Positions 1-64,000 of a DNA stretch of 64,000 bases are shown here, in pieces; within the stretch, counting starts at the first letter, position 1; each line of letters begins with the position of its first letter. Source of the stretch: Tetraselmis striata (lineage: Eukaryota > Chlorophyta > Chlorodendrophyceae > Chlorodendrales > Chlorodendraceae); contig VCJN01000646.1 in assembly GCA_006384855.1 (NCBI GenBank), positions 1 to 64,000 of the forward strand. Direction: 5' to 3'. The translations under genes were made by a program, and so were the position numbers. Under the pieces are notes generated by a model. The model searched no databases. It was given only the letters and a program-made list of their open reading frames with translations, and was not told the origin of the DNA.

Positions 1-438
1 ATATTTTAAACACTGTGTATAGATGCACCTGCCGAGTCAAAACGCAATCATCCCAGCGCAGTCTAAAGCAGATGGCGGTATGTAACAAACATGCACCAAT
101 GTGTGTAGATTCGGACAACGCGTGGATCATGGATCATGGCCACATGCTCGGTGCCGTCACATAATCAAGGCTTGAGTCTATTCGACATCGAAAGTAAATA
201 CAGGTGCCTGCGCGGTATTTAGAGCACTGCGAATAGGAGCCTGCCAAATCTGCCAGAGGTTGGATCTAGGCGGAATTGTAGCGGATCTATGACATATAGT
301 CTGCAAACTCGGATCCTCAGCAAGGGTTCGTATAGGCGAGTCGGCGCCTGTACATGCACACAGTGCCTCAATGAAAGGCCATCATGGGCAGCATGCATGA
401 CGGAGTTGGGCTTATAGATATCGCCGCGAACCGTGCAG

Positions 439-1276
439 GTCGCACGATGTGACCAAAACCTACCTCGCGTTTCTGGGCGGCTGCCTGGCGGAGGAGCGCG
501 CAGAGTGGGAGGATCACATGGAGATGCGCAACGGGCGCGCGCAGGTGCTGCCGCCCGGCGCGCCCGGCCTGGCAAGCCGCCCCAAGCGGGCCGCCACGAG
601 GGTGGAGGTGCTGGAGCGCTTCCCGTCTGCTGGCGCCACAGCGGTGAAGTTCTCCCCACAAACAGGCCAGCACCCACCTCAGCTGCCCCTCCACTACGCA
701 GACTTTTGCTGTGCCTACCCTCATAACATACATCGCTTTTTCTGGGTGTCTTCTTTGGCCCTGTTCAGCCAAGTTCAGAGAAAGCGATTCGAATTGGCTC
801 ACTTTTATCGCATTGACAAATTAGGCAAATCAGAGCCCGTGTAGCCAACCTGGATTAACATAATGTGATGCTGTTAAAGGAATTCCGATTGAACTTGTTC
901 CGATTCCAATAGCGTCAACCGTTCCACACATGCTTGTCTTTGGCCCGTCACAGCCGTGCAGCCAGTGGCTGAGCCTGCCCGCTTCGATGAAACCTGCGTC
1001 CCCGCAGGCCGTACACACCAGCTGCGCGTGCAGTCAGAGGCCCGCGGACACCCCATCCTGGGGGACGCCCTCTACGGCCGCGTCCCACCGGGCTCCGCCC
1101 CGCGCCTGGCGCTGCACTGCGCGTCCATCGCGCTCGCGCACCCACGCACGGGGGCGCCACTGCTGCTCGAGGCGCCGCTGCCGGATGACCTGTCTGCGCT
1201 TGCGATCAAGCTGCGGGGGCAGCGGCCACCCGGAGAGGTACCACGGGGCGCCAACCCACACACAGTACCTCCCTAG
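439..1276 (+). CDS. RluA-type pseudouridine synthase, C-terminal exons
   Basis: RNA pseudouridine synthases of the RluA/RluC/RluD type convert uridine to pseudouridine in rRNA or tRNA. Two exons are visible, 439-665 and 1008-1276. The first follows an AG acceptor and reads SHDVTKTYLAFLGG, the family's K-x-Y-x-A strand. It ends in KFSPQTG, and the next exon begins GRTHQLRV, so the junction recreates the family signature TGRTHQ(L/I)RV in frame. The rest follows the family end: GHPILGDALYG, then RLALHCASIALAHPRTG, then the stop at 1274-1276. The intron 666-1007 would be GC-AG. The catalytic HRLD-type motif is not in the window, so the gene starts to the left and only about 164 residues are seen. 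A GT donor at 1237 leaves open a further 3' exon. The family call is firm; the RNA substrate and the compartment (organelle or cytosol) cannot be told. Confidence 0.82.
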
Positions 1277-3080
1277 CTGATCCAACAGCCCACAGGGGGG
1301 AGCTTCCCATGTCGTAAATACCAAGCCTCCCCGCCTGCGGTTGGCGAAGTCCTGGCGGTGAAGGGAGAACCCTTTACGCTGTTATGCTTGTCTTTCGCCC
1401 GCCAGCGCGCGGCCAACATTGTACTCGAGAGCGGTTGTCTAGGAGTCGAGATGGGGGTGGCTGAAAACGGGCATCGTAGTTGTGGTAGCTAGTAGCAAGC
1501 ACCAGCGCACCGTTGACGGTGTTGCTTTGATCACGATGAACGGCGAATGACTTGATGGGCGGCATATGGTGAGCAGTACTGGCCAAAGATATACCGGCTA
1601 CAGCTGACTTTCCACACACAGAAATCCCACCTCTAGCTTTGTGGGTCCTCACTTGACTCAAAGACGAAGAACAGTGATGAAAAAGACACAACTGCACACA
1701 TCATAGTACATGGAATGTCGATATACACAAATGATGATGCTAAATATTTATTATAATCAAGCACTTGCCATAATGGCAATGGCGGGTACCCACAGTCTGC
1801 TACTTACTGATGGGAGCCCATCTCGTATGTATTGATGGGTGGGTGTCAGATTTTGCCACTACTCCGAATAATGGAATTGCTGCTTAAGTACATATTTGGC
1901 AGACTACAGGGCTCAAAAAGCGTCGCCCAAACCAGCGCGGTGTTGAAGATGGGCCAGCGCGCAGCCGGACTCAATACCAGGCGTAGCACCTGGTAGCCCA
2001 GTTAGGCCCCCTCCTCCACCCTCTCTCCTAGGGCGTGGGCTCCAGCAAAGTGCTGCAGTGCGTGCTTAAGTATGTCTGCGGCTGCATATGGGCGGACCGC
2101 TGGATGCCCCACCTTATGCAGTTGAATCACGACACATATATGAAGCAAGCTTAAGCGCCCCATAAGCACTATGAAATACTCATAGGGGCTAACACGAGAG
2201 GAGACGGAGAGCAATTGAAACGGAATGTCTGGGGTGCGGGTGTGCCTGCAAGCTTAAGCGCCCCATAAGCACCATGAGCTACTCATAGAGGCTAACACGC
2301 GAGGAGACAGAGAGCAATTGCGACGGAATGTCTGGGGGGCGGGTGTGCTTGCCCTCCGAGATATCAGGTACGGCGCAGTGGCTGAAGCTCCGCCTATACA
2401 TACCACAGGAGGCTCAGTGTGCCCATATCGGAAGATGCGGTCCTTGCTTCTGTAGCACTTGGGAGTGATACGGGCAGCATCACGACGAGGATACGATCCC
2501 TCAAGCCATGGCATAGCTCTGTGTTGCAGAGCCCCAACACAACAGCTGCTTTGTTCAGGAGCGACACCCTCTGCCGCCCAGCACAGCGCAGTGTGTGTGA
2601 CCTACTGGAGCCGCCACCTGAGTCAGCCAGCACTGCAGCCCCAACATGTACAACCAAACAACCACGCTCAGCAGATTCTCCATGCAAGTCACAGAGTTGA
2701 CCTTTCTTGAAGATTGAAATTTGGCATATCGTGTGTACATCTTGATACGTGTTCCGTTCAAGAGTGCATTTAAAACATTCAGGCGTGTGATATCAGGCGG
2801 GGTCTTTGTAGCTGTCAATTCATGAAGCGCGTTATGCATGGTGTGAATGTAGACATGGTTATGTATGAATATAATATACTCAAACCAACTGAGATATATT
2901 GATAGCTAAGCTGCGGCGTGCCTGCGTGCATTTTGCGCCTTACGGCGCCGTGTGTACTGCCTGGAGGCATCAGTGCCGATCTGTCGCGTACAGCAGTGCT
3001 GGCATACGCTGAATGCAGCGGAGGTCAAGGCTGTGCAGCGGTTCAGTACTGCAGGGAGAGGCTAATCGAGGAAGCGGCGA
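1277..3080. other. Intergenic stretch, no convincing gene
   Basis: No reading frame here shows a recognisable domain or consistent splice phases. A 107-codon minus-strand frame (1374-1697) is uncharacterised and could be chance. Apart from the 103-bp tandem repeat listed separately, I see nothing that I can name. Confidence 0.5.
2146..2352. repeat. Two-copy 103-bp tandem duplication
   Basis: A unit beginning CAAGCTTAAGCGCCCC occurs at 2146 and again at 2249. The copies differ at a small number of positions, so this is a fairly recent local duplication. It has no clear coding content. Confidence 0.85.
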
Positions 3081-3206
3081 GTGGGTGAGGAATATCTTAC
3101 AGAAGTCTTGAAACAGTGGAGGGAGGGGAAAAAGACGCTCCACCTGAGAGTAGAAACTATTTGCAACAGTAGAAACTATTCGTGCTACCGCAGCTCCGGG
3201 ACCGGC

Positions 3207-3896
3207 TCAGCAGCAGGGCGAAGCGGCCTGCTCGGGCAGCTGCGCGAACGGCACCCGGCACGCCTCAGCCGCCGTCTCGCCACGAGCCCAGTGCTCCAAC
3301 GCGGCCACCAGCTCGGGGCGCGCGGCGCAGCAGCAGCCGGCCACGGGCAGCCCCCGCACGCTCTGCGGCGGCTCGGCGAAAGAAGTGACCGAGCGGATCA
3401 CCGGAGGGGGTGCGGTGGCGCGCGGGGCGGCGGAGGGGAACGGCGCTGGCCCCGCGGCGGAGCGCTCTGTGGCCGTGGCGGCGTCAAATGGCGCCGCAGA
3501 CGCCGATTGAGAGGCGCGGTCGGCGGTGTACTCGTACGAGTACGGCGGTCGCGCCCCGGCGCGATACTTCCCCTCGAAAGCGGCGGTCAGGAGCCGCCGG
3601 CGCATGGGCGAGACGGCGATACCCGCTGGCCAGAGGGCCTCTCCCGACTCCGTCTGCCACTCCAGATGCGCCGGACCATCGGCGTCGGCCAGCGGCAGTG
3701 TGGCAGCGGCTTGAGATGAGGCGCCATGAATACGGGCATGACGTACCCGTACGCTGCCGCCCAGCAGACGGGAGCTGGGGGGGCACGCGCCCAGGCCCAG
3801 CATTAGACAGCTTGGCCAGCCCACGACCAGCACCGCCAGCGCCAGCAGCAGACCCGCACCCCGCATTTCCCCCTTCTCGCGCCCCAGTCCGTCCAT
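3207..3896 (-). CDS. Hypothetical membrane-anchored or secreted protein, about 229 aa
   Basis: I do not recognise the family. From the Met at 3896 the frame starts MDGLGREKGEMRGAG and then has a hydrophobic run (LLLALAVLVVGW plus CLMLGLGA, about residues 15-37) typical of a signal peptide or signal anchor. The mature part is Ala/Pro/Arg-rich, with an acidic patch (ADADGPAHLEWQTESGEAL, about 78-96), a Ser/Ala/Pro linker and a Cys-rich end (GCCCAARPELV, then PCC at the C-terminus). The open frame extends upstream to 4250, but the residues before the chosen Met look non-coding. GC-rich sequence opens long frames by chance, so existence is only moderately supported. If real, it would act in the secretory system or an organelle membrane. 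Confidence 0.4.
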   Translation of the reverse strand: MDGLGREKGEMRGAGLLLALAVLVVGWPSCLMLGLGACPPSSRLLGGSVRVRHARIHGASSQAAATLPLADADGPAHLEWQTESGEALWPAGIAVSPMRRRLLTAAFEGKYRAGARPPYSYEYTADRASQSASAAPFDAATATERSAAGPAPFPSAAPRATAPPPVIRSVTSFAEPPQSVRGLPVAGCCCAARPELVAALEHWARGETAAEACRVPFAQLPEQAASPCC

Positions 3897-4259
3897 TGCG
3901 GCGGCGGCGGCGGCGCAGTGTCCGCTGTCCGAGTGGGCGAGCCGGTTTCGAAGAGGCGCCCGCCCGTATAGACCTCGGGTCGGGGCTGAAGTGCGCAGGC
4001 GGGAGCGCGAGTAGCCGCCCCCAGGGAAGCGCGTCGCTTCTTGCTTGGCGTCCAACAGCACAGCGTCCACCCTGATGAAGGCGGCCCCAATGAGAGTGTG
4101 ATACTTCTGGCGTCCCCTTCGGCACTCCGCAGTTTTGCGGCTCCTGGTCTGGTGGTGGGAGGGACGCGCGGCGGGCTGCCGATGGTGGCGCGAGGATGGT
4201 GCGTATGCGGACCAACTGGAAAAGGAGGCGACGAATCCCTGAACCGGCACCGCCCGCGC

Positions 4260-5465
4260 GTGGCCTGGTGGGTGTGATGTAGAGATAATGCAGTACTTAG
4301 TCTATGTACTTGATACTGTCAGAGTGCCAGTACTACCATGTGCTCATCAGCAGCAGTATAGACGCGCAGGCGCGCGCGGATGAATAAAGCAGCCCAGTAG
4401 TACTACGGGCACTGTACGTGGAGTCGTCGTTTCAATCAAACGTGTCATCGAGTATAGTTTGTTCAAAACGTGTACGGGGGCTGCTTTATAGCGACTAATA
4501 TCTGGTACCCGAACGACACGAAGCACCATTTTCTGGCTTAATATGTAGGCTTTTTCCTCCCCCAGTACTTTGCGTGCATTCTCTTGACGCTCTCCCTGTA
4601 GCCAAAAAGTTTTACCATTTTCTGGCTAGGATTATGTTTACTGCGAGTATAGTAGGGGCTATTAAACTATTATTTTACACCAGCAGGGCTTGAAGAAATG
4701 CGTAGTACAAATAGTTGGGATTTCCTTTTCCTCATCCTCTCCTTTAAAGGCGCGGTATAGGCGCAAATATGGTGCTAATGTGTCCGGTGCTACGATGCCG
4801 TACCGCCCGAGGGGCTGCATCGACCCCGCAGCGCCTCGAGCAGCTGCATCGACATCGTATTTCCTGTACGGCACCACCGTGTGTGGTTCCCGACGCAGCC
4901 ATCCCGGGTAGCGCTACTCCCGCATGTTGCTTTGTTGTGTGCTTAAAAGCACCAGGATACTTGTATGTGTGTCCCCACCTTCCTTTTGTCGCAGCGCACC
5001 CACCACGGGGTCGCGCCGCGACAGAGCTCGTGTCTTCGTGACATGCAAGCGCTTTTAATTTACATGCCACTCCTAAGTGATGCCCCGCGCCCAGCTCGAG
5101 AACTTGTCTCACTGGCCGGGAGGTTGTCGACGATCGTTCAGAGGGCACCGGGCGCCGGCTCATCTTCGCGCCGACAAACCCACACGGACAACCGCTCGAC
5201 TGATTCGAGGGGGGGGGGGGGGGGGGGGGGCTCTTCACGCCTCGCGACACAAGAGCCCCCCATGCCGCCGGCCTTCAGCTCGCCGGCAAAGAAGAAGACC
5301 GCCATTATCGGCCGGGGACGATTCTTGCGCCGATGGAACATGCGGCATCAACGCTCTACTCCGCGCTACATACAACCGGGCTGCCCCTCACAGCCCCAAG
5401 AACACTGCTAATCGGGCCCAACCGACTCGGGCCCAACCGACCACCATTGTATTCCGCCTATATGG
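4260..5465. other. Non-coding stretch with a G homopolymer tract
   Basis: AT-richer sequence with no supported gene. A G-run of about 20 bases lies near 5211-5230. The long frames around it are produced by the homopolymer and by GC bias. Confidence 0.5.
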
Positions 5466-5469
5466 GCAC

Positions 5470-6885
5470 CCGCGCTTGTCGGCGCCGTCAGCAGGCCGCC
5501 TCGGGATCAAGTGTGCCTCCCGGTTGCCTCCGCGAGCTAAGCACGCAATCGGCGGGGGCCGACGCACGTTGCACGCGTTGCACGTTGTGATGCTTCGATC
5601 GCCTTGATTTGCAGCCCCGGACACGCAGTTGGTCGGCGCTATCATGCCGCCATTGCACCTTACGCCCCGGCCGCCCCCGCGTTCTACGCACGTAGCTTGT
5701 CGGCACCATCTTGCCGTCACTACACCATGTGCCCCAGTCGCTTCCGCGGGCCCCGTCACGCAGTTGGTCGGCGCCGTCGAGCCGTCCCAACAACATGCGC
5801 CCCGGTCGCCTCCGCGGCCCGCACACGCAGTTGGTTGGCGCCGACGGGCCGGCACTGCATCATGTGCCCGGTCGCCTCCGCGGCATGGGCACGCCGCCGA
5901 TCGGCGCCAACGGGCCGCCGCTGCACGTTTTGCCCCTATTGTTGTAGCAGCATCGTCGGGCACGAAGTTGTTCGGCGCCACCATATGCCGCCACTGCACC
6001 CTATGCCCTTGTCGCTTCCGCGACCCAAACGCGCAGCTGGCCGGCGCCGTCAGGCTGTCACAGCACCATGCGCCTCGGTCGCCTCAGCGTCATGCGCCCG
6101 CCGCTGGTCGATGCCAACGCGTTTTGAGTGCACCCTTCGCCATGATCGTTGCCGCGGAATGGGCACGCTACTGTCGGTGCCAACGTGCCGCCGCTGCACG
6201 ATGTGCCTCCTTTACCATCGCAGCCTCGGTAACTGTCGCAGCCTTGGGCACACAGTTGGTCGGGGCCATCAGGCCGCCACTGTACCATGTGCTCCAGTCG
6301 CTTCCGCGGCCAGGGCACGCATCTGGTCGGCGCCGTCAAACCGTCCCTGCGCAATGTGCCCCGGTCGCCTCCGCGACATGCGCACGTAGTTGGTCGACGC
6401 CGACGCGATGTTACTGCACCATGCGCCCCCCGTTTGCTTCCTCGGCCCGCGCACGCAGCTGTTGGTCGGCGTCCACGGACCGTCATTGCACCCCGTGCCA
6501 TGGTCGCTTATGCGCGGCCGAGGCACGCCACTAGCCGACGTCGTCAAGCCGTCCCTGCACCATGTGCCCCGGTCGCCTCCCCGATGACTTGCGCACGCAG
6601 CTTGTCGGCGCCAACGGGCCATCACTGCACCTTGCGCCTCGGTCGCTTCCGCGGTATGCGCACGCAGCTGCTCGGCGCCGTCCCATTAAAACACATTGAT
6701 GTATTGTCAGTGTCCCGGCACCATGTGCTCCGGTCGCCGCCGCAGACTGGACACACGGCCGGTCGCTCCATCGTGCCCCCACTGCATCTTGCGCCCACCA
6801 TCGGGGGCTTTCATGGCATGGGCACGCAGTAGGTCGGCGCCAACGGCCCGCCGCCGCACATCGTGCCATGTTGCTTTCGCAGCCC
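5470..6885. repeat. Minisatellite array, unit about 66-68 bp, roughly 21 diverged copies
   Basis: The recurring landmarks are GGTCGGCGCC, then CCACTGCACCATGTGCC, then GTCGCCTCCGCGG, recurring at steps of about 66-68 bp (for example near 5625, 5691, 5760, 5828 and 5892). Because the step is mostly 66, several frames stay open on both strands and translate as 22-residue Cys/Arg-rich repeats. This shows periodicity, not proof of coding. Units are diverged by perhaps 15-25 percent by eye, so the array is not brand-new. It ends about 110 bp before the terminal repeat of the TIR element at 6994. Confidence 0.88.
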
Positions 6886-6993
6886 CCTGCGCTCTAGATC
6901 GTGCACTAGAACAAACAGCTGCCATGGCCCCAGCGGGCTGCTGCCAAAGATCTCGTGTACGATGTCACCCATGCGGGCAAGCGGCTTGCCAAC
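6886..6993 (-). other. Short coding-like fragment between minisatellite and TIR element
   Basis: The minus strand reads MGDIVHEIFGSSPLGPWQ and onwards for about 40 residues of amphipathic, ordinary-looking protein, then runs into the repeat array. It may be the remnant of an older element or exon cut by the TIR insertion. No family is recognised. Confidence 0.25.
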
Positions 6994-7024
6994 CCCTGTG
7001 AGATTCAGATGTGACATACGGGTG

Positions 7025-7700
7025 ACGAAGCACTACTACTAGCGACTATTATTTATCCGTGAAGGCTGCTGCTGGTGGCGGCACGTCCATCCAATTACGT
7101 GCGAGTACATCCGGCGTTATTGCCGGCGGGCGATAAACCCTTGTTGTAATCATTGTGCGTGGTAGTCGTACTAGCGCGGTGACGCGTTACATGGCACTGA
7201 CGTATAAGGTACGAGGTTGTCCGTGCAGTACCGGGTAGTACGCGATATATTTATTCAGCCGGTACCGGGTATCTAGTACGAACCCGGGCGCAATGACGAA
7301 TCGTCCTGTGGATAACTACGACTATTAGTACATGGGAGCGCGAATCTCAGCCGTACTATTCGGCCAAAGTGGGGAATTTTGTGTACATTATAGTTAGTAT
7401 TGCTGAACGGGCCTGCCCGCCGTCCGATCAAAGGTCATCAGACGGGCGGTTTGGCTGGCATGTTTTGCCAAAGAGTGCTCACGTTACATAAATATTTGCA
7501 AGGGGGAGGGGGGGCAGGCAGTGCTTTGCCGAAGAATGTGTGAATTACAATATTCGCGACAGCTGCCGTCGGGGCATGTGGCGGGGGGTGGGCGGGGGGT
7601 GGGCGGGGGGGGGGGGGGGGGGGGCGGGCGGGCGTGGTCCCCGCGCCCCCCGCCCCCCCCCCCCTCCTTCCCCCGCCGCCCGCCGCTCCCGCCGGGGGAG
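7025..7700. other. Subterminal non-coding region of the left TIR element
   Basis: This stretch is shared, inverted, with 56600-57260. It contains TATTTATCC and repeated CCGGTACCGGGT-like motifs near 7255-7275. It ends in G/C homopolymer runs at about 7570-7700. No gene is seen. Confidence 0.6.
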
Positions 7701-7728
7701 TGAGGGGAGGGGGGTAAGGGTGCGGGGG

Positions 7729-8418
7729 CTACTGCTTGTTCTTGTTCTTGCGTGCCCGGGGGACCCTCCGCTTCGACGATCTCGCTGCCTCCGCCTCCGC
7801 CTCCGACTCCGCGACCGTCAGTTTCTTACCTCGGCGCTTCTTCACTGGCCTCTTCCGCTTCTTGTCATCCGTCAGTGTCTTCACCACCCCGGGAGGATGT
7901 GCCGTCGACGACGCCGCCATGAGCTTCCTTACCTTGGCGTCGGGACGCCCCCTGTGCCCAGACGCCCACAACAAGCCACAATCGTTTCGCCTATAAGCGG
8001 CTGAGGATGCGGCCTCCTCGGCCACCACGAGTTGCGCCGCTGGCAGTGTGGAAGCCTTGGCGTTGAGGTGGGCCTTACGGCGCTCCCGGACGAACCTGCG
8101 CGCGGCACGAGTTAGCCACGAGTGGGTGCGTGCTAATGTGGAGGGTGGAGTGTTTTGTTGCGCGCCCACCTTGTCACGCGTTTCCTCATGTCTTTCTCGT
8201 CCTCCTCGATGCCGGCGGCGCGGACACGCGAGACAACAAGGCTCGCCGCCCACTTTTGCCCGGGGGACGAGGTCTGCCATTGCGCTGTGAGCGGTGAAGG
8301 GGGGGGGGGGGGGGGGGGGCGAGGTGCAGAAACTAACACCCAGTCGACGACCGCCTTCCGCAGCAGTCAACGACACAGCGGAGGCGAGGAGCAGCGCGCC
8401 ACTACTATTTATATGCAC
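7729..8418 (-). CDS. Basic Lys/Arg-rich protein of the TIR element (left copy)
   Basis: Unknown family. Both element copies keep a 74-bp GT-AG intron (here 8096-8169) that joins an acidic/basic helix (AGIEEDEKDMRKRVTR) to FVRERRKAHLNAKAS. The product then runs VVAEEAASSAA and, in this copy, continues to a strongly basic tail (DDKKRKRPVKKRRGKK, then SKRRVPRARKNKNKQ) ending at 7729. Two strong donor-like sites (AAG/GTAAGG and GAG/GTAAGA) lie in the tail region, so further splicing is possible. The tail resembles nuclear-localisation and nucleic-acid-binding sequences. A DNA-binding accessory protein of the element is a reasonable guess. Conservation of the intron in both copies is the best evidence that it is a real gene. 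Confidence 0.5.
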   Translation of the reverse strand: MHINSSGALLLASAVSLTAAEGGRRLGVSFCTSPPPPPPPFTAHSAMADLVPRAKVGGEPCCLACPRRRHRGGRERHEETRDKVGAQQNTPPSTLARTHSWLTRAARRFVRERRKAHLNAKASTLPAAQLVVAEEAASSAAYRRNDCGLLWASGHRGRPDAKVRKLMAASSTAHPPGVVKTLTDDKKRKRPVKKRRGKKLTVAESEAEAEAARSSKRRVPRARKNKNKQ

Positions 8419-8559
8419 GTATTATCAAGAGCTAGTCGGTGCGGCATTGTGTCGGCGTAATTTCGCAATGTTTATTGTTGAAGTAGCACGGCGTAGTGAA
8501 TACGCGGTTTCACCGAGTGAATCCGGGATAATATATGCGGTAGGGCGCGCGTATATGTG

Positions 8560-8650
8560 CGCGACGAATGTGTGCGGATGTGCGCAGCGTTGTGCGGCGG
8601 TGTGCGGCGGTGTGCACCGATGTGCACGAAGATGTGCACGACATGTAGGG
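8560..8650. repeat. Short tandem GTGTGCGGC / GATGTGCA repeats
   Basis: Variants of TGTGCGGCG and GATGTGCAC recur every 8-12 bp. The inverted copy has the matching run near 55640-55690. They lie in the subterminal part of the element, and a related motif is expanded at 47873-48040. Confidence 0.65.
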
Positions 8651-8779
8651 GCGGAGCGGGTGTGTCCGCCGCTCCACCCAGCGCCGCAAATCTCCGTGCG
8701 TGGGCACCCCCCCCCCCCCCCCCCCCCATTAAACCTGCCGCCATGATTATGTCACACAGTGTTAAATCCCCGAGCTCCT

Positions 8780-9753
8780 CGCTGATAAAGATGCGACGAC
8801 GAGGTTGCAAGCCTACCTCGAGCGGTGGCTACAGGATGGTGGTACCTATGACCCCGTGCACCTATAGCTGTGGAGGCTTCTCGGACAAGACGCCGCGCAT
8901 GCCTTGCTGAGAAGGTTCCCTAATGAGGTCCCGACTCCATACCCGGATCTGAACGCTCCCGGGCTGCTAGAGGTGGGTTTGTTGTCGCACATCGCACAAG
9001 ACCTGGTTGGTTTCAGCGAAGGACGCGGCGGAGCGGAAGGGAGTACAAACGTCGTGGTTATGAGCATGGTGTTGAGCATGGTGTGTGTGCCCCTGACACC
9101 AACAAGTCATCCTGCCCCTGGAAGACCTGGACGTTGCAGACCACACGCAGGTGAAGCCGTATGGCGGGGAAAAGGAGGGCAAAGTCGACCTGTGGAAGCT
9201 GTGGCATTGGGCAAGGAGTGCGCTTGAGACCTGGGTCGGCAAAAAGCAGAGGCGAATGAAGAGGTGCCCCCCCCCCCCCCGCCCCCTTCAACCCCTGACT
9301 CGTGTGTCGCTTATTCTGAGCGTGTGCCTTGCAGGAAGGCCTTGTTTGCCGCCTTGATGGAATTGCGGCGCGCTTTCGTGGTTGGTGCCGAGAAGGCCGG
9401 CGAGCTAGCACTAGGGTTTTGGTCCTGGCCGGTGATCGCGTTGGCAGGGGCACCTTCTGGGACTGCCTGGCTGCGGCCGTGCGGACGACCCTACCCAGTA
9501 CACGCCGTTCCTGGCAGCCTACAACGAGGCACTCTACCCACACATCACCCCCCGCAGTGATGCTGCGGAGAAACGCAATCACGAGTTGGCGGCGCAGTAT
9601 GTGGCCCACTTTGGGGATCATGCTGTATGTGTTGCCAAACCATTTGTACAATGACGAGGACAACGCCATCATCCATGCCAGAGCGAAGGAGCTGCGGCTT
9701 GTTGTTGAGGCTGCGGCTCCATACGATCGGGTCTGGCAGCACCGCCCGTGCTA
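8780..9753 (+). CDS. Element gene present only in the left copy, decayed or multi-exon
   Basis: I do not recognise this protein. Protein-like stretches follow one another on the plus strand: RLQAYLERWLQDGGTYDP, LLRRFPNEVPTPYPDLN, DLWKLWHWARSALETW, YTPFLAAYNEALYPHITPR, NHELAAQYVAHFGDHAV and a final IIHARAKELRLVVEAA ending in a stop at 9753. Frames change between some of them; part of this may be introns (a C-tract follows MKR near 9264) and part decay, since an in-frame stop interrupts the first stretch. The inverted copy has lost about 1.1 kb here, keeping only the last few tens of bases. The composition, aromatic and charged with few low-complexity runs, differs from the GC-driven shadow frames nearby. 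Confidence 0.4.
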
Positions 9754-10100
9754 GTAAATAAGCGACAATGGATCACGTCGTCATGCTCCGGTTGTACTCC
9801 TACACTTCCTCCACTTTGGCGGGTGGGGGGGGGGGGGGGGGGTTCCTGTCCTTATTACTTGCATCGGTGGACGTGCTAGATATGGAGGTCACCGGGCACA
9901 TCGCGTGGTTTCGGAGCAGTTCATTCGCGCCACCTCGTCTTGTTTGCAATCGTCACCCTAATCCAATGCAGGGTGAGTAGCGGGACAATGTGCCCCCCCC
10001 CCCCCCCCCCCCCCGGTTTATGTAAACAAATATCTAGCCGTGCATGCGCCGCAATCGGTACCCAATGAGCGGGGTATGTGACAGTGGTTTTGGAGCAGTG
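9754..10100. other. Non-coding spacer with G and C homopolymer runs
   Basis: A G-run lies near 9824-9842 and a C-run near 9991-10014. Between them is a short stretch without recognisable coding. It leads into the 367-bp tandem repeat. Confidence 0.5.
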
Positions 10101-11460
10101 CAAGCATTCCGTGCGTGTGCACAAGCACGTACGACTGGGAATGAGGCGGGGGTTGCGGATGGCTGGAGTGCATTGGCGGTGCATAGAATAGCATGTTGCC
10201 GGGGTTTTGGCTGCATCGGACGCCGTATTCCCATCCATCCGGCACAGAATGTCCGGTTTTCACACATTTGTGTGTGAATATAGTGCGAATATTACGCGTC
10301 TTTTACGCCGGGTGGATGTGCATCCGGCGTCCGATGCACCCCAATTATGTGCAGCACGCTAGTATGTGCACTGCCAGTGCACTCCGCAAGCACCGCCTCC
10401 GTCCGCGTGGGAACCGGTAGTAAGTGTTGTTGTGTGCCCACATCGTGACAACATTACACGGTGGCAATTGCAATTAGCGGTGGATAATGTGAAGGCGTTT
10501 TCGAAATCGACGGAGAATGAGGCGGTGCTGGCGGAGTGCATTGGCTGTGCATAGAATAGCGTGACGCTGGGGTTTTGGCTGCATCGGGCGCCGTATTCCC
10601 ATCAGTCCGGCACGGAATGTCCGGTTTCACACATTTGTGTGTGAATATAGTGCGAATATTACGCGTCTTTTACGCCGGGTGGATGGGCATCCAGCGTCCG
10701 ATGCACCCCAATTATGTGCAGCACTCTAGTATGTGCACTGCCAGTGCACTCCGCAAGCCCCGCCTCCATCCGCGTGGGAACCGGTAGTAAGTGTTGTTGT
10801 GTGCCCACATCGTGACAACATTACACGGTGGCAATTGCAATTAGCGGTGGATAATGTGAAGGTGTTTTCGAAATCGACAGAGAATGAGGCGGTGCTGGCG
10901 GAGTGCATTGGCGGTGCATAGAATAGAGTGTTGCTGGGGTTTTGGCTGCATCGGACGCCGTATTCCCATCCATCCGGCACGGAGTGTCCGGTTTTCACAC
11001 ATTTGTGTGTGAATATAGTGTGAATATTGCGCATCTTTTACGCCGGGTGGATGGGCATCCGGCGTCCGATGCACCCCAATTATGTGCAGCACGCTAGTAT
11101 GTGCACTGCCAGTGCACTCCGCAAGCCCCGCCTCCGTCCGCGTGGGAACCGGTAGTAAGTGTTGTTGTGTGCCCACATCGTGACAACATTACACGGTGGC
11201 AATTGCAATTAGCGGTGGATAATGTGAAGGCGTTTTCGAAATCGACAGAGAATGAGGCGGTGCTGGCGGAGTGCATTGGCGGTGCATAGAATAGCGTGTT
11301 GCTGGGGTTTTGGCTGCATCGGGCGCCGTATTCCCATCCATCCGGCACGGAGTGTCCGGTTTTCACACATTTGCGTGTGAATATAGTGTGAATATTACGT
11401 ACGCGTCTTTTACGCCGGATGGATGGGCATCCGGCGTCCGATGCACCCCGAATCTCACCA
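10100..11460. repeat. Tandem repeat, unit 367-368 bp, about 3.7 copies, each with a hairpin
   Basis: The block GGGGTTTTGGCTGCATCGG begins successive units, with hairpin starts at 10213, 10580, 10948 and 11316 (steps 367, 368, 368). In each unit about 31-base arms, GCATCGGACGCCG...CCATCC and its complement, face each other across about 62 bases, giving imperfect inverted repeats at 10213-10337, 10580-10704, 10948-11072 and 11316-11444. The loop contains smaller palindromes (CACACATTTGTGTGTG; AATAT...ATATT). The inverted element copy has one unit, with its hairpin at 55184-55316. Copies differ at only a few positions, so the expansion is recent. Confidence 0.9.
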
Positions 11461-11599
11461 ACACGCTACTCTACGCACCCCCAATGCACTCCGCCAGCCC
11501 CGCCTCTTTCCGCGCAAGTCCTACGTTCCATTGTATGTATATACATACGTACATGTACTGCTCCGAAACCAGCCCAAACTTAATGAGTGCACAAGTGTA

Positions 11600-11950
11600 A
11601 ATGGGGGGGGGGGGGGGGGGGGGGGAAGCGGGGCATCCACTCACACATACCCCGGCGATGCATGACAGATATTACATGCCGTGGCGGGTCGGAGGGCCGA
11701 CCCGGCGGGGGGTGGGGGTGGGGGGGGCGGGGGGGGGGGGTCTATTCAACTACATGTGCGACAGTGTCGTTTCGTGGAGCAGTATATGTGCCCGGCCTCA
11801 TTTATACCGCTCCCTACCTGCGCTGCATGGTCCACCCCTACGAATTACTTAGCACAAACCGCCATTACTTAATAGGAACCTAGCACAGCCATGCTTATAT
11901 GCCCGCTTTACCGGTCAACTTCTACGCACCTCCCGTCCCTGACCGCCGGA
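11600..11950. other. G-rich spacer of the TIR element
   Basis: Holds a G-run of about 22 bases near 11604, a second G-rich block at 11705-11745 and a conserved, probably untranslated stretch. It is shared, inverted, with 54730-55040. No gene is supported. Confidence 0.5.
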
Positions 11951-11982
11951 CATGGGGGTTAAGCCGCCAGCCTCGGCAGTTG

Positions 11983-12190
11983 CTTAGCCAGACTTGTCAT
12001 CCCGTACCGTGTCCATGGCTTCGCAGCTCTGCTGCCGGCACACGCCGAGTCCGGCGCTTGCTGCCGCCGGGTTGCGCACGCATGCACGCACGGTAATACG
12101 CCGCCGACGCCGCCACGCTTACTTCCACCGCCTTCGCCAGCAGCAGCTTCGCACGCCGTTCCGCCGAAATACGAAACGCACGAATCCCCC
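11983..12190 (-). CDS. Small element protein exon (left copy)
   Basis: On the minus strand an Arg/Ala-rich helix can be read: RAFRISAERRAKLLLAK, then VSVAASAAYYRACMRAQ and SKRRTRRVPAAELRSHG. The inverted copy at 54418-54745 has the same reading with a longer open end. It is preceded by a C/G homopolymer that may lie in an intron. Unknown function, probably nucleic-acid binding by composition. It is divergent from the Cys-rich gene that starts nearby on the other strand. Confidence 0.35.
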
Positions 12191-12214
12191 CCCCTCCCCC
12201 CCCCTCCCCGCGTC

Positions 12215-13132
12215 ATGTATAATATATTCGAGGCGACTATGCGGGGCGCAGCACACGCCGCCGCGTGGGTCGGCGGAGCGGCGGGCGGCGGGAGCCCTAA
12301 TGGCCGGGCATCAGTATCCACACCCACACCGGCACCGCCGCTCACCTCCGACGCGGATGAACCGCCTCCCAAAGGAAACATGCCGGTTGGTGGTAAGCGC
12401 AGCAGGCGTGGGGTGCCAGTGCCGGTACATGTGCGACGGAGCTGTCGCGTCAGGATCCGCACCGCAACCGCAACCGCACCGCATGTGGAGCAACACATGG
12501 CGGTGCCGGCCCCACCTATGTCTAGGGCCACCTCTTCACAGCACCCCGCCACGACGGCGTCGGCCACCGCCGACGGCGCCGTTGCGGGGGGGGGGACGCC
12601 CTGCCAAGCGACGATGATGCGCCTGATGCGCCGCGTCAGAAGGCGGAGGAGGCCGTGGTCGAGGCGACTGATAGGGCTGAGGGGGTTGTCGAGGCGAGCG
12701 AGGCTGCGCTCGCGCCACCCGCCCAACAGCCACCTGCCCGCGGGACATGCCGACTTGCTCGTCGCCATGTTGACCGGAGCACTACGAGCAGTGGCGGAAA
12801 GCGGCCACATGCACTATCATGTGCGTGTCTTGGCCGGACGCCCGTCATGCGTGTACGGCGGCCAACGGACGGAATGGGAGTGTTGCTGCGACGGGACCCC
12901 GGCTTGGTGCGGCCCCAAGTACCCATGCATGGCGACCCATCAGCGGGCAGTCCCCTGCCCGACCACGGCCGCGGTGAGGGCGGAGTTCCGCCATGTCAGG
13001 GACGCGCTCCACGACGCGACTCGCGCCGCCGTGTGTGAGGCTTCCGAGAAGGCACGCGCGGCTGGTAGGGTGCGCAGGGTGAGACGGCGGACGGCCCGGG
13101 AGATGAAGGAGAGCGAGACATGCCGTCAGTGA
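12215..13132 (+). CDS. Element protein with C-terminal Cys/His-rich domain (left copy)
   Basis: Open for 305 codons, ending at 13132. The first half is Pro/Ala/Thr-rich and differs between copies. The last ~130 residues are conserved with the inverted copy (53496-54197) and end in the same KESETCRQ. That part holds a zinc-binding-like array: a Cys in GRPSCV, then WECCCDGTPAWC, PKYPC and MATH, spaced like treble-clef or RING-like clusters. The other copy has CVDCGQRT where this one has CVYGGQRT, so one putative ligand Cys is lost here. The following part is a charged helix (HDATRAAVCEASEKARAAG) with an Arg-rich run. Cys-rich C-termini occur in several transposase families (piggyBac is one), but no catalytic core is seen in this frame. 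Confidence 0.5.
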   Translation: MYNIFEATMRGAAHAAAWVGGAAGGGSPNGRASVSTPTPAPPLTSDADEPPPKGNMPVGGKRSRRGVPVPVHVRRSCRVRIRTATATAPHVEQHMAVPAPPMSRATSSQHPATTASATADGAVAGGGTPCQATMMRLMRRVRRRRRPWSRRLIGLRGLSRRARLRSRHPPNSHLPAGHADLLVAMLTGALRAVAESGHMHYHVRVLAGRPSCVYGGQRTEWECCCDGTPAWCGPKYPCMATHQRAVPCPTTAAVRAEFRHVRDALHDATRAAVCEASEKARAAGRVRRVRRRTAREMKESETCRQ

Positions 13133-13329
13133 GGTCGGGCGCAATGTTATTGGGTGGGGCACACGGGCGTGTATCACTTGCACTTTGCGCGTACTGCTGG
13201 GTTACATCCAGGCGGCGTCACACTATGCAACCGGAAAGGCTGCGTTGCTACTGCACACGATGCCAAGCCTCACTCGGTACCAAATACTGCCCCGCCTATC
13301 CCACAGCCGCTGCCCCCCCCCTCCCCCCC

Positions 13330-15025
13330 CTCGCGCACCGTCCTGCGACCTCGCGTGGATCCCCGCCACCAGCAGCTCCCCGGCGTCGACGCCCAAGTCG
13401 GCGGCCTTCGCGGAGGACATGTCGGCAGGGGCCATGAGAACAGCCACCTTGCGGATGCCCGGACCATCTAGGAGGACAAGGGCCTCCTCCCCGCCGGAAC
13501 CACCGCCGCCGCCCGGCACTCTCCGCAAGTCCAAGCCCACGGCAGTGTGGGCTCGTTCCGGCGTCCACACCGTACACAATGCAGCCCGAATGGGCCGCGC
13601 GCTGGCACGGCTGTCGTCCGAGTCAGCCCCTGGCGGGGGCGGTGGCGTGGCAAGGTAGAAGGGTTGAGCTCGCGCGACCATGGTGGTGTACTGGGCGTCT
13701 TCGCGCTCCGCCAACATGTTTCTTGGCAGCTCCTCCTCGCTCTCCAGCTCCTCGGTGGTGTAGGGGGGTGGGTCGGCGTCGGGGACTTGCTTCAACATCT
13801 TGTACACAAAGAAGGAGTTGTCTCTCGACGTCCCCCCTCCCCCCCCCCCCCCCCCGGTGAAGCCGGGGCTTGTCGCCGTTGCGAAGCGACGCCGCCTTGT
13901 AGGCCAGGAGCCCCCCAGCGCCACCGCTGGGGGTCCACCCCGGCAGGACCGCACCCCAGCCCGCGAGTATGGGTGCATACGAGTGCGAGCCCTGCACCGT
14001 ACGTCGGACGTCGTCCAGCAGCTTCTGCAAATGGTCCTTGAAGTCCACCGCGTCCTCCCACGCAGCGGATGCGCTCCCAACCAACCGGATGGGCCTCTCC
14101 ACGGCGCCGGGGCAAGCGTCGTCTGGGGCCATGTACCCATGTGTGTGTGTGGGTGGGTCGCTTTGAGTGCGAGTGTGAGTGTGAGTGTGTGTGTGTGGGT
14201 GGGTGGGTGTGGGTGCACGTGGCTGAGGAGGAAGCAAGAGGGGGGGGGGGGGAGACCTTCTTGTTGGGGTTGGGTTCCCGGTAGAGGCGATGCGCCTTCA
14301 TGCGGTTGATCTGCTGCGCGAAAAGGTCATCGCCTTCAGGGACGGTTACCAAGCGAGCCTCCCCGTCCGCATCCACAGGGGGGTGCTCCTGGGCAGCCGC
14401 CATAGCCTCCACAACCTGCCACGCCGATCGGGCGGGTGCGTGTGATTCCATACAACCGCAGGTGAGTGGTGCCACCAGCACACAGGCCGGGCCCACTCAC
14501 CTCTGAACGCAGAAGGTCCACAGTGTCACCGTCCTCGAAAACAGCGCGCCACTAGGTCGCCCCGCCGTAGTCCTCCAACACCCACTCGGTAACGACGCCG
14601 GTTATCACGCCGTAGTGCCATACTCCCCGGAACTTCTCGGCGATTACCTTCATGTAGAAGTCACTGGGATCGCCTTCCCGTATCACGCCCGCATCGGCGG
14701 CTTCCACGCCCGCCGGCGGCCACGCAGGCGCATCGATGTCCATACCGTCTTCGCCAACGGGGTCATCCCCCGCGCCCATCACGTCGTCCTCCTTCGAGCC
14801 GCCGTCGTCCGAGACCGGCGCCGGCGGCGGGCCGTTTCCGACGGCTGCAGCTACTCTTGCTGCCGCCCCTGCCGCCGCTGTTGCTGCTGCCGCCGCCCCT
14901 GCTGCTGCTGCTTGTACTAAGGCGGCCTTGCGGCGCAACTTAGCCGCACGCTTCAACGAGTGGCTACAGTTCGGGAATTTTAGGAAGTGCCGCTCTCGTG
15001 CCGTCTTATCACTACTGCCCGTCAC
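13330..15025 (-). CDS. Zinc-finger/tudor-like element protein (left copy), multi-exon
   Basis: Read on the minus strand, it begins near 15025 with a BED-like half-finger region (ERHFLKFPNCSHSLKRAAKL; the preceding C-x2-C is clear only in the inverted copy). A poly-Ala segment and an acidic linker follow, then KVIAEKFRGVWHYGVITG and VVTEWVLEDYGG, resembling tudor/chromo-type beta-barrels. A GT donor near 14503 and an acceptor near 14420 lead to EAMAAAQEHPPVDADGEA and QQINRMKAHRLYREPNPNKK. More distal exons read AWEDAVDFKDHLQKLLDDV, FFVYKMLKQVPDADPPP and RKVAVLMAPADMSSA. Introns carry the long C/G tracts. Probably the element's DNA-binding or transposition protein. The catalytic core is not identifiable, and the middle of the gene differs from the other copy by deletion. 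Confidence 0.5.
14140..14215 (+). repeat. GT-rich microsatellite (GTGTGT, GAGTGT, GGGTGG variants)
   Basis: Compound dinucleotide/hexanucleotide repeat inside an intron of the leftward element gene. It is a simple-sequence repeat with no other role visible. Confidence 0.8.
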
Positions 15026-15029
15026 CCAG

Positions 15030-15672
15030 CCCTAGCAGTGCTTGCATATGTACACGCCATCCTGCGACACACTCGATATCCATCCCGTTCCCGGCATGCC
15101 TGCTACCGCGCGCGGGGGGCCGGGGGGGGGCTGAGAGTTGGGGGTGGATGTAATCCACCACCGGCAGGCAGCAGAGATGCGAGTGCGCGGCTGTCCGCGC
15201 TTGGTTCAGCGGTGAGCGGCGGTGACCGTGAGGCGACCCCGTACTTCATACGCGTGCTGGGGCGTTACACAATCATCAGCAGTTAGGGCGGCTGCATTTG
15301 AACGCGCACCTACGAACACCACCTACCGCCTACCACCTACCGTACCACCTACATCCGCCCACACCTCCGCCCGTCGTGCCGCACATCGCCGCACACGCGC
15401 GGGGTCGGCGATGCGCAGCGATGTGCAGCGAGTACGTGCAGCCGCCTGTACTTAGCCCGGGTGCTCCGCGTCGGCGCGCGACACGCGAGCCCGCGTGCGC
15501 ATATCAATTTGATGAAATTATGGAAACGAGAAATTCATATAGTACTTTTCACGTCGCGCGCGATAGTCGTCGCTACTCGGTATGAAATCCACGTCCCTCG
15601 TCCGTCCCGTATCGTCCCCGTATGTCGTCGCTCGTCACCAGTAGGGGACATTTACGTGTGAATCTCACGGTG
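15030..15672. other. Right subterminal region and TIR of the left element
   Basis: Contains the block GTGCGCGGCTGTCCGCGC near 15182 and short CCACCTACCGC repeats at 15318-15345. GATGTGCAGCG-type motifs lie near 15415, and the inward-facing terminal repeat ends at 15672. The same block recurs at 50500-50760 and as an isolated fragment at 47783. Confidence 0.65.
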
Positions 15673-16330
15673 CGCTCGCAAACACCTCGCTTTCTTTCGC
15701 ACGGATGAACATTGGGAGATGTCTTGACGTGTTCTCATGCGCACTAGCTACTCTATGAGACACGTTCTCAGATGCGGCATCATTGGTGGTTGCGATCACG
15801 TGCAAGAGGTAGTGGAGCCACATAATCCGGACTGTCTCGTCGACGAGCGAACGAGCGAAGTCATCTCCGAGACGCACAAGCTATTCACGCTCCAGCACGG
15901 AAACATTGTCGCAAACAAAGGTACATCGGGTAGAGATGCAGCTGACCCCAAATTGTAGAATTTAATCTTGCTGTGAGTCCCAAATTGTCTCGCGAGACAC
16001 GTCATCCGCATCCCCGTTGTCTTCCTCCTCCTCCTCTCAAGCCTTCCTGCGGCACTCCTCCATGATGCCGAGGGTAGTGTGGTACCCGGATATGTTAGAA
16101 GCGGCATTGACTGTGCAACATCCTCGTAACTAGCGCTTCGCGTCAGTGAATTAACCCTTATGGACAGTCATCTCGATGTAGGACAGGGTCGCCTCCCGCA
16201 CAACTAGGCAGTCTTCCACTGGCTGCGACTCAAGATGCGCGTTGAAAGCGATGTTGACGATGGTTGTGAGCTGGATGTTGTTCCCCTTGCATCCAAAGGT
16301 AAAAGTTAGCCAAACTGAGCTACACCCCAT
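15673..16330 (-). pseudogene. Possible leftover gene fragments, minus strand
   Basis: Minus-strand reading gives protein-like pieces in order: NIQLTTIVNIAFNAHLESQP with VEDCLVVREATLSYIEMTV (about 16290-16165), then NAASNISGYHTTLGIMEEC (about 16110-16050), then RLGDDFARSLVDETVRIMW to a stop near 15665. Pieces are separated by stops or possible introns. No family is recognised. It may be an old host gene or element broken up between two mobile elements. Confidence 0.25.
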
Positions 16331-16599
16331 CCCACCACATGCGTGTCAAAAGTTAAAATGACGGGTTTTTAACAGCCGAACTTCAAATCGGTGCCCACGC
16401 AGTAGAACGAGTCATTTGGTACCGGGTATATCTAAAACAACGAAGCGTGATTCTCAGTTTCGGCTGCGGCCTGAGCGTTTGAAGCGACGCTCTTTGTACG
16501 CGCGCACGGCTGTGCGCAATTTCGATTCGCCGTCGGCACATTTCCTCGTAGTGAGGCGGGCCCGCCGGGCGCGAACCACGGTGCGCGGACTTAGCGCGG

Positions 16600-19340
16600 C
16601 CTTGGCGGGCGCGGGCGCGGGTGCGACTAAGTACCGCGCACACCGTGGCGGCGGGGCCCTCAGGCATGCGCAACGAATATCTCCGCTGCTTGGTGGGCGA
16701 CTACGCCCGTGCGTCGGGGCATGTAGCGGTCCTCGCAATGTCGGAGGTCGCCTCAATGTACCTCCAAGGTCACCTGCCCGGGTGGTTCAACCGGATTTTC
16801 GCCTCCACTTGGCTCGTGGCCCATGTCAAGAAGCTAGGCGAGGGCGGGGGCCCGGATGTGCGGCATGTGGCAGTTGGGGAGGCGGAGCGGCGAGCAGCGG
16901 AGCGGGCGGTGGTGGACAACATGAATAAGGCGTATGTGTCGGTGCTTGCGCCGTCTCAGCTCCGTGTCGGCATTTCCGCCCGGGATTTTGTGCTCATCCA
17001 CGGCGTCCACCTCATCGCCGAGAAGCTTGGCCCACGTGCGGCCATCGTCTACACTGACCTTCGCAACGGTTGCAACGAGGCGTGGCGCTGCACCATCATC
17101 CAACGCCACATCGATTGCTGTCCTCTACTCCATCTCATCCCTGCGCTCCTGGCCTCCCTCTCCACGGATTCGTTTCTGCCCGTGGACGATCGGTCCACCC
17201 CCTGCGGTCGGAGAACGGCGTGCAACAGGGCGCGCCGTTGGCCACGACTTCCTTATGCGTCGCGATTTATCCCGAGGTGCGCAGGAGTGCGACGGCACGT
17301 TGGAGGTCACAAACGGGGCGGCGCGCTTCAACGCCGACGATGGATATTTGGTGGGCCTGCCGGAGCGCGTTTGGCCGGCTCTTCACGCCTTCCGCACGCG
17401 TCCATCAAGGCGTCCGTGGGGCTTGAGGTGCGCTTCGACAAGATGCAAGCGTACATCGCGGACATGGAGGCCGCGCGGCATGAGGCTCTGTCCGACATCG
17501 AGTGGGCCCACGTCAACCCGGTCCTCAACGAGACGCTCGGATCGCCAAGATATGTGCAGACCTACATGCGCGGCAACGCGGAGGAGCTACAAGAGGAGGT
17601 GGACGCGAGCCTGAGCAAGCTCCTATCTGCCAAGCCCAGCCGTCGGTACACCCTCGCCATGCATCACCATGTATGGGCCATGCTTAAGCATTGCATGCAT
17701 CATATGGCGGGGTATTGGCTCCGCAACTGCATGCTCCCGTCCGAGGTGAAAGCCTTCGCGGAGGCTGTGGATGCCACCGTCCTCACGGTGGTCGAGCGGT
17801 TGCTAGGGGTCTCTTTTGATCCCTCCACGTATGGCTCCGACACCAATCCGGTGGTCGCCAATTTCCTGGCTGAGCTTTTGCACGACGACCATGACCCCAT
17901 GGCAGTAGTAATGGCGGCTACTTTGAGCGAGGATGCAGCGGCCAAGGCGCGCATAATGCTTCACTGGCCCACTCGGTTGAAGGGCGCTGGCATCCGCCGC
18001 ATGACTACCGTTCGTGATGCCGCCTCCGTCGGTTCCATAAAATGACATCCTTTCGAGGTTATTCACTAGAACTCCGACACGTCCACCCCCACTCTTGGTT
18101 TGTTTGACCCACAGCTTGAGTCCGTACTTGGCCGAGGCAACTTCAACGCAACTTCGCCCGCTCGCCGGTATGACCACTTCCTCAACGATGCTCGTGGGCC
18201 GGCCAGCTACGCCGCGGCGGTGCGCGAGGTGTGGGGCCGCCTCCTTGCGGCTACTGGTGGCCACCTCGGCGACGCGGGTGCCCGCGTGATGGAGCGGGAA
18301 GCGGAGGCTGCATCGGGCTCGCAAAAGGAGTTGATGGCCAGGCCAACATTTCTAGACCAGGCCAACAACTCTCGGCTTCAAAATGAGGTGTGCGCTCTCC
18401 CTGTCACATGTAGTAGGGAACGGATCTTGTTCAACCAGCTCGACGCGGCATCCGGCATGTGGACGGTGGCCATCCCCACCGCGTGGATGGGCATGACTCC
18501 ACATGAGCGGCGGGAGGTCGCTGCCAGGTACTATTTTATGCCTAGCCCATGCATAGCCCCGGTGGTAGGGAGCCATATCATTCTGTCTGCTGTCTGCCGG
18601 ACGCTAAACACTCCCTCCCGATGTTCCACGTCGTGACCGGGAGCTATGATCCCCGGGAGCTTGAGGGGCACGTTGTTGGAGCTCAAGACTATGCGGTACC
18701 ATACGAGGTCAAATACACTGCGGTGCCCCGGGCCACGGCTTTGGATCGGTTTGAGCGCTCCCGGCTGGGCGACATACAACGGGGGTCGGCAGTGCGGGAT
18801 GCGGCGTGGCACTGACAACACGGAGCCGGGGCAGAAGGCCCTCTTCGAAATATCATGGATATGTCGGAGTACACGGGCATGGTCTTCGGGACAGTGAGAG
18901 AGGTGAGCAAGGGGGTGCCCCGCACTGTGCGCGGTGTTGCATGCATGGCTGCGGATCGGGGTGCCCTCTCACTGCGGGGCACTCGGCGCACCACCCAGGC
19001 TCACCAAGTAAGAGGCCTTACTCGCAAGATATTTCCTTGGGGTCCTCAGCTTGCTTGGCTCTCTCGACTCCTCAGACGGCGCAGATTCGTCCGCCATCCC
19101 GTTGCTCAAGCTACACAGCACATCCGTGGATCACCCTCGCACACACGTGCCCGCGTGGCCCTGACTCTGAACCGTGCGCGCATCACTCATCCATTCCGCC
19201 TCGTGCGGGATGCGGGCCGCTTTTGGGCGGCTTGCTCTGTTGATCTTTTGTACTGCTTTTAGCGGTGGATTTATTACTCGCCTTTTTGTAATCCAAAAAA
19301 GGCGAGTAATAAATACTCGCCTTTTTTATATTCACACCAG
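16600..19340 (+). mobile_element. Retroelement with reverse transcriptase, probably non-LTR (LINE-like), broken
   Basis: A 474-codon frame (16621-18045) and a following frame (18100-18636) carry reverse-transcriptase features. GPSGMRNEYLR is the RT entry motif, AVGEAERRAAERAV matches the conserved RPIAVGE-RR block, and YTDLRNGCNEAWR sits where catalytic motif A is expected. The following thumb-like region includes HHVWAMLKHCMHHMAGYWLR. The second frame ends in a domain typical of these RTs (LDAASGMWTVAIPTAWMG, TPHERREVAARYY). Related pieces elsewhere in the window carry an endonuclease-like C-terminus. No long direct terminal repeats were found. The 3' end carries an unusual palindrome (19271-19323). 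It is interrupted by several breaks and looks inactive. Confidence 0.68.
19271..19323. repeat. Perfect alternating palindrome at the retroelement 3' end
   Basis: GGCGAGTA-type arms alternate three times: TACTCGCCTTTTT, then AAAAAAGGCGAGTA, then TACTCGCCTTTTTT. They can fold into two mutually exclusive hairpins ending in T-runs. The sequence lies exactly where partial copies of the element at 35574 and 60905 end. Confidence 0.85.
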
Positions 19341-19676
19341 TACGGCTACACGCCGCACGCTGATGAGTGTCTGCTTGCTGTGCAGCAAGGCGATCAACTC
19401 ATCCGCCACCCCACTGCTCGACGGCAGTCCACGCGGTCACCGCGCGCAGCAGCAGCTGCTAGTCGCTAGTGCGCCGGTCCCTCTACTACTTGGACAACTC
19501 AACAGCGCCCAGTCCCCCCCCCCCCCCCCCCCCCCCCACCTCCTCCCCTCCGGCCCGGTTCGGCCTTGCTCGCTCCGTCCGCCCCCCGGCTGGTCCGGCT
19601 GGGCTGCAGCGCGCCGCCGCCACCGGCGGCAGATTGGGCCAGGCCGGCGCAGGGGCGTGCTGCACTGGACGGCGGC

Positions 19677-22600
19677 ATGAACACGCCGCGCCCGCCACGA
19701 AACATGTGGGCGGAATTCCGGTGGGGGCTTCCCCGCAGGGCCCGGTATTCCGGTGCGGGAGGGGACGGGGTGGGTGGGGCCGAGGTGGGTGTCTTCCGTG
19801 GGGGGGGGGGGGGGGGGGGGTCGGCCAATCAACCCGAGTCGGCGGACTCCCTCCTCCCCCCCCTCTCCCCGCTGCCGCCGCCGCCGCCGCCTTTTTCCAC
19901 CCTCTGTTTGGACAATACTCATTGTCTGACCTGCGGCTGCTGCTGCCTGTCGGCGCAGCAACCACGGAGGTCTGACCATCGCCTCGGACACGGTGCCGCG
20001 CGAGGAGGCGGAGGCACTGTTCCGCAAGGTGGAGACACTCAAGGCGGAGGTACCCCCTTTTCCTCCCCCCCACCCCCCCCTCCTGGACATCTGTATCATT
20101 CGGGTGCATATTTATCTGGCGCGGCCGCGGGGTAACTCGGCACTGCTGCGCGGCGATGGGCGCAGTTGAGCACGGCGGAGGACCGCCTGTTAGTCGTGGA
20201 GGATGAGCTGGAGGCGCACCGCGAATTCGTGCAGGTTGACACCACCCCCGTTCCCGCCTCCCTTCACCTCACGTCCCAAAGTACGCAAGAGGTGCCTCGC
20301 CACCTTGGCCCTCGGAGCGTGCTTTCCAACCGGGGGTTCGCCATCACTTCCGGGTGGGGCTAACAGGTAGGGGAGGGGGCTGACAGGATCTTGTTTGTCC
20401 GCTGTCTCGCCGGCCGCAGCGGCTGAGCGAGGAGACCATCCGCGCAGAGGGTGTGTGCATCCGGGAGCGTGAGGCGCACACCGCGGCGCTCGCGGACGCG
20501 GAGGCTCGCGCAGCCGGCGCGGAGGGCGAGGTCAAGAAGTTGTCCGCCAAGCTGTGCGCCGCCCCGCCCCTTCTCTGAGGGCCCGGCGTGGCGTGGACCA
20601 TTGGCTGGCCCTGGGCCCAGGCCCCAGGGCGGGGGGTGAATGGGAGAGAGGGGGGGGGGGGGGGGGGGGGGCGCAGATCTGGTCTGCGCTTCATCTGGAT
20701 CGGCACCCCTTAGGGAAGGCATCTCCGGCCCAACGTGTTTTTGGTGAAGGGGAAGCTGTACTGAAATCCCCCTTGCTACCATCTAGGTCCCTATAATGTC
20801 CCGTCCTCATCGCGGAGAATGGTCGTCCGGCTTCTCTATCCAGCCCATGCACCACCTGATTACCTTTTTTGCATAACAGAAGTAACTGATTGTTACTTCT
20901 AAAATATCAAGTCGGAGATTCCCATCTACATTTGTGGGGGTATACATGCTGGTGTGATTCCGCATGACAGCGTGTTTTCTTCCTTTTGAGGAGATGAAAA
21001 GGATTAGTATGTTCGGAACTCAATGCACACTACGGGCACGACTCAGGAACGGCGTATCTGCAGCTTGTTTCCGCAGCAGTAGCCGCGGGGGCAAAAAGGG
21101 CTGGGGGTTTGTGCCCAGAGAGTAGCCTCAGGCTACTTGTCAGAGGCGGCCGATATACTATTCCGCTTTTTAGATAATCACCGCCGGTGAGTATGTTGCT
21201 GACGTACGGGTGCCGACTCGCCGCGAAGAACACAGCGAATAAGAACCCGGCCAGTCGCTCAAATGAAGATAACACAATCGTGGGACTATAGGGAATGTTC
21301 TTGTGGGTTGCATGCGAGCCCGATTTGGGGCTTGTAAGAAGGGTTCTTTTGGGTGAGTCGACGCCTGTATGCTTTTACTTGTGAAGATATCGCCTCAAAG
21401 GGGAAGGTTCGGGATGGGGGTAGGGGGAGGCGCGCAGCCCTGGGTCTGACCTCCTCGCCTGCCGGTGCGCTGCAGTGAGACGCTGGAGACCGCGGAGGCG
21501 GAGCTTCGCAGCAGACTGCAGGCCGCTGAGGCAGACGGGGAGCGTCTGCGGGCGGAGGTGGAGGCAGCGGGGACCAAGATTGCCGCGCTGGAGGGGGAGC
21601 TGGCGGGTGCGAAGGTGGGTGGCAGCGTGCTCTGGGATGGGGTGGAGTGTGGCCGGGCGGGTGGCGTGGGGACGTGGGCACTGGGGCCCCTCTGCTGCCA
21701 TCTGCTCCGTTGCCGTCCTCCCACAACGGGGAAGAGCGGACATGGCCGCCTTCCGAATCATCGCCATGGCGCCGCATGCGTTGACATAACCTGATACCAC
21801 AGCAGACACACCCTGGATCCAAGTGCGCCGACCGACCCCCCCCCCCCCCCCCCCCCCCCCTCTCCCCCCCTGTCCCCTGTAACCCCCAAATGTGCGAAGT
21901 GGAGTGAGTCAGAAGTAGTTCAATGAATATCAGAGCACTGCAGCTTGCACATATTTGGCGCTGACATGTAACAGGGTGCACTTCGAAAAGAACTTCCGGA
22001 TGCCGCTGGAAATGCCTGGATCATTAGGTGCTATCGATGGTCTTTTGTTTGGGGTGGGGGGATGGGTTGGGGGGGGGGGGGAGGGGACAACACAGAGGCA
22101 GCGGATGGTAACAGATAGTCTGGGGAAGCGATGTATGTTCCCTCGCTCGTGGTGCCCCCCCCCCCCCCCCCCCCCTCCAGCTACCACCACCACCACAGAG
22201 TGACCCCCCCCCCCCCCCCCCCTTGACCTCGCCCCGCAGGCCCAGCTGGTGGACCAGGCGCGCATGCAGGAGGAGCTCTCCGCGGCGCTCAAGGGTAAAG
22301 AGGCAGCTGAGGAGGGGCGCTCCAACATGGCGTCCACGCTGCAGGAACTGAAAATTGTGGTGGGCAAGGAGCGCGAGGAGGCAGAGAGGTGCCCCCCCCC
22401 CCCCCCCCCCCCCTTTTGGGCCTCTTCCTGCATCTCGCATCCCCCGGTCTGCCCTCCTGGTGATCAGGGCGAGGCGTAACCCATTTCCTCATTAACTCAT
22501 TGCAGTATTATGGTGAGCACTTGGATCGCTCACAGCTCACTGTAACAGCGCGTTTGGTTCAGTACTTGGGTGCACAATGATGTTTACGCCCCCCTCATGA

Positions 22601-24893
22601 GGAAGGCAAAAAACTGTACTTCTCTCGGAAATCATACCATGAAGTTTAGACTCACATACTGCATAGTGTTTCGTTGGTTTGGGGGACCCAGTACACTGGC
22701 TGGGTAGTTGGCCCAAACGACCTTACACGCTATTCCCTGCTGCCGACCCCCCCCCCCCCCCCCCCTCCCCCCCTCTGCCTCGGCTGCCCCCCCGTTAGTC
22801 TGATGAAGAAGCTAAAGGAGACAGAAGCAGCGCTGGCGACCCGCGAGGTGGCGGCTGACGCGAAGGAGGCCAGCCTCACCATCCAGAAGCAGGACCTGGA
22901 GTCTACCAAGGCGAATTCAGCCCCCCCCCCCCCCCCCCCCCTCTCGGGGGGCGACGAAATGAATGGCCGTCACCCCCCCCCCCCCCCCCCCCCCCGCCCC
23001 CACGCACGCGCCCTCTCTTTCTTTCCTTTCCCCTGTCCTGTCCTTCCTGCTCTTGAGCCCTGCTTCCCTCAGCCCAAACCTGCTCTTTTCCGAGTCGGCG
23101 ATCTAGTTCACGTTCTTCTTGGGCGTCACCAGCGTGAGGGCGTTGTTCCATCTCATGGTGTCCTGTGCGCCGCTGACCTACTAGTGGGCAGGTGACATTT
23201 GTGTCTATATCTATGGGGTGATGTTCCTTGTGATCAGCTAACCAATGGCCCCATCCTTATTTGTAACCGCACCCTAAACTCTCAACCCCCGCGAACAGCC
23301 ACAATAAACAACCAACCTCCGTCCCAAAATCCTATTCCGACACCTTCACCCTACGGCCTTGAAACCCTGGACCATATCCGAGCCCTGAACCCAACCCGAT
23401 TTTTCACCCTGAAAGATCGCCCCCTGGTGCCAATCGCCATGGCCGGCCCCACTCCCTTGCCCCCGGCCTGATCTCGAACCAACCACCTCATCCGGAGCTC
23501 GAGTCCAACGCTGTATTGGCGAGCGTGCAGCCGCAGCTCACAAATCAGGCAATTCGCTGTACGGGGTGATATGATCCTGGTTAGTACCGTGCCAATCCGC
23601 GCTGGCGGCAGACACGGTGAAGGACTGACCATTGGTCACAAGCAACACTCCCCATTTATATTGTGTATACCGCTATCATCACAGGCGGCGCTGCAGCGCG
23701 ACCGCGAGGCTCTGGACAACCGCGACCTGGCCATGGACGAGCGCGAGGCGGCAATCAGAGCTACGGAGGCCGCGGCCGCAAAGCTCAGGGCGGACGCGGA
23801 GGCCAACGCGGCGGAGGCGGTCCGTGAGGCGGAGGAGGCGCGCAAGCTGTGAGCCCCCCCCCCCCCCCCCCCCCCTGTGCAGTGGGCTGCGATCCGAGCC
23901 CGTATGCGGGTGCCGACGCACCGTAAGAAGCCTTATCATGAGCCCCGAATTGGGCTTGCTTGCAAGTTGGAACCTCTGCAGGCATTCCTCATAGTAACGC
24001 TATCGTTGCGTCTGCAATTGTCCTCTGCCAGGCAGGCCAGGTTCGCATTCGCAGTAATGTTTGCTGCATTGGTGCACGCAGCTCCTGTTAGTGCTGCTAC
24101 TTGCCCTTCTCCATGCATGCCACATCTCCACATACGGGTCCTCCCGTTACATTTCTATAAGCAGGTATCCATGGGCATCACTGTGTCACTTGAGCCTGCC
24201 CTGGCTGCCAGAGGTCAAATGCAGACGAAACTGAAGCAAAACTGGAGCAAACCCTCTCGCTGGTTGCATGCAAGCCCAGTTTGAGGCTTATAGGAAGGTT
24301 TACTATAGGTTCGCATCGCCCCCCTGTACATACATACATACAGTGCACGGCTAAAACTGGGCTTGCGTGCAACAAATAGGAATACTCGCCACCGTTCCGC
24401 TGTAGTTTCATCTGCATTTGACCTCTTGTGCGCAGCGCAGCGCAGGGCAGGTTCGAATTGATGGTTATTTCCCAGCGCCAGCGGCCTTCTGCGCAGTTGT
24501 TGATCCAGTTGCGAGTGTGAACTCAAGCCAGCAACGGGTTGTATACCATATATATTCCACAAATAGACACATCTGCTTTGATATTTAGTGTAAATTGTTC
24601 TACGGATCACCGTTTGAGTGTGCTACTGTTTACCGTTTGACAGCGCTACTGTTCACCGGTTTGACTAGTTGGCCAGGTTGTTGCGGTCTCCATATGAATG
24701 CAGGACTGGCGTTATGCTGCGGGATACTCAGATGAGATGCAGCAATGCGTTAGCACGACCGCCTCGGCGGCGCACTTTGAATGGGTTGTGGTGTTTTTAG
24801 GCGGGTTTCAGTGTATGTACTGGGTTCCAGGGTCGAACACTTGAAGCTCTGAAACCCTGCGTAAACCCTAAATCCCTGTAATACCCCCTGCGA

Positions 24894-24981
<88 letters not shown>

Positions 24982-26621
24982 CGCGGAAATAAAGACATGG
25001 CGCCCGTCCTTGTGGCTGTCATGGCACTGATTGCCCGGCTGCCCGCGCGGGCGTTGTTTCCACGCCAGGATGGACGCCAGCGTGGCACGCGCAAGCGCAG
25101 CGGCGGCGGCCGAAGCGGAGCTGGGGGTGCGGCAGAAGGCAGTGACCGCGGAGGCGGCAGCCAGCACCAAGGCGGCGGCGGCGGCAGAGAAGGCGCGCAA
25201 GGACACGGCGGCGCGCGAGCGGGCGCTGGCGGTGCGCGAGATGGGGCTGGAGCGCGCGGCCGCGGAGGCGGAGGAGACCCACCGGGCGGCGGCGGCGGCG
25301 GTGGAGGCGCAGCGCACGGCGGCGGCCGCGGCGCACGCGGCGGCGGCAGCGGAGGCGGAGGAGGCAGCGGCCGCCAGGGCGGCGGCGGAGGAAGGCGTGG
25401 CGGCGGCGGCGGCCAAGGAGGCGGAGGTCAAGGCGCAGCTGGCGTCGCTGATGGAGCTGCAGGTGGAGCTGGGTCGGGAGAAAGCCCGGCTGGAGGCGAA
25501 GGAGAAGTCCCTCGCGGCCAGGTGCGCGCCGCTGGGGCTGCTCTTCCCGGCCATCGCTTCCCTTCATGCAATAATGCTATTATGTGGATGCATGTTTTGA
25601 ACAATGCTATTCAGTGAGTTTTTGCACCCGAAATATACCACATAAAACTGCACAGCGTTGAAACATGTGCGGCAAAACTTTCCAGTTTGGGGCGGGCGCA
25701 AACCCAATTCAGTGGCGCAGTGCACCAGCAAAACACAGAGCTTTCACCTCTGAGGACAAATGCCCGGTGTATCAGGCTGTATGTGTTATTTCGGTCTTTT
25801 CCGGGAGGTCGCACACCTCCAGGTTCTTATATAGCCCGCAGTGCGCTGGCTTTCCGCGGCAACGTGCAGCCGGTGTGCGCTGTCCCGTCTCTCACCTCCC
25901 CCCGGCCCCGGTCCCGCAGTGAGGAGGAGGTAGCCGCTGCCGCGGAGGCGTGCACCCAGCGTGAGCAGGCGCTCCAGCGGCGTGAGGCAGAGCTGAAGGA
26001 GGCCCCCACTGAGGTGCGCGCCGCAGGCCTGGCGGCATTCATTACGTCTTGCAGCGGCCGCGGCGCCTATGCCGGAGATACAGGAAAGGGCCCATGCAAC
26101 ACTGTTTATGTGAATGTAATGCCTACAGTGCATATAGTGCATGGATGTATGGAGAGCAGTGTGATGTGCCGTGAACCGCGCTTTGGGTTCGCTGCATGTC
26201 ATTTGTATTTTTGCCCCCCCCCCCCCCCCCCCCCCCTTTACTAGAGGAAAAACTCCACGTATTCGCAAATCTACCACAGTACACCATGGCTGCAGCACGG
26301 AATCTCCAACGTGATTGTGCAAATTGCGTCCTTTGTTTTTGCCACTTGCAAACCCATTGGAATGGTAGGGCAACCAGGCGCTGGTTCCACCGACATGAGG
26401 TTATGTCCCCGTCGACTTATTCCCGCTCGATCTACATGGTGCTGCTGCTTTCATCTTTTGGTGCAGAGACTTCACAGGTTTCCGTCTTGAGGGATTGGGT
26501 TCAATAGTCATGCTTTGATTATCAGGGGTTTGCAACACGATTGCCCTTACTTCCTTGTAATTTTACGCGACACACGATCCCAACTATATCTTACGGCATT
26601 CGATGCCAAAGATGTTCCACG

Positions 26622-26653
<32 letters not shown>

Positions 26654-28681
26654 CTCCCCCTCCCCCCCCCCTCTCCCCCCCCCCCCCCCCCCGGCCCCCA
26701 CCTCCTGCTATCTCCCCCTTGGGAGTGCATTCTGGTGACTTGGCAACAGACTGACCGCCCCCTCTGTGTGTGCCCCCACAGCCCCCAGCAGCCCAGGCCC
26801 AGCCCAAGCCCAAGCGCGCCAGCGCCAAGCGGCGCAGCACCGTCGCCACCCCCGCGCCGGTGCAGCCCGCCCCTGCCCCGAGCTCGGCGGCGCAGGGTGC
26901 GACTTCTGTGGACACGGAGGCGCCCACTCCGGCAGACCCGCCCCAGGTCCCCCTCCCCCATCCCATCCCCACCCCACACCCTCTTCTGCCAACTCCGGCT
27001 GCAGGGTTGAAATTCCCATATCCGACTTCGTTGGCTCATCTCCTGGCGCACAATACCTGCTGACTGTTTGAAAACGGATTCGGAAATATTCGTAGTAGTA
27101 AGCAGAGAAGTGAATTCCCCTGTAGAGGGCTGACGTGCGCATGTCGGCCGCACCGCTGCGTTCTTCAGTGATACGGGCGTGTGGGCCGTAGTTAGCACAC
27201 CTGCGGTGCATGCACGATTCATAGGAAAATTTATGCATAGAATTTACACACTCAATGAGTACACTGCCAATTTGCCGCCGCAATCATGTGCCGAAACATT
27301 TCGTTGCTATGGGGACCTGGTGAGACAGCTACATGATACAGTGCTGACCGTCAGCTTGATTCTCTTGATTTTATTGGAGCTAGCGAGCGCATCCGCCGTC
27401 AACGATGACGAGACCGGGCACTGACACTATACCTCGAAAATGCTGACATATAAACATGTGGTCGCCGAGAGCAGTGTGCCAGCGTCGCAAGTCATTGATT
27501 CGATCAACAACGCAAGTAAGAAAGAGGTGGAAAACAGTCGCGCGGCAACGGCAATGATAGGTTGGCCGGCGTCGCAGCCGGTATACACTTTTCCACAAAA
27601 ATCACATATCCGTATATGAAGAGACAACGATGCACTGTTTTCCTCCGGCCAAACAGCTGCGGACACTGCTGCCAATTTTTTTCACCATCAAACCGCAACG
27701 GTACAGATACGGCACGTAAACCACAAAAAATATTGACTGTCTTTACATGGATGGTGACAATGGTATGAATACCCAAACTGCGGCACCTCCCCACAGGTAG
27801 GAGTGACACCGCAGCCCCCCCTCCCTCCCCTCCCCCCCCCCACTCAGTCTCTCGAGGCACGTCGCCGCGCTGACGGGGGGTGCTCTGCACTCAGGGCTCC
27901 CAGCGCAGGTCCACGCGGCTTCAGTCGCAAGCCACCTCAGGCGCAGTCGCAGGTGCGCTTCGTGTCCTCCTGCGCTTGCTCTGCTCCCCTGGGACTGCGC
28001 CGCGCCCATTCCAACACTGATGCACATATGTGCTGATGCGCGGCGCTCGTGCCGGGTGGTTCCTGCCAGGCGGGGAGGGCGGCGAGGAGGAGATCGGATC
28101 CGCGCCCGCCCCCAAGAAGCGCAAGTAACTATCCCTGCGCCCTCTCCATCGCCGCACCGGCTGCTGTATCGGCGGCGCCCAAACATGCTGTTTATGTGCC
28201 CGGGTTGCGGTGTAAAAGAATTAAGGTTTTGTCAATGCATTGTGTCGATTGACAAGCTTAATCGCACCATAATCGCACGCACCTGCGCCCCGCAGCAGCC
28301 GAGCCTCCACCAAGTCCAACGCCACCACAGAGAAGCCGACGGCCAGGAAGCGGGCGAGGTCCTCCAAGGTGGCCACTGAGGCAGCTGGTAGGTCCCCCCC
28401 CCCCCCCCCCCCTTCCCTATTGCGCCTTACCTGCGGGGCTTACCTGCGCGGCAGTGCCGCGTAATGACGCTATGCCCACTTTCGCTGCAGATGGCGAGGA
28501 TCCGCCGAGCCAAGATGACGTGGGCACTTCATCCCGCGGCAGGCCGCGCAGGAGCTCTGCCAAGTGCGCCCCGCGGGCCCCCCAGATACCCGCCAGCCTC
28601 ACACGGCCCTCCCCTCCCGCAGCCGCCATACGCCGGCGGGTTTCATGTCGCCGGCGGACAGCTGCCTGCTGGGCGCTGTAG
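19677..28681 (+). CDS. Long coiled-coil protein with basic AT-hook tail, 15 exons, about 669 aa
   Basis: Exons, all phase-consistent: 19677-19720 (tentative first), 19959-20049, 20166-20234, 20420-20553, 21476-21614, 22240-22388, 22799-22910, 23685-23848, 25069-25521, 25920-26013, 26782-26946, 27895-27952, 28070-28124, 28296-28387 and 28491-28681, summing to 2010 nt. Residues ~20-480 are almost unbroken heptad coiled coil (for example VKKLSAKLETLETAEAEL across one junction), with an Ala/Glu-rich centre (exon 25069). Residues ~484-538 are Pro/Ala/Ser-rich and basic. The tail has PKKRK (~572-576), TARKRARSSK and an AT-hook, SRGRPRRSSAK (~621-631). This points to a nuclear structural or chromatin-bound protein, perhaps functionally like plant lamina NMCP/CRWN proteins; homology is not shown. 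Most introns hold long C-tracts; intron 22911-23684 would be GC-AG. The start and last exon are the least certain parts. Confidence 0.78.
20878..20900. repeat. Short perfect inverted repeat in an intron
   Basis: AGAAGTAAC, five bases, then GTTACTTCT. It is inside the 922-bp intron 20554-21475. It may be the middle of a small palindromic element; nothing else is visible. Confidence 0.6.
21296..21345. repeat. Dispersed intronic repeat, copy 1
   Basis: GGTTGCATGCGAGCCCGAT and following GGGGCTTGTAAGAAGG match copies near 24257 (direct), 23945 and 24358 (inverted), all in introns of the coiled-coil gene. Probably the end of a small non-autonomous element. Confidence 0.6.
24195..24450. repeat. Inverted-repeat (MITE-like) element in an intron
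   Basis: The left arm AGAGGTCAAATGCAGAC (24210) and right arm AGAGGTCAAATGCAGAT (reverse complement, ending 24429) face each other. Further inward both arms share TTGCA(T/C)GCAAGCCCAGTTT. An outer match CCTGCCCTG extends the arms. About 220-250 bp in total, with no coding capacity. No clear target duplication was found. Confidence 0.65.
24894..24980 (+). repeat. (TG)n microsatellite, about 43 repeats
   Basis: Uninterrupted TG dinucleotide run in the intron before the largest coiled-coil exon (25069-25521). Confidence 0.97.
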
Positions 28682-28689
28682 TCCACGCG

Positions 28690-29440
28690 GACCGGACCCT
28701 ATTCACCACCGCCCCGTGTGCCCCGTTGCCCGGAACTCAGGTCGTTGGCGCTGCGGCGTCTGGAGTGAGCCGTGTGGAGTAGGCACCAACACACGCATTG
28801 CCAGCGGCCTGCGGACAGCAGCAGTCGCTCCGGGCCCACGTTTGGAGTAGGCCCTGTCTCGATGTCATCATGGAATGTGGATGAACGAATAAGTTATTTC
28901 TGGCATAGGGACGACTTGGTTTAAGAACATTGCAACCATCCCCTGCGGTGCGCTCATTCATCCTTATTACCTGCTCCAGTTCACGGCTGGTTGCGGATGC
29001 AACTGACTCGGTGGTAGGGTTGACGGCGGTAGCAGTATAGTCACGTACCAGCGCCATTGGCGCCGTTGAGGCTATCGGCTGTCGCCGCGCGACGTACATT
29101 CTCAGGTGGCTGTGGCATATGTCTCGGTAATGCGCAGTGTCTGGTAGGCAGGGTGATCGCCGTAGCCCGTGGGGTGAGCTGCCGGGAAGGGATGGTGGCG
29201 GTGATGCGGCTGGCAGAGGCGCCGCCGCCCGCCCGCAAGCCCCGCGCTAGAGCCTGAGCGCGCTGGAGCCTGATACTTGTGGCCTGGCGCAGAGGTAGCT
29301 ACACCTTCAGTTAGTAGAGTCACAGTGCACTTCGTGCACCATATCGAGTAGGCAGCCATATAGTCATAACTACCTTTCTGGCCATCCCCTATTTATGGCC
29401 CTCAGAGGCATGGCATAGTCATTGGGCACTTCGTAATGAT
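28690..29440. other. Downstream flank of the coiled-coil gene
   Basis: No firm gene. A plus-strand frame ends RLAEAPPPARKPRARA at 29257 after an AG acceptor-like site, and its composition resembles the basic tail of the upstream gene. It could be an alternative last exon. No polyadenylation signal could be picked with confidence. Confidence 0.35.
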
Positions 29441-29820
29441 ACTACTGTAGTGATCACACTCATATGTCTTGGGGGCTGTTGCCGCGGGTCTCGGCTTGCG
29501 TGCATGGTACCCTGGGCGGCATTCTCTCTGCCGGTGTGCAGATGGCCAAGTCTGATGCGTGGGCTCGTGCCCATTCTGCGTCTTCTCATGTTGCTGCTTC
29601 CACCTCGCAGTCGCTGTAGAGGACCTTTCTGATTGTCCCTTTTTTTTGGTGATTCCCTGATATCGCCTTCTGTTGCTAGCTCATGTAACTATATATGTTT
29701 TATGAACCAGTGTACGACTATATGCCTGTATACCGCGCCCGTCCTGTAGTTTACACTCGTAATATAGACCACTACTCACTGTAGTAGAGTTGTATATATT
29801 ATGTAGTATACGCCTGCCTG
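29440..29820 (+). mobile_element. Fragment of retroelement 3' part, plus strand
   Basis: The stretch around CTTGCGTGCATGGTACC and GGGCGGCATTCTCTCTGCCG (about 29492-29530) matches the minus strand of 31540-31810, and TAGCTCATGTAACTATAT follows in both. It is a truncated, older copy of the same element. Confidence 0.6.
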
Positions 29821-30365
29821 GGAAGGAGGGGTTTTGGCCCCGCACAATACCTTCGGGGGTGATATGGGGGTTTTGGGCAGCGCGCTCTACACCGGTCCAG
29901 AGGGGGGTCTGGGGCTCTAAGCGACTGGCCACTACTGTGGCGGTCCGGCGCCCGCGCCCCGGTCAGGTCGGGTTGCGGACCTCTAGATTACTCTACGAGG
30001 TACTGGAAACCTGTCATGATGGCTGATGACGGCGTGGCGGTGTGAGCAGGTCTGCGCGGTGTCAAGGCAGAGTCGGCCGGTCGGGGTGTTTAGAGATACA
30101 TTGTATACGAAGAAGTAACGGCTATGCTACGGTATAAATCCAGAAAACCTGATATTTACCCGATGGACGACGGTTGGACCTACCCCTGTTTAACCCCCTT
30201 CTGACGAGGGTTACTAGGAGGGTAACCTGAACTGCGACAAGCCCTTTTTCAGGTGTAAAATGGGTGATCTCACCTACCGCAGTGCAGATGTGTGTTCAGG
30301 GATGGAAATCCCTGTCTGTAGGGTCGTTCACTACAAGGTTGGTAGTGCAAGTTTTTGTCCACTTC

Positions 30366-30391
30366 GGGGGGGGGGGGGGGGGGGGGGGGGG
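30366..30391 (+). repeat. G homopolymer, about 26 bases
   Basis: One of the longest uninterrupted G runs in the window. It sits just outside the dispersed repeat that starts at about 30468. Confidence 0.9.
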
Positions 30392-30467
30392 CTGCTTGCG
30401 TACTTATGAGCAAAGCTGACAGTAAGATGGCCCGCACATCCCGCCGCGGTGTGACGACGGGCATGGC

Positions 30468-30826
30468 AATTGAAATTGAAATTGATTACACCTGCTAGTC
30501 TGCTGCGTCCACTGTCCCAGACTGAGTTGTTCTTAGGACCTGCTATCCCTGACCATGGTAGGGAACACTAGGTGTAATTACAGCTCAAGCTAACGGCCTT
30601 CCTCCAGTGTGCCCAAGCCCCTCCTCCTTCCTGCGGGCTGAAGCTAGGACAGCAGCGCACCCCTGCTGTCCCTACCCAAGTCAGGCCTATCCCATTCAGA
30701 GCTCAGCAGGCAAGCTTAGGCAGCCAAAGCGTCCCGCCTGCAGCTACCAAGGTGAGATGGGGGAAGGGGGCTGACCGGAATAGCTATGTGGTGATCAGTA
30801 TTTATCCACCGCTGAGCCGGCTAGTA
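30468..30826. repeat. Dispersed repeat, unsplit copy (about 360 bp)
   Basis: It begins with an A/T microsatellite (TTGAAATTGAAATTG) and contains AGTCTGCTGCGTCCACT and CTTAGGACCTGCTATCC. It ends near AGCCGGCTAG. The first half matches 39068-39251 and the second half 48373-48556, where a large TIR element splits it. Read on the minus strand, the microsatellite would be a retroposon-type 3' tail, so a SINE or LINE tail is possible; no clear Pol III boxes were found. Confidence 0.75.
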
Positions 30827-31539
30827 TGATTTTCGGGCATGGCACATTAAATAGTACAACAACATTCGCTAACAGATGCCAAGGCAACAAGTTGGCACCT
30901 CAGGAAAGCGCATCGCCCATGCATCTCGAGCAGTCGCGCAGCACCCACACAACGCCAGTCTCAGCAGTCAGCAAACACAGCACCCACCCCGACTTCCCCT
31001 CTGCCGTACTAGGAAGTCGGTGTAAGCGAGAAGCCTACCTAGGGCGGGCTAGGAACTCCGTACTCGCTGCGCGGACTCGTACTGGCACCATTAATTATAT
31101 TAACAATTGTATCCGACCAGTGAGATACCGCCACCGCGTTTCATCCAGCTCATCTGCCCAGCAATGACGGGCAAGTCGCAATGCCCGTTATGCAAGGAGA
31201 CCTTCTCCCGTAGCGACAAGGTCAGTGAACATCTGAAGCACAAAGCGATGACAGTGGTAATTCTGATGAACATTCTTTAAGCAGCTCTGCCCAACAGTCT
31301 CTCAATTATGGATTTTATAGGTCTCTCCAGCTCAAGAACAAGCGCGGGTGTCATGCACTAAACATGTGCAATGAAGCGAAAATGCGTTATTTTGACCGTA
31401 TGTTTGAAAAGTATCATGGGTGAGGGCATAATCCCCTCCCCCATTACCCCGCCTCCACTGCGGTCCATCCCCCGCATTCGGCGGTTCCTACAATCTACAA
31501 CCCGGATGTAGACTGTAGTTTTCAGACACGCATATTAGC

Positions 31540-32547
31540 CACTACGATATGCTACATACTACATAGTATCTTCGCAGCAATGTCGCCGCAAACATATAGT
31601 TACATGAGCTAGCTGCAAAACGCGATAGGAAACGTCTATTACAACATTTGCGCAATGGAGGCATCACCAGAAGAGGGTGCGGAATGAGCACGGGCAGACT
31701 CATCAAACTTGGCCGTCTGCACTCCGGCAGAGAGAATGCCGCCCAAGGTACCATGCACGCAAGCAGAGACTCGCTGCAACAACCCCCGCCACGTACGCAA
31801 CATGTGATGGCAGAACTCAGCGGGCTGGTTGGCAACAAAGTTCCGAAGAGCATGGACGGACTGACCATGAAGGAAGCACGAAGTCGGGGCGGAAGGACCG
31901 CCAGGGAAGTTGCGCACAGCAAGTAACACGGCGTAGCTGTAGACCACCGTTAAAAGCGGATTTTTCGAGGCGGCCGCGGTCCTCAATCACAAAAGGGTAG
32001 CACCGGTGAACACCATGCACTGGAGCGGGAAACGCCCGGTCCGCCGCCAGCTTGTTGTGCTCCGCCTCGGTCGCCGCGATCCCCGGGGTGCAACAGCGGA
32101 GGTCGTTGCCCCAAGTGGGGGTCGTGGAGGACACGCACCCGAAATCGATCATGTGATCGCACGCCGGGCCCCCCACCTTGCGAGCGTCAAACCTGACGGC
32201 CGCGAGCGGTCCGCTGGGCGTAGCCCACTCGTCTCAAGGGTCAAATCGCCGACTTTAGAGCGGTCCCGGTCGAGCACCGTCCCCGCTTCAATCGCAACGG
32301 AAGCCCACAGATTTTTCAAAGCTGTAAGCAGGCGGTGCTTGTAGTTCGCGACGGGGCAGATGGGCAGATGATCCATGACGAAATCCGTGGCGTCCCCGTT
32401 CGAGCCATCCGTAGGGCGAAGCCATGAATAAGGGGTCAATTCCACACGTGGGGCCAGGGCATATGACAAGCGCGGAATCCCCGCGCGGGCGAAGGCCAAG
32501 CACCCGCGCAGCGGCGGCCGAATAAGCAGCATGGGGAATGTTGACAC
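31540..32547 (-). mobile_element. Retroelement fragment with endonuclease-like C-terminal domain
   Basis: The minus strand reads, in order, GLRPADRSRPSGLTLARW, ITHMIDFGCVSSTTP, TEAEHNKLAADRAFPAPVHG and YPFVIEDRGRLEKSAF. This matches the layout of the restriction-endonuclease-like C-terminal region of some RT retroelements (RPAD...W, then D-x-T/S-x-V, then A-E-x-x-K, then P-F-V-x-x-x-G). A downstream helical region (VNQPAEFCHHMLRTW-like) follows to about 31640. It is a 5'-truncated piece with several breaks and shares its end with 29440-29700. Confidence 0.55.
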
Positions 32548-32548
32548 C

Positions 32549-33950
32549 AGTGTTGCTGTCTCTGCTGTACACTATCTAGACGATGTAGCTTTGGGTATGC
32601 GCATTAGTACTTTAGCACATATCTGAGTGGTACGAGCACCGCGCTACGCACGCGCTGCGGGCACCGCATCGCGCCTGACATATAGGCGTTCGGCGCTCCG
32701 GGCATGCTCACTTCTCTGTAACCAGACTCTCTCCCGGCTATGGGCTTCCTCCTCCCAACCCCGGCTCATGCCGGGACGTGCGACATGGACCAGCACGTCG
32801 GTTGCGGGGAGGTTGCGCATGACAGGTTATGGGCCTTCTACATCCTATGTCGGACACTAGTGAGAGTGGTCTGACGCTAGACTTCGCAGGAAGTCCGTAT
32901 GGGCGGGAAGCCCGGACGCAAAACTGAGACCACCGCAGCTAGAAGGGGCCTCGATACTCGACAGGTTGTTTGCGCACCTACATCTAAAGCGCACACCCGG
33001 ACGCTGGCTACCATGACGTCAGCGACCGCCATGTACGGCGGGCTCCCTCGCCAGCTACCACGACGCCAGCGACTGCCGCGTACTGCAGTTCCCGCCCGAA
33101 GAGATTCTCGGCTCGGCCGACTGGAAAATTCACGCAACGCTCGTCGACTAGTATGAAGTCGTATGCAAAGCTCGGCACACCAATGCCAAGGAGAAGTGGC
33201 CACCCGCGACTTTTATCCGCTCGACAGCCGGCGCAGTCAGACTCCCTAGAGGACCTGCCCCGATCCACACCGAGGTCAGGGCTTGGCGGGCTGCCTCTAG
33301 GCTAGCGACTAGCGCTAGCAGCCGAAACCCCTGCTTGACGCATCCCCTTGCGACATTGGGAGGGGATGCTGACACCAGTGTTGCTGTCACTGCTGTACAC
33401 TTTCTAGACGATGTAGCTTGGGGTATGCGTATTAGTACTTTAGCACATATCTGAGTGGTACGAGCACCGCGCTACGCACGCGCCGCGGGCACCGCATCGC
33501 GCCAGCCATAAAGGCGTTCGGCGCTCCGGGCCTGCTCACTTCTCTGTAACCAGACTCTCCCGGCTATGGGCTTCCGCCTCCCAATCCCGGCTCATGCCGG
33601 GACGTGCGACATGGACCAGCACGTCGGTTGCGGGGAGGTTGCACATGACAGGGAATCTTGCGGGCTGACTCGTGATCCGGCTGGAAAAGCGACAGGGAGC
33701 CCGGCCCGCACGCGCTGTACAAGGGCAAGATGTCAAGTCGCGAGGCCGCGGGACCCGTACGCTTGAAGCCAAGAGCGAGGGCCACGAAGTCACGCAAGCG
33801 AATCGCGCGGCTGAGGTGGCGTTGGACAACCATGGCCGTGGGTTGTCATCGGAGGCAGCACCCGTACCCGTACCCGAGGGCGGAGTAGAAGTGCCGCATG
33901 GCTGCGATTCTAATAGGGAAGGAGTTGCCAATGACGGAGGGGGGCACTAA
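32549..33950 (+). mobile_element. Element with ~285-bp direct repeats, gag-like or unknown content
   Basis: 32549-32833 and 33370-33655 are direct repeats (GACACCAGTGTTGCTGTC..., GTGCGACATGGACCAGCAC), about 93-95 percent alike. They enclose a ~540-bp stretch with protein-like minus- and plus-strand readings. A TATA-like box (GACATATAGG / GCCATAAAGG) lies at the same place in each repeat. A 93-codon plus-strand frame follows the second repeat (33672-33950). Either an LTR-type fossil with short internal DNA or a tandem array of a larger element; it looks broken. Confidence 0.45.
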
Positions 33951-34426
33951 TTCGCGGGGCGACGCTATTGTGAGAGCTACATAAGCGCATTGAGTACCGG
34001 TAACACCGATAGGAAGTGATTGCTGGGCATCATAGGCGGCCTCAACAGTACCAACTCCTGAAACACAGGAAATTTCCGGAAACTTGAAATTTCAGAAATT
34101 TCCGGAAATTTCTGGAATTTCCAGAGGGGGCTGGAAATACCAAGATGTACTGCCACAAAGTACTGTTTACAATGCCACACTAGACCTTTCTAAGGCTGTT
34201 GCTGCGGCGGCGTCTACTGCTGCTGCTCCTGCTGCTGCTGCTCCTGCGGCTGCGGCTGCTGATGCACTTGCTGCTGATGCACCTGCTGCTGAGCTAGGGA
34301 GGCAGGTGGGGTAGCAGATATCGCAACATCACTATTAGTAAGATTAGCTACATGTCGCTGCTGTATGTTGGGCTACGTGTGCTTGCAACATTTGCATGTG
34401 CATGTGCTGTTGCACTGTGTAATGGG

Positions 34427-34475
34427 TTTAGGGTTTAGGGTTTTAGGGTTTTTAGGGTTTTAGGGTTTTAGGGTG
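34427..34475 (+). repeat. Internal telomere-type repeats (TTTAGGG/TTTTAGGG)
   Basis: About seven units of GGGTTTAGGG and GGGTTTTAGGG variants in tandem. The unit types are those of plants and green algae (TTTAGGG; TTTTAGGG in Chlamydomonas). It adjoins the 3' end of the leftward gene ending at 34468. Confidence 0.9.
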
Positions 34476-35019
34476 GCAGCATCCCTGGCACAATGCCGAG
34501 CGCCTGCATGCGTTGATGATTCAAGAGAACTTGGTTCTGGCGTTGGAGCTCGTACTCATTGAGCTCGGTAGCGCCTGGCGCCTCAGCATGCCTCTTCCTT
34601 CCAGCTCCGCGCCCACCGCCATCACGCCCAGATCCACGCCCTCCGCCGCGGCGCCGTCTCCTACCCCGTCCACTGCCGGTAGCACCGTCTGTGGTGCCGT
34701 CAATTGTGCCCTCCTGCATCACCTCTTCCTCCTCCACTGCATCAGCAGCTCTCTCAAGCTCCGCCGCTCTAGCCTTGGTTCTCGGAGTGCGCTCAAATAC
34801 ATAGGCAGCATCACCCTCCTCTTCTGAAGGAGGGTCAGGGGGCACTACCCTATCTGTGGTGACACAGAGCTCATCGTCCGAGTCCTTGGAGCTGTCAGAA
34901 TCGCCGGAGTCCTCCACATGCATGGCATCGTCAAATGTTGTCATGCCATCCATTGCATCAATGATCTCCGCGACATATTCATCCATATGTGCGACATCTT
35001 CATCCTGCAGTGCCCGCAC
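34468..35019 (-). CDS. Acidic/Gly-Arg protein inside the hAT-like element
   Basis: Unknown function, about 183 residues. The reading follows an AG acceptor-like site near 35020. It is acidic first (DEDVAHMDEYVAEIIDAMDG, then DSGDSDSSKDSDDELC), then a helix (KARAAELERAADAVEEEE), then a Gly/Arg block (GRGRRRRRGGGRGSGR) and an ending with NEYELQRQNQVLLNHQR. The mix of acidic tract, RGG-like block and C-terminal helix suits a nuclear protein and does not look like a random frame. It could be the C-terminal exon of an element gene or a captured host exon. The RGG-like block could bind nucleic acid. Confidence 0.45.
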   Translation of the reverse strand: MRALQDEDVAHMDEYVAEIIDAMDGMTTFDDAMHVEDSGDSDSSKDSDDELCVTTDRVVPPDPPSEEEGDAAYVFERTPRTKARAAELERAADAVEEEEVMQEGTIDGTTDGATGSGRGRRRRRGGGRGSGRDGGGRGAGRKRHAEAPGATELNEYELQRQNQVLLNHQRMQALGIVPGMLPP

Positions 35020-35489
35020 TAGCAGGATCTTGCAATGGAGAGGGGGTGGGGAGGGCGGGGGGGGGGGGGGGGGGGGCGCGGAGGGATCGCACCTTTCGGG
35101 GCAGGGGGTCGGGGGCTTGTGGCGGCTTGTGGGGGAAGTGCCGGCCGGGGCTGCCTCACTGCCTGGAGGGTGAGGGTGGAGGGCTCAATGCTCGACTCGT
35201 ATTGAACTCGCGAGTAGTAGCGGCAGTGCGGCACGGGCCGCGGGCGGTGTGGATAACGTTTCCACTGTATCCAGCTGAGAACGCGCCACGTCGCAAATGC
35301 GCGGGGGTTAAGGGAATGGAAATCTAGGAATTGAAATCTAACTGGAAATTTCTGAAATTTCAAGTTTCCGGAAATTTCAACGAAATTTCAAGGTCCCTCT
35401 GTGATATTTCTGGGAAACGCTCACCTCTGATGGGGAGTGGCCGTAAAAGGTGATGTGGTGGCGCGCAGTCATCCGTTAGTACTCGTATT

Positions 35490-36430
35490 ACCAGTACGGG
35501 CTGGATGCCGGCCGCTTTTAGGCAGCTTCCTGTGTTGATTTTCTAATTCTGGGGAACTGCCCTTTTTGTAATTCACACCAGTACGGGCTGTAGTACCAAC
35601 TGATGGATCCGGTGCAGCGGTAGTAGTGGTCGTAGGATTACCGACCGTAAGTAACTCGAAGATCTCGTGGGCGTGCCCGTATGCGGCGCGTGCGCGCCGC
35701 ACATTTGCTTGATGCGGTAACGTGGTGGGGGCCCGTACAGTCTCGTATACGTGGCGCGTCTCGCGCGCCCATGGCAGCAAAGCTCTCGTAGCCACGGACG
35801 ACACCTCGGCGCGAACCGCCTTGTACAATATAAGGAGTCGAGGGTGGGCCCGTACTCCCGTACCAGCAGCTTTGGCAGGACGACGACCGATTGCGCGGGA
35901 TAAAACGCACGCCGCGGGGGGCTCGGACTGCAGCAAGGCCATATTCAAACCGCCAAAATTTGCGGGCATACTCATGTGGACGATTGCATCCTGCAGCCTC
36001 CATGCACGGTGTAGACTGGTCGCAGGCGTCCAAACCAAGCAACGAAATGTAGCCGAAATGTTGGCGACGTCCACGGCCTCTAAGAAAGGGTTCAGCTCCG
36101 ACGGCGGCATCATGCGGCTGAGGAAGCTGGTCTGCCGCACCGCGCATACGACCATCAATGCATGGCCCCATGGTGGCAGCCGTATCCCGACGTGCCAAAG
36201 GCGGCGATGCGCTCCAACATTGCGGCGTGGGCCTCCCGGCGCCGCCCCAACGCACCGGTCATCCACCCGGGGTAATGGCTAATAGGAGCACCTACGTGCA
36301 CGGCGCCATCCTGGACAAGGTCGTCGGCCGGGGTACGAAACGAATAGGTCGTCGGCCGCCGCAAACATATAGGTCTGAATAATTCGTCTGCGGATAGCTG
36401 GGCGGCAGCAGGGACGAACAACATCAGTGC
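35490..36430 (-). mobile_element. Retroelement fragments (RT C-terminal region and a separate 3' end)
   Basis: On the minus strand, HALMVVCAVRQTSFLSRMM, PSELNPFLEAVDVANISAT, LVWTPATSLHRAWRLQDAIV and MSMPANFGGLNMALLQSE align in order with the thumb-like region of the element at 16600-19340 (HHVWAMLKHCMHHMAGYW and following), from another subfamily. A plus-strand piece at about 35500-35595 is a copy of the 3' end, with CTTTTTGTAATTCACACCAG. It is broken and truncated. Confidence 0.5.
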
Positions 36431-38030
36431 TCGTTGGAAAGCTATTTGGTAATTTGCGGTAACTATTTCGTCTTATGATTACCACGTGATAATAATGAAA
36501 GATAAGGAGATAATTACGAGCCGGAGCCCGGCGGGCCCAGAGTCGCCTACCTCGGTGATTCGCCAACGCTGTGAATTATCATGGTTTCAAAAATGCAATC
36601 GAGTCCGGTTTTGCCAAAAAGGCGCGTAGGATGTTTTACACAGAACAACCGTCGTTTCATGGCTAGGAAGGCTTTGCGAAAAAAGGGGGGAAGTCGGAGG
36701 AGCTTGCAAGGCGAAAACGGAAAACGGGAGGGCGCTGCCGATGGCAGAGCGCTGGAAGATGGTTGGCGAGCGCTGCTGGTGGGCTGTCCTAATTAGCTCG
36801 CCGGCCAGGAGCGCATGGCTCGCGGGCGATGGGGCAGCCCAAACTTGACCATGACGGTATATATACCGGTAACTCAACCGGTTGAAACCACCAACAGACC
36901 ATACATGTCATACGTCATACAAGTCATATGTCGTGCTAGGATAGTTGACTTGTTGGGAAACCCCTTAAACTAATTTAAAACGTGCAATCGAGTGTGATTT
37001 TTCCAGTTACACGCGGTTCGTTTACGACTGCGAGCGTGGGCAATCGCGAGGCGTGCCGACCTGACGAAGGCGGAAGATGGCTTGAGTTGTAGAAGGATCT
37101 TGCGCCAAGAGGTTAGGAACCTCGACCGAGGCGCAGGCGCAAAACAGATGCGGATAGGAGGTGTGGACGGCGCAAGCGCCGGCGCGTCATAGGCCAGATG
37201 TGTCGCGAAATCAAGGCGCAGTCTCTCGATGGCGCAATTGCCGCCCGCCGTGGCGGCGTACGACACGAACCGGAACTATAGGCCAATAAGAACGGGCAGG
37301 TTCGCGACGAGTGCCCAACAGAACGGCACAGGTAGAACGCATACGGGCTGCGCGCGCGAGCGCGCGAGCGCGGCGCCGCGTATAACATGGTACGGCACGA
37401 TGTATGATGTACGCAACGCGACGGTAACTCTGCACATTACGAGGGGTAGTGGACATATAACCTTGCGCGATGACGGCAATGTACGGCCGCAACCATCACC
37501 AGAGGCGATCGTCCCGCCGCATCGCATGAGGGGCGGCACTTGAAACGCACAACGCATCGGGGGAACGTAAGGAACTACCTCGCTTGGTACTCCTTCCGGG
37601 ATGAAGGCAAGGTCGCCCAAGGTAGGAAGAAGGGACCATTGCCGAGCGAGGACCGACGTACGAAGGCCCTCGACCTTGCGGAGGCTTGGCAACAGAGCGA
37701 GCTCGGGAGGTAGTACCAAGCCGGTAAGTGCCCCCTTCTAACGTGATGTTCAAGGGCGAAGAGGAGGTCTGCGCGGTGACGCCGCACTCGGAAGCCGCAG
37801 GCAAGTCGCGTTAGTTTTCGCACTTGTCTGAATACATAGCAACCGCCGCGAGAGGCAATAAACACGCATAATGACTTTCGCAGCTACTGTGTCAGACCGC
37901 CGCCCAGTCCCTACGTTTGGCGGTTAGCCGATCGTATCGAGTGTTCAACGCAACAAGGTCGTGGTGCTGCTACCTTAATAGCACATATAGCAACAATACA
38001 AACGCACCACGAGGCGGTCAATGCTGTAAA
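36431..38030. other. Low-information region, no firm gene
   Basis: Frames of 60-147 codons occur on both strands (for example 37276-37719 minus and 37229-37543 plus), but none shows a family signature or consistent splicing. The related sequences AATGCAATCGAGTCCGG (36593) and GTGCAATCGAGTGTGA (36983) suggest two diverged copies of a short repeat. Confidence 0.4.
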
Positions 38031-38041
38031 ATTCAAATCCT

Positions 38042-38340
38042 CTACGCATTCATGTCAGCCACCCGCCGACTCACTGTACCTTTTAGAGTGGACTCCAGCC
38101 CCCGGCTCGTGGGAGTATGGCATGGACCGTCGATGGAGGCGTTCTTAAAGCCAATGCCCATGCCAGGTCCCGCGGGGGGGGGGGGGGGGGGGGCGCCGCC
38201 TTGGGCGATGGGTTCAAGATATGGGCACGCAACGCGTCGGTTACGCACGAGGTAGAATACAACGAAACGACACCCTGCTCATCGGACATTCGAAAACCTG
38301 AATCAAGCAGGCTCTCCTTCCCGGCTTCGTCGTACATGGC
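38042..38340 (-). CDS. Possible two-part small gene around a C-tract
   Basis: The minus strand gives YDEAGKESLLDSGFRMSDEQ to about 38215, then a homopolymer, then GFKNASIDGPCHTPTSR to a stop at 38042. The homopolymer could lie in an intron, as in the coiled-coil gene. No family is recognised. Upstream, the minus strand shows no clear continuation. Confidence 0.25.
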
Positions 38341-38399
38341 CCTAAGAACAACTCAGTCCGAGCGTGGTGGAGAGCATCATGCTAGCGCGTCGTAAGCAA

Positions 38400-39060
38400 T
38401 TTCATTTTTGTTGTAGTTGCCCCTATATTGCCATGGACAAGCAGTACAATTTGTTGTCCTTGACTAGTTAAATTTCGTTTTCATCAGCATCACCTCATCT
38501 TCGGAACGGGCAGACGCATCAGCATGAGAGTTGCACAAGCATCCATGAGGTGGATCTACTACTCATGAAACAAATGTCCAGTCACGGCCACTTATTGTAC
38601 GTACCCGCCTCCCGTGTCGGAGAACCCAATGGCCTAAATTCCTCATGCCCGATGAGAACTTCACCATTACGCAATATTGTTTAAATATGCATAAATACGA
38701 GAGATGTTACATACATCGTGTAATTATTGTAGTAGAGTAGCACAATAGCATATAAGCAGGGCTGTCGCATGTTGTCGCTAGCGCCGCTGGACATCGAGAA
38801 GTCCAAGCGGTACGCGTACTGCGAGTACATGTAGCTAGCATTCAAACTAGAATCTTAACGTCACCAGTACCGGTGACAGAATAGCCCGGGGTAATCAAAC
38901 CTCTATATTACCAATATGACCAATAGTCGAAGAAATACCGTACATAGCAACTGCTGTGTTTTGCAATATAAGCCAGGATTGGGCTTATTGCACTTAATTC
39001 AAGTGAAGGTAAGTCACTTAAGCGTCACTCCCCCCAAAAAGACTTACTTTGGGGTCGACG
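38400..39060. other. AT-rich non-coding stretch
   Basis: No supported gene. It contains an AAGCCAGGATTGGGCTT-type short inverted motif near 38970 that resembles the intronic repeat of the coiled-coil gene. Confidence 0.4.
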
Positions 39061-39067
39061 TAAGTGC

Positions 39068-39251
39068 TCAAAATTGAAATTGAAATTTGTTACAACGTCT
39101 AGTCTGCTGCATCCACTCGCTCAGACTGAGTTGCTCTTAGGACCTGCTATCTCTAACCACAGTGGGGAACACGGAGTGTTATCACAGCTCAAGCCACCGG
39201 CCATCCTCTTCTGCTTCCTAGCCCCTCCTCCTTCAAGTGGGCTATAGCTAA
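39068..39251. repeat. Dispersed repeat, left half of a split copy
   Basis: Matches 30468-30645 and stops exactly at the end of the CACTC terminal repeat. Its other half resumes at 48373. Confidence 0.8.
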
Positions 39252-39308
39252 CACTCGTCGAAACGGGGTCCGCTTAACCGCGTTTAACGACTACCAGGCG
39301 TGAGTAGT

Positions 39309-39617
39309 TGTAAGGATATGTACCACACAAATCCCCATGTGGGTACCCAGTGCCTGGTGCGTTTTGCGCAGTATCCTTACAGTTGGTGCTTCTACGCACG
39401 CGGATCCGGGTTCGATCCCGCGGAGAACCATAAAATATGATATGATATCCCGCAATGTTGGACGACCCGCGATCCGCGGATCGCCACCGAATCCAAGCCG
39501 AAACGTTGCTGGAGGAGGTCCTCCATCCTATGGGGGGGGTGGAGTGTAAGGATATGTACCACACAAATCCCCATGTGGGTACCCAGTGCCTGGTGCGTTT
39601 TGCGCAGTATCCTTACA
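39309..39617. mobile_element. TRIM-type miniature LTR element, complete, 309 bp
   Basis: Two identical 73-bp direct repeats, 39309-39381 and 39545-39617, begin TGTAAGGATA and end TATCCTTACA, so each has TG...CA ends and a 10-bp terminal inverted repeat. GTAGT flanks both sides (39304-39308 and 39618-39622), a perfect 5-bp target duplication. TGGTGCTTCTACGC, three bases inside the first repeat, fits a tRNA primer site, and a purine run (ATGGGGGGGGTGGAG) abuts the second. The interior has no coding capacity. Identical repeats imply a recent insertion; it looks whole for its class and is non-autonomous. Confidence 0.9.
39383..39430 (+). other. tRNA 3'-half-like sequence inside the TRIM
   Basis: GGATCCGGGTTCGATCCC followed by GCGGAGAACCA resembles a T-arm (GGTTCGATCC B-box type) plus an acceptor end with CCA. 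A full cloverleaf with D-arm and anticodon arm is not present, so I do not call a tRNA gene. Confidence 0.45.
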
Positions 39618-39629
39618 GTAGTCGCCTGT

Positions 39630-40430
39630 ATATATTATAATTACATGAGCTAGCATATATCGCCTGTATATATCGCGTGTAACGTAAGGCGTCACAGTAC
39701 TTTAAACTTGGCGGTAAGGATGAGTACGGCAGCGGAGCCCTGCATCAAAGTACTATAGCGAGTAGCGGGTACTCGGTAGTCACGAGTGCACAAAGTACGA
39801 CACGAGCACACGAGTCACTGTACTTTACGGGAATCGCCGCCCCTCATATTTGCTATTAGGCGCGCGCCTCCTCACGAGTACAGGTACGCGCGGAAGATAC
39901 CCGCGTGATGACGAGTGATGATGACGAGCAGGCGGGGCAGTACGGTACTGGTCGATACACAACAAAGGCTGCAAAAATGCATTACACGGTAGTCACGGTT
40001 GGTTTTCGCAGCTAGACAGCGTAGATTTTGCATCAAAATGTACGGGGTCGGCTGGGACCGAAAGATCCACGACTGGTACGGGGCCGCCAGACCGGATGGT
40101 GTCCGGAAAGGCGCCGCGCGTCCCGAGCCCCCGCCGGTGTTTGTAAATTACATGCCACCAGCGATCACGTGGCTCATCAGGACAGTACATTCCGCTATGC
40201 TGCTCTCGGCCTCTCATCACGGCTAAGATGTTGGGAAAGCCTGACTAATTGCTGCCGCACCTGGGCTTATCGGACACGCAACACCCCTGTGGGATGACGT
40301 ATATCAAAATGATATTCACTCCCCACCTCAGGTGCTTTCACAACTAACCAGACTAACCCTAATCTAAATCGAGCAGCATCCGGAAACGTACACACAAGCG
40401 ACTCATTGTCTCCGGGCGGGTGGGTGGGAG
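39630..40430. other. Interior of the CACTC element, unassigned
   Basis: Holds short direct motifs (CGCCTGTATATAT twice near 39625-39670) and a 63-codon plus-strand frame starting MYGVGWDRKIHDWYG at 40038, which is uncharacterised. A ~65-bp segment from 40005 recurs at 40628. Confidence 0.4.
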
Positions 40431-40692
40431 ACAATATAGTCGGATGCCTTCCAACAACTGAAGGCGCCCCCGGTCCGCGGCCGCCCTTTATACTCGGCTA
40501 AAGGGCGCCGCCGGACCGGCGCTGGCCGGTACCGGCGTACCGGGCCGGCAGGGTCGTCACTTAACCCTGACGGCGCTGCGAAAACCAGGGTTTCCTAGGT
40601 CGTTCCTCCCAAGGAAACCCTACAGTTTTCGCAGCTAGACAGCGTAGATTTTGCATCAAAATGTACGGGGTCGGCTGGGACCGAAAGATCCA
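40005..40692. repeat. 65-bp direct duplication across an LTR boundary
   Basis: TTTTCGCAGCTAGACAGCG and the following sequence up to GAAAGATCCA occur at 40008-40072 and again at 40626-40690. The second copy starts exactly at the inner edge of the left LTR-like repeat of the gag element, the first lies 360 bp outside it. Confidence 0.75.
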
Positions 40693-42885
40693 ACAGATGA
40701 AAGAACAGTGGCCGGTCTGGCGGGGCCCGTACACGGACATATGTGAGTCAATTATACAGGGAATATCCATATATAATCCACAGGACGCATAGGTTCTTCT
40801 CTGCTATGGCCCAGTGGCAATAACAAAGCGATCTGCCCATCAATAAAATCGGGGTGCTGCAGCGCGGAAGGGCGATTTGGCAGATGACTGGGTGGTGCGG
40901 GACCATCAGCCCAGTTCATACGGTAGCCATGCCTGACCCAATCTCTGACTCGACTGACTCTGACTGATTCAGAGAAACTGTCCCAAAATAGCCAGCCTTT
41001 ACGGATAACACCGGCCGATTCCACAGGAGAATTGACGTCCAGAGCCGGCTCATGAGGAAGCTCAAATTTAGCTGACGTTAAAACCGTCACGAAATGCCAA
41101 CGCCACGGATAGCATCATAGTGGTTAGCAGGCAGCCTGGATGACTGCTGTATGAATCAAACAATGAGTTTGAACTCGAAAATGTCTGGAACTGAAAATAG
41201 CAGTATTTTCAAATAAAATATCGCTCCGACACAACGGGAGATATGAATCGTCCCACAGGGTGTGCCGCCTTTTACACGAAAGCATCGCCGGCCAACTGAT
41301 GGGAAGTTGCCGAGACAACTGCCAGGGGCAGCACAGGATAGCAGAGGCCATCATATGTATTACACACGAGGTATCTCTCGGAGATACACCACCTAACAGG
41401 TGACTCTCCCGGAGGAGGTCAGAGCTGCTATGACACGAGCCTGAGCTCAGCTCCCGGAGGAGGGCTAACAGTCGCCCGGAGGCCTAACTGCATCTACAAG
41501 AACACCATCACTGGCCAGGCCAGGAGGACTGCAGACTCCACAGCTTCATCGACGTGCACTCGGGCAGTCCCTACTGAAGTGTCCCTTCCTTTGGCAGCGA
41601 TAACAGGTGATGTCCGCAGCAGAAGACCGACCAGCAGGAGACTTCTCCTCGCGCCGGCCGCCCTCCCTCCGGTCGTCGCTCCCACGGTGAAAAGACTCGG
41701 GCTCGCGAGAAGAGGAAGAAGGCTTCTCGCGCGAAGAAGAAGAGGAAGGTTTCTTGGCCTTGACCTTCTCAATCGCCTTCTTCAGCTCCTTGTAGTCCGC
41801 TGAGCCCTTCCCGCCGAGAGGGTCCACTGCATCGAACTCCTTGGCGACTTCCGCGCCGTACTCGTGCTCCACATGCAGCTTCTTGCCACGCTTGTTAATC
41901 CGAAGAGCTACAGTGGTACACAAAGCCAGTGCCGCGGTGATCGTCTTGAACAGCTCCGCAGACGACGCTGGCGAGGAAGCAGGAAGATCGGTGCCGTCCT
42001 CAACCAAGTCACGAAGAGGCTCCTCCGCCGGTGCCAAAAGGTCATAGATCTGGAAGACGTCGTCTAGGTCGCGTTGAAGAATACGAGCATCAGCGGTATG
42101 GCGGCGGTGAACCTTACCATCTTTGTCCAGCCAGCCATCCTCGGGTGCGTGGATGGTGCGAGACGGAGCTTCCACAGCTGCAGGTTGAGCTGGTCTCTTG
42201 CCCTTGCGGTCGTAATCGGCGTCCCCCTCCGCAACGCGTTTCGAAGCTGAAGCCGAAGTGGACGGACCGCTCGACGACGCGACTGCCTGCCTAAGCTCAG
42301 AGACCTCTCGTTCGATACGGAGTAGAGCAGCAGAAGTATCAGCAACTGCCTGTCTAGCGGCGACGAGAGGGGGAGATTCAGCTACCCCGTCTGCAGGTAG
42401 AGTGTCGCCACCTAGGACAGTGAGATGATTTTCGCGCGAAACGAGTTGCTCGCGAAGAGCTCTGCGAGACTCAAGTAACTCGTTCCAAACGAGTTCAAAC
42501 TTGTCTACTGCTAAAACATAGACGAGAAAGCAAGGCGACAGCACCACAAGCGAGACAAGGAGCCACGCCCAAGACGGACTCGCGGAGCGAGCCATGGTGA
42601 GTGCCGGGATCAAACACACTACAGAACGCAGAAGAAATTTGAATTTTTGTAGTCGAAGATAAACGAAAATGTACCAGTCGTAGAAGAGAATATAGTCGGA
42701 TGCCTTCCAACAACTGAAGGCGCCCCCGGTCCGCGGCCGCCCTTTATACTCGGCTAAAGGGCGCCGCCGGACCGGCGCTGGCCGGTACCGGCGTACCGGG
42801 CCGGCAGGGTCGTCACTTAACCCTGACGGCGCTGCGAAAACCAGGGTATCCTAGGTCGTTCCTCCCAAGGAAACCCTACAGTTTT
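40433..42885 (-). mobile_element. Gag-only LTR-like retrotransposon (TR-GAG type), young
   Basis: Direct repeats of 197 bp at 40433-40629 and 42689-42885 differ at one visible base. Between them lies one open gag frame on the minus strand and no reverse transcriptase, protease or integrase. This layout is that of non-autonomous gag-bearing LTR elements. The near-identity of the ends implies recent arrival; the element looks whole for a gag-only form. A clean target duplication was not found, and the repeat ends are not TG...CA on both sides, so the exact family (Ty1, Ty3 or other) is open. It would depend on a partner element for reverse transcription and integration. Confidence 0.75.
41546..42619 (-). 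CDS. Retrotransposon gag polyprotein with CCHC zinc knuckle
   Basis: Open for 357 codons. It has a hydrophobic N-terminal segment (residues ~15-39, with LVSLVVLSPCFLVYVLA), then a coiled-coil-like region (ESRRALREQLVSREN and LLRIEREVSELRQAV). A charged linker and a helical capsid-like middle (DADARILQRDLDD-like, then ELFKTITAALALCTT) follow, then a Lys/Ser/Arg-rich stretch and the nucleocapsid knuckle CYRCQRKGHFSRDC just before the stop. The knuckle (C-x2-C-x4-H-x4-C) is diagnostic for gag-type nucleocapsids. The N-terminal hydrophobic run is unusual for gag; an inner start codon (MARSASPSW, nine codons in) is equally possible. Internal frame of the element 40433-42885. Confidence 0.85.
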   Translation of the reverse strand: MCLIPALTMARSASPSWAWLLVSLVVLSPCFLVYVLAVDKFELVWNELLESRRALREQLVSRENHLTVLGGDTLPADGVAESPPLVAARQAVADTSAALLRIEREVSELRQAVASSSGPSTSASASKRVAEGDADYDRKGKRPAQPAAVEAPSRTIHAPEDGWLDKDGKVHRRHTADARILQRDLDDVFQIYDLLAPAEEPLRDLVEDGTDLPASSPASSAELFKTITAALALCTTVALRINKRGKKLHVEHEYGAEVAKEFDAVDPLGGKGSADYKELKKAIEKVKAKKPSSSSSREKPSSSSREPESFHRGSDDRREGGRREEKSPAGRSSAADITCYRCQRKGHFSRDCPSARR

Positions 42886-43079
42886 GTGATTTAGTAAAGG
42901 TGAGGTGCCACGCTGGATCAGCGGCCAATGAGCGTCGAGCTTCGGGATGTGGTTAAGCGGACATGGGCGCGCCTACTCCTAGCTGGCAAATTTAACGTCA
43001 AGGCACCGGACATTTTCGGATTTATGACGGAGGGGTCGGCAACTGCATAAAGTATTAGGGAAATACTAGATATTTAATT

Positions 43080-44010
43080 ACAATGGGTCTACTACCGCCC
43101 CCGGCCCGTGCCCGCCCCCCCTGGCCTGCGGCCGGCTGGCTCCGCTGCCGCCGGCCTCTTCCTGGCGCCGGCATGTGGTGTTATGCCCGCTGTCGGCTCG
43201 GGTGCTGACTGCCCCTTGCTGCCCGCAGATACTTCTGCGGGCATGCTATTCATGGCAGCTGCTGCCATGTGCTGCGCCCCGCGGCTAAGGAGCTTGTTTG
43301 ACGGGGCTGGCATGATGCCGCCGCGCGCTCCCGTTGCGCTTGCTTCCTCTGGCGTCCAGCCTGCATCCTCGCAATAGCGTCCTGAAGCACCGGGGATCTA
43401 ACCGCACGGGGAACATGAGCTCGTCGAGCGAGCGGGGGAGGGGGCTGTAGCCGGTAGACAGGTCTTGCACCGGAGCGCCGTTCTGGTCGATTCCGGACTG
43501 CGGTAGTGATGAAGGAAAAAACACTAAGTCGCCGACACTCGGGCATCGACAACATCAGCAGCTACACGATGAGCATGTAAACCGGCCGGCAAGCGCACCT
43601 TTGCACTGGGGATGCAAATAACCCTTGCTGCATGCGTCGGCTTCATCGATTTAAGCAAGGCAGCTTGCTCCTCCTCCACGGTCAATTAGGGTGGGCAGAC
43701 GGGGCGTTCAGCTTGACCAGTCAAAAACGCTCGACGTGTCATCGGCGCTGACTGTCGTGAGGTAGTAGCGCAGGGGCGGGCCGCGCGGGACATGCGGGGG
43801 CTCTCGTGCTCCTCTCGGCAGCATGATATCTTCCCACGACGCGTCATCCGTCCCGGCAGCGGCATGGAAGGTGCTGACGGAGGCCATGGTGGCACGGGGG
43901 GCGAGCAGGGCGATCTGCTCTTCATGCGAAGCGGTCAGCATAAATAGGCGAAGCAGCGAGCGAGGAAGTGCCGAAGAGTGAAAGTGCGAGCGCGGCTGGT
44001 GGCTAATCAC
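43080..44010 (-). pseudogene. Element gene, partial second copy (relative of 46320-47771)
   Basis: The minus strand at 44010-43730 reads MASVSTFHAAAGTDDASWED and RGPPLRYYLTTVSADD, matching the start of the gene at 47737 (MASASTFHNAAGPDDASWKG; RGPPLRYYLTTVIAD). A downstream part at 43555-43285 reads TGYSPLPRSLDELMFPVRL, and one at 43313-43092 is Ala/Pro-rich and ends in a Gly/Arg tail. Spacing and frames suggest a shortened, decayed duplicate. Function unknown. Confidence 0.4.
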
Positions 44011-44099
44011 GTACTTTAAATCATTGCATCAGTCTCGAGTAGTAATAGTACCTCGGTACCCGGGGCGTCACAATAACATTTTCAATGACACTACGATGC

Positions 44100-45600
44100 A
44101 TCTGTTGTTGTATGTAATGCACAACGCGTTTCATATCAATCTTATTGCTGAACAGATTACATGCATATCAACATACATACCACAAATGACATGAAATTCA
44201 CAAAAGTGCAGATGTGTATAACGGCAAAGACAAATGCAAACCACGAGACGGTCACCACGAGACGTCGAGCACGATAGGTGGTAGAGCTGCCCCCCGGTGG
44301 GTAGCTGCAGGTGGTTATGGTCCTTGTGACAACGAAGTAGCAGTAGGAGGCGTCAAAGACGCGCCGGGACGAGCCGCGCAAACGCATCACAATGCGACCA
44401 TAGCAAACGTTGCTGCATCACAATTAGGGCGAGGGCAACGAGCTTTCTCAAAACACCGGCGGATGAGCGGCGCCATCCCCTAACGGACCCATTACGCGTG
44501 TAGATACGGAAAAACACAGTGTGTAACGATCGTTGATGCCACGACGCCATGTTGCGAGGACACGCGGTCCGGGTTGACGTGTCTTGCTGGACAACAAGTG
44601 CTTGTCCCGACCACACGGACGTCCTCCTCCGCCCGAGCCGATTTATTGCGGTAGGCGTAGTAGGTGTCGTCGTTGACAACCGTGGCCAGCAGCGACCATG
44701 GCGCCGAGCGCGTCCACCTCACCTAACCTCAAGAGTAGAATACTGCGAGAGGGTGCTCCACTGCGGGAGCCAGCGAAGGCACGTACTGCGACTCGGCTTC
44801 GGGTGCTGAGGTTTATCCCCCCCCCCCCCCCCCCCAGCACCATAACGCAACGGGGACACGCCCCCAGCTCCAATTCCTTACCGTGCGCATCGCCACCCGA
44901 AACGTCCCAGCTGCAAAGCCAGGGCAAAAACGGAAAACGACTTCGGACGCACGAGTAGAAGAAACCTCGATAACTACCGAGGGGTTGTCTATCGCTGCTT
45001 GATGATGTAACGCGTGTGCGCGGCACGACGACTCACTACCGGGAAAAGGAACCTCGGTGCGGACTTTATCAGCCTTAGCCTGATGTGTATAACGGCAAAG
45101 ACAAATGCAAACTTTTGTGTCAACATCGGTTGACAATACCTGCTCGCGACGATACTGCAATACACCGCGGCATCCATGCGTAACATTGACCCATGTTGCC
45201 AGTATCATAAAAATATGTTGTGAGTGTGTCAGGATAATTAGTGAAGCAGGCATGTGCAAGCATAATGCAGATTGGCCATGTTTCGTAAGATAGTATTGCT
45301 TAACATTACATTTGGAAACCCCAGACCCAACCGAGGCCTATATGTATCACGCGCCTGCCATACTACGGAATTGCTCCCGCAACATATGGACATGCTCAAT
45401 TCACACACGCCACGGTTGCTGCGTATATGCTACTACTGCATGGCATCAACACCGCCATCATCCTCATCGAGGGCGGCGATGTCGTAGGCATGGGAGTGCT
45501 TCAAGTAGGAGCACCACCCGTGCCGGGCTGCACTATCAGCATCAGCGCAAAGTGCAGGAGTGCAAAGTGCAACATGTAAGATGCTTCAGCAATAATATAT
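44100..45600. other. Interior of the CACTC element with a 31-bp direct repeat
   Basis: GATGTGTATAACGGCAAAG followed by ACAAATGCAAAC occurs at about 44211 and 45083. Frames on both strands (for example 44643-45026 minus and 44549-44809 plus) are unassigned. A C-tract lies at 44818-44835. Confidence 0.45.
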
Positions 45601-45607
45601 AACACAG

Positions 45608-46250
45608 GTGGCCCATCACCTGATCATCTGCCTCGGCACAGCGTCACCAGCGGCCCTTTGCCGCCGCCCCCTGCCGGCAATGCTGATGGCCTCTGTCCAT
45701 GTATATGTGACAAGTCTGCCATGCACAATCCTGGGCGGGAAGACAAAGTCCTGCTGGAAGACAGTGTTGATCGGGCCCTCCCACAGTCCAGTGCTCATAG
45801 GCGTTGATAGCACGCATCTCCAACTGCAAACACAACGGGAGGCGAAGTCATCGCGCTGTTTTTGAGGTGGCGCTCAGCGACAACGAAATAATCTACCTTG
45901 ACCTACAAGCTACGGGCAGCTACGGAGGTATTTTTCGCAGCCTTCATGGACATCGCAGCAGCAAAGGACATCACTCCGTGCATGAAGTTGCATGACGGCA
46001 ATTTCCCGATGGATAGAACTGCTTGGCAACCTTGACGCACTGAGTGCTCAGTGCATGGAGCACTGCAAACATGGAGATCAAGCAGGGCTTCCGCAACGGC
46101 AACAACCAACAGCCCTAGCACCTGCTCAAGTCCGGCAAGGTGATGCTCTCCAGGACTGGCCAAGTCACGACGCGCAGCACCGTGATCGCGCACCACCGTG
46201 ACATGCATGGACCAGCCCATCGTGCACAGCCCCACCTGCCCAAGGCAAAG
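45608..46250 (+). pseudogene. Unassigned coding-like fragment, plus strand
   Basis: Stretches with ordinary protein composition follow each other: VHVYVTSLPCTILGGKTK, SDNEIIYLDLQATGSYGG, and AAFMDIAAAKDITPCMKL with DGNFPMDRTAWQP. Frames shift between them. I do not recognise the family. Probably part of the CACTC element or an older insertion within it. Confidence 0.3.
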
Positions 46251-46319
46251 GCGTGTGCCGTGAAGGCAGAGATGGCAGAGAAAGCGGCGACGAAGCGAAG
46301 GAAGATGTGAATGCATTAG

Positions 46320-47771
46320 TTACATCTTGTGAGCGTGCCCCTTCCCCTTCTCGCCCTTACTGGATTTGCCATAGACAGCCATGTCACATGAGCGGCAGGT
46401 GCTCGGCTCACCGCTGCCCCCAGCCCCCCTCACCGATGTTGAACGCCTCGCCTCCCGCCTCCATCGTTGCTTCGCGCCCCGCCCTCCTCTGCATGAAGTA
46501 CTTCTTTTCATATGGCCCGCACTTTACCGCATCCCAGCTGTCAATGCTGTCGTAGCTTTCAGAACTGCGCCGATGTGCGGGGCGCTGAATAGTCGCCTTC
46601 GCTGTTGTTGTCCGAGATACCCGCTCACTGCTCTCGCTCCATGCGCTCCTGCCACTCCGTAGCGCGCAGCTTCCGAGCGCGCTCACCCAGCTCACGCGCA
46701 CGCTCTGAGCGCACAGTTCGGAGCGCCTACTGTTCCAGCTTGTCTGCTCTTGCCCGGCAGCGCCTCCCACCGGAATACATAGCCACCCGTCTCTATGGGA
46801 AGCGGTGGCGGGATTGGTGCGCTGAATCCCAGCCCATCACATCGCGCAGAGAATCGCTATCGTCCATCGGGTGCATAAAATGCGCCTGGCACAGCGCATG
46901 CAGCTCGCGCATTGCGTATACTTTGGGATCATCGAAGGCAGTCAGGAAGGGCCATGCCTTTGGATCACTTGGGCCCACTGAGTAGCCAGTTGGCAGCTCC
47001 ATGTGGTGGCCGTGGCCGTTCATGCGGTCGCACATCGCCTCGGTCACCGCCGAGACCAACGCCTCCTCGCCTACCACTGGTAGGCCGTCTACTGTGGTGG
47101 ACTTGCCACACTTCCGGCAGAATTCGGAGGCGGCGGGCTGGTGGCCGAAACGGCCAGAACGCACCGAGCGCAGTTCTCGCGTCGCGCCATATCATTGGGT
47201 CGCTGCGTCGGCGCGAAGGATTTTCAGCCTCCAACCCGCTGTAGCATCAACGGACGATGCGAGAGAACAACGGATGAACTCAAAATCCGCCACGGCAACG
47301 ACCTCAGTTTCCCCTCCCTCTAGCGATATCGGGTGCGTGTCGGGTGGGATCGGTGCGTTCTGGCCACGCGGCCACGCGAAACCCAACTTTCTCTAGCTGT
47401 GACAAATCGCAGCTGCACACGTACGCCGCGTCGAAGCCCATATCTGTCTCGACTTGCGCCTCCGCTAGGGAAGTGAATACGTACACCCCTTGCGCAGCAT
47501 GGTTGGCGGTGCTGCTGGCCTCGCGAAGGCGGGCAGTGGTCAAGGGGCCGTTCAGCTTGACCCCGTCAGAAACATTCGACGAGCGGTCGGCGATGACGGT
47601 CGTGAGGTAGTAGCGCAGGGGCGGGCCGCGCGGGGCAGGCGGGGGCTCGGGCGACCCACTTTGCAGCATGAAGCCTTTCCACGAGGCGTCATCCGGGCCG
47701 GCAGCGTTATGGAAGGTGCTGGCGGAGGCCATGGTGGCAGTGGGGGGCGAGCAGGGCGACTTGATGTTCAT
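46320..47771 (-). CDS. Leftward gene of the CACTC element, several exons, unknown product
   Basis: The first part (47737 to about 47330) reads MASASTFHNAAGPDDASWKG, RGPPLRYYLTTVIADRS, NHAAQGVYVFTSLAEAQVET and MGFDAAYVCSCDLSQLEKVG. A second part (47164-46793) reads EFCRKCGKSTTVDGLP and VVGEEALVSAVTEAMCDRM, then FLTAFDDPKVYAMRELHALC, and ends HRFP at a stop, with a C-x2-C pair. A third (about 46510-46320) has TCRSCDMAVYGKSSKG and ends KGKGHAHKM. The parts may be exons or separate small genes; introns are not resolved. Two C-x2-C pairs suggest zinc binding. A diverged duplicate lies at 43080-44010, which supports a real coding unit. No catalytic transposase motif is evident. Confidence 0.4.
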
Positions 47772-47782
47772 GCGAGGCGGTC

Positions 47783-48075
47783 ATTATGCGATGCGAGTGC
47801 GCGGCTGTCCGCGCTTGGTTCAGCGGTGAGCGACGGTGACCGTCAGGCGACCCCTAACTTCATGCGCATGCAGGGATGTGCAACGATGTATGTGCAGGGA
47901 TGTGCATGGATGTGCAACGGATGTCCAGCGGATGTGCAGGGATGTGCAGCGATGTGCACAACGATGTGCAGCGGATGTGCAGGGATGTGCAGGGATGTGC
48001 ACAGCGATGTGCATCGGATGTGCATGGATGTGCAAGGAGTACGTGCAGCTGGTACTCGCGCCGCGTCATCTTCTG
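47783..48075. repeat. Subterminal-type fragment with expanded GATGTGCA minisatellite
   Basis: GTGCGCGGCTGTCCGCGC and the next ~80 bases match the subterminal block of the CACTG elements (15182 and 50690-50770). From 47873 to 48040 GGATGTGCA and GCGATGTGCA repeat about 15 times at 9-12 bp steps. The block closes with GAGTACGTGCAGC, also found at 15430. Confidence 0.8.
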
Positions 48076-48099
48076 GCCGACTAGCGCCGAGCGCCCTCG

Positions 48100-48372
48100 C
48101 GTGCCCGTGTAGCGGGTACTCAAGGGGCGAAAAGTGCGGAAGGGACTCATATCACGTACCGTTAGCGTACGGGTACTGCCATGGCAGTCATGGCTCGGCG
48201 CGGGTACTCGCGACCACCGCCGGATAGGCGGAGATAAGCTGACTGTAAGCGGATATAGGCGAGGGTTAGGCGCGGGTGATACGGAATACAGTAATCGTAC
48301 AGTAAAATTGAGTACGGATACAGTACAAGTACCGTGTTAGGCGCGGTTAGGCGAACCCCGTTTCGACGAGTG
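48100..48372. other. Right subterminal region of the CACTC element
   Basis: Contains several GGTTAGGCG / GGCGCGG units (48258-48350) that resemble the inner part of the terminal repeat, as subterminal motifs of CACTA-type elements often do. No gene is seen. Confidence 0.45.
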
Positions 48373-48556
48373 AAGATAGCAGCGCCCCCATGCTGCCCCT
48401 ATCTAAGTCAGACCCAGTCCATCCAGAGCTCAACATGCACGCTTAGGCAGCTAGAGGCGTCCCGCCTGCTGCTACTGAGGTGTGATGGGGGAGGGGAGCC
48501 AACCGGAATAGCTATATGGTGCTCAGTATTTATGTACCGCTGAGCCGGCTAGCTTG
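48373..48556. repeat. Dispersed repeat, right half of the split copy
   Basis: Matches 30646-30826 from GATAGCAGCGC to GAGCCGGCTAG. It begins directly at the end of the CACTC element. Confidence 0.8.
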
Positions 48557-48925
48557 GGGGGGTGGGGGCGACAATGCCCTCCATTTCTAATATTTTAGTT
48601 TGGCACAGTATACTGCGTTTAATGGCATGATGACTTCGTCTCGTGCCTGTACCAAGCCCGCGGGTCAGGCGATACACTGTTTGTATTACTTGCGGGGAAT
48701 AGTGCTGGTAAATTCGAAAAATGCATTCCGGGCATACCGGCTAAAAACTTCCGTAGTTCTTGGGTGGCGGCGCGCTGATAGTCGCGGGCGTGCGTTCGGC
48801 TTGGGGTTGGGTGCCTTGCATGCGGAGAATCCGCAAACGGCCCACCTGCGGCTGCAAGGGGACCGTCCGGCGCGGGGGGCGGCGGGGGCGATGAGCCTCT
48901 GCCGCGAGCTGGGCCAAGCGGGACG

Positions 48926-49549
48926 TCAGGGCTGGTGTGATGGTTGTGGAGGTATGCTCGAGGGGTTGGTGGCCTCCGAGGCCTCTCTTGTCGCGGTGGG
49001 GGTTTGGGCTGCGGCCGGTGGAGCCGGCTCGGGGTGCGGGGCTGGATCGACGCTTGTCGCCGGCTGCTCGACTGCCGGCGGCGAGGCGTCGCTGTCCATT
49101 TCCGTGGCTTGAGGGGCTGCCGCAGCCGGGGCGTGGGCCGCTTGTAGCTGGGTAGTTGTTGGTGGGGCGCGTCGGGTCACCGCCTGGACGTCGTGAGTCG
49201 ATGTGGATACCCCAAGCTTGGGGCCGAGGGCACGGATCGAGTTCTGGAATACACGGCTGCGGCGCAGGTCGACCCCCGTCGCACGGTTGCGGGTCGCCAG
49301 ATTGCTGAATAGCGGGGCGACTTGCGTGGCACAGTCGGTCTCAAGGGGAAGATCGATTGGGGGCTGGCGAGACTGGCGGCTCGAAACGCGGAGGTGGCGG
49401 CGGACAGCAGGTGGGAGGCGGGTGTATGTGAAGTTTTTCGCGGCAATGGTTGCTGGGGTCTTGAGGGGATCGGCTCTGCCGCTGCGCGGCGCATCGATAG
49501 TGGCGCCGACCTCGGCCGCATGGTGCTCCTCGGGTATGTGGGTGTTCAT
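48926..49549 (-). CDS. Hypothetical Pro/Ala-rich protein, 207 aa
   Basis: Open for 207 codons. The N-terminal half is ordinary protein (NTHIPEEHHAAEVGATIDA, RLPPAVRRHLRVSSRQSRQ, RSRVFQNSIRALGPKLG); the C-terminal half is Pro/Ala/Thr-rich and low in complexity. No family is recognised. A partly duplicated stretch follows upstream on the same strand (49583-49888), sharing a CACTGGCCGGCAGTTGG block at about 49604 and 49828. It lies between the CACTC element and the right CACTG element and could be a fragment of a retroelement gag or an isolated host exon. Confidence 0.35.
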   Translation of the reverse strand: MNTHIPEEHHAAEVGATIDAPRSGRADPLKTPATIAAKNFTYTRLPPAVRRHLRVSSRQSRQPPIDLPLETDCATQVAPLFSNLATRNRATGVDLRRSRVFQNSIRALGPKLGVSTSTHDVQAVTRRAPPTTTQLQAAHAPAAAAPQATEMDSDASPPAVEQPATSVDPAPHPEPAPPAAAQTPTATREASEATNPSSIPPQPSHQP

Positions 49550-49889
49550 GTTGCCCGTTGAGATTGTCTCCTGTGGATGAGCCTATTCTTCACGCCTCTG
49601 TGGGCACTGGCCGGCAGTTGGGCTAGGGCGGGCAGCAAGTGGAAGTCTGGTGCCTGCGATTTGTTCCTCAACGATGGCGGTTCGGATCTTGGGGAGTTGG
49701 GTCTTGCCGCCGCGCGGCGCATCGCGAGCGGCGCCGCCCGCGGCCTTGTTGCTCCTCGGTTCTGATGATCTCCAGGGTGGTTGTAGTGATGATCTCCCGT
49801 GGAGCCTGCTTTTCACGCCGCTGTGGGCGCTGGCCGGCAGTTGGCTTGGTGGTGGGTCGTCCGGTCGTCGGGCGGTCCATCGTTTCACA

Positions 49890-50254
49890 TGAGTACACTA
49901 TCATCACCAGTAGAGCCGCGCCGGCTCACCCGGATTTAGTACATACGCAGTACTTCGCCCGGTGTAAGGGCCGGCGGGAAAGTTAAGTGCTCAAATATAA
50001 GTAATTTAAATATAAACAAGCAATTACACAACCACTTGTTGTAGCGAGCGAGTCTCGGGGCATTAGGGCGGCACAAGCAGCATGGCTTAAGCATGCCAAC
50101 AACCTAGTTTATTTCACTAGCTACAGTGTCGACCGACGACACAGAGACAAGAAACAAGCATGTCATGGTCTTCCTCGGGCCGAATGCTTCACACACCAGC
50201 CGCCTGACGGGTGGCATTCTGAGCCTCAGAAACATGATGTTGTCTGCTAGCTCT
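49890..50254. other. Flank of the right TIR element, no gene seen
   Basis: Mixed-composition sequence without coding signal. It ends GCTAGCTCT directly before the CACTGTGAG terminus. Confidence 0.5.
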
Positions 50255-50859
50255 CACTGTGAGATTCAGATGTGACGTAAATGTGCCCTGCTGGTGACGA
50301 ACGACGACATACGGGGACGATACGGGACGGACGAGGGACGTGGATTTCATACCCAATAGCGACGACTATCGCGCGCGACCTGTAAAGTACTATATGAATT
50401 TCTCGTTTCCATAATTTCATCAAATTGATATGCGCACGCGGGCTCGCGTGTCGCCCGCCGACGCGGAGCACCCGGGCTAAGTACAGGCGGATGTACGCAC
50501 TCATTGCACATCGCCGCACATCGCTGACCGCACATCGCTGACCGCTGACCCCGCGGTGTGCCGCGATGTGCGGCACGACGGGCGGAGGTGTGGGCGGATG
50601 TAGGTGGTACGGTAGGTGGTAGGCGGTAGGTGGTGTTCGTAGGTGCGCGTTTTAATGTAGCCGCCCTAACTGCTGATGATTGTGTAACGCCCCAGCACGC
50701 GCATGAAGTACGGGTCGCCTCACGGTCACCGCCGCTCACCGTTGAATCAAGCGCGGACAGCCGCGCACTCGCAGCTGTGTTGCCTGCCGGCGGTGGGTTA
50801 CATCCACCCCAACTCTCACCCCCCCCCCCCCCCCCCCGCCCCCCGCGCGCGGCAGCAGG

Positions 50860-52790
50860 CATGCCGGCAAAGGGATGGATAGCGAGTGTGTCGAAGGATG
50901 GCGTGTACTCATGCAAGCACTGCCGGGGCAACGTGACGGGCACATGTGATAAGATGGCGCGAGAGCGGCACTTCCTAAAATTCCCGAACTGTAGCCACTC
51001 GTTGAAGCGTGCGGCTAAGTTGCGCCGCAAGGCCGCCTTAGTACAAGCAGCAGCATCAGGGGCGGCGGCAGCAGCAGCAGCGGCGGCAGGGGCGGCAGCA
51101 AGAGTAGCTGCAGCCGTCGGAAACGGCCCGCCGGCGCCGGTCTCGGACGACGGCGGCTCGAAGGTGGACGATGTGATGGGCGTGGGGGAGGACCCCGTTG
51201 GCGAAGACGGTATGGACATCGACGCGCCTGCGTGGCCGCCGGCGGGCGTCGAACCCACGATGAGGGCGTGATATGGAAAGGCGATCCCGGCGACTTCTAC
51301 ATGAAGGTCATCGCCAAGAAGTTCCGGGGAGTATGGCACTACGGCGTGATAACCGGCGTCGTTACCGAGTGGGTGTTGGAGGACTACGGCGGGGCGACCC
51401 AGTGGCGCGCTGTTTTCGAGGACGGGGACATTGTGGGCCTTCTACGTTCAGAGGTGAGTGGGCCCGGCATGCGTGCTGGTGGCACCACTCAACTGCGGTT
51501 GTATGGAATCACACGCACCCGCCCGGTCGGCGTGGCAGGTTGTGGAGGCTATGGCGGCTGCCCAGGAGCACCCCCCTGTGGATGTGGACGGGGAGGCTCG
51601 CTTGGTAACCGTCCATGAAGGCGATGACTTGTCCAAGGAATCACGCACCTTGCCCGGCGTGCGTTCAACACAACCCGGCTGGCGGAGGCCAAGCACAACA
51701 CTGGCTGCCATGGCGTGTGCCATGTGCATGTGGTCCTGGGCTATGTCAGCATGATCAATTATCTCTTCCCCCTCGCGCCGTTCCACCTGTTTTTTTTTGG
51801 CTTGGGAAGGGACTTCTGGAGGAAATTTGTCACCGTGCAGGGCCACATTGGATTCCGAGCTATGAAGCAGGAAGACCGGCGCCAGGCTTTAGTCCCGATA
51901 CCCAGCAACTTTGAACGCGGGTTGCGCCCTTCGTTTGCAGTGTCCAAGAATCGAAAGGTAACCCCCCCCCCCCCCCCCCCCCGGGCGTGGGCGTGGGCGT
52001 GGGCGTGGGCGTGGGCGTGGGCGTGGGCGTGACGGCATTCCCCTCCATGACTGCAGGGTCAGGCAAGGTGACGGTGCAGTCCGGCTGGGTCATGGAGGAC
52101 TGCTTGCACCACATGGAAACGTTTTTCATTCTTAACGCCGGTCCGCTGCTCGAGGAGGCCCGGGTGAAGGCGATCATGACCGAGAAGGAGCTTCGCGTCC
52201 CCAGGCGGTGCTTGGGCACATGTACAAGCGCATGCAAGGAGCTGCGTGGTTCGTCACGCGGTGGGGGTTGCAGAATGTGGTGACGGAGGAGGACGGCCCC
52301 GAGCGCAAGGCGCAGGTGGACGCGCTCACTAGGGAGGGGAGGACTCGATACCCAGCGCGGCGCCAAGGCGCGGCGGCCGGGGCAGCGCGGCGCCAAGGCG
52401 CGGCGGCCGGGGCAGCGCGGCGCCAAGGCGCGGCGGCCGGGGCAGCGCGGCGCCAAGGCGCGGCGGCCGGGGCAGCGCGGCGCCAAGGCGCGGCGGCCGG
52501 GGCAGCGCGGCGCCAAGGCGCGGCGGCCGGGGCAGCGCGGCGCCAAGACAGCGCATACAGCGGAATCGGCGGAAAGGGATGCATTACAAGCTGTGGACGG
52601 CAGCCGCTGAAAACTATGCGGTCATGCCGCAACAACCCCAGCACTGGCTTCTGGATACTTCTGATCTGGATGACGGCGGCGGGCTGCGGGATGCAGGGCC
52701 GCATGACTGAGGTGGCGGTGCTGGTGAGCCCGCAGAGTCTGCATGCGGCGGAGGCGGCGCAGCCGCATAGGCACTAGACAATGCTCTGAA
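50860..52790 (+). CDS. Zinc-finger/tudor-like element protein (right copy), multi-exon
   Basis: It starts MPAKGWIASVSKDGVYS at 50860, then CKHCRGNVTGTCDKMA, RERHFLKFPNCSHSLKRAAK, a BED-like C-x2-C...H...C arrangement. A poly-Ala and acidic linker follows, then DFYMKVIAKKFRGVWHYGV and WRAVFEDGDIVGLLRSE, a tudor-like fold. A GT donor at 51453 and an acceptor at 51539 lead to VVEAMAAAQEHPPVDVDGEA. Further exons include GYVSMINYLFPLAPFHLFFF, GRDFWRKFVTVQGHIGFRAM, QSGWVMEDCLHHMETFFILN and HMYKRMQGAAWFVTRWGLQN. The last ends in the 30-bp repeat. The product probably binds DNA ends or chromatin during transposition. One frame change near 51260, relative to the left copy, suggests decay. The catalytic motif is not identified. 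Confidence 0.5.
51962..52031 (+). repeat. C-tract followed by (GGGCGT)n hexanucleotide repeat
   Basis: A C-run of 20 bases is followed by about eight GGGCGT units, inside an intron of the element gene. Confidence 0.92.
52355..52547 (+). repeat. 30-bp minisatellite, 6.4 near-identical copies, in-frame
   Basis: Units of exactly 30 bases starting GCGCGGCGCCAAGG encode ARRQGAAAGA in the element frame. Six full copies look identical, so the array is young. It is absent from the left element copy, where this part of the gene is missing. Confidence 0.95.
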
Positions 52791-53142
52791 GCGAGCCCCA
52801 ATTGTCTGCCCGGCGCCTGCCCCAATGTAACGCACCAGCTTGGCAGCAATTGGCAGCTCTTTTGCCCCCCCTCCACCCCACAGACACACTACCAATACCA
52901 GTTTCTCATCCCGGCGGGCAGTTGATGCGTATACCCAGGCTTGTGCGTACGCGGTGCGGGGGGGGAGGGGGGGGGGAATCACTATAGCTAAGCTAGTGAT
53001 GTGAGATATGAGTGCAGCAACATATATTGTGCAAGATATAATACGATGGCATGCAAGCGGGTCCCCGCTCTTCCACAATCATTGGCCCTGCTCCCTCTTG
53101 CCCCGCCCCCGGTGCCCTTTAGCTGCTCTCAGCATCCCGAGT

Positions 53143-53460
53143 GGGATGGGCGGGGCAGAAGTTGCTACCGAGTGAGGCGTAGCATCGTTTGCAGTAGCAA
53201 CGCAGCCTTTCCGGTGTGACGCCGCCTGGATGTAACCCAGCAGTACGCGCAAAGTGCAAGTGCAAGCTGTTGATGGCGGGGATCCCGCGCGGGGGGGGGG
53301 GGGGGGGGGGGGGGGCAGCGGCTGTGGGATAGGCGCGGCAGCGGTTGCTACAGAGTGAGGCGTCGCATCGTTTGCAGTAGCAACGCAGCCTTTCCGGTTG
53401 CATAGTGTGACGCAGCCTGGATGTAACCCAGCAGTACGCGCAAAGTGCAAGTGTTACACG
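53143..53460. repeat. Partial tandem duplication with G-tract (right copy only)
   Basis: A stretch with GTTTGCAGTAGCAACGCAGC and CTGGATGTAACCCAGCAG occurs at about 53188 and again at 53374, separated by a G-run of about 25 bases (53291-53315). The left element has a single copy near 13180-13310. Confidence 0.85.
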
Positions 53461-53495
53461 TCCGTGTGCCCCACCCAATGACATTGCGCCCGACC

Positions 53496-54197
53496 TCACT
53501 GACGGCATGTCTCGCTCTCCTTCAGCTCCTGGGCCGTCCGCCGCCTCACCCTGCGCACCCTACCAGCCGCGCGTGCCTTCTCGGAAGCCTCACACACGGC
53601 GGCGCGAGTCGCGTCGTGGAACGCGTCCCTGACATGGCGGAACTCCGCCCTCTTCGTGGCCGTGGTCGGGCAGGGGACTGCCCGCTGATGGGTCGCCATG
53701 CATGGGTACTTGGGGCCGCACAAAGCCGGGGTGCCGTCGCAGCAACACTCCCAGTCCGTCCGTTGGCCGCAGTCCACGCATGACGGGCGTCCGGCCATGA
53801 CACGCACATGATAGTGCATGTGGCCGCCTCCCGCCACTGCTCGTAGTGCTCCGGTCAACATGGCGACGAGCAAGTCGGCATGTCCCGCAGGTGGCTGCGG
53901 GGCGGGTGGCGCGAGCGCAGCCTCGCTCGCCTCGACAACCCCCTCAGCCCGATCAGTCGCCTCGACCACGGCCTCCTCCGCCTCCTGACGCGGCGCACCA
54001 GGCGCATCATCGTCGCCTGGCAGGGCGTCCCCCCCCGCAACGGCGCCGTCGGCGGTGGCCGACGCCGTCGTGGCGGGGTGTTGTGAGGAGGTGGCCCTAG
54101 ACATAGGTGGGGCCGGCACCGCCATGTGTTGCTCCACATGCGGTGCGGTTCCTGACGCGACAGCTCCGTCGCACCAGTACCGGCGCCGGCACCCCAC
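53496..54197 (-). CDS. Element protein with C-terminal Cys/His-rich domain (right copy)
   Basis: Open for 233 codons, ending at 53496. Acidic linker (DALPGDDDAPGAPRQEAEEA), coiled-coil-like middle (VEATDRAEGVVEASEAAL), then HADLLVAMLTGALRAVAG and the zinc-binding-like array CVDCGQRTDWECCCDG, ALCGPKYPCMATH. The C-terminal helix carries KARAAGRVRRVRRRTAQE. Compared with the left copy (12215-13132), this one keeps the second Cys of the first C-x2-C pair and the acidic frame upstream, so it probably shows the more original reading. The domain layout resembles Cys-rich DNA-binding tails of some transposases; the exact class is not known. It diverges from the small gene at 54418-54745. Confidence 0.55.
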   Translation of the reverse strand: MGCRRRYWCDGAVASGTAPHVEQHMAVPAPPMSRATSSQHPATTASATADGAVAGGDALPGDDDAPGAPRQEAEEAVVEATDRAEGVVEASEAALAPPAPQPPAGHADLLVAMLTGALRAVAGGGHMHYHVRVMAGRPSCVDCGQRTDWECCCDGTPALCGPKYPCMATHQRAVPCPTTATKRAEFRHVRDAFHDATRAAVCEASEKARAAGRVRRVRRRTAQELKESETCRQ

Positions 54198-54417
54198 GCA
54201 CGCCTGCTGGGCTTACCACCAACCGGCATGTTTCCTTTGGGAGGCGGTTCATTCGCGTCGGAGGTGAGCGGCGGTGCCTGTGTGGGTGTGGATACTGCCC
54301 GGCCATTAGGGCTCCCGCCGCCTGTCGCTCCGCCGACCCACGCCGCGGCGTGTGCTGCGCCCCGCATAGTCGCCTCGAATATAATATACATGACGCGGGG
54401 ACGGGGGGGGGGGGGGG

Positions 54418-54745
54418 GGGGGGGGGGATTCGTGCGTTTCGTATGTCGGCGGAAAGGCGTGCGAAGCTGCGGCTGGCGAAGGTGGTGGAAGTAAGCGTGG
54501 CGGCGTCGGCGGCGTATTACCGTGCGTGCATGCGTGCGCAACCCCGCGGCAGCAAGCGCCGGACTCGGCGTGTGCCAGCGGCAGAGCTGCGAAGCCATGG
54601 ACACGGTACGGGATGCCAAGTCTGGCTAAGCAACTGCCGAGGCTGGCGGCTTAACCCCCATGTCCGGCGGTTGAGGGACGGAAAGTGCGTAGAAGTTGAT
54701 CGGGAAAGCGGGCATATAAGCCTGGCTGTGCTAGGTTCCTATTAA
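54418..54745 (+). CDS. Small Arg/Ala-rich element protein (right copy)
   Basis: After a G-run the frame reads IRAFRMSAERRAKLRLAKVV, SVAASAAYYRACMRAQ, SKRRTRRVPAAELRSHGHG and WLSNCRGWRLNPHVRRLR, ending HISLAVLGSY at 54745. The left copy (11983-12190, minus) has the same reading with differences. Basic helices suggest nucleic-acid binding. The first exon upstream of the G-run is not resolved. Confidence 0.4.
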
Positions 54746-54879
54746 GTAATGGCGGTTTGTGCTAAGTAATTCGTAGGGGTAGACCATGCAGCGCAGGTAG
54801 GGGGCGGTATAAATGAGGCCGGGCACATATACTGCTCCACGAAACGACACTGTCGCACGTGTAGTTGAATAGACGCCCC

Positions 54880-54994
54880 CCCCCCCCCCCCCCCCGCCGG
54901 GTCGGCCCGCCGGGTCGGCCCGCCGACCCGCCACGGCATGTAATATCTGTCATGCATCGCCGGGGTATGTGTGAGTGGATGCCCCGCCGCCACA

Positions 54995-55025
<31 letters not shown>

Positions 55026-55040
55026 ATTTACACTTGTGCA
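54880..55040 (+). repeat. Paired C-tracts with GGGTCGGCCC motifs
   Basis: C-runs lie at 54879-54895 and about 54998-55025, with CCGGGTCGGCCCGCC repeated between them. It is the counterpart of the G-rich spacer at 11600-11745. Confidence 0.8.
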
Positions 55041-55129
55041 CTCATTAAGTTTGGGCTGGTTTCGGAGCAGTACATGTGCGTATGTATATACATACAATGG
55101 AACGTAGGACCTGCGCGGAAAGAGGCGGG

Positions 55130-55560
55130 GCTGGCGGAGTGCGTTGGGGGTGCGTAGAGTAGCGTGTTGGTGAGATTCGGGGTGCATCGGACGCCGGATG
55201 CCCATCCACCCAGCGTAAAAGACGCCTACGTAATATTCACACTATATATATTCACACGCAAATGTGTGAAAACCGGACATTCCGTGCCGGATGGGTGGGA
55301 ATACGGCGTCCGATGCAGCCAAAACCCCAGCAACACGCTATTCTGTGCACCGCCAATGCACTCCGCCGCCAGCACCGCCTCATTCTCTGTCGATTTCGAA
55401 AACGCCTTCACATTATCCACCGCTAATAATTGCAATTGCCACCGTGTAATGTTGTCACGATGTGCGCACACAACAACACTTACTACCGGTTCCGACGCGG
55501 ATGGAGGCGAGGCTTGCGGAGTGCACTTGCGGTGCACAGACTAGCGGGAGACTAGATCCA
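55130..55560. repeat. Single unit of the 367-bp repeat with hairpin 55184-55316
   Basis: Arms GCATCGGACGCCGGATG and its facing complement, about 31 bases each, with a loop that contains CACACGCAAATGTGTG. It matches the tandem units at 10213-11444. Confidence 0.88.
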
Positions 55561-55929
55561 TTGTCGCTTATTTACAAGCACGGGCGGTGCTGCCAGACCT
55601 GATCGTCTACGGCCGATATAATATTCACACTATATTAACATCGGTGCACACCGCCGCACACCGCCGCACACCGCCGCACAACGCTGCGCGCGCACATTCG
55701 TCGCACACATTATCCCGGATTCACTCGCCGTATCCATTACGCCGTGCTACTTCAACAATAAACATTGCGAAATTACACCGACACAATGCCGCACCAACTA
55801 GCTCTTGACAATACGTGCATATAAATAGTAGTGGCGCGCTGCTCCTCGCCTCCGATGTGTCGTTGACTGCTGCGGAAGGCGGTCGTCGACTGGGTGTTAG
55901 TTTCTCCACCTCGGCCGCCCCCCCCCCCC

Positions 55930-56555
55930 CCACCCCCCCCCCCCCCCCCCCCCCCCCTTCACCGCTCACAGCGCCATGGCCGACCTCGCCCCCCGGGCAA
56001 AAGTGGGCGGCGAGCCTTGTTGTCTCGCGTGTCCGCGCCGCCGGCATCGAGGAGGACGAGAAAGACATGAGGAAACGCGTGACAAGGTGGGCGCGCAACA
56101 AAACACTCCATCCTCCACAATAGCACGCACCCACTCGTGGCTAACTTGTGCCGCGCGCAGGTTCGTCCGGGAGCGCCGTAAGGCCCACCTCAACGCCAAG
56201 GCTTCCACAGTGCCAGCGGCGCAACTCGTGGTGGCCGAGGAGGCCGCATCCTCAGCCGCTTAAAGGCGAAACGATTGTGGCTTGTTGTGGGTGTCTACGC
56301 ACAGGGGGCGTCCCGACGCGAAGGTAAGGAAGCTCATGGCGGCGTCGTCGACGGCACAGCCTCCCGGGGTGGTGAAGACACTGACGGATGACAAGAAGCG
56401 GAAGAGGTCAGTGAAGAAACGCCGAGGTAAGAAACTGACGGTCGCGGAGTCGGAGGCGCAGGCGTAGGCGGAGGCGGAGGCGGAGGCGGAGGCGGAGGCA
56501 GCGAGATCGTCGAAGCGGAGGGTCCCCCGGGCACGCAAGAACAAGAACAAGCAGT
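55930..56555 (+). CDS. Basic Lys/Arg-rich protein of the TIR element (right copy)
   Basis: Counterpart of 7729-8418. The exon before the intron reads WAASLVVSRVRAAGIEEDE, KDMRKRVTR; intron 56087-56160 (74 bp, GT-AG); then FVRERRKAHLNAKAS and VVAEEAASSAA with a stop at 56262. Downstream the basic tail (DDKKRKRSVKKRRGKK, SKRRVPRARKNKNKQ) is still recognisable up to 56557, though out of reach of the first frame. A GGCGGA-type repeat (about 56463-56500) is expanded within it. Either the tail is joined by splicing or this copy is truncated. Confidence 0.5.
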
Positions 56556-56571
56556 AGCCCCCGCCCCCTTA

Positions 56572-57260
56572 CCCCCCCCCCCCCCCCCCCCAGGCGGGAG
56601 CGGCTGGCGGCGAGGGGGGGCGGGGGGGGGGGCGGGGCGGGCGTGGTCCCCCCGCCCCCGCACCCCCCCCCCCCCCCCCCCCCCCGGGCCACATTCCCCG
56701 ATGGCAGCTGTCGCGAATATTGTAATTCAATCATTCTTCGGCAAACCGCTGCCTGCCCCCGCCCTCCCCCTCGCGAATATTTATGTAACGTGAGCACTCT
56801 TTGGCAAAACATGGCAGCCAAACCGCCCATCTGATGACCTTTGATCGGACGGCTGGCAGGCCGTTCAGCAGTACTAGCTATAATGTACACAAAATTCCCC
56901 AGTGTTACCGAATAGTACGGCTGCGATTTGCGCTCCCATGTACTAATAGTCGTAGTTATCCACAGGTAGGACCACTCGTCATCGCGCCCGGGTACCGGGT
57001 ACCGGGTACTAGATACCCGGTACCGGCTCAATAAATATATCGCGTACTACCCGGTACTACACGGACAACCTTGTACCTTGTACGTCAGTGCCATGTAACA
57101 ATTTACCGGGCTAGTACGACTACCAGAATGATGACAAAAAGGATTTATCGCCCGCCGGCAATAACGCCGGATGTACTCGCACGTAACTGGATGGACATGC
57201 CGCCACCAGCAGCAGCTTTCACGGATAATAGTGGTCCCGGTACGGTAGTGCTTCGTCACC
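56572..57260. other. Left-end subterminal region, inverted (right copy)
   Basis: Contains C/G homopolymers (56572-56592, 56663-56685) and a triple CCGGGTACCGGGTACC motif near 56990-57010. It shares the rest with 7025-7600. No gene is seen. Confidence 0.6.
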
Positions 57261-57602
57261 CGTATGTCACATCTGAATCTCACAGTGTCTGTGCAATGTA
57301 CCTCTCATACAATAGCTTGCCATCATGGACACCAGACAAACATTAATTTTTGGCGAGCTTTTCGCGCTTGTTGACATTTCTCATGATGGATACGATGCAG
57401 CCAAATTGTCCATCCACATACGATTTCTCGGGCTTGGGACAAGGAGGTCGGATTTGCTGAACACACTTTCGCACTCAATTTGAGAGCCGAGAATGGCCAC
57501 CAATTGCGCAAGCGTGCAAGTAGCGCCAACATTGTGAACAAGCTACTAAACAAACATAAATGCGCAAGTCACCACACTATATGCGATGGAAAACGAAGCT
57601 AC

Positions 57603-58560
57603 TCACCACGTGCAATGATATATCTTGAGCACATACACACACAAGTTCATTACACTTTTATGATAGACCTCCAAGACCGGACGCTGGTAGTCGCGCATCA
57701 GGTAACCGATTACCGCAAAGCCCAAAATGCTCATATGTGCATGCTTGAAATGTTGTGCCCGCAGTACGTCCATCACCCCTTGATTACCGTGCATACGCTT
57801 GATCTCGTTAAGCCTCCGCAGGTAGACTAGATGAAAGCGAAACGCCTTGTCGATGGCCTCGGCGTGATTTCGGGCGCGCACGAGATAGGGGGTGAGGTCT
57901 TGATTGGCAGCAGGGACGCATGATAATAGCAAATCATCGAGGGCCATGAAAAGAGCAGCCAGTGGGCCCCAAATCACGTCATCCAAATGTACTCATCCTG
58001 GGCTGGCATTTAAGATAAATACTAAATGTCCAAATGCTGGCTACCGGCATCCCCGAGGGAAGCGACTTCATTTTGCTGAGTGCCGCGACGCCGAGCCTCA
58101 TACTAAGCGCAACAGAAACTGCGGCAGTCGCCCACCGAGGGACGTCGAGCATTAGGTCTCCGGGGCCCGAACTCCCACGCATGTTCGCCCAATCGGTAGT
58201 AAACCTGCCGCCTCGCACTCATCGATGTCGGGTGCGGCGGGCGGCATCGCGTCGTCTGTGTACTGCCGGGGGCGGCGTGAGACGCCCCACTAGCCGCCCT
58301 CGAGGAGGCGACGAAGCGGGCGAAACGCCAACCCCCTGCCCTTCTTGAAACCCAACGGCAATGTGGGCGCCATGTGCCGCACTCTGTCGGTGATGAAGAT
58401 GCCGCTATCTCGCTCCATGGGGACTACGATGTCGACGAGCCCACAACAGCTGAGGTCGTAGTCGGCTTGCTGAAGAAAAACCGTGGCAATAATTGCGCAA
58501 AGCATAACCGGACGAAGCCTGTCTGGGCGCTCTTCTGCCCGGATAATAGTAAGTATAGCA
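57603..58560 (-). mobile_element. Gag-like repeat copy A (fossil), minus strand
   Basis: The minus strand reads MDDVIWGPLAALFMALDDL, AANQDLTPYLVRARNHAEAI, YLRRLNEIKRMHGNQGVMDV and LGFAVIGYLMRDYQRPV. These align in order with the plus-strand copy at 63121-63420. The pattern (helical, capsid-like, with no enzyme motif) suggests a retrotransposon gag, but the family is unproven. It looks broken, with a few breaks, and old: the copies differ at perhaps a third of residues. Confidence 0.4.
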
Positions 58561-58599
58561 ATACTACGCTCAGTATCTTGCACGCATTTCGCCCTTTTC

Positions 58600-59270
58600 T
58601 TGCCTATCTTATTGTTGTGTCGGCTTTGCCTGATTGCTTATTGGCTTGTTGTTATCATGACGTGACCTTGGCAAATACAAGGCAACAAAGCAGAACCACG
58701 GAATCACATGTTGGATGTGCGAGTACTCGAAGACGAAGTAGCTCAACGACAACTTTCCCCTCGGTGGCGACTGGGATGCTCATATGGACGGCGGTGTTGA
58801 TGCATCAAGCGACAGAGAGAGCGCCTTGGTAAGTGACACATTCACAACATATGGCCGTTTATGATTAGCATATTATTTGTCTTGTTATTATCATTCGACA
58901 ATCAATACACAATTGTTTCCATGATCATTAACTTTTTCCGTTTCCATTTTGAATTTCAGACTGCTTTGGACGAATGGCTCACTACCGACATGAATAACAT
59001 TCTTGCAAAGGCCAAGCACAAGCTGAGATACAAGGCATTCGAGCAACAATTGTCGTAATATGAAGATTATTATGTGCTATACAACGGCATGTTGGGGCAC
59101 GGCAAGAGGGCTGCTCTGAGTGCTGCAGCTGCACTTGCTGGGTGCGGGTAATCGGGGACGATGCCACCCACTTGGTCAGCTTCCCAATTCTTGGCAGCCT
59201 CAGTTTGCGCACAGTGGTCGCCGTGTCATGGGGGTGGTTTCCTCCTCGCCGAACCGATGTTCCGGCTACG
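58600..59270. other. AT-richer stretch, no firm gene
   Basis: A plus-strand piece TALDEWLTTDMNNILAKAKH (about 58960-59060) looks protein-like and ends at 59057. It could be the last exon of an unseen gene or an element remnant. Nothing else is supported. Confidence 0.35.
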
Positions 59271-59279
59271 ACAGTGCTG

Positions 59280-59400
59280 CTAAGTGGTACATGTTACTAG
59301 TTTCCCCGTCGTTGAGCCCGTTTTGTGCAGCACGAGTTGATATAAACGCAGCCGTAACCGAGCCTGGTATCTTCCATTTCGCTGGGTTACTCACAGCGCC
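59280..59400 (+). promoter_or_regulatory. LTR/promoter-like segment, copy A
   Basis: A shared block, GTTGATATAAACGCAGCC, has a TATA-like core. It matches 62450-62560 (GTAGACATAAAAGCAGCC) over ~110 bp, including GAGCCTG(G/C)(T/C)ATCTTCCA. Because copy B lies directly before a gag-like frame, this is probably an element promoter. A third weaker match, GGCATAAAAGCAGGC, is at 59671. Confidence 0.5.
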
Positions 59401-60890
59401 CCCAGTGACTGTGCTTCCCCTCCACCTTTTCACTGAACGTTCCTGCCAATTTCGGCTCTTCTCTGTGTGAAGTTGCCAGCGAGATCTTTTTGGCAAAGCA
59501 GACTTAATTTTAAAACTCATCGTCTGAATATTTTATTGTACAGGTATTAAGATATAGTAACATGTATTTAGTAACGGGCATCCGGTACCGCCCGACAATA
59601 TTTGTACAGTATATTATGCTTTGCCCGGCTGTACGGCCTGTACCACTGCTCGCGCATGCTGTACCGCAGTAGGCATAAAAGCAGGCATGACTGCGTCATG
59701 TCTGAAAAGGTCTTCCCCTGGGCTGATGCAAGTGCGAAAAGAGCAGTAGAGAGAATGATGCCAAGTATTTTACGTTGCAAGGCAAAGCCGCGTCCCACAT
59801 TCCGTGGTCGTCACAGTGCACCAGCACCAGAAAGTACACCCTTCCGTTTCTTTAGGATCTTTGTGGATGGACTTTATTGGCGCAGCATGCCAGATCCAGC
59901 ATCAGACCGTCTCGTGGCGTCAGTAGATCCTCAAGATTCTATAAAATGGGTAGAAACTGGGACAGGCATCGATATCCGGCCGGTACGAGCGCCCGATTGT
60001 TTAGGGAAATACTATTGCCAGCCACGCAGCACGGCGGTGTGGGGTTCGGCTCAGATACCTGAAGTACGCGAGGTACCCGATAAACGCGCATGTTCAGTAT
60101 CAGTCCCATGATGCAGTACAAAATATCGGCATCATCTGAAGGAAGCGACGGTTTGGAGCCACATGTTTCTGCTGCTCCTGCCCTCGGGTGGCCTGATGCA
60201 ATGACTGGTGACTCTGGCCGGGCCAGGTCATCGAACAGACTTAAAATCATGCGATTTTCGACTATATCAGATATTGTTCCAATCAACCGATGTACTGGAG
60301 CACGGAGCGCAGTCATTATTTAAATTGAAACAAAAGATCTGGCAGTACTGTAGTTGTTAATATATTCGGTAATCCTTTCCTTTGTAGCTGGAGGTATTAT
60401 TGTATTGAAATGCGCGCCGCGAGTATTATCGTGGCATGATTACGCTATTGTCGCTAAGTTAGTAGTATAGTATTTTATACATATCATGAGATATAATAAT
60501 AACGATAACAAGAAGGCCCCATCTGGCCTTTAATCAGAGTTGCAGAATGCTTGGGCAACTTTCTTGATGACTACAACGGAGCGTCGCCTACCGCCCAGGG
60601 CCTGCGGAGGGCATTCCATTACTGGATTGCTCTGCCCAAACGTAGGGACGCTGCAAGGGTTTCACTGGTGCCAGTCCTGTCCCCGGGGCGGGGAAAAAGG
60701 CCCCGTCCAGATGCTAGAAATAATTATGATGCCCGCGGCGCGCTGCTGATACGGTAATAAGCCCAGATAAAGCCGCACTGCTGCCCACACGAACATAAGC
60801 AAGGCGCGGGCGCAATATACCGGTACAGGTACGGGACGCAGCCGGAAAAATAGAAAAGATCTATTTATTTACTGGCGGGCAGCAGTCCGA
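59400..60890. other. Unassigned region
   Basis: A 169-codon plus-strand frame (59602-60111) includes FFRIFVDGLYWRSMPDPASD and WVETGTGIDIRPVRAPDCL. It has fair protein character but no family that I recognise. The stretch 60330-60530 is AT-rich and non-coding. Confidence 0.3.
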
Positions 60891-61560
60891 GATAGTGGCG
60901 TGAATTACAAAAAGGCCAGTAACAAATCCAGCACCGCTGATATATTAAGCAGTACTGCTTGAAAGATCAACAGAATCAAAACCGCCTAAAAGCGGTCCGC
61001 AGCATCCGCCCGCAAATATTGTGGTAAAAAGTGGGGCCACTACCTACGGGATCCTGGAGTGAATTGCAAAAAGCCAGTAACAAATCCGCTACTAAAAAAG
61101 CAGTATTAACGTCAGCACAGCGGCCTAAAAGCGGTCCGCAACCCGCACGAGGCAGGATGGATGAGTTATGCACGCACGGTTTAGAGTCGGGGCGGGTCAC
61201 ACGTGCACGTGTGTACGAGGGTGATCCACGGCGGACGTGTTGTGCACGACGGACGAATCTGCACCATGTGGTGAAACAGCGAGCACGCCCTCGAGCCGCC
61301 ATCAAGCTCATGACCGCCCCGAGGAAATCTCTTGCGAGTAAAATAACGCCTCATGGTGAACCCGGGTGGTGCACCGAGTGCCCCGCGATAAGAGGGCACC
61401 CCGACCCGCGGCCGGGCATGCGACACCGCGCACATTGCGGCGCACCCAATTGCTCACCTCACCCGTTATTGTGCCGAAATTATAAACCATGCCCGTGTAC
61501 TCCCACATATCAAGAATGTGGCAAAGAAGGCCCTACGGGATATTAGTAGTGTGGCCACTT
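60890..61560 (-). mobile_element. 3' part of the RT retroelement, inverted, with duplicated 3' end
   Basis: The minus strand carries YTGMVYNFGTITGEVSNWVR and NVRGVACPAAGRGALLSRG, matching EYTGMVFGTVREVSKGVPR and TVRGVACMAADRGALSLRG at 18855-19010. The 3' end (AAAAGCGGTCCGCA, AACAAATCC, CAAAAAGCCAGTAAC in plus orientation) is present twice, near 60905-61010 and 61058-61140. It is 5' truncated, as is common for non-LTR elements. Confidence 0.65.
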
Positions 61561-61950
61561 GAAAGCAATGCAAAAGATCGAGCATGTCATACATTATGTA
61601 CCTGCGGGCAGACGCACATATGGTCAGATGTAGTAATCTAGATGTTGACTATGTTGCTTTTACTGCAACATATGCTATGTTGTACTATATTATGTTGTAC
61701 TGCACACAACCCCTGTGGTCGGCGCACGGACTAAGGCATGCCGGCCCGTACGAGCACCACGACGTGAGGGATCCACCCTCGGGCACCGGCACTCTCTGCT
61801 TTATTTGCGCTCGCCTCAACCGGTTCGCGCACCCTCTCACCCTCAGCCATATTTCCGCGCTAGGAGACACCCAGGTCAAGCCTGTGGTTGTTGTCTTAGC
61901 CTTCAATGTAAGCGAGCTGACACTCTTTTGGCAAACAGTGCCCCCTTGGG

Positions 61951-62244
61951 TACATACGTATATACTTGGGTTGGGATGCAGTCCACTTTCCAGTACAGCA
62001 GGCTGCAGTCAACAAGCTGAAGAACCGCAGGCTGCAGTGCAAGCTGCAGTAGCACTGAAAATGTTGATTATAGGGAAGGGCGGGACAGTGAAGGGCATAT
62101 ATTTTGGGCACTTTGGGTAACTGCACTGCAACCCCTTTTCGGGAAGTACTGCTTGCTGCAGGGCAGTAGCTTAACTGCATGTTGCAGTTTTTGCAGTCTG
62201 CAGTGCAGTAGATATTGCAACCCAACCCTGGTATATACCATGTA
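61951..62244. mobile_element. MITE-like element, 294 bp, with ~35-bp terminal inverted repeats
   Basis: The left end TACATACGTATATACTTGGG and right end, inverted, TACATGGTATATACCAGGG continue into GTTGGG(A/T)TGCA. The interior is packed with CTGCAGTGCA motifs and has no coding capacity. A target duplication is not clear (flanks GGG and GCG). Confidence 0.7.
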
Positions 62245-62449
62245 GCGATATACAGCCGGTACACGGGCAGCCGAGTATCGGTTCGAGTATAGCTTGAGCA
62301 TTACACCACTACATACGGGCTCCATGGCCCCCATTTTTGCTGAGCATTGCGCCGGAACTAAAATTAAAGCCAGTGTCATGATCTAAACTAGGTCATGGGG
62401 TTTCCTCATCCTGTCCTAATAACCGCTATTCCGGCTACCGTTGCTGCTA

Positions 62450-63720
62450 ATTGGTACGGGATACTAGCTCACCCGTTGTTGCGCCTGTTGGATGCAACAC
62501 GAGTAGACATAAAAGCAGCCGTATCAGTTGAGCCTGCCATCTTCCAGTTTCGTTGTGCCACACACAACGATGATCTGTCCTGGAACCTATTGCGGGCAAG
62601 GTCTAAGGTTGTTTCAAGACCACACCCGGCTCACCATCCATATGGCAATTCTCATCCGTACGTCTGTGCGTCACCATGCCAGACAGCCAGATGAACCCGT
62701 CGCCAATCCCACGCTCGAATCGTTGCAGGCCGACATTCATGCCTTGTCTACATTGTTGATGAAGCTCACATCGTCGTTGGCCCAATTGACGGCTCTTGAC
62801 CGTGTTGTTGATGGAGACGGAGAACATGGCTCTGCCTCGGGGCAGCGCGTCGCGGTACATCCGACAGGCATCGGGGGAGCCACAGTGCGCTCCGACTTCC
62901 CACAGCTAGTCCAAAGCGGCCGTGTCGAAGAAATATCCGCGAATGACGAGGACGATTACCTCGGGGTGCCAGTGCCACCGCAACGAGCAGAGTCCGGCTA
63001 GAGGACGTTCGACCGGTCGGCCGGGTGCACAGGCTTTTATCTTTGCGTACCGACCGGACGAACGACTACCTCAAGCAGGACGACCGGCGTTTGCCAGCCA
63101 ATGAGGTAACGTCATCCAACATTTGGATGACGTGCTTTGGGGGCCACATGACTGCTCTTTTTGGGGCCCTCGACGAGCTGCTACCTAACGTCCTCGTTGC
63201 TAATCAAGACTTCACCCCCTATCTCGCAAGCGCCCGAAATCACGCCGAGGCCATCAACAAATCGTCTTTGCTTTCTAACGGAAGCTTAACGAGATCAAGC
63301 ATGAGCATGATGACCAAGGTGTGGTGGACGGACTGCGGGCTCATCGCTTTTAGCTTGCAGCTGAGTGTTGGGGCTCCGTGATTTTCGGGGACCTGATGAA
63401 GGACTGCGAGCGTCATGTCATCTTCGAGGCGACGGTCGCCAGCAGCGCGAAGGCTACCGGTACTGCTCGGGTGGCGGCGGCGCTCGCATGCGGACGCGGG
63501 TGCGGACGTGGACATGGCGGCGGTGGCAGACATGGCCGCGAAGGTGAGTACGAGTGACGGCGTGGGGCGCATTTCACAGGAGCCGCTGGCGCGTATTTGC
63601 GAGGTCACCTTTCGGTGACCGCCGCACAACGAACCCTGGCAACCCAACGGCGGGATGAGCTCCATGTGTCCGGACCGGACCCCCACCTATACCCTACAGA
63701 CTTCATAAAGACCTTCCTCG
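62450..63720 (+). mobile_element. Gag-like repeat copy B (fossil), plus strand
   Basis: A promoter-like block (62450-62560) is followed by a frame from 62637 (MAILIRTSVRHHARQPDEPV, LESLQADIHALSTLLMKLTS, LAQLTALDRVVDG) to a stop at 63001. Sequence homologous to copy A then follows (GGHMTALFGALDELLPNVLV, ANQDFTPYLASARNHAEAI). The first frame is helical with a coiled-coil-like stretch, as in gag N-termini. No reverse transcriptase is visible before the window end. It looks broken, with a few breaks. Classification as retrotransposon gag is inferred from layout only. Confidence 0.4.
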
Positions 63721-64000
63721 GTGCGGCGCTTCATACAATCACAGCCGAGTGCGGCTCAACCATCCGCACACATGCAGGTGGCGGCTCAACAAACCGCCTC
63801 GGTCCCGTAGGTACCATCTAATCATCGCGTCCGTCGGTTGTAACACTACGTGTTACAACTGATTCTCAACGACCTTTCGCGCACATGTACGTTGCGCGCG
63901 GGACATGCGCTGCGAGCGCGACGGGCGCGCGGGGCGGCCCTCCTACATGAACAGTGCCCCGCAAGCCCGTAGTGATGTCCAAACTAACCCGTCTAGCAAG
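63720..64000. other. Right window edge, no feature called
   Basis: The inverted motif AACACTACGTGTT near 63842 is the only structure noted. Sequence continues beyond the window. Confidence 0.4.

Follow-up and report, generated by a model that had tools for sequence, protein, structure and literature searches.

Two inverted copies of a CACTA-like transposon, each with an internal deletion, in the green alga Tetraselmis striata

Two inverted copies of one element

The window (the whole 64,000-nucleotide stretch of T. striata DNA that was analyzed) carries two inverted copies of one element, at 50255-57287 (+; right copy) and 6994-15672 (-; left copy), which lie 34.6 kb apart and have the borders given in the original prediction. 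Self-comparison of the window aligned them in three collinear blocks, 50275-51628 with 15657-14326 (92.2% identity), 53298-55546 with 13330-11092 (93.2%), and 55638-57285 with 8623-6996 (87.2%), and the two copies differ by 11.5% over shared columns. Between the same two shared blocks, the left copy holds a private segment of ~1.0 kb (13331-14325) and the right copy one of ~1.7 kb, in agreement with the claim that each retains about 1 kb or more lost by the other. The features are given below; the transposase exons (E1 to E7) were delimited by eye, with no transcripts as a guide, in a third copy that is long but likewise damaged.

50255..57287 (+): right copy, representing the type whose junction has 871 genomic matches (self-comparison blocks, TIR, TCT duplication, junction count)
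50252..50254 (no strand): first TCT target duplication (flank reading)
57288..57290 (no strand): second TCT target duplication (flank reading)
50255..50276 (+): left TIR of the right copy, CACTGTGAGATTCAGATGTGAC (end search, 22-bp TIR comparison)
57266..57287 (-): right TIR of the right copy (end search, 22-bp TIR comparison)
50861..51483 (+): E1 remnant of the right copy, in two frames (frameshifted; tblastn, ORFs)
50861-51253 (+): BED-like finger within this E1 remnant, named by inspection, no Pfam match
51244-51483 (+): tudor-like stretch within this E1 remnant, named by inspection, no Pfam match
51620..51646 (+): right-copy deletion junction, joining long-copy positions 3785 and 5134 (871 genomic matches)
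51706..51957 (+): E4b remnant of the right copy, LAPFHLFFFGLGRDFWRKF... (comparison with longer copy)
52032..52351 (+): E5a remnant of the right copy, without the E5b part, where the candidate catalytic E lies (tblastn)
52353..52547 (+): minisatellite, 6.5 copies of a 30-bp unit, longer in other elements of the right-copy type, which have long repeat ORFs
53499..54212 (-): Cys-rich ORF of the right copy, 238 aa, on the opposite strand; neutral among amplified copies
6994..15672 (-): left copy, with damaged ends, representing the type whose junction has 61 genomic matches (self-comparison blocks)
14471..15097 (-): E1 remnant of the left copy, BED-like finger and tudor-like stretch (comparison with longer copy)
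14311..14334 (-): left-copy deletion junction, joining long-copy positions 3772 and 6072 (61 genomic matches)
13640..14331 (-): private segment of the left copy, with the E5b tail (14257-14331), E6 (13860-14120) and E7 (13640-13822)
11963..13129 (+): ORF of the left copy with the Cys-rich stretch (12743-13129) in its 3' part, on the strand opposite to the transposase remnants
10160..11514 (-): tandem array of the left copy, 3.7 copies of a 368-bp unit (self-comparison, repeat analysis)
8769..9715 (+): pieces of two opposite-strand ORFs of the long copy (8769-9071 and 9445-9715)

The right copy has CACTG...CAGTG termini with a 22-bp TIR and is bordered by TCT on either side. With up to 3 mismatches permitted, the end sequence GTGAGATTCAGATGTGAC occurs at exactly three sites in the window (6998 +, 50259 +, and 57266-57283 -), and shuffled sequences gave a mean of 0.05 sites. 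The left copy reads CACCG in place of CACTG at its 15672 end and has lost terminal bases at its 6994 end (AATCTCACAGGGG on the minus strand); because these ends are damaged, the target duplication is unreadable there. An Rfam scan of the window gave nothing at gathering score.

Another contig, C1832 (L041), aligns with window positions 4769-15769 at 96-97% identity, in one block of 5.7 kb and another of 3.7 kb. The match covers the left copy and extends into its flanks, by ~0.1 kb on one side and 2.2 kb on the other; L041 is without ~1.4 kb of the left copy. Because the match includes flanks, the left insertion is common to a second allele or a duplicate locus.

Copies across the genome

The end sequence had 2384 matches in the 224-Mb genome, against one for the control sequence. 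An exact 22-bp TIR beginning with CACTG was present in 28 of 30 elements examined. A 3-bp target duplication was found in 17 of 29 copies, including the right copy (TCT), compared with 9 of 812 mismatched flank pairs used as a control, which bears out the CACTG ends and the tentative TCT duplication first proposed for the right copy. The other 12 copies had no 3-bp duplication, and duplications of 2 bp or of any length from 4 to 8 bp were found in none of the 29. The 17 duplications were GAG, TAT, TCC, CAA, CAA, ACC, GTC, CTC, CAT, GAA, GGA, GTA, TAG, AGG, TGA, ATG, and TCT.

Genomic junction counts were 871 for the right type, 61 for the left type, and 130 for the undeleted sequence (controls, 0), the right-type junction thus outnumbering the undeleted sequence by ~7:1. 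Right-type copies are ~8 kb long, and most of the fetched ones differ by only 0.4-2.8%, which suggests recent movement. If most of the 871 junctions sit in ~8-kb copies, the right-copy type is estimated to make up ~3% of the genome.

Internal deletions and the lost transposase exons

What had been described as complementary losses are indeed different internal losses, and they are better described as two deletions of a longer element. On the long copy, the right-copy deletion runs from 3785 to 5134 and takes out E2, E3, and the start of E4, and the left-copy deletion runs from 3772 to 6072 and takes out E2 through most of E5. The predicted catalytic exon E3 was absent from both window copies and from all 28 fetched short copies (tblastn, E <= 1e-6; for the window also E <= 1e-3). 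Elsewhere in the genome, E3 was found at 55 places with 90-100% identity over at least 206 of its 229 residues, and 49 of these were stop-free. The long copy used as a reference is interrupted between E3 and E4 by an insertion of 1.5 kb and a frameshift, and its right end is unseen, so that a complete autonomous copy is still hypothetical. Sliding-window substitution counts on one copy pair were too noisy for exon definition, and comparison with the longer copy was used instead.

Judging from the sequence, the BED-like finger, the tudor-like stretch, and the adjoining exons all derive from a single CACTA-type transposase that has lost its catalytic exon in both copies, and the Cys-rich ORF runs on the other strand from the BED/tudor exon. 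The genes do not form a new set, which corrects the original prediction that the gene content matches no family that can be named.

Transposase motifs and classification

The predicted transposase consists, in order, of a BED-like finger, a tudor-like stretch, an acidic stretch, D (TDDGF), D (WVCDAQGR), CPWC, H(3)C, and E (MENLMGFLK). The candidate D, D, C(2)C, and E are in E3-E5 and follow the CMCT order, CPWC being 19 residues past the second D. Two relatives (39 and 44% identity) retain both candidate D's, and the candidate E was observed in two close copies only. CGSC is present in L045, and also in L044, there in another frame. The H(3)C motif is HSAVC, 23 residues ahead of E and the same in both copies read, and it differs from the H(3-4)H of the CMCT clade, which lies between the second D and E.

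All element pieces fell below the Pfam profile cut-offs; the lowest E value, 0.0063, came from PF00428 and the alanine-rich part of E1, likewise below its cut-off. PF02992 had zero matches in the genome, and its 14 control genomes were likewise silent. With 421 residues of E3-E4 as the query, a sequence search of the PDB gave three matches, the best of them (E 0.042) an uncharacterised protein, and no relative was confirmed in the viral contigs searched. Fold predictions for the tudor-like stretch (mean pLDDT 49) and the Cys-rich tail (mean pLDDT 59, with the C-terminal helix alone above 70) were too weak to use. By eye, the opposite strand also seemed to encode an Ulp1-like protease, but neither Pfam nor the PDB gave a match and no such protease is claimed.

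The CAC..GTG ends, the 3-bp duplications, and the order of the catalytic motifs place the element, as far as sequence can tell, in or beside the CACTA/EnSpm (CMCT) group, consistent with the CACTA-like family originally suggested. A clear match to a well-described superfamily had been named beforehand as evidence against the original prediction; such a match is given by the ends, the target duplication, and the motif order, but not by any profile search. Internally deleted derivatives are plentiful in EnSpm/CACTA, as in the present family. Idaten of Volvox carteri is a CACTA-type transposon of a green alga. Transib/RAG1 has CAC...GTG-type ends like the present element, but its duplication is 5 bp, versus 3 bp here.

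PMC12730594 and PMC4158355 define the features of the EnSpm/CACTA superfamily, and CAC..GTG ends, 3-bp TSDs, and a shared C(2)C motif are ascribed to EnSpm (PMC12730594). Our element shares these ends and duplications, the candidate DDE order with C(2)C past the second D, and a multi-exon transposase; it differs in that its ends read CACTG and not CACTA, Pfam profiles including PF02992 do not match it, H(3)C replaces the clade's H(3-4)H, and the N-terminus carries a BED-like finger and a tudor-like stretch. According to PMC12730594, Transib/RAG1 also has C(2)C between the second D and E, and the fungal CMCT lineages Plavaka and ESTA have the CMCT motifs, Plavaka with duplications of 2-3 bp; however, Plavaka ends are TGT..ACA or CATCA..TGATG and ESTA makes TA duplications. 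Word searches of the literature turned up no listing that names the present family. It is conceivable, if rather doubtful, that the family is a separate old CMCT lineage, marked by the N-terminal BED-like finger and tudor-like stretch, an H(3)C zinc site for H(3-4)H, similarity to known CACTA profiles too low to detect, more genes on the opposite strand, and the ~8-kb deletion derivative with its ~7:1 junction excess.

Origin of the two loci

We consider it very probable that the two loci descend, by internal deletion, from one cut-and-paste transposon of CACTA/EnSpm-like (CMCT) type and are non-autonomous, a DDE transposase of longer copies most likely moving them in trans. An unlikely alternative is that the short copies are more than passengers: they would still make the Cys-rich protein, and selection would keep it for an accessory role in transposition like that of TnpA of En/Spm. 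The Cys-rich stretch was indeed stop-free in 150 of 150 scored genomic matches at 99-100% identity (the best 150 of 1309 candidates). However, among 26-27 fetched copies the Cys-rich tail had 3 synonymous versus 22 non-synonymous changes and the whole ORF 8 versus 35, with 4 stop changes, and frameshifting indels were found in 10 of 26 copies; this absence of purifying selection makes such a role unlikely. Six coding stretches of the amplified type showed no significant departure from neutrality and no purifying selection. Between two long copies, E3-E5 (E2 left out) had 10 synonymous and 20 non-synonymous changes (ratio 0.71) and E3 alone had 6 and 5 (ratio 0.30), both too few to show selection. 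The amplified right-copy type is most likely a non-autonomous passenger mobilised in trans by the long copies.

A piggyBac-like element, in which the Cys-rich stretch would serve as the zinc ribbon at the C-terminus of a piggyBac-type transposase, is in our view quite improbable. By eye, the Cys-rich and tudor-like stretches resemble parts of L037, a piggyBac-like ORF of the same genome with a tudor-like N-terminal stretch, but the L037 transposase, a PF13843 match at E 1.4e-29, is encoded by a single long open frame, whereas no piece of our element matched PF13843 and its Cys-rich ORF is antisense to the BED/tudor exon. The target of piggyBac is TTAA, whereas the duplications here are 3 bp and varied. 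PF13843 had 113 genomic matches, with none on the window's contig (C504) among the matches listed, and on the contigs common to both lists (C70, C71, and C135) no PF13843 match lay between facing ends of the present family.

PIF/Harbinger, the other large group with 3-bp duplications, is a poorer candidate still: it prefers TWA, but TAA or TTA occurred in 0 of 17 duplications, the ends are CACTG, CPWC stands past the second D, and E3-E5 had no Pfam match to the Harbinger transposase. Least credible of all is one local segmental duplication in place of two insertions, as the same element lying inverted 34.6 kb away might suggest; ~2 kb of flank per side gave zero matches between the left and right copies (E <= 1e-3), so that the pair is not a segmental duplication with matching flanks, the finding that was to have told against the original prediction, and the right copy has its own TCT duplication, the deletion types differ, and the divergence over shared columns is 11.5%.

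Our favored reading of two deletion derivatives moved in trans starts from direct observations, namely the ends, the target duplications, the deletions relative to the longer copy, the motif order of the lost gene, the copy numbers, and the lack of any sign of purifying selection in the amplified type. A DDE transposase from longer copies elsewhere in the genome would most likely bind the 22-bp CACTG... ends, excise the element, and reinsert it, duplicating 3 bp of the target. The internal deletions probably arose when repair of the excision gap was interrupted; the catalytic exon would thereby have been lost in at least two ways, and one derivative (the right-copy type) would afterwards have been amplified in trans to hundreds of copies.

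An unnamed multi-gene element can now be read as one CACTA-like family with two deletion derivatives side by side. With its transposase, a divergent sequence joins the CMCT group, in which PMC12730594 includes Transib, the source of RAG1. The recent movement suggested by the low divergence is testable in living cells.

Two copies of one element

Within the window, the right copy (50255-57287, forward strand) and the left copy (6994-15672, reverse strand) are two inverted copies of one TIR element, as originally predicted. This is real and well observed: self-comparison gave collinear blocks, a pattern search showed both loci to be bounded by the repeated terminal sequence, and their flanks are unrelated, not matching as in a segmental duplication. 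Genomic copies were collected by the terminal 18-mer, which has 1240 + 1144 matches with at most two mismatches in the 224 Mb assembly (2903 contigs; the window lies on C504), versus 1 + 0 when read backwards. The left-copy insertion recurs on contig C1832 (locus L041), where the flanks match too (96-97% identity to window 4769-15769); this is either a second allele or a duplicate locus.

Among the terminal-sequence matches listed, 28 facing end pairs about 6-9 kb apart were chosen, giving 30 elements with the two window copies. The exact 22-bp TIR CACTGTGAGATTCAGATGTGAC is present in 28/30 (exceptions: L025 and the left window copy); because the pairs were picked by the other 18 bases, only the outermost four bases and the abrupt stop of the match after 22 bp are new information. 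The left window copy was left out of the target-duplication count because its ends are damaged. A 3-bp duplication (TCT in the right window copy) flanks 17 of the other 29 elements and none matches at 2 bp or 4-8 bp, while 9/812 mismatched flank pairs match at 3 bp. The 12 elements without a 3-bp duplication in the flank comparison may reflect pairing of ends from different insertions, or rearrangement.

The transposase gene in longer copies

The gene was reached by searching the genome with the 1 kb private to the left copy. One of three matches fetched, L040, has coding sequence absent from both window copies, and L042 is the upstream part of this long copy, with the left TIR at L042:884; the fetched sequence stops short of the right end, and none of the long copies read proved to be complete and autonomous with both ends. 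The long copy is itself damaged, with 1.5 kb inserted ahead of E1 and the reading frame shifted between E3 and E4; its transposase was read exon by exon.

Transposase exons of the long copy (L042/L040)
E1: BED-like finger and tudor-like stretch
E2: acidic
E3: TDDGF, WVCDAQGR
E4: CPWC at the exon start, after E3
E5: NLHSAVC, WMENLMGFLK
E6, E7: follow E5

In L043, a second long copy, E3-E5 are read as a single open frame of 806 residues in the sequence fetched, which runs through a proline/glycine-rich stretch, possibly an intron. The motifs follow in the order D, D, C, H, E, spaced 89 (D to D), 19 (D to first C), 23 (H to E) and, including the proline/glycine-rich stretch, 388 (D to E). Both D's are kept in two relatives (39 and 44% identity), which have CGSC at the matching place (in L044, in a different frame).

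The long copy lies within an open frame (L042 1-883) which, judged by eye, resembles the N-terminal part of a tyrosine-recombinase retroelement, making this a nested insertion. The minus strand of L040 (about 6440-9813) carries three opposite-strand ORFs of 197-331 aa, one with an IPVCVSIH...VFDSM stretch recalling Ulp1 proteases by eye, with no Pfam or PDB match.

Deletion derivatives and their abundance

In long-copy coordinates, the junction of the right copy links 3785 with 5134, so that E2, E3, and the first part of E4 are gone; most of 5857-7032, with E5b, E6, and E7, is missing from it as well. In the left copy 3772 is fused to 6072, which removes E2 through most of E5; the two deletions start 13 bp apart. 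The predicted complementary losses hold in that each copy has different private segments, but these are chance leftovers of two different deletions of a longer element. E3 is present in 0/28 fetched short copies; E1 is frameshifted in the right copy and L015 and open in L042.

Junctions were searched genome-wide with at most three mismatches (reversed-pattern controls all 0). Matches number 871 (458 + 413) for the junction of the right copy, 61 (31 + 30) for that of the left copy, and 130 (78 + 52) for the undeleted sequence at this place. The E3 search scored 150 of 258 candidates, among which 55 match at 90-100% identity over at least 206 of 229 residues (49 without a stop), and 8 matches lie in open frames of at least 800 residues. 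About 50 further alignments among those scored are limited to the first 50-58 or so residues and are probably a third deletion class, to which part of the 130 undeleted matches belongs. Where listed ends and listed E3 matches lie near each other on one contig (C8, C19, and C70), E3 begins 1.6-2.7 kb inward of an end and is oriented as expected.

Copies of the right copy's deletion type (the amplified type, about 8 kb) differ pairwise by 0.4-2.8% in shared columns, leaving aside L023 (5.0-9.2% from the rest) and L036 (1.8-5.1%); the left window copy differs from others by 9.4-13.4%. Without these three, 27/30 elements were offered to a neutrality test (25-27 usable per stretch).

Distinct synonymous/non-synonymous changes in the amplified type
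Cys-rich tail: 3/22
Whole ORF of the Cys-rich tail: 8/35
BED part: 9/39
Tudor-like part: 7/12
E4b: 2/11
E5a: 3/9

In none of these six stretches is the departure from neutrality significant (p 0.12 to 1), a pattern of neutral decay that fits the amplified type being passengers. Between the two long copies, E3 has 6/5 changes (ratio 0.30) and E3-E5 together 10/20 (ratio 0.71), too few to judge selection.

Other features

34450-34473: internal telomere-type repeat, TTTTAGGG x3
40429-40629 and 42685-42885: 201-bp direct repeats, 99% identical
41549-42850, minus strand: zinc-knuckle ORF between these repeats (PF00098, E 3.4e-07)

The threefold TTTTAGGG has 31 exact genomic matches (13 + 18; control 0). 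TTTTAGGG is the telomere unit of the Chlamydomonas type, a hint that the host is a chlorophycean green alga. The stretch 40429-42885 is possibly a short LTR-type retroelement. Elsewhere, a long open frame in L037 (C387:25300-28300) contains a piggyBac-type domain (PF13843, E 1.4e-29; 113 PF13843 matches in the genome); by eye, this locus also has a tudor-like stretch at the N-terminus and, in a neighbouring frame, a Cys-rich one.

Family placement and mechanism

The CACTA-like lead was right, judging from the CACTG ends, the 3-bp duplication, and C(2)C. The CAC..GTG ends and the duplication fit EnSpm, and C(2)C, present as CPWC, is as in the CMCT clade; the clade's second motif is H(3-4)H, whereas the element has H(3)C. 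No Pfam profile reached the cut-off with any element piece, and PF02992, the model tested for CACTA/EnSpm, matched nowhere in the genome and was silent in control genomes too. We therefore regard the element as CACTA-like in the way it works and place it within or next to that group. Its gene content, at first matched to no family that could be named, is accounted for by pieces of a divergent CACTA-like transposase together with opposite-strand ORFs.

Excision and insertion would be DDE-catalysed, and the derivative would move in trans. Interrupted gap repair is described for CACTA-type elements as a source of deletions, and probably produced those seen here. The element is ordinary in kind; what stands out as somewhat unusual is the divergence of its transposase and the success of its 8-kb derivative.
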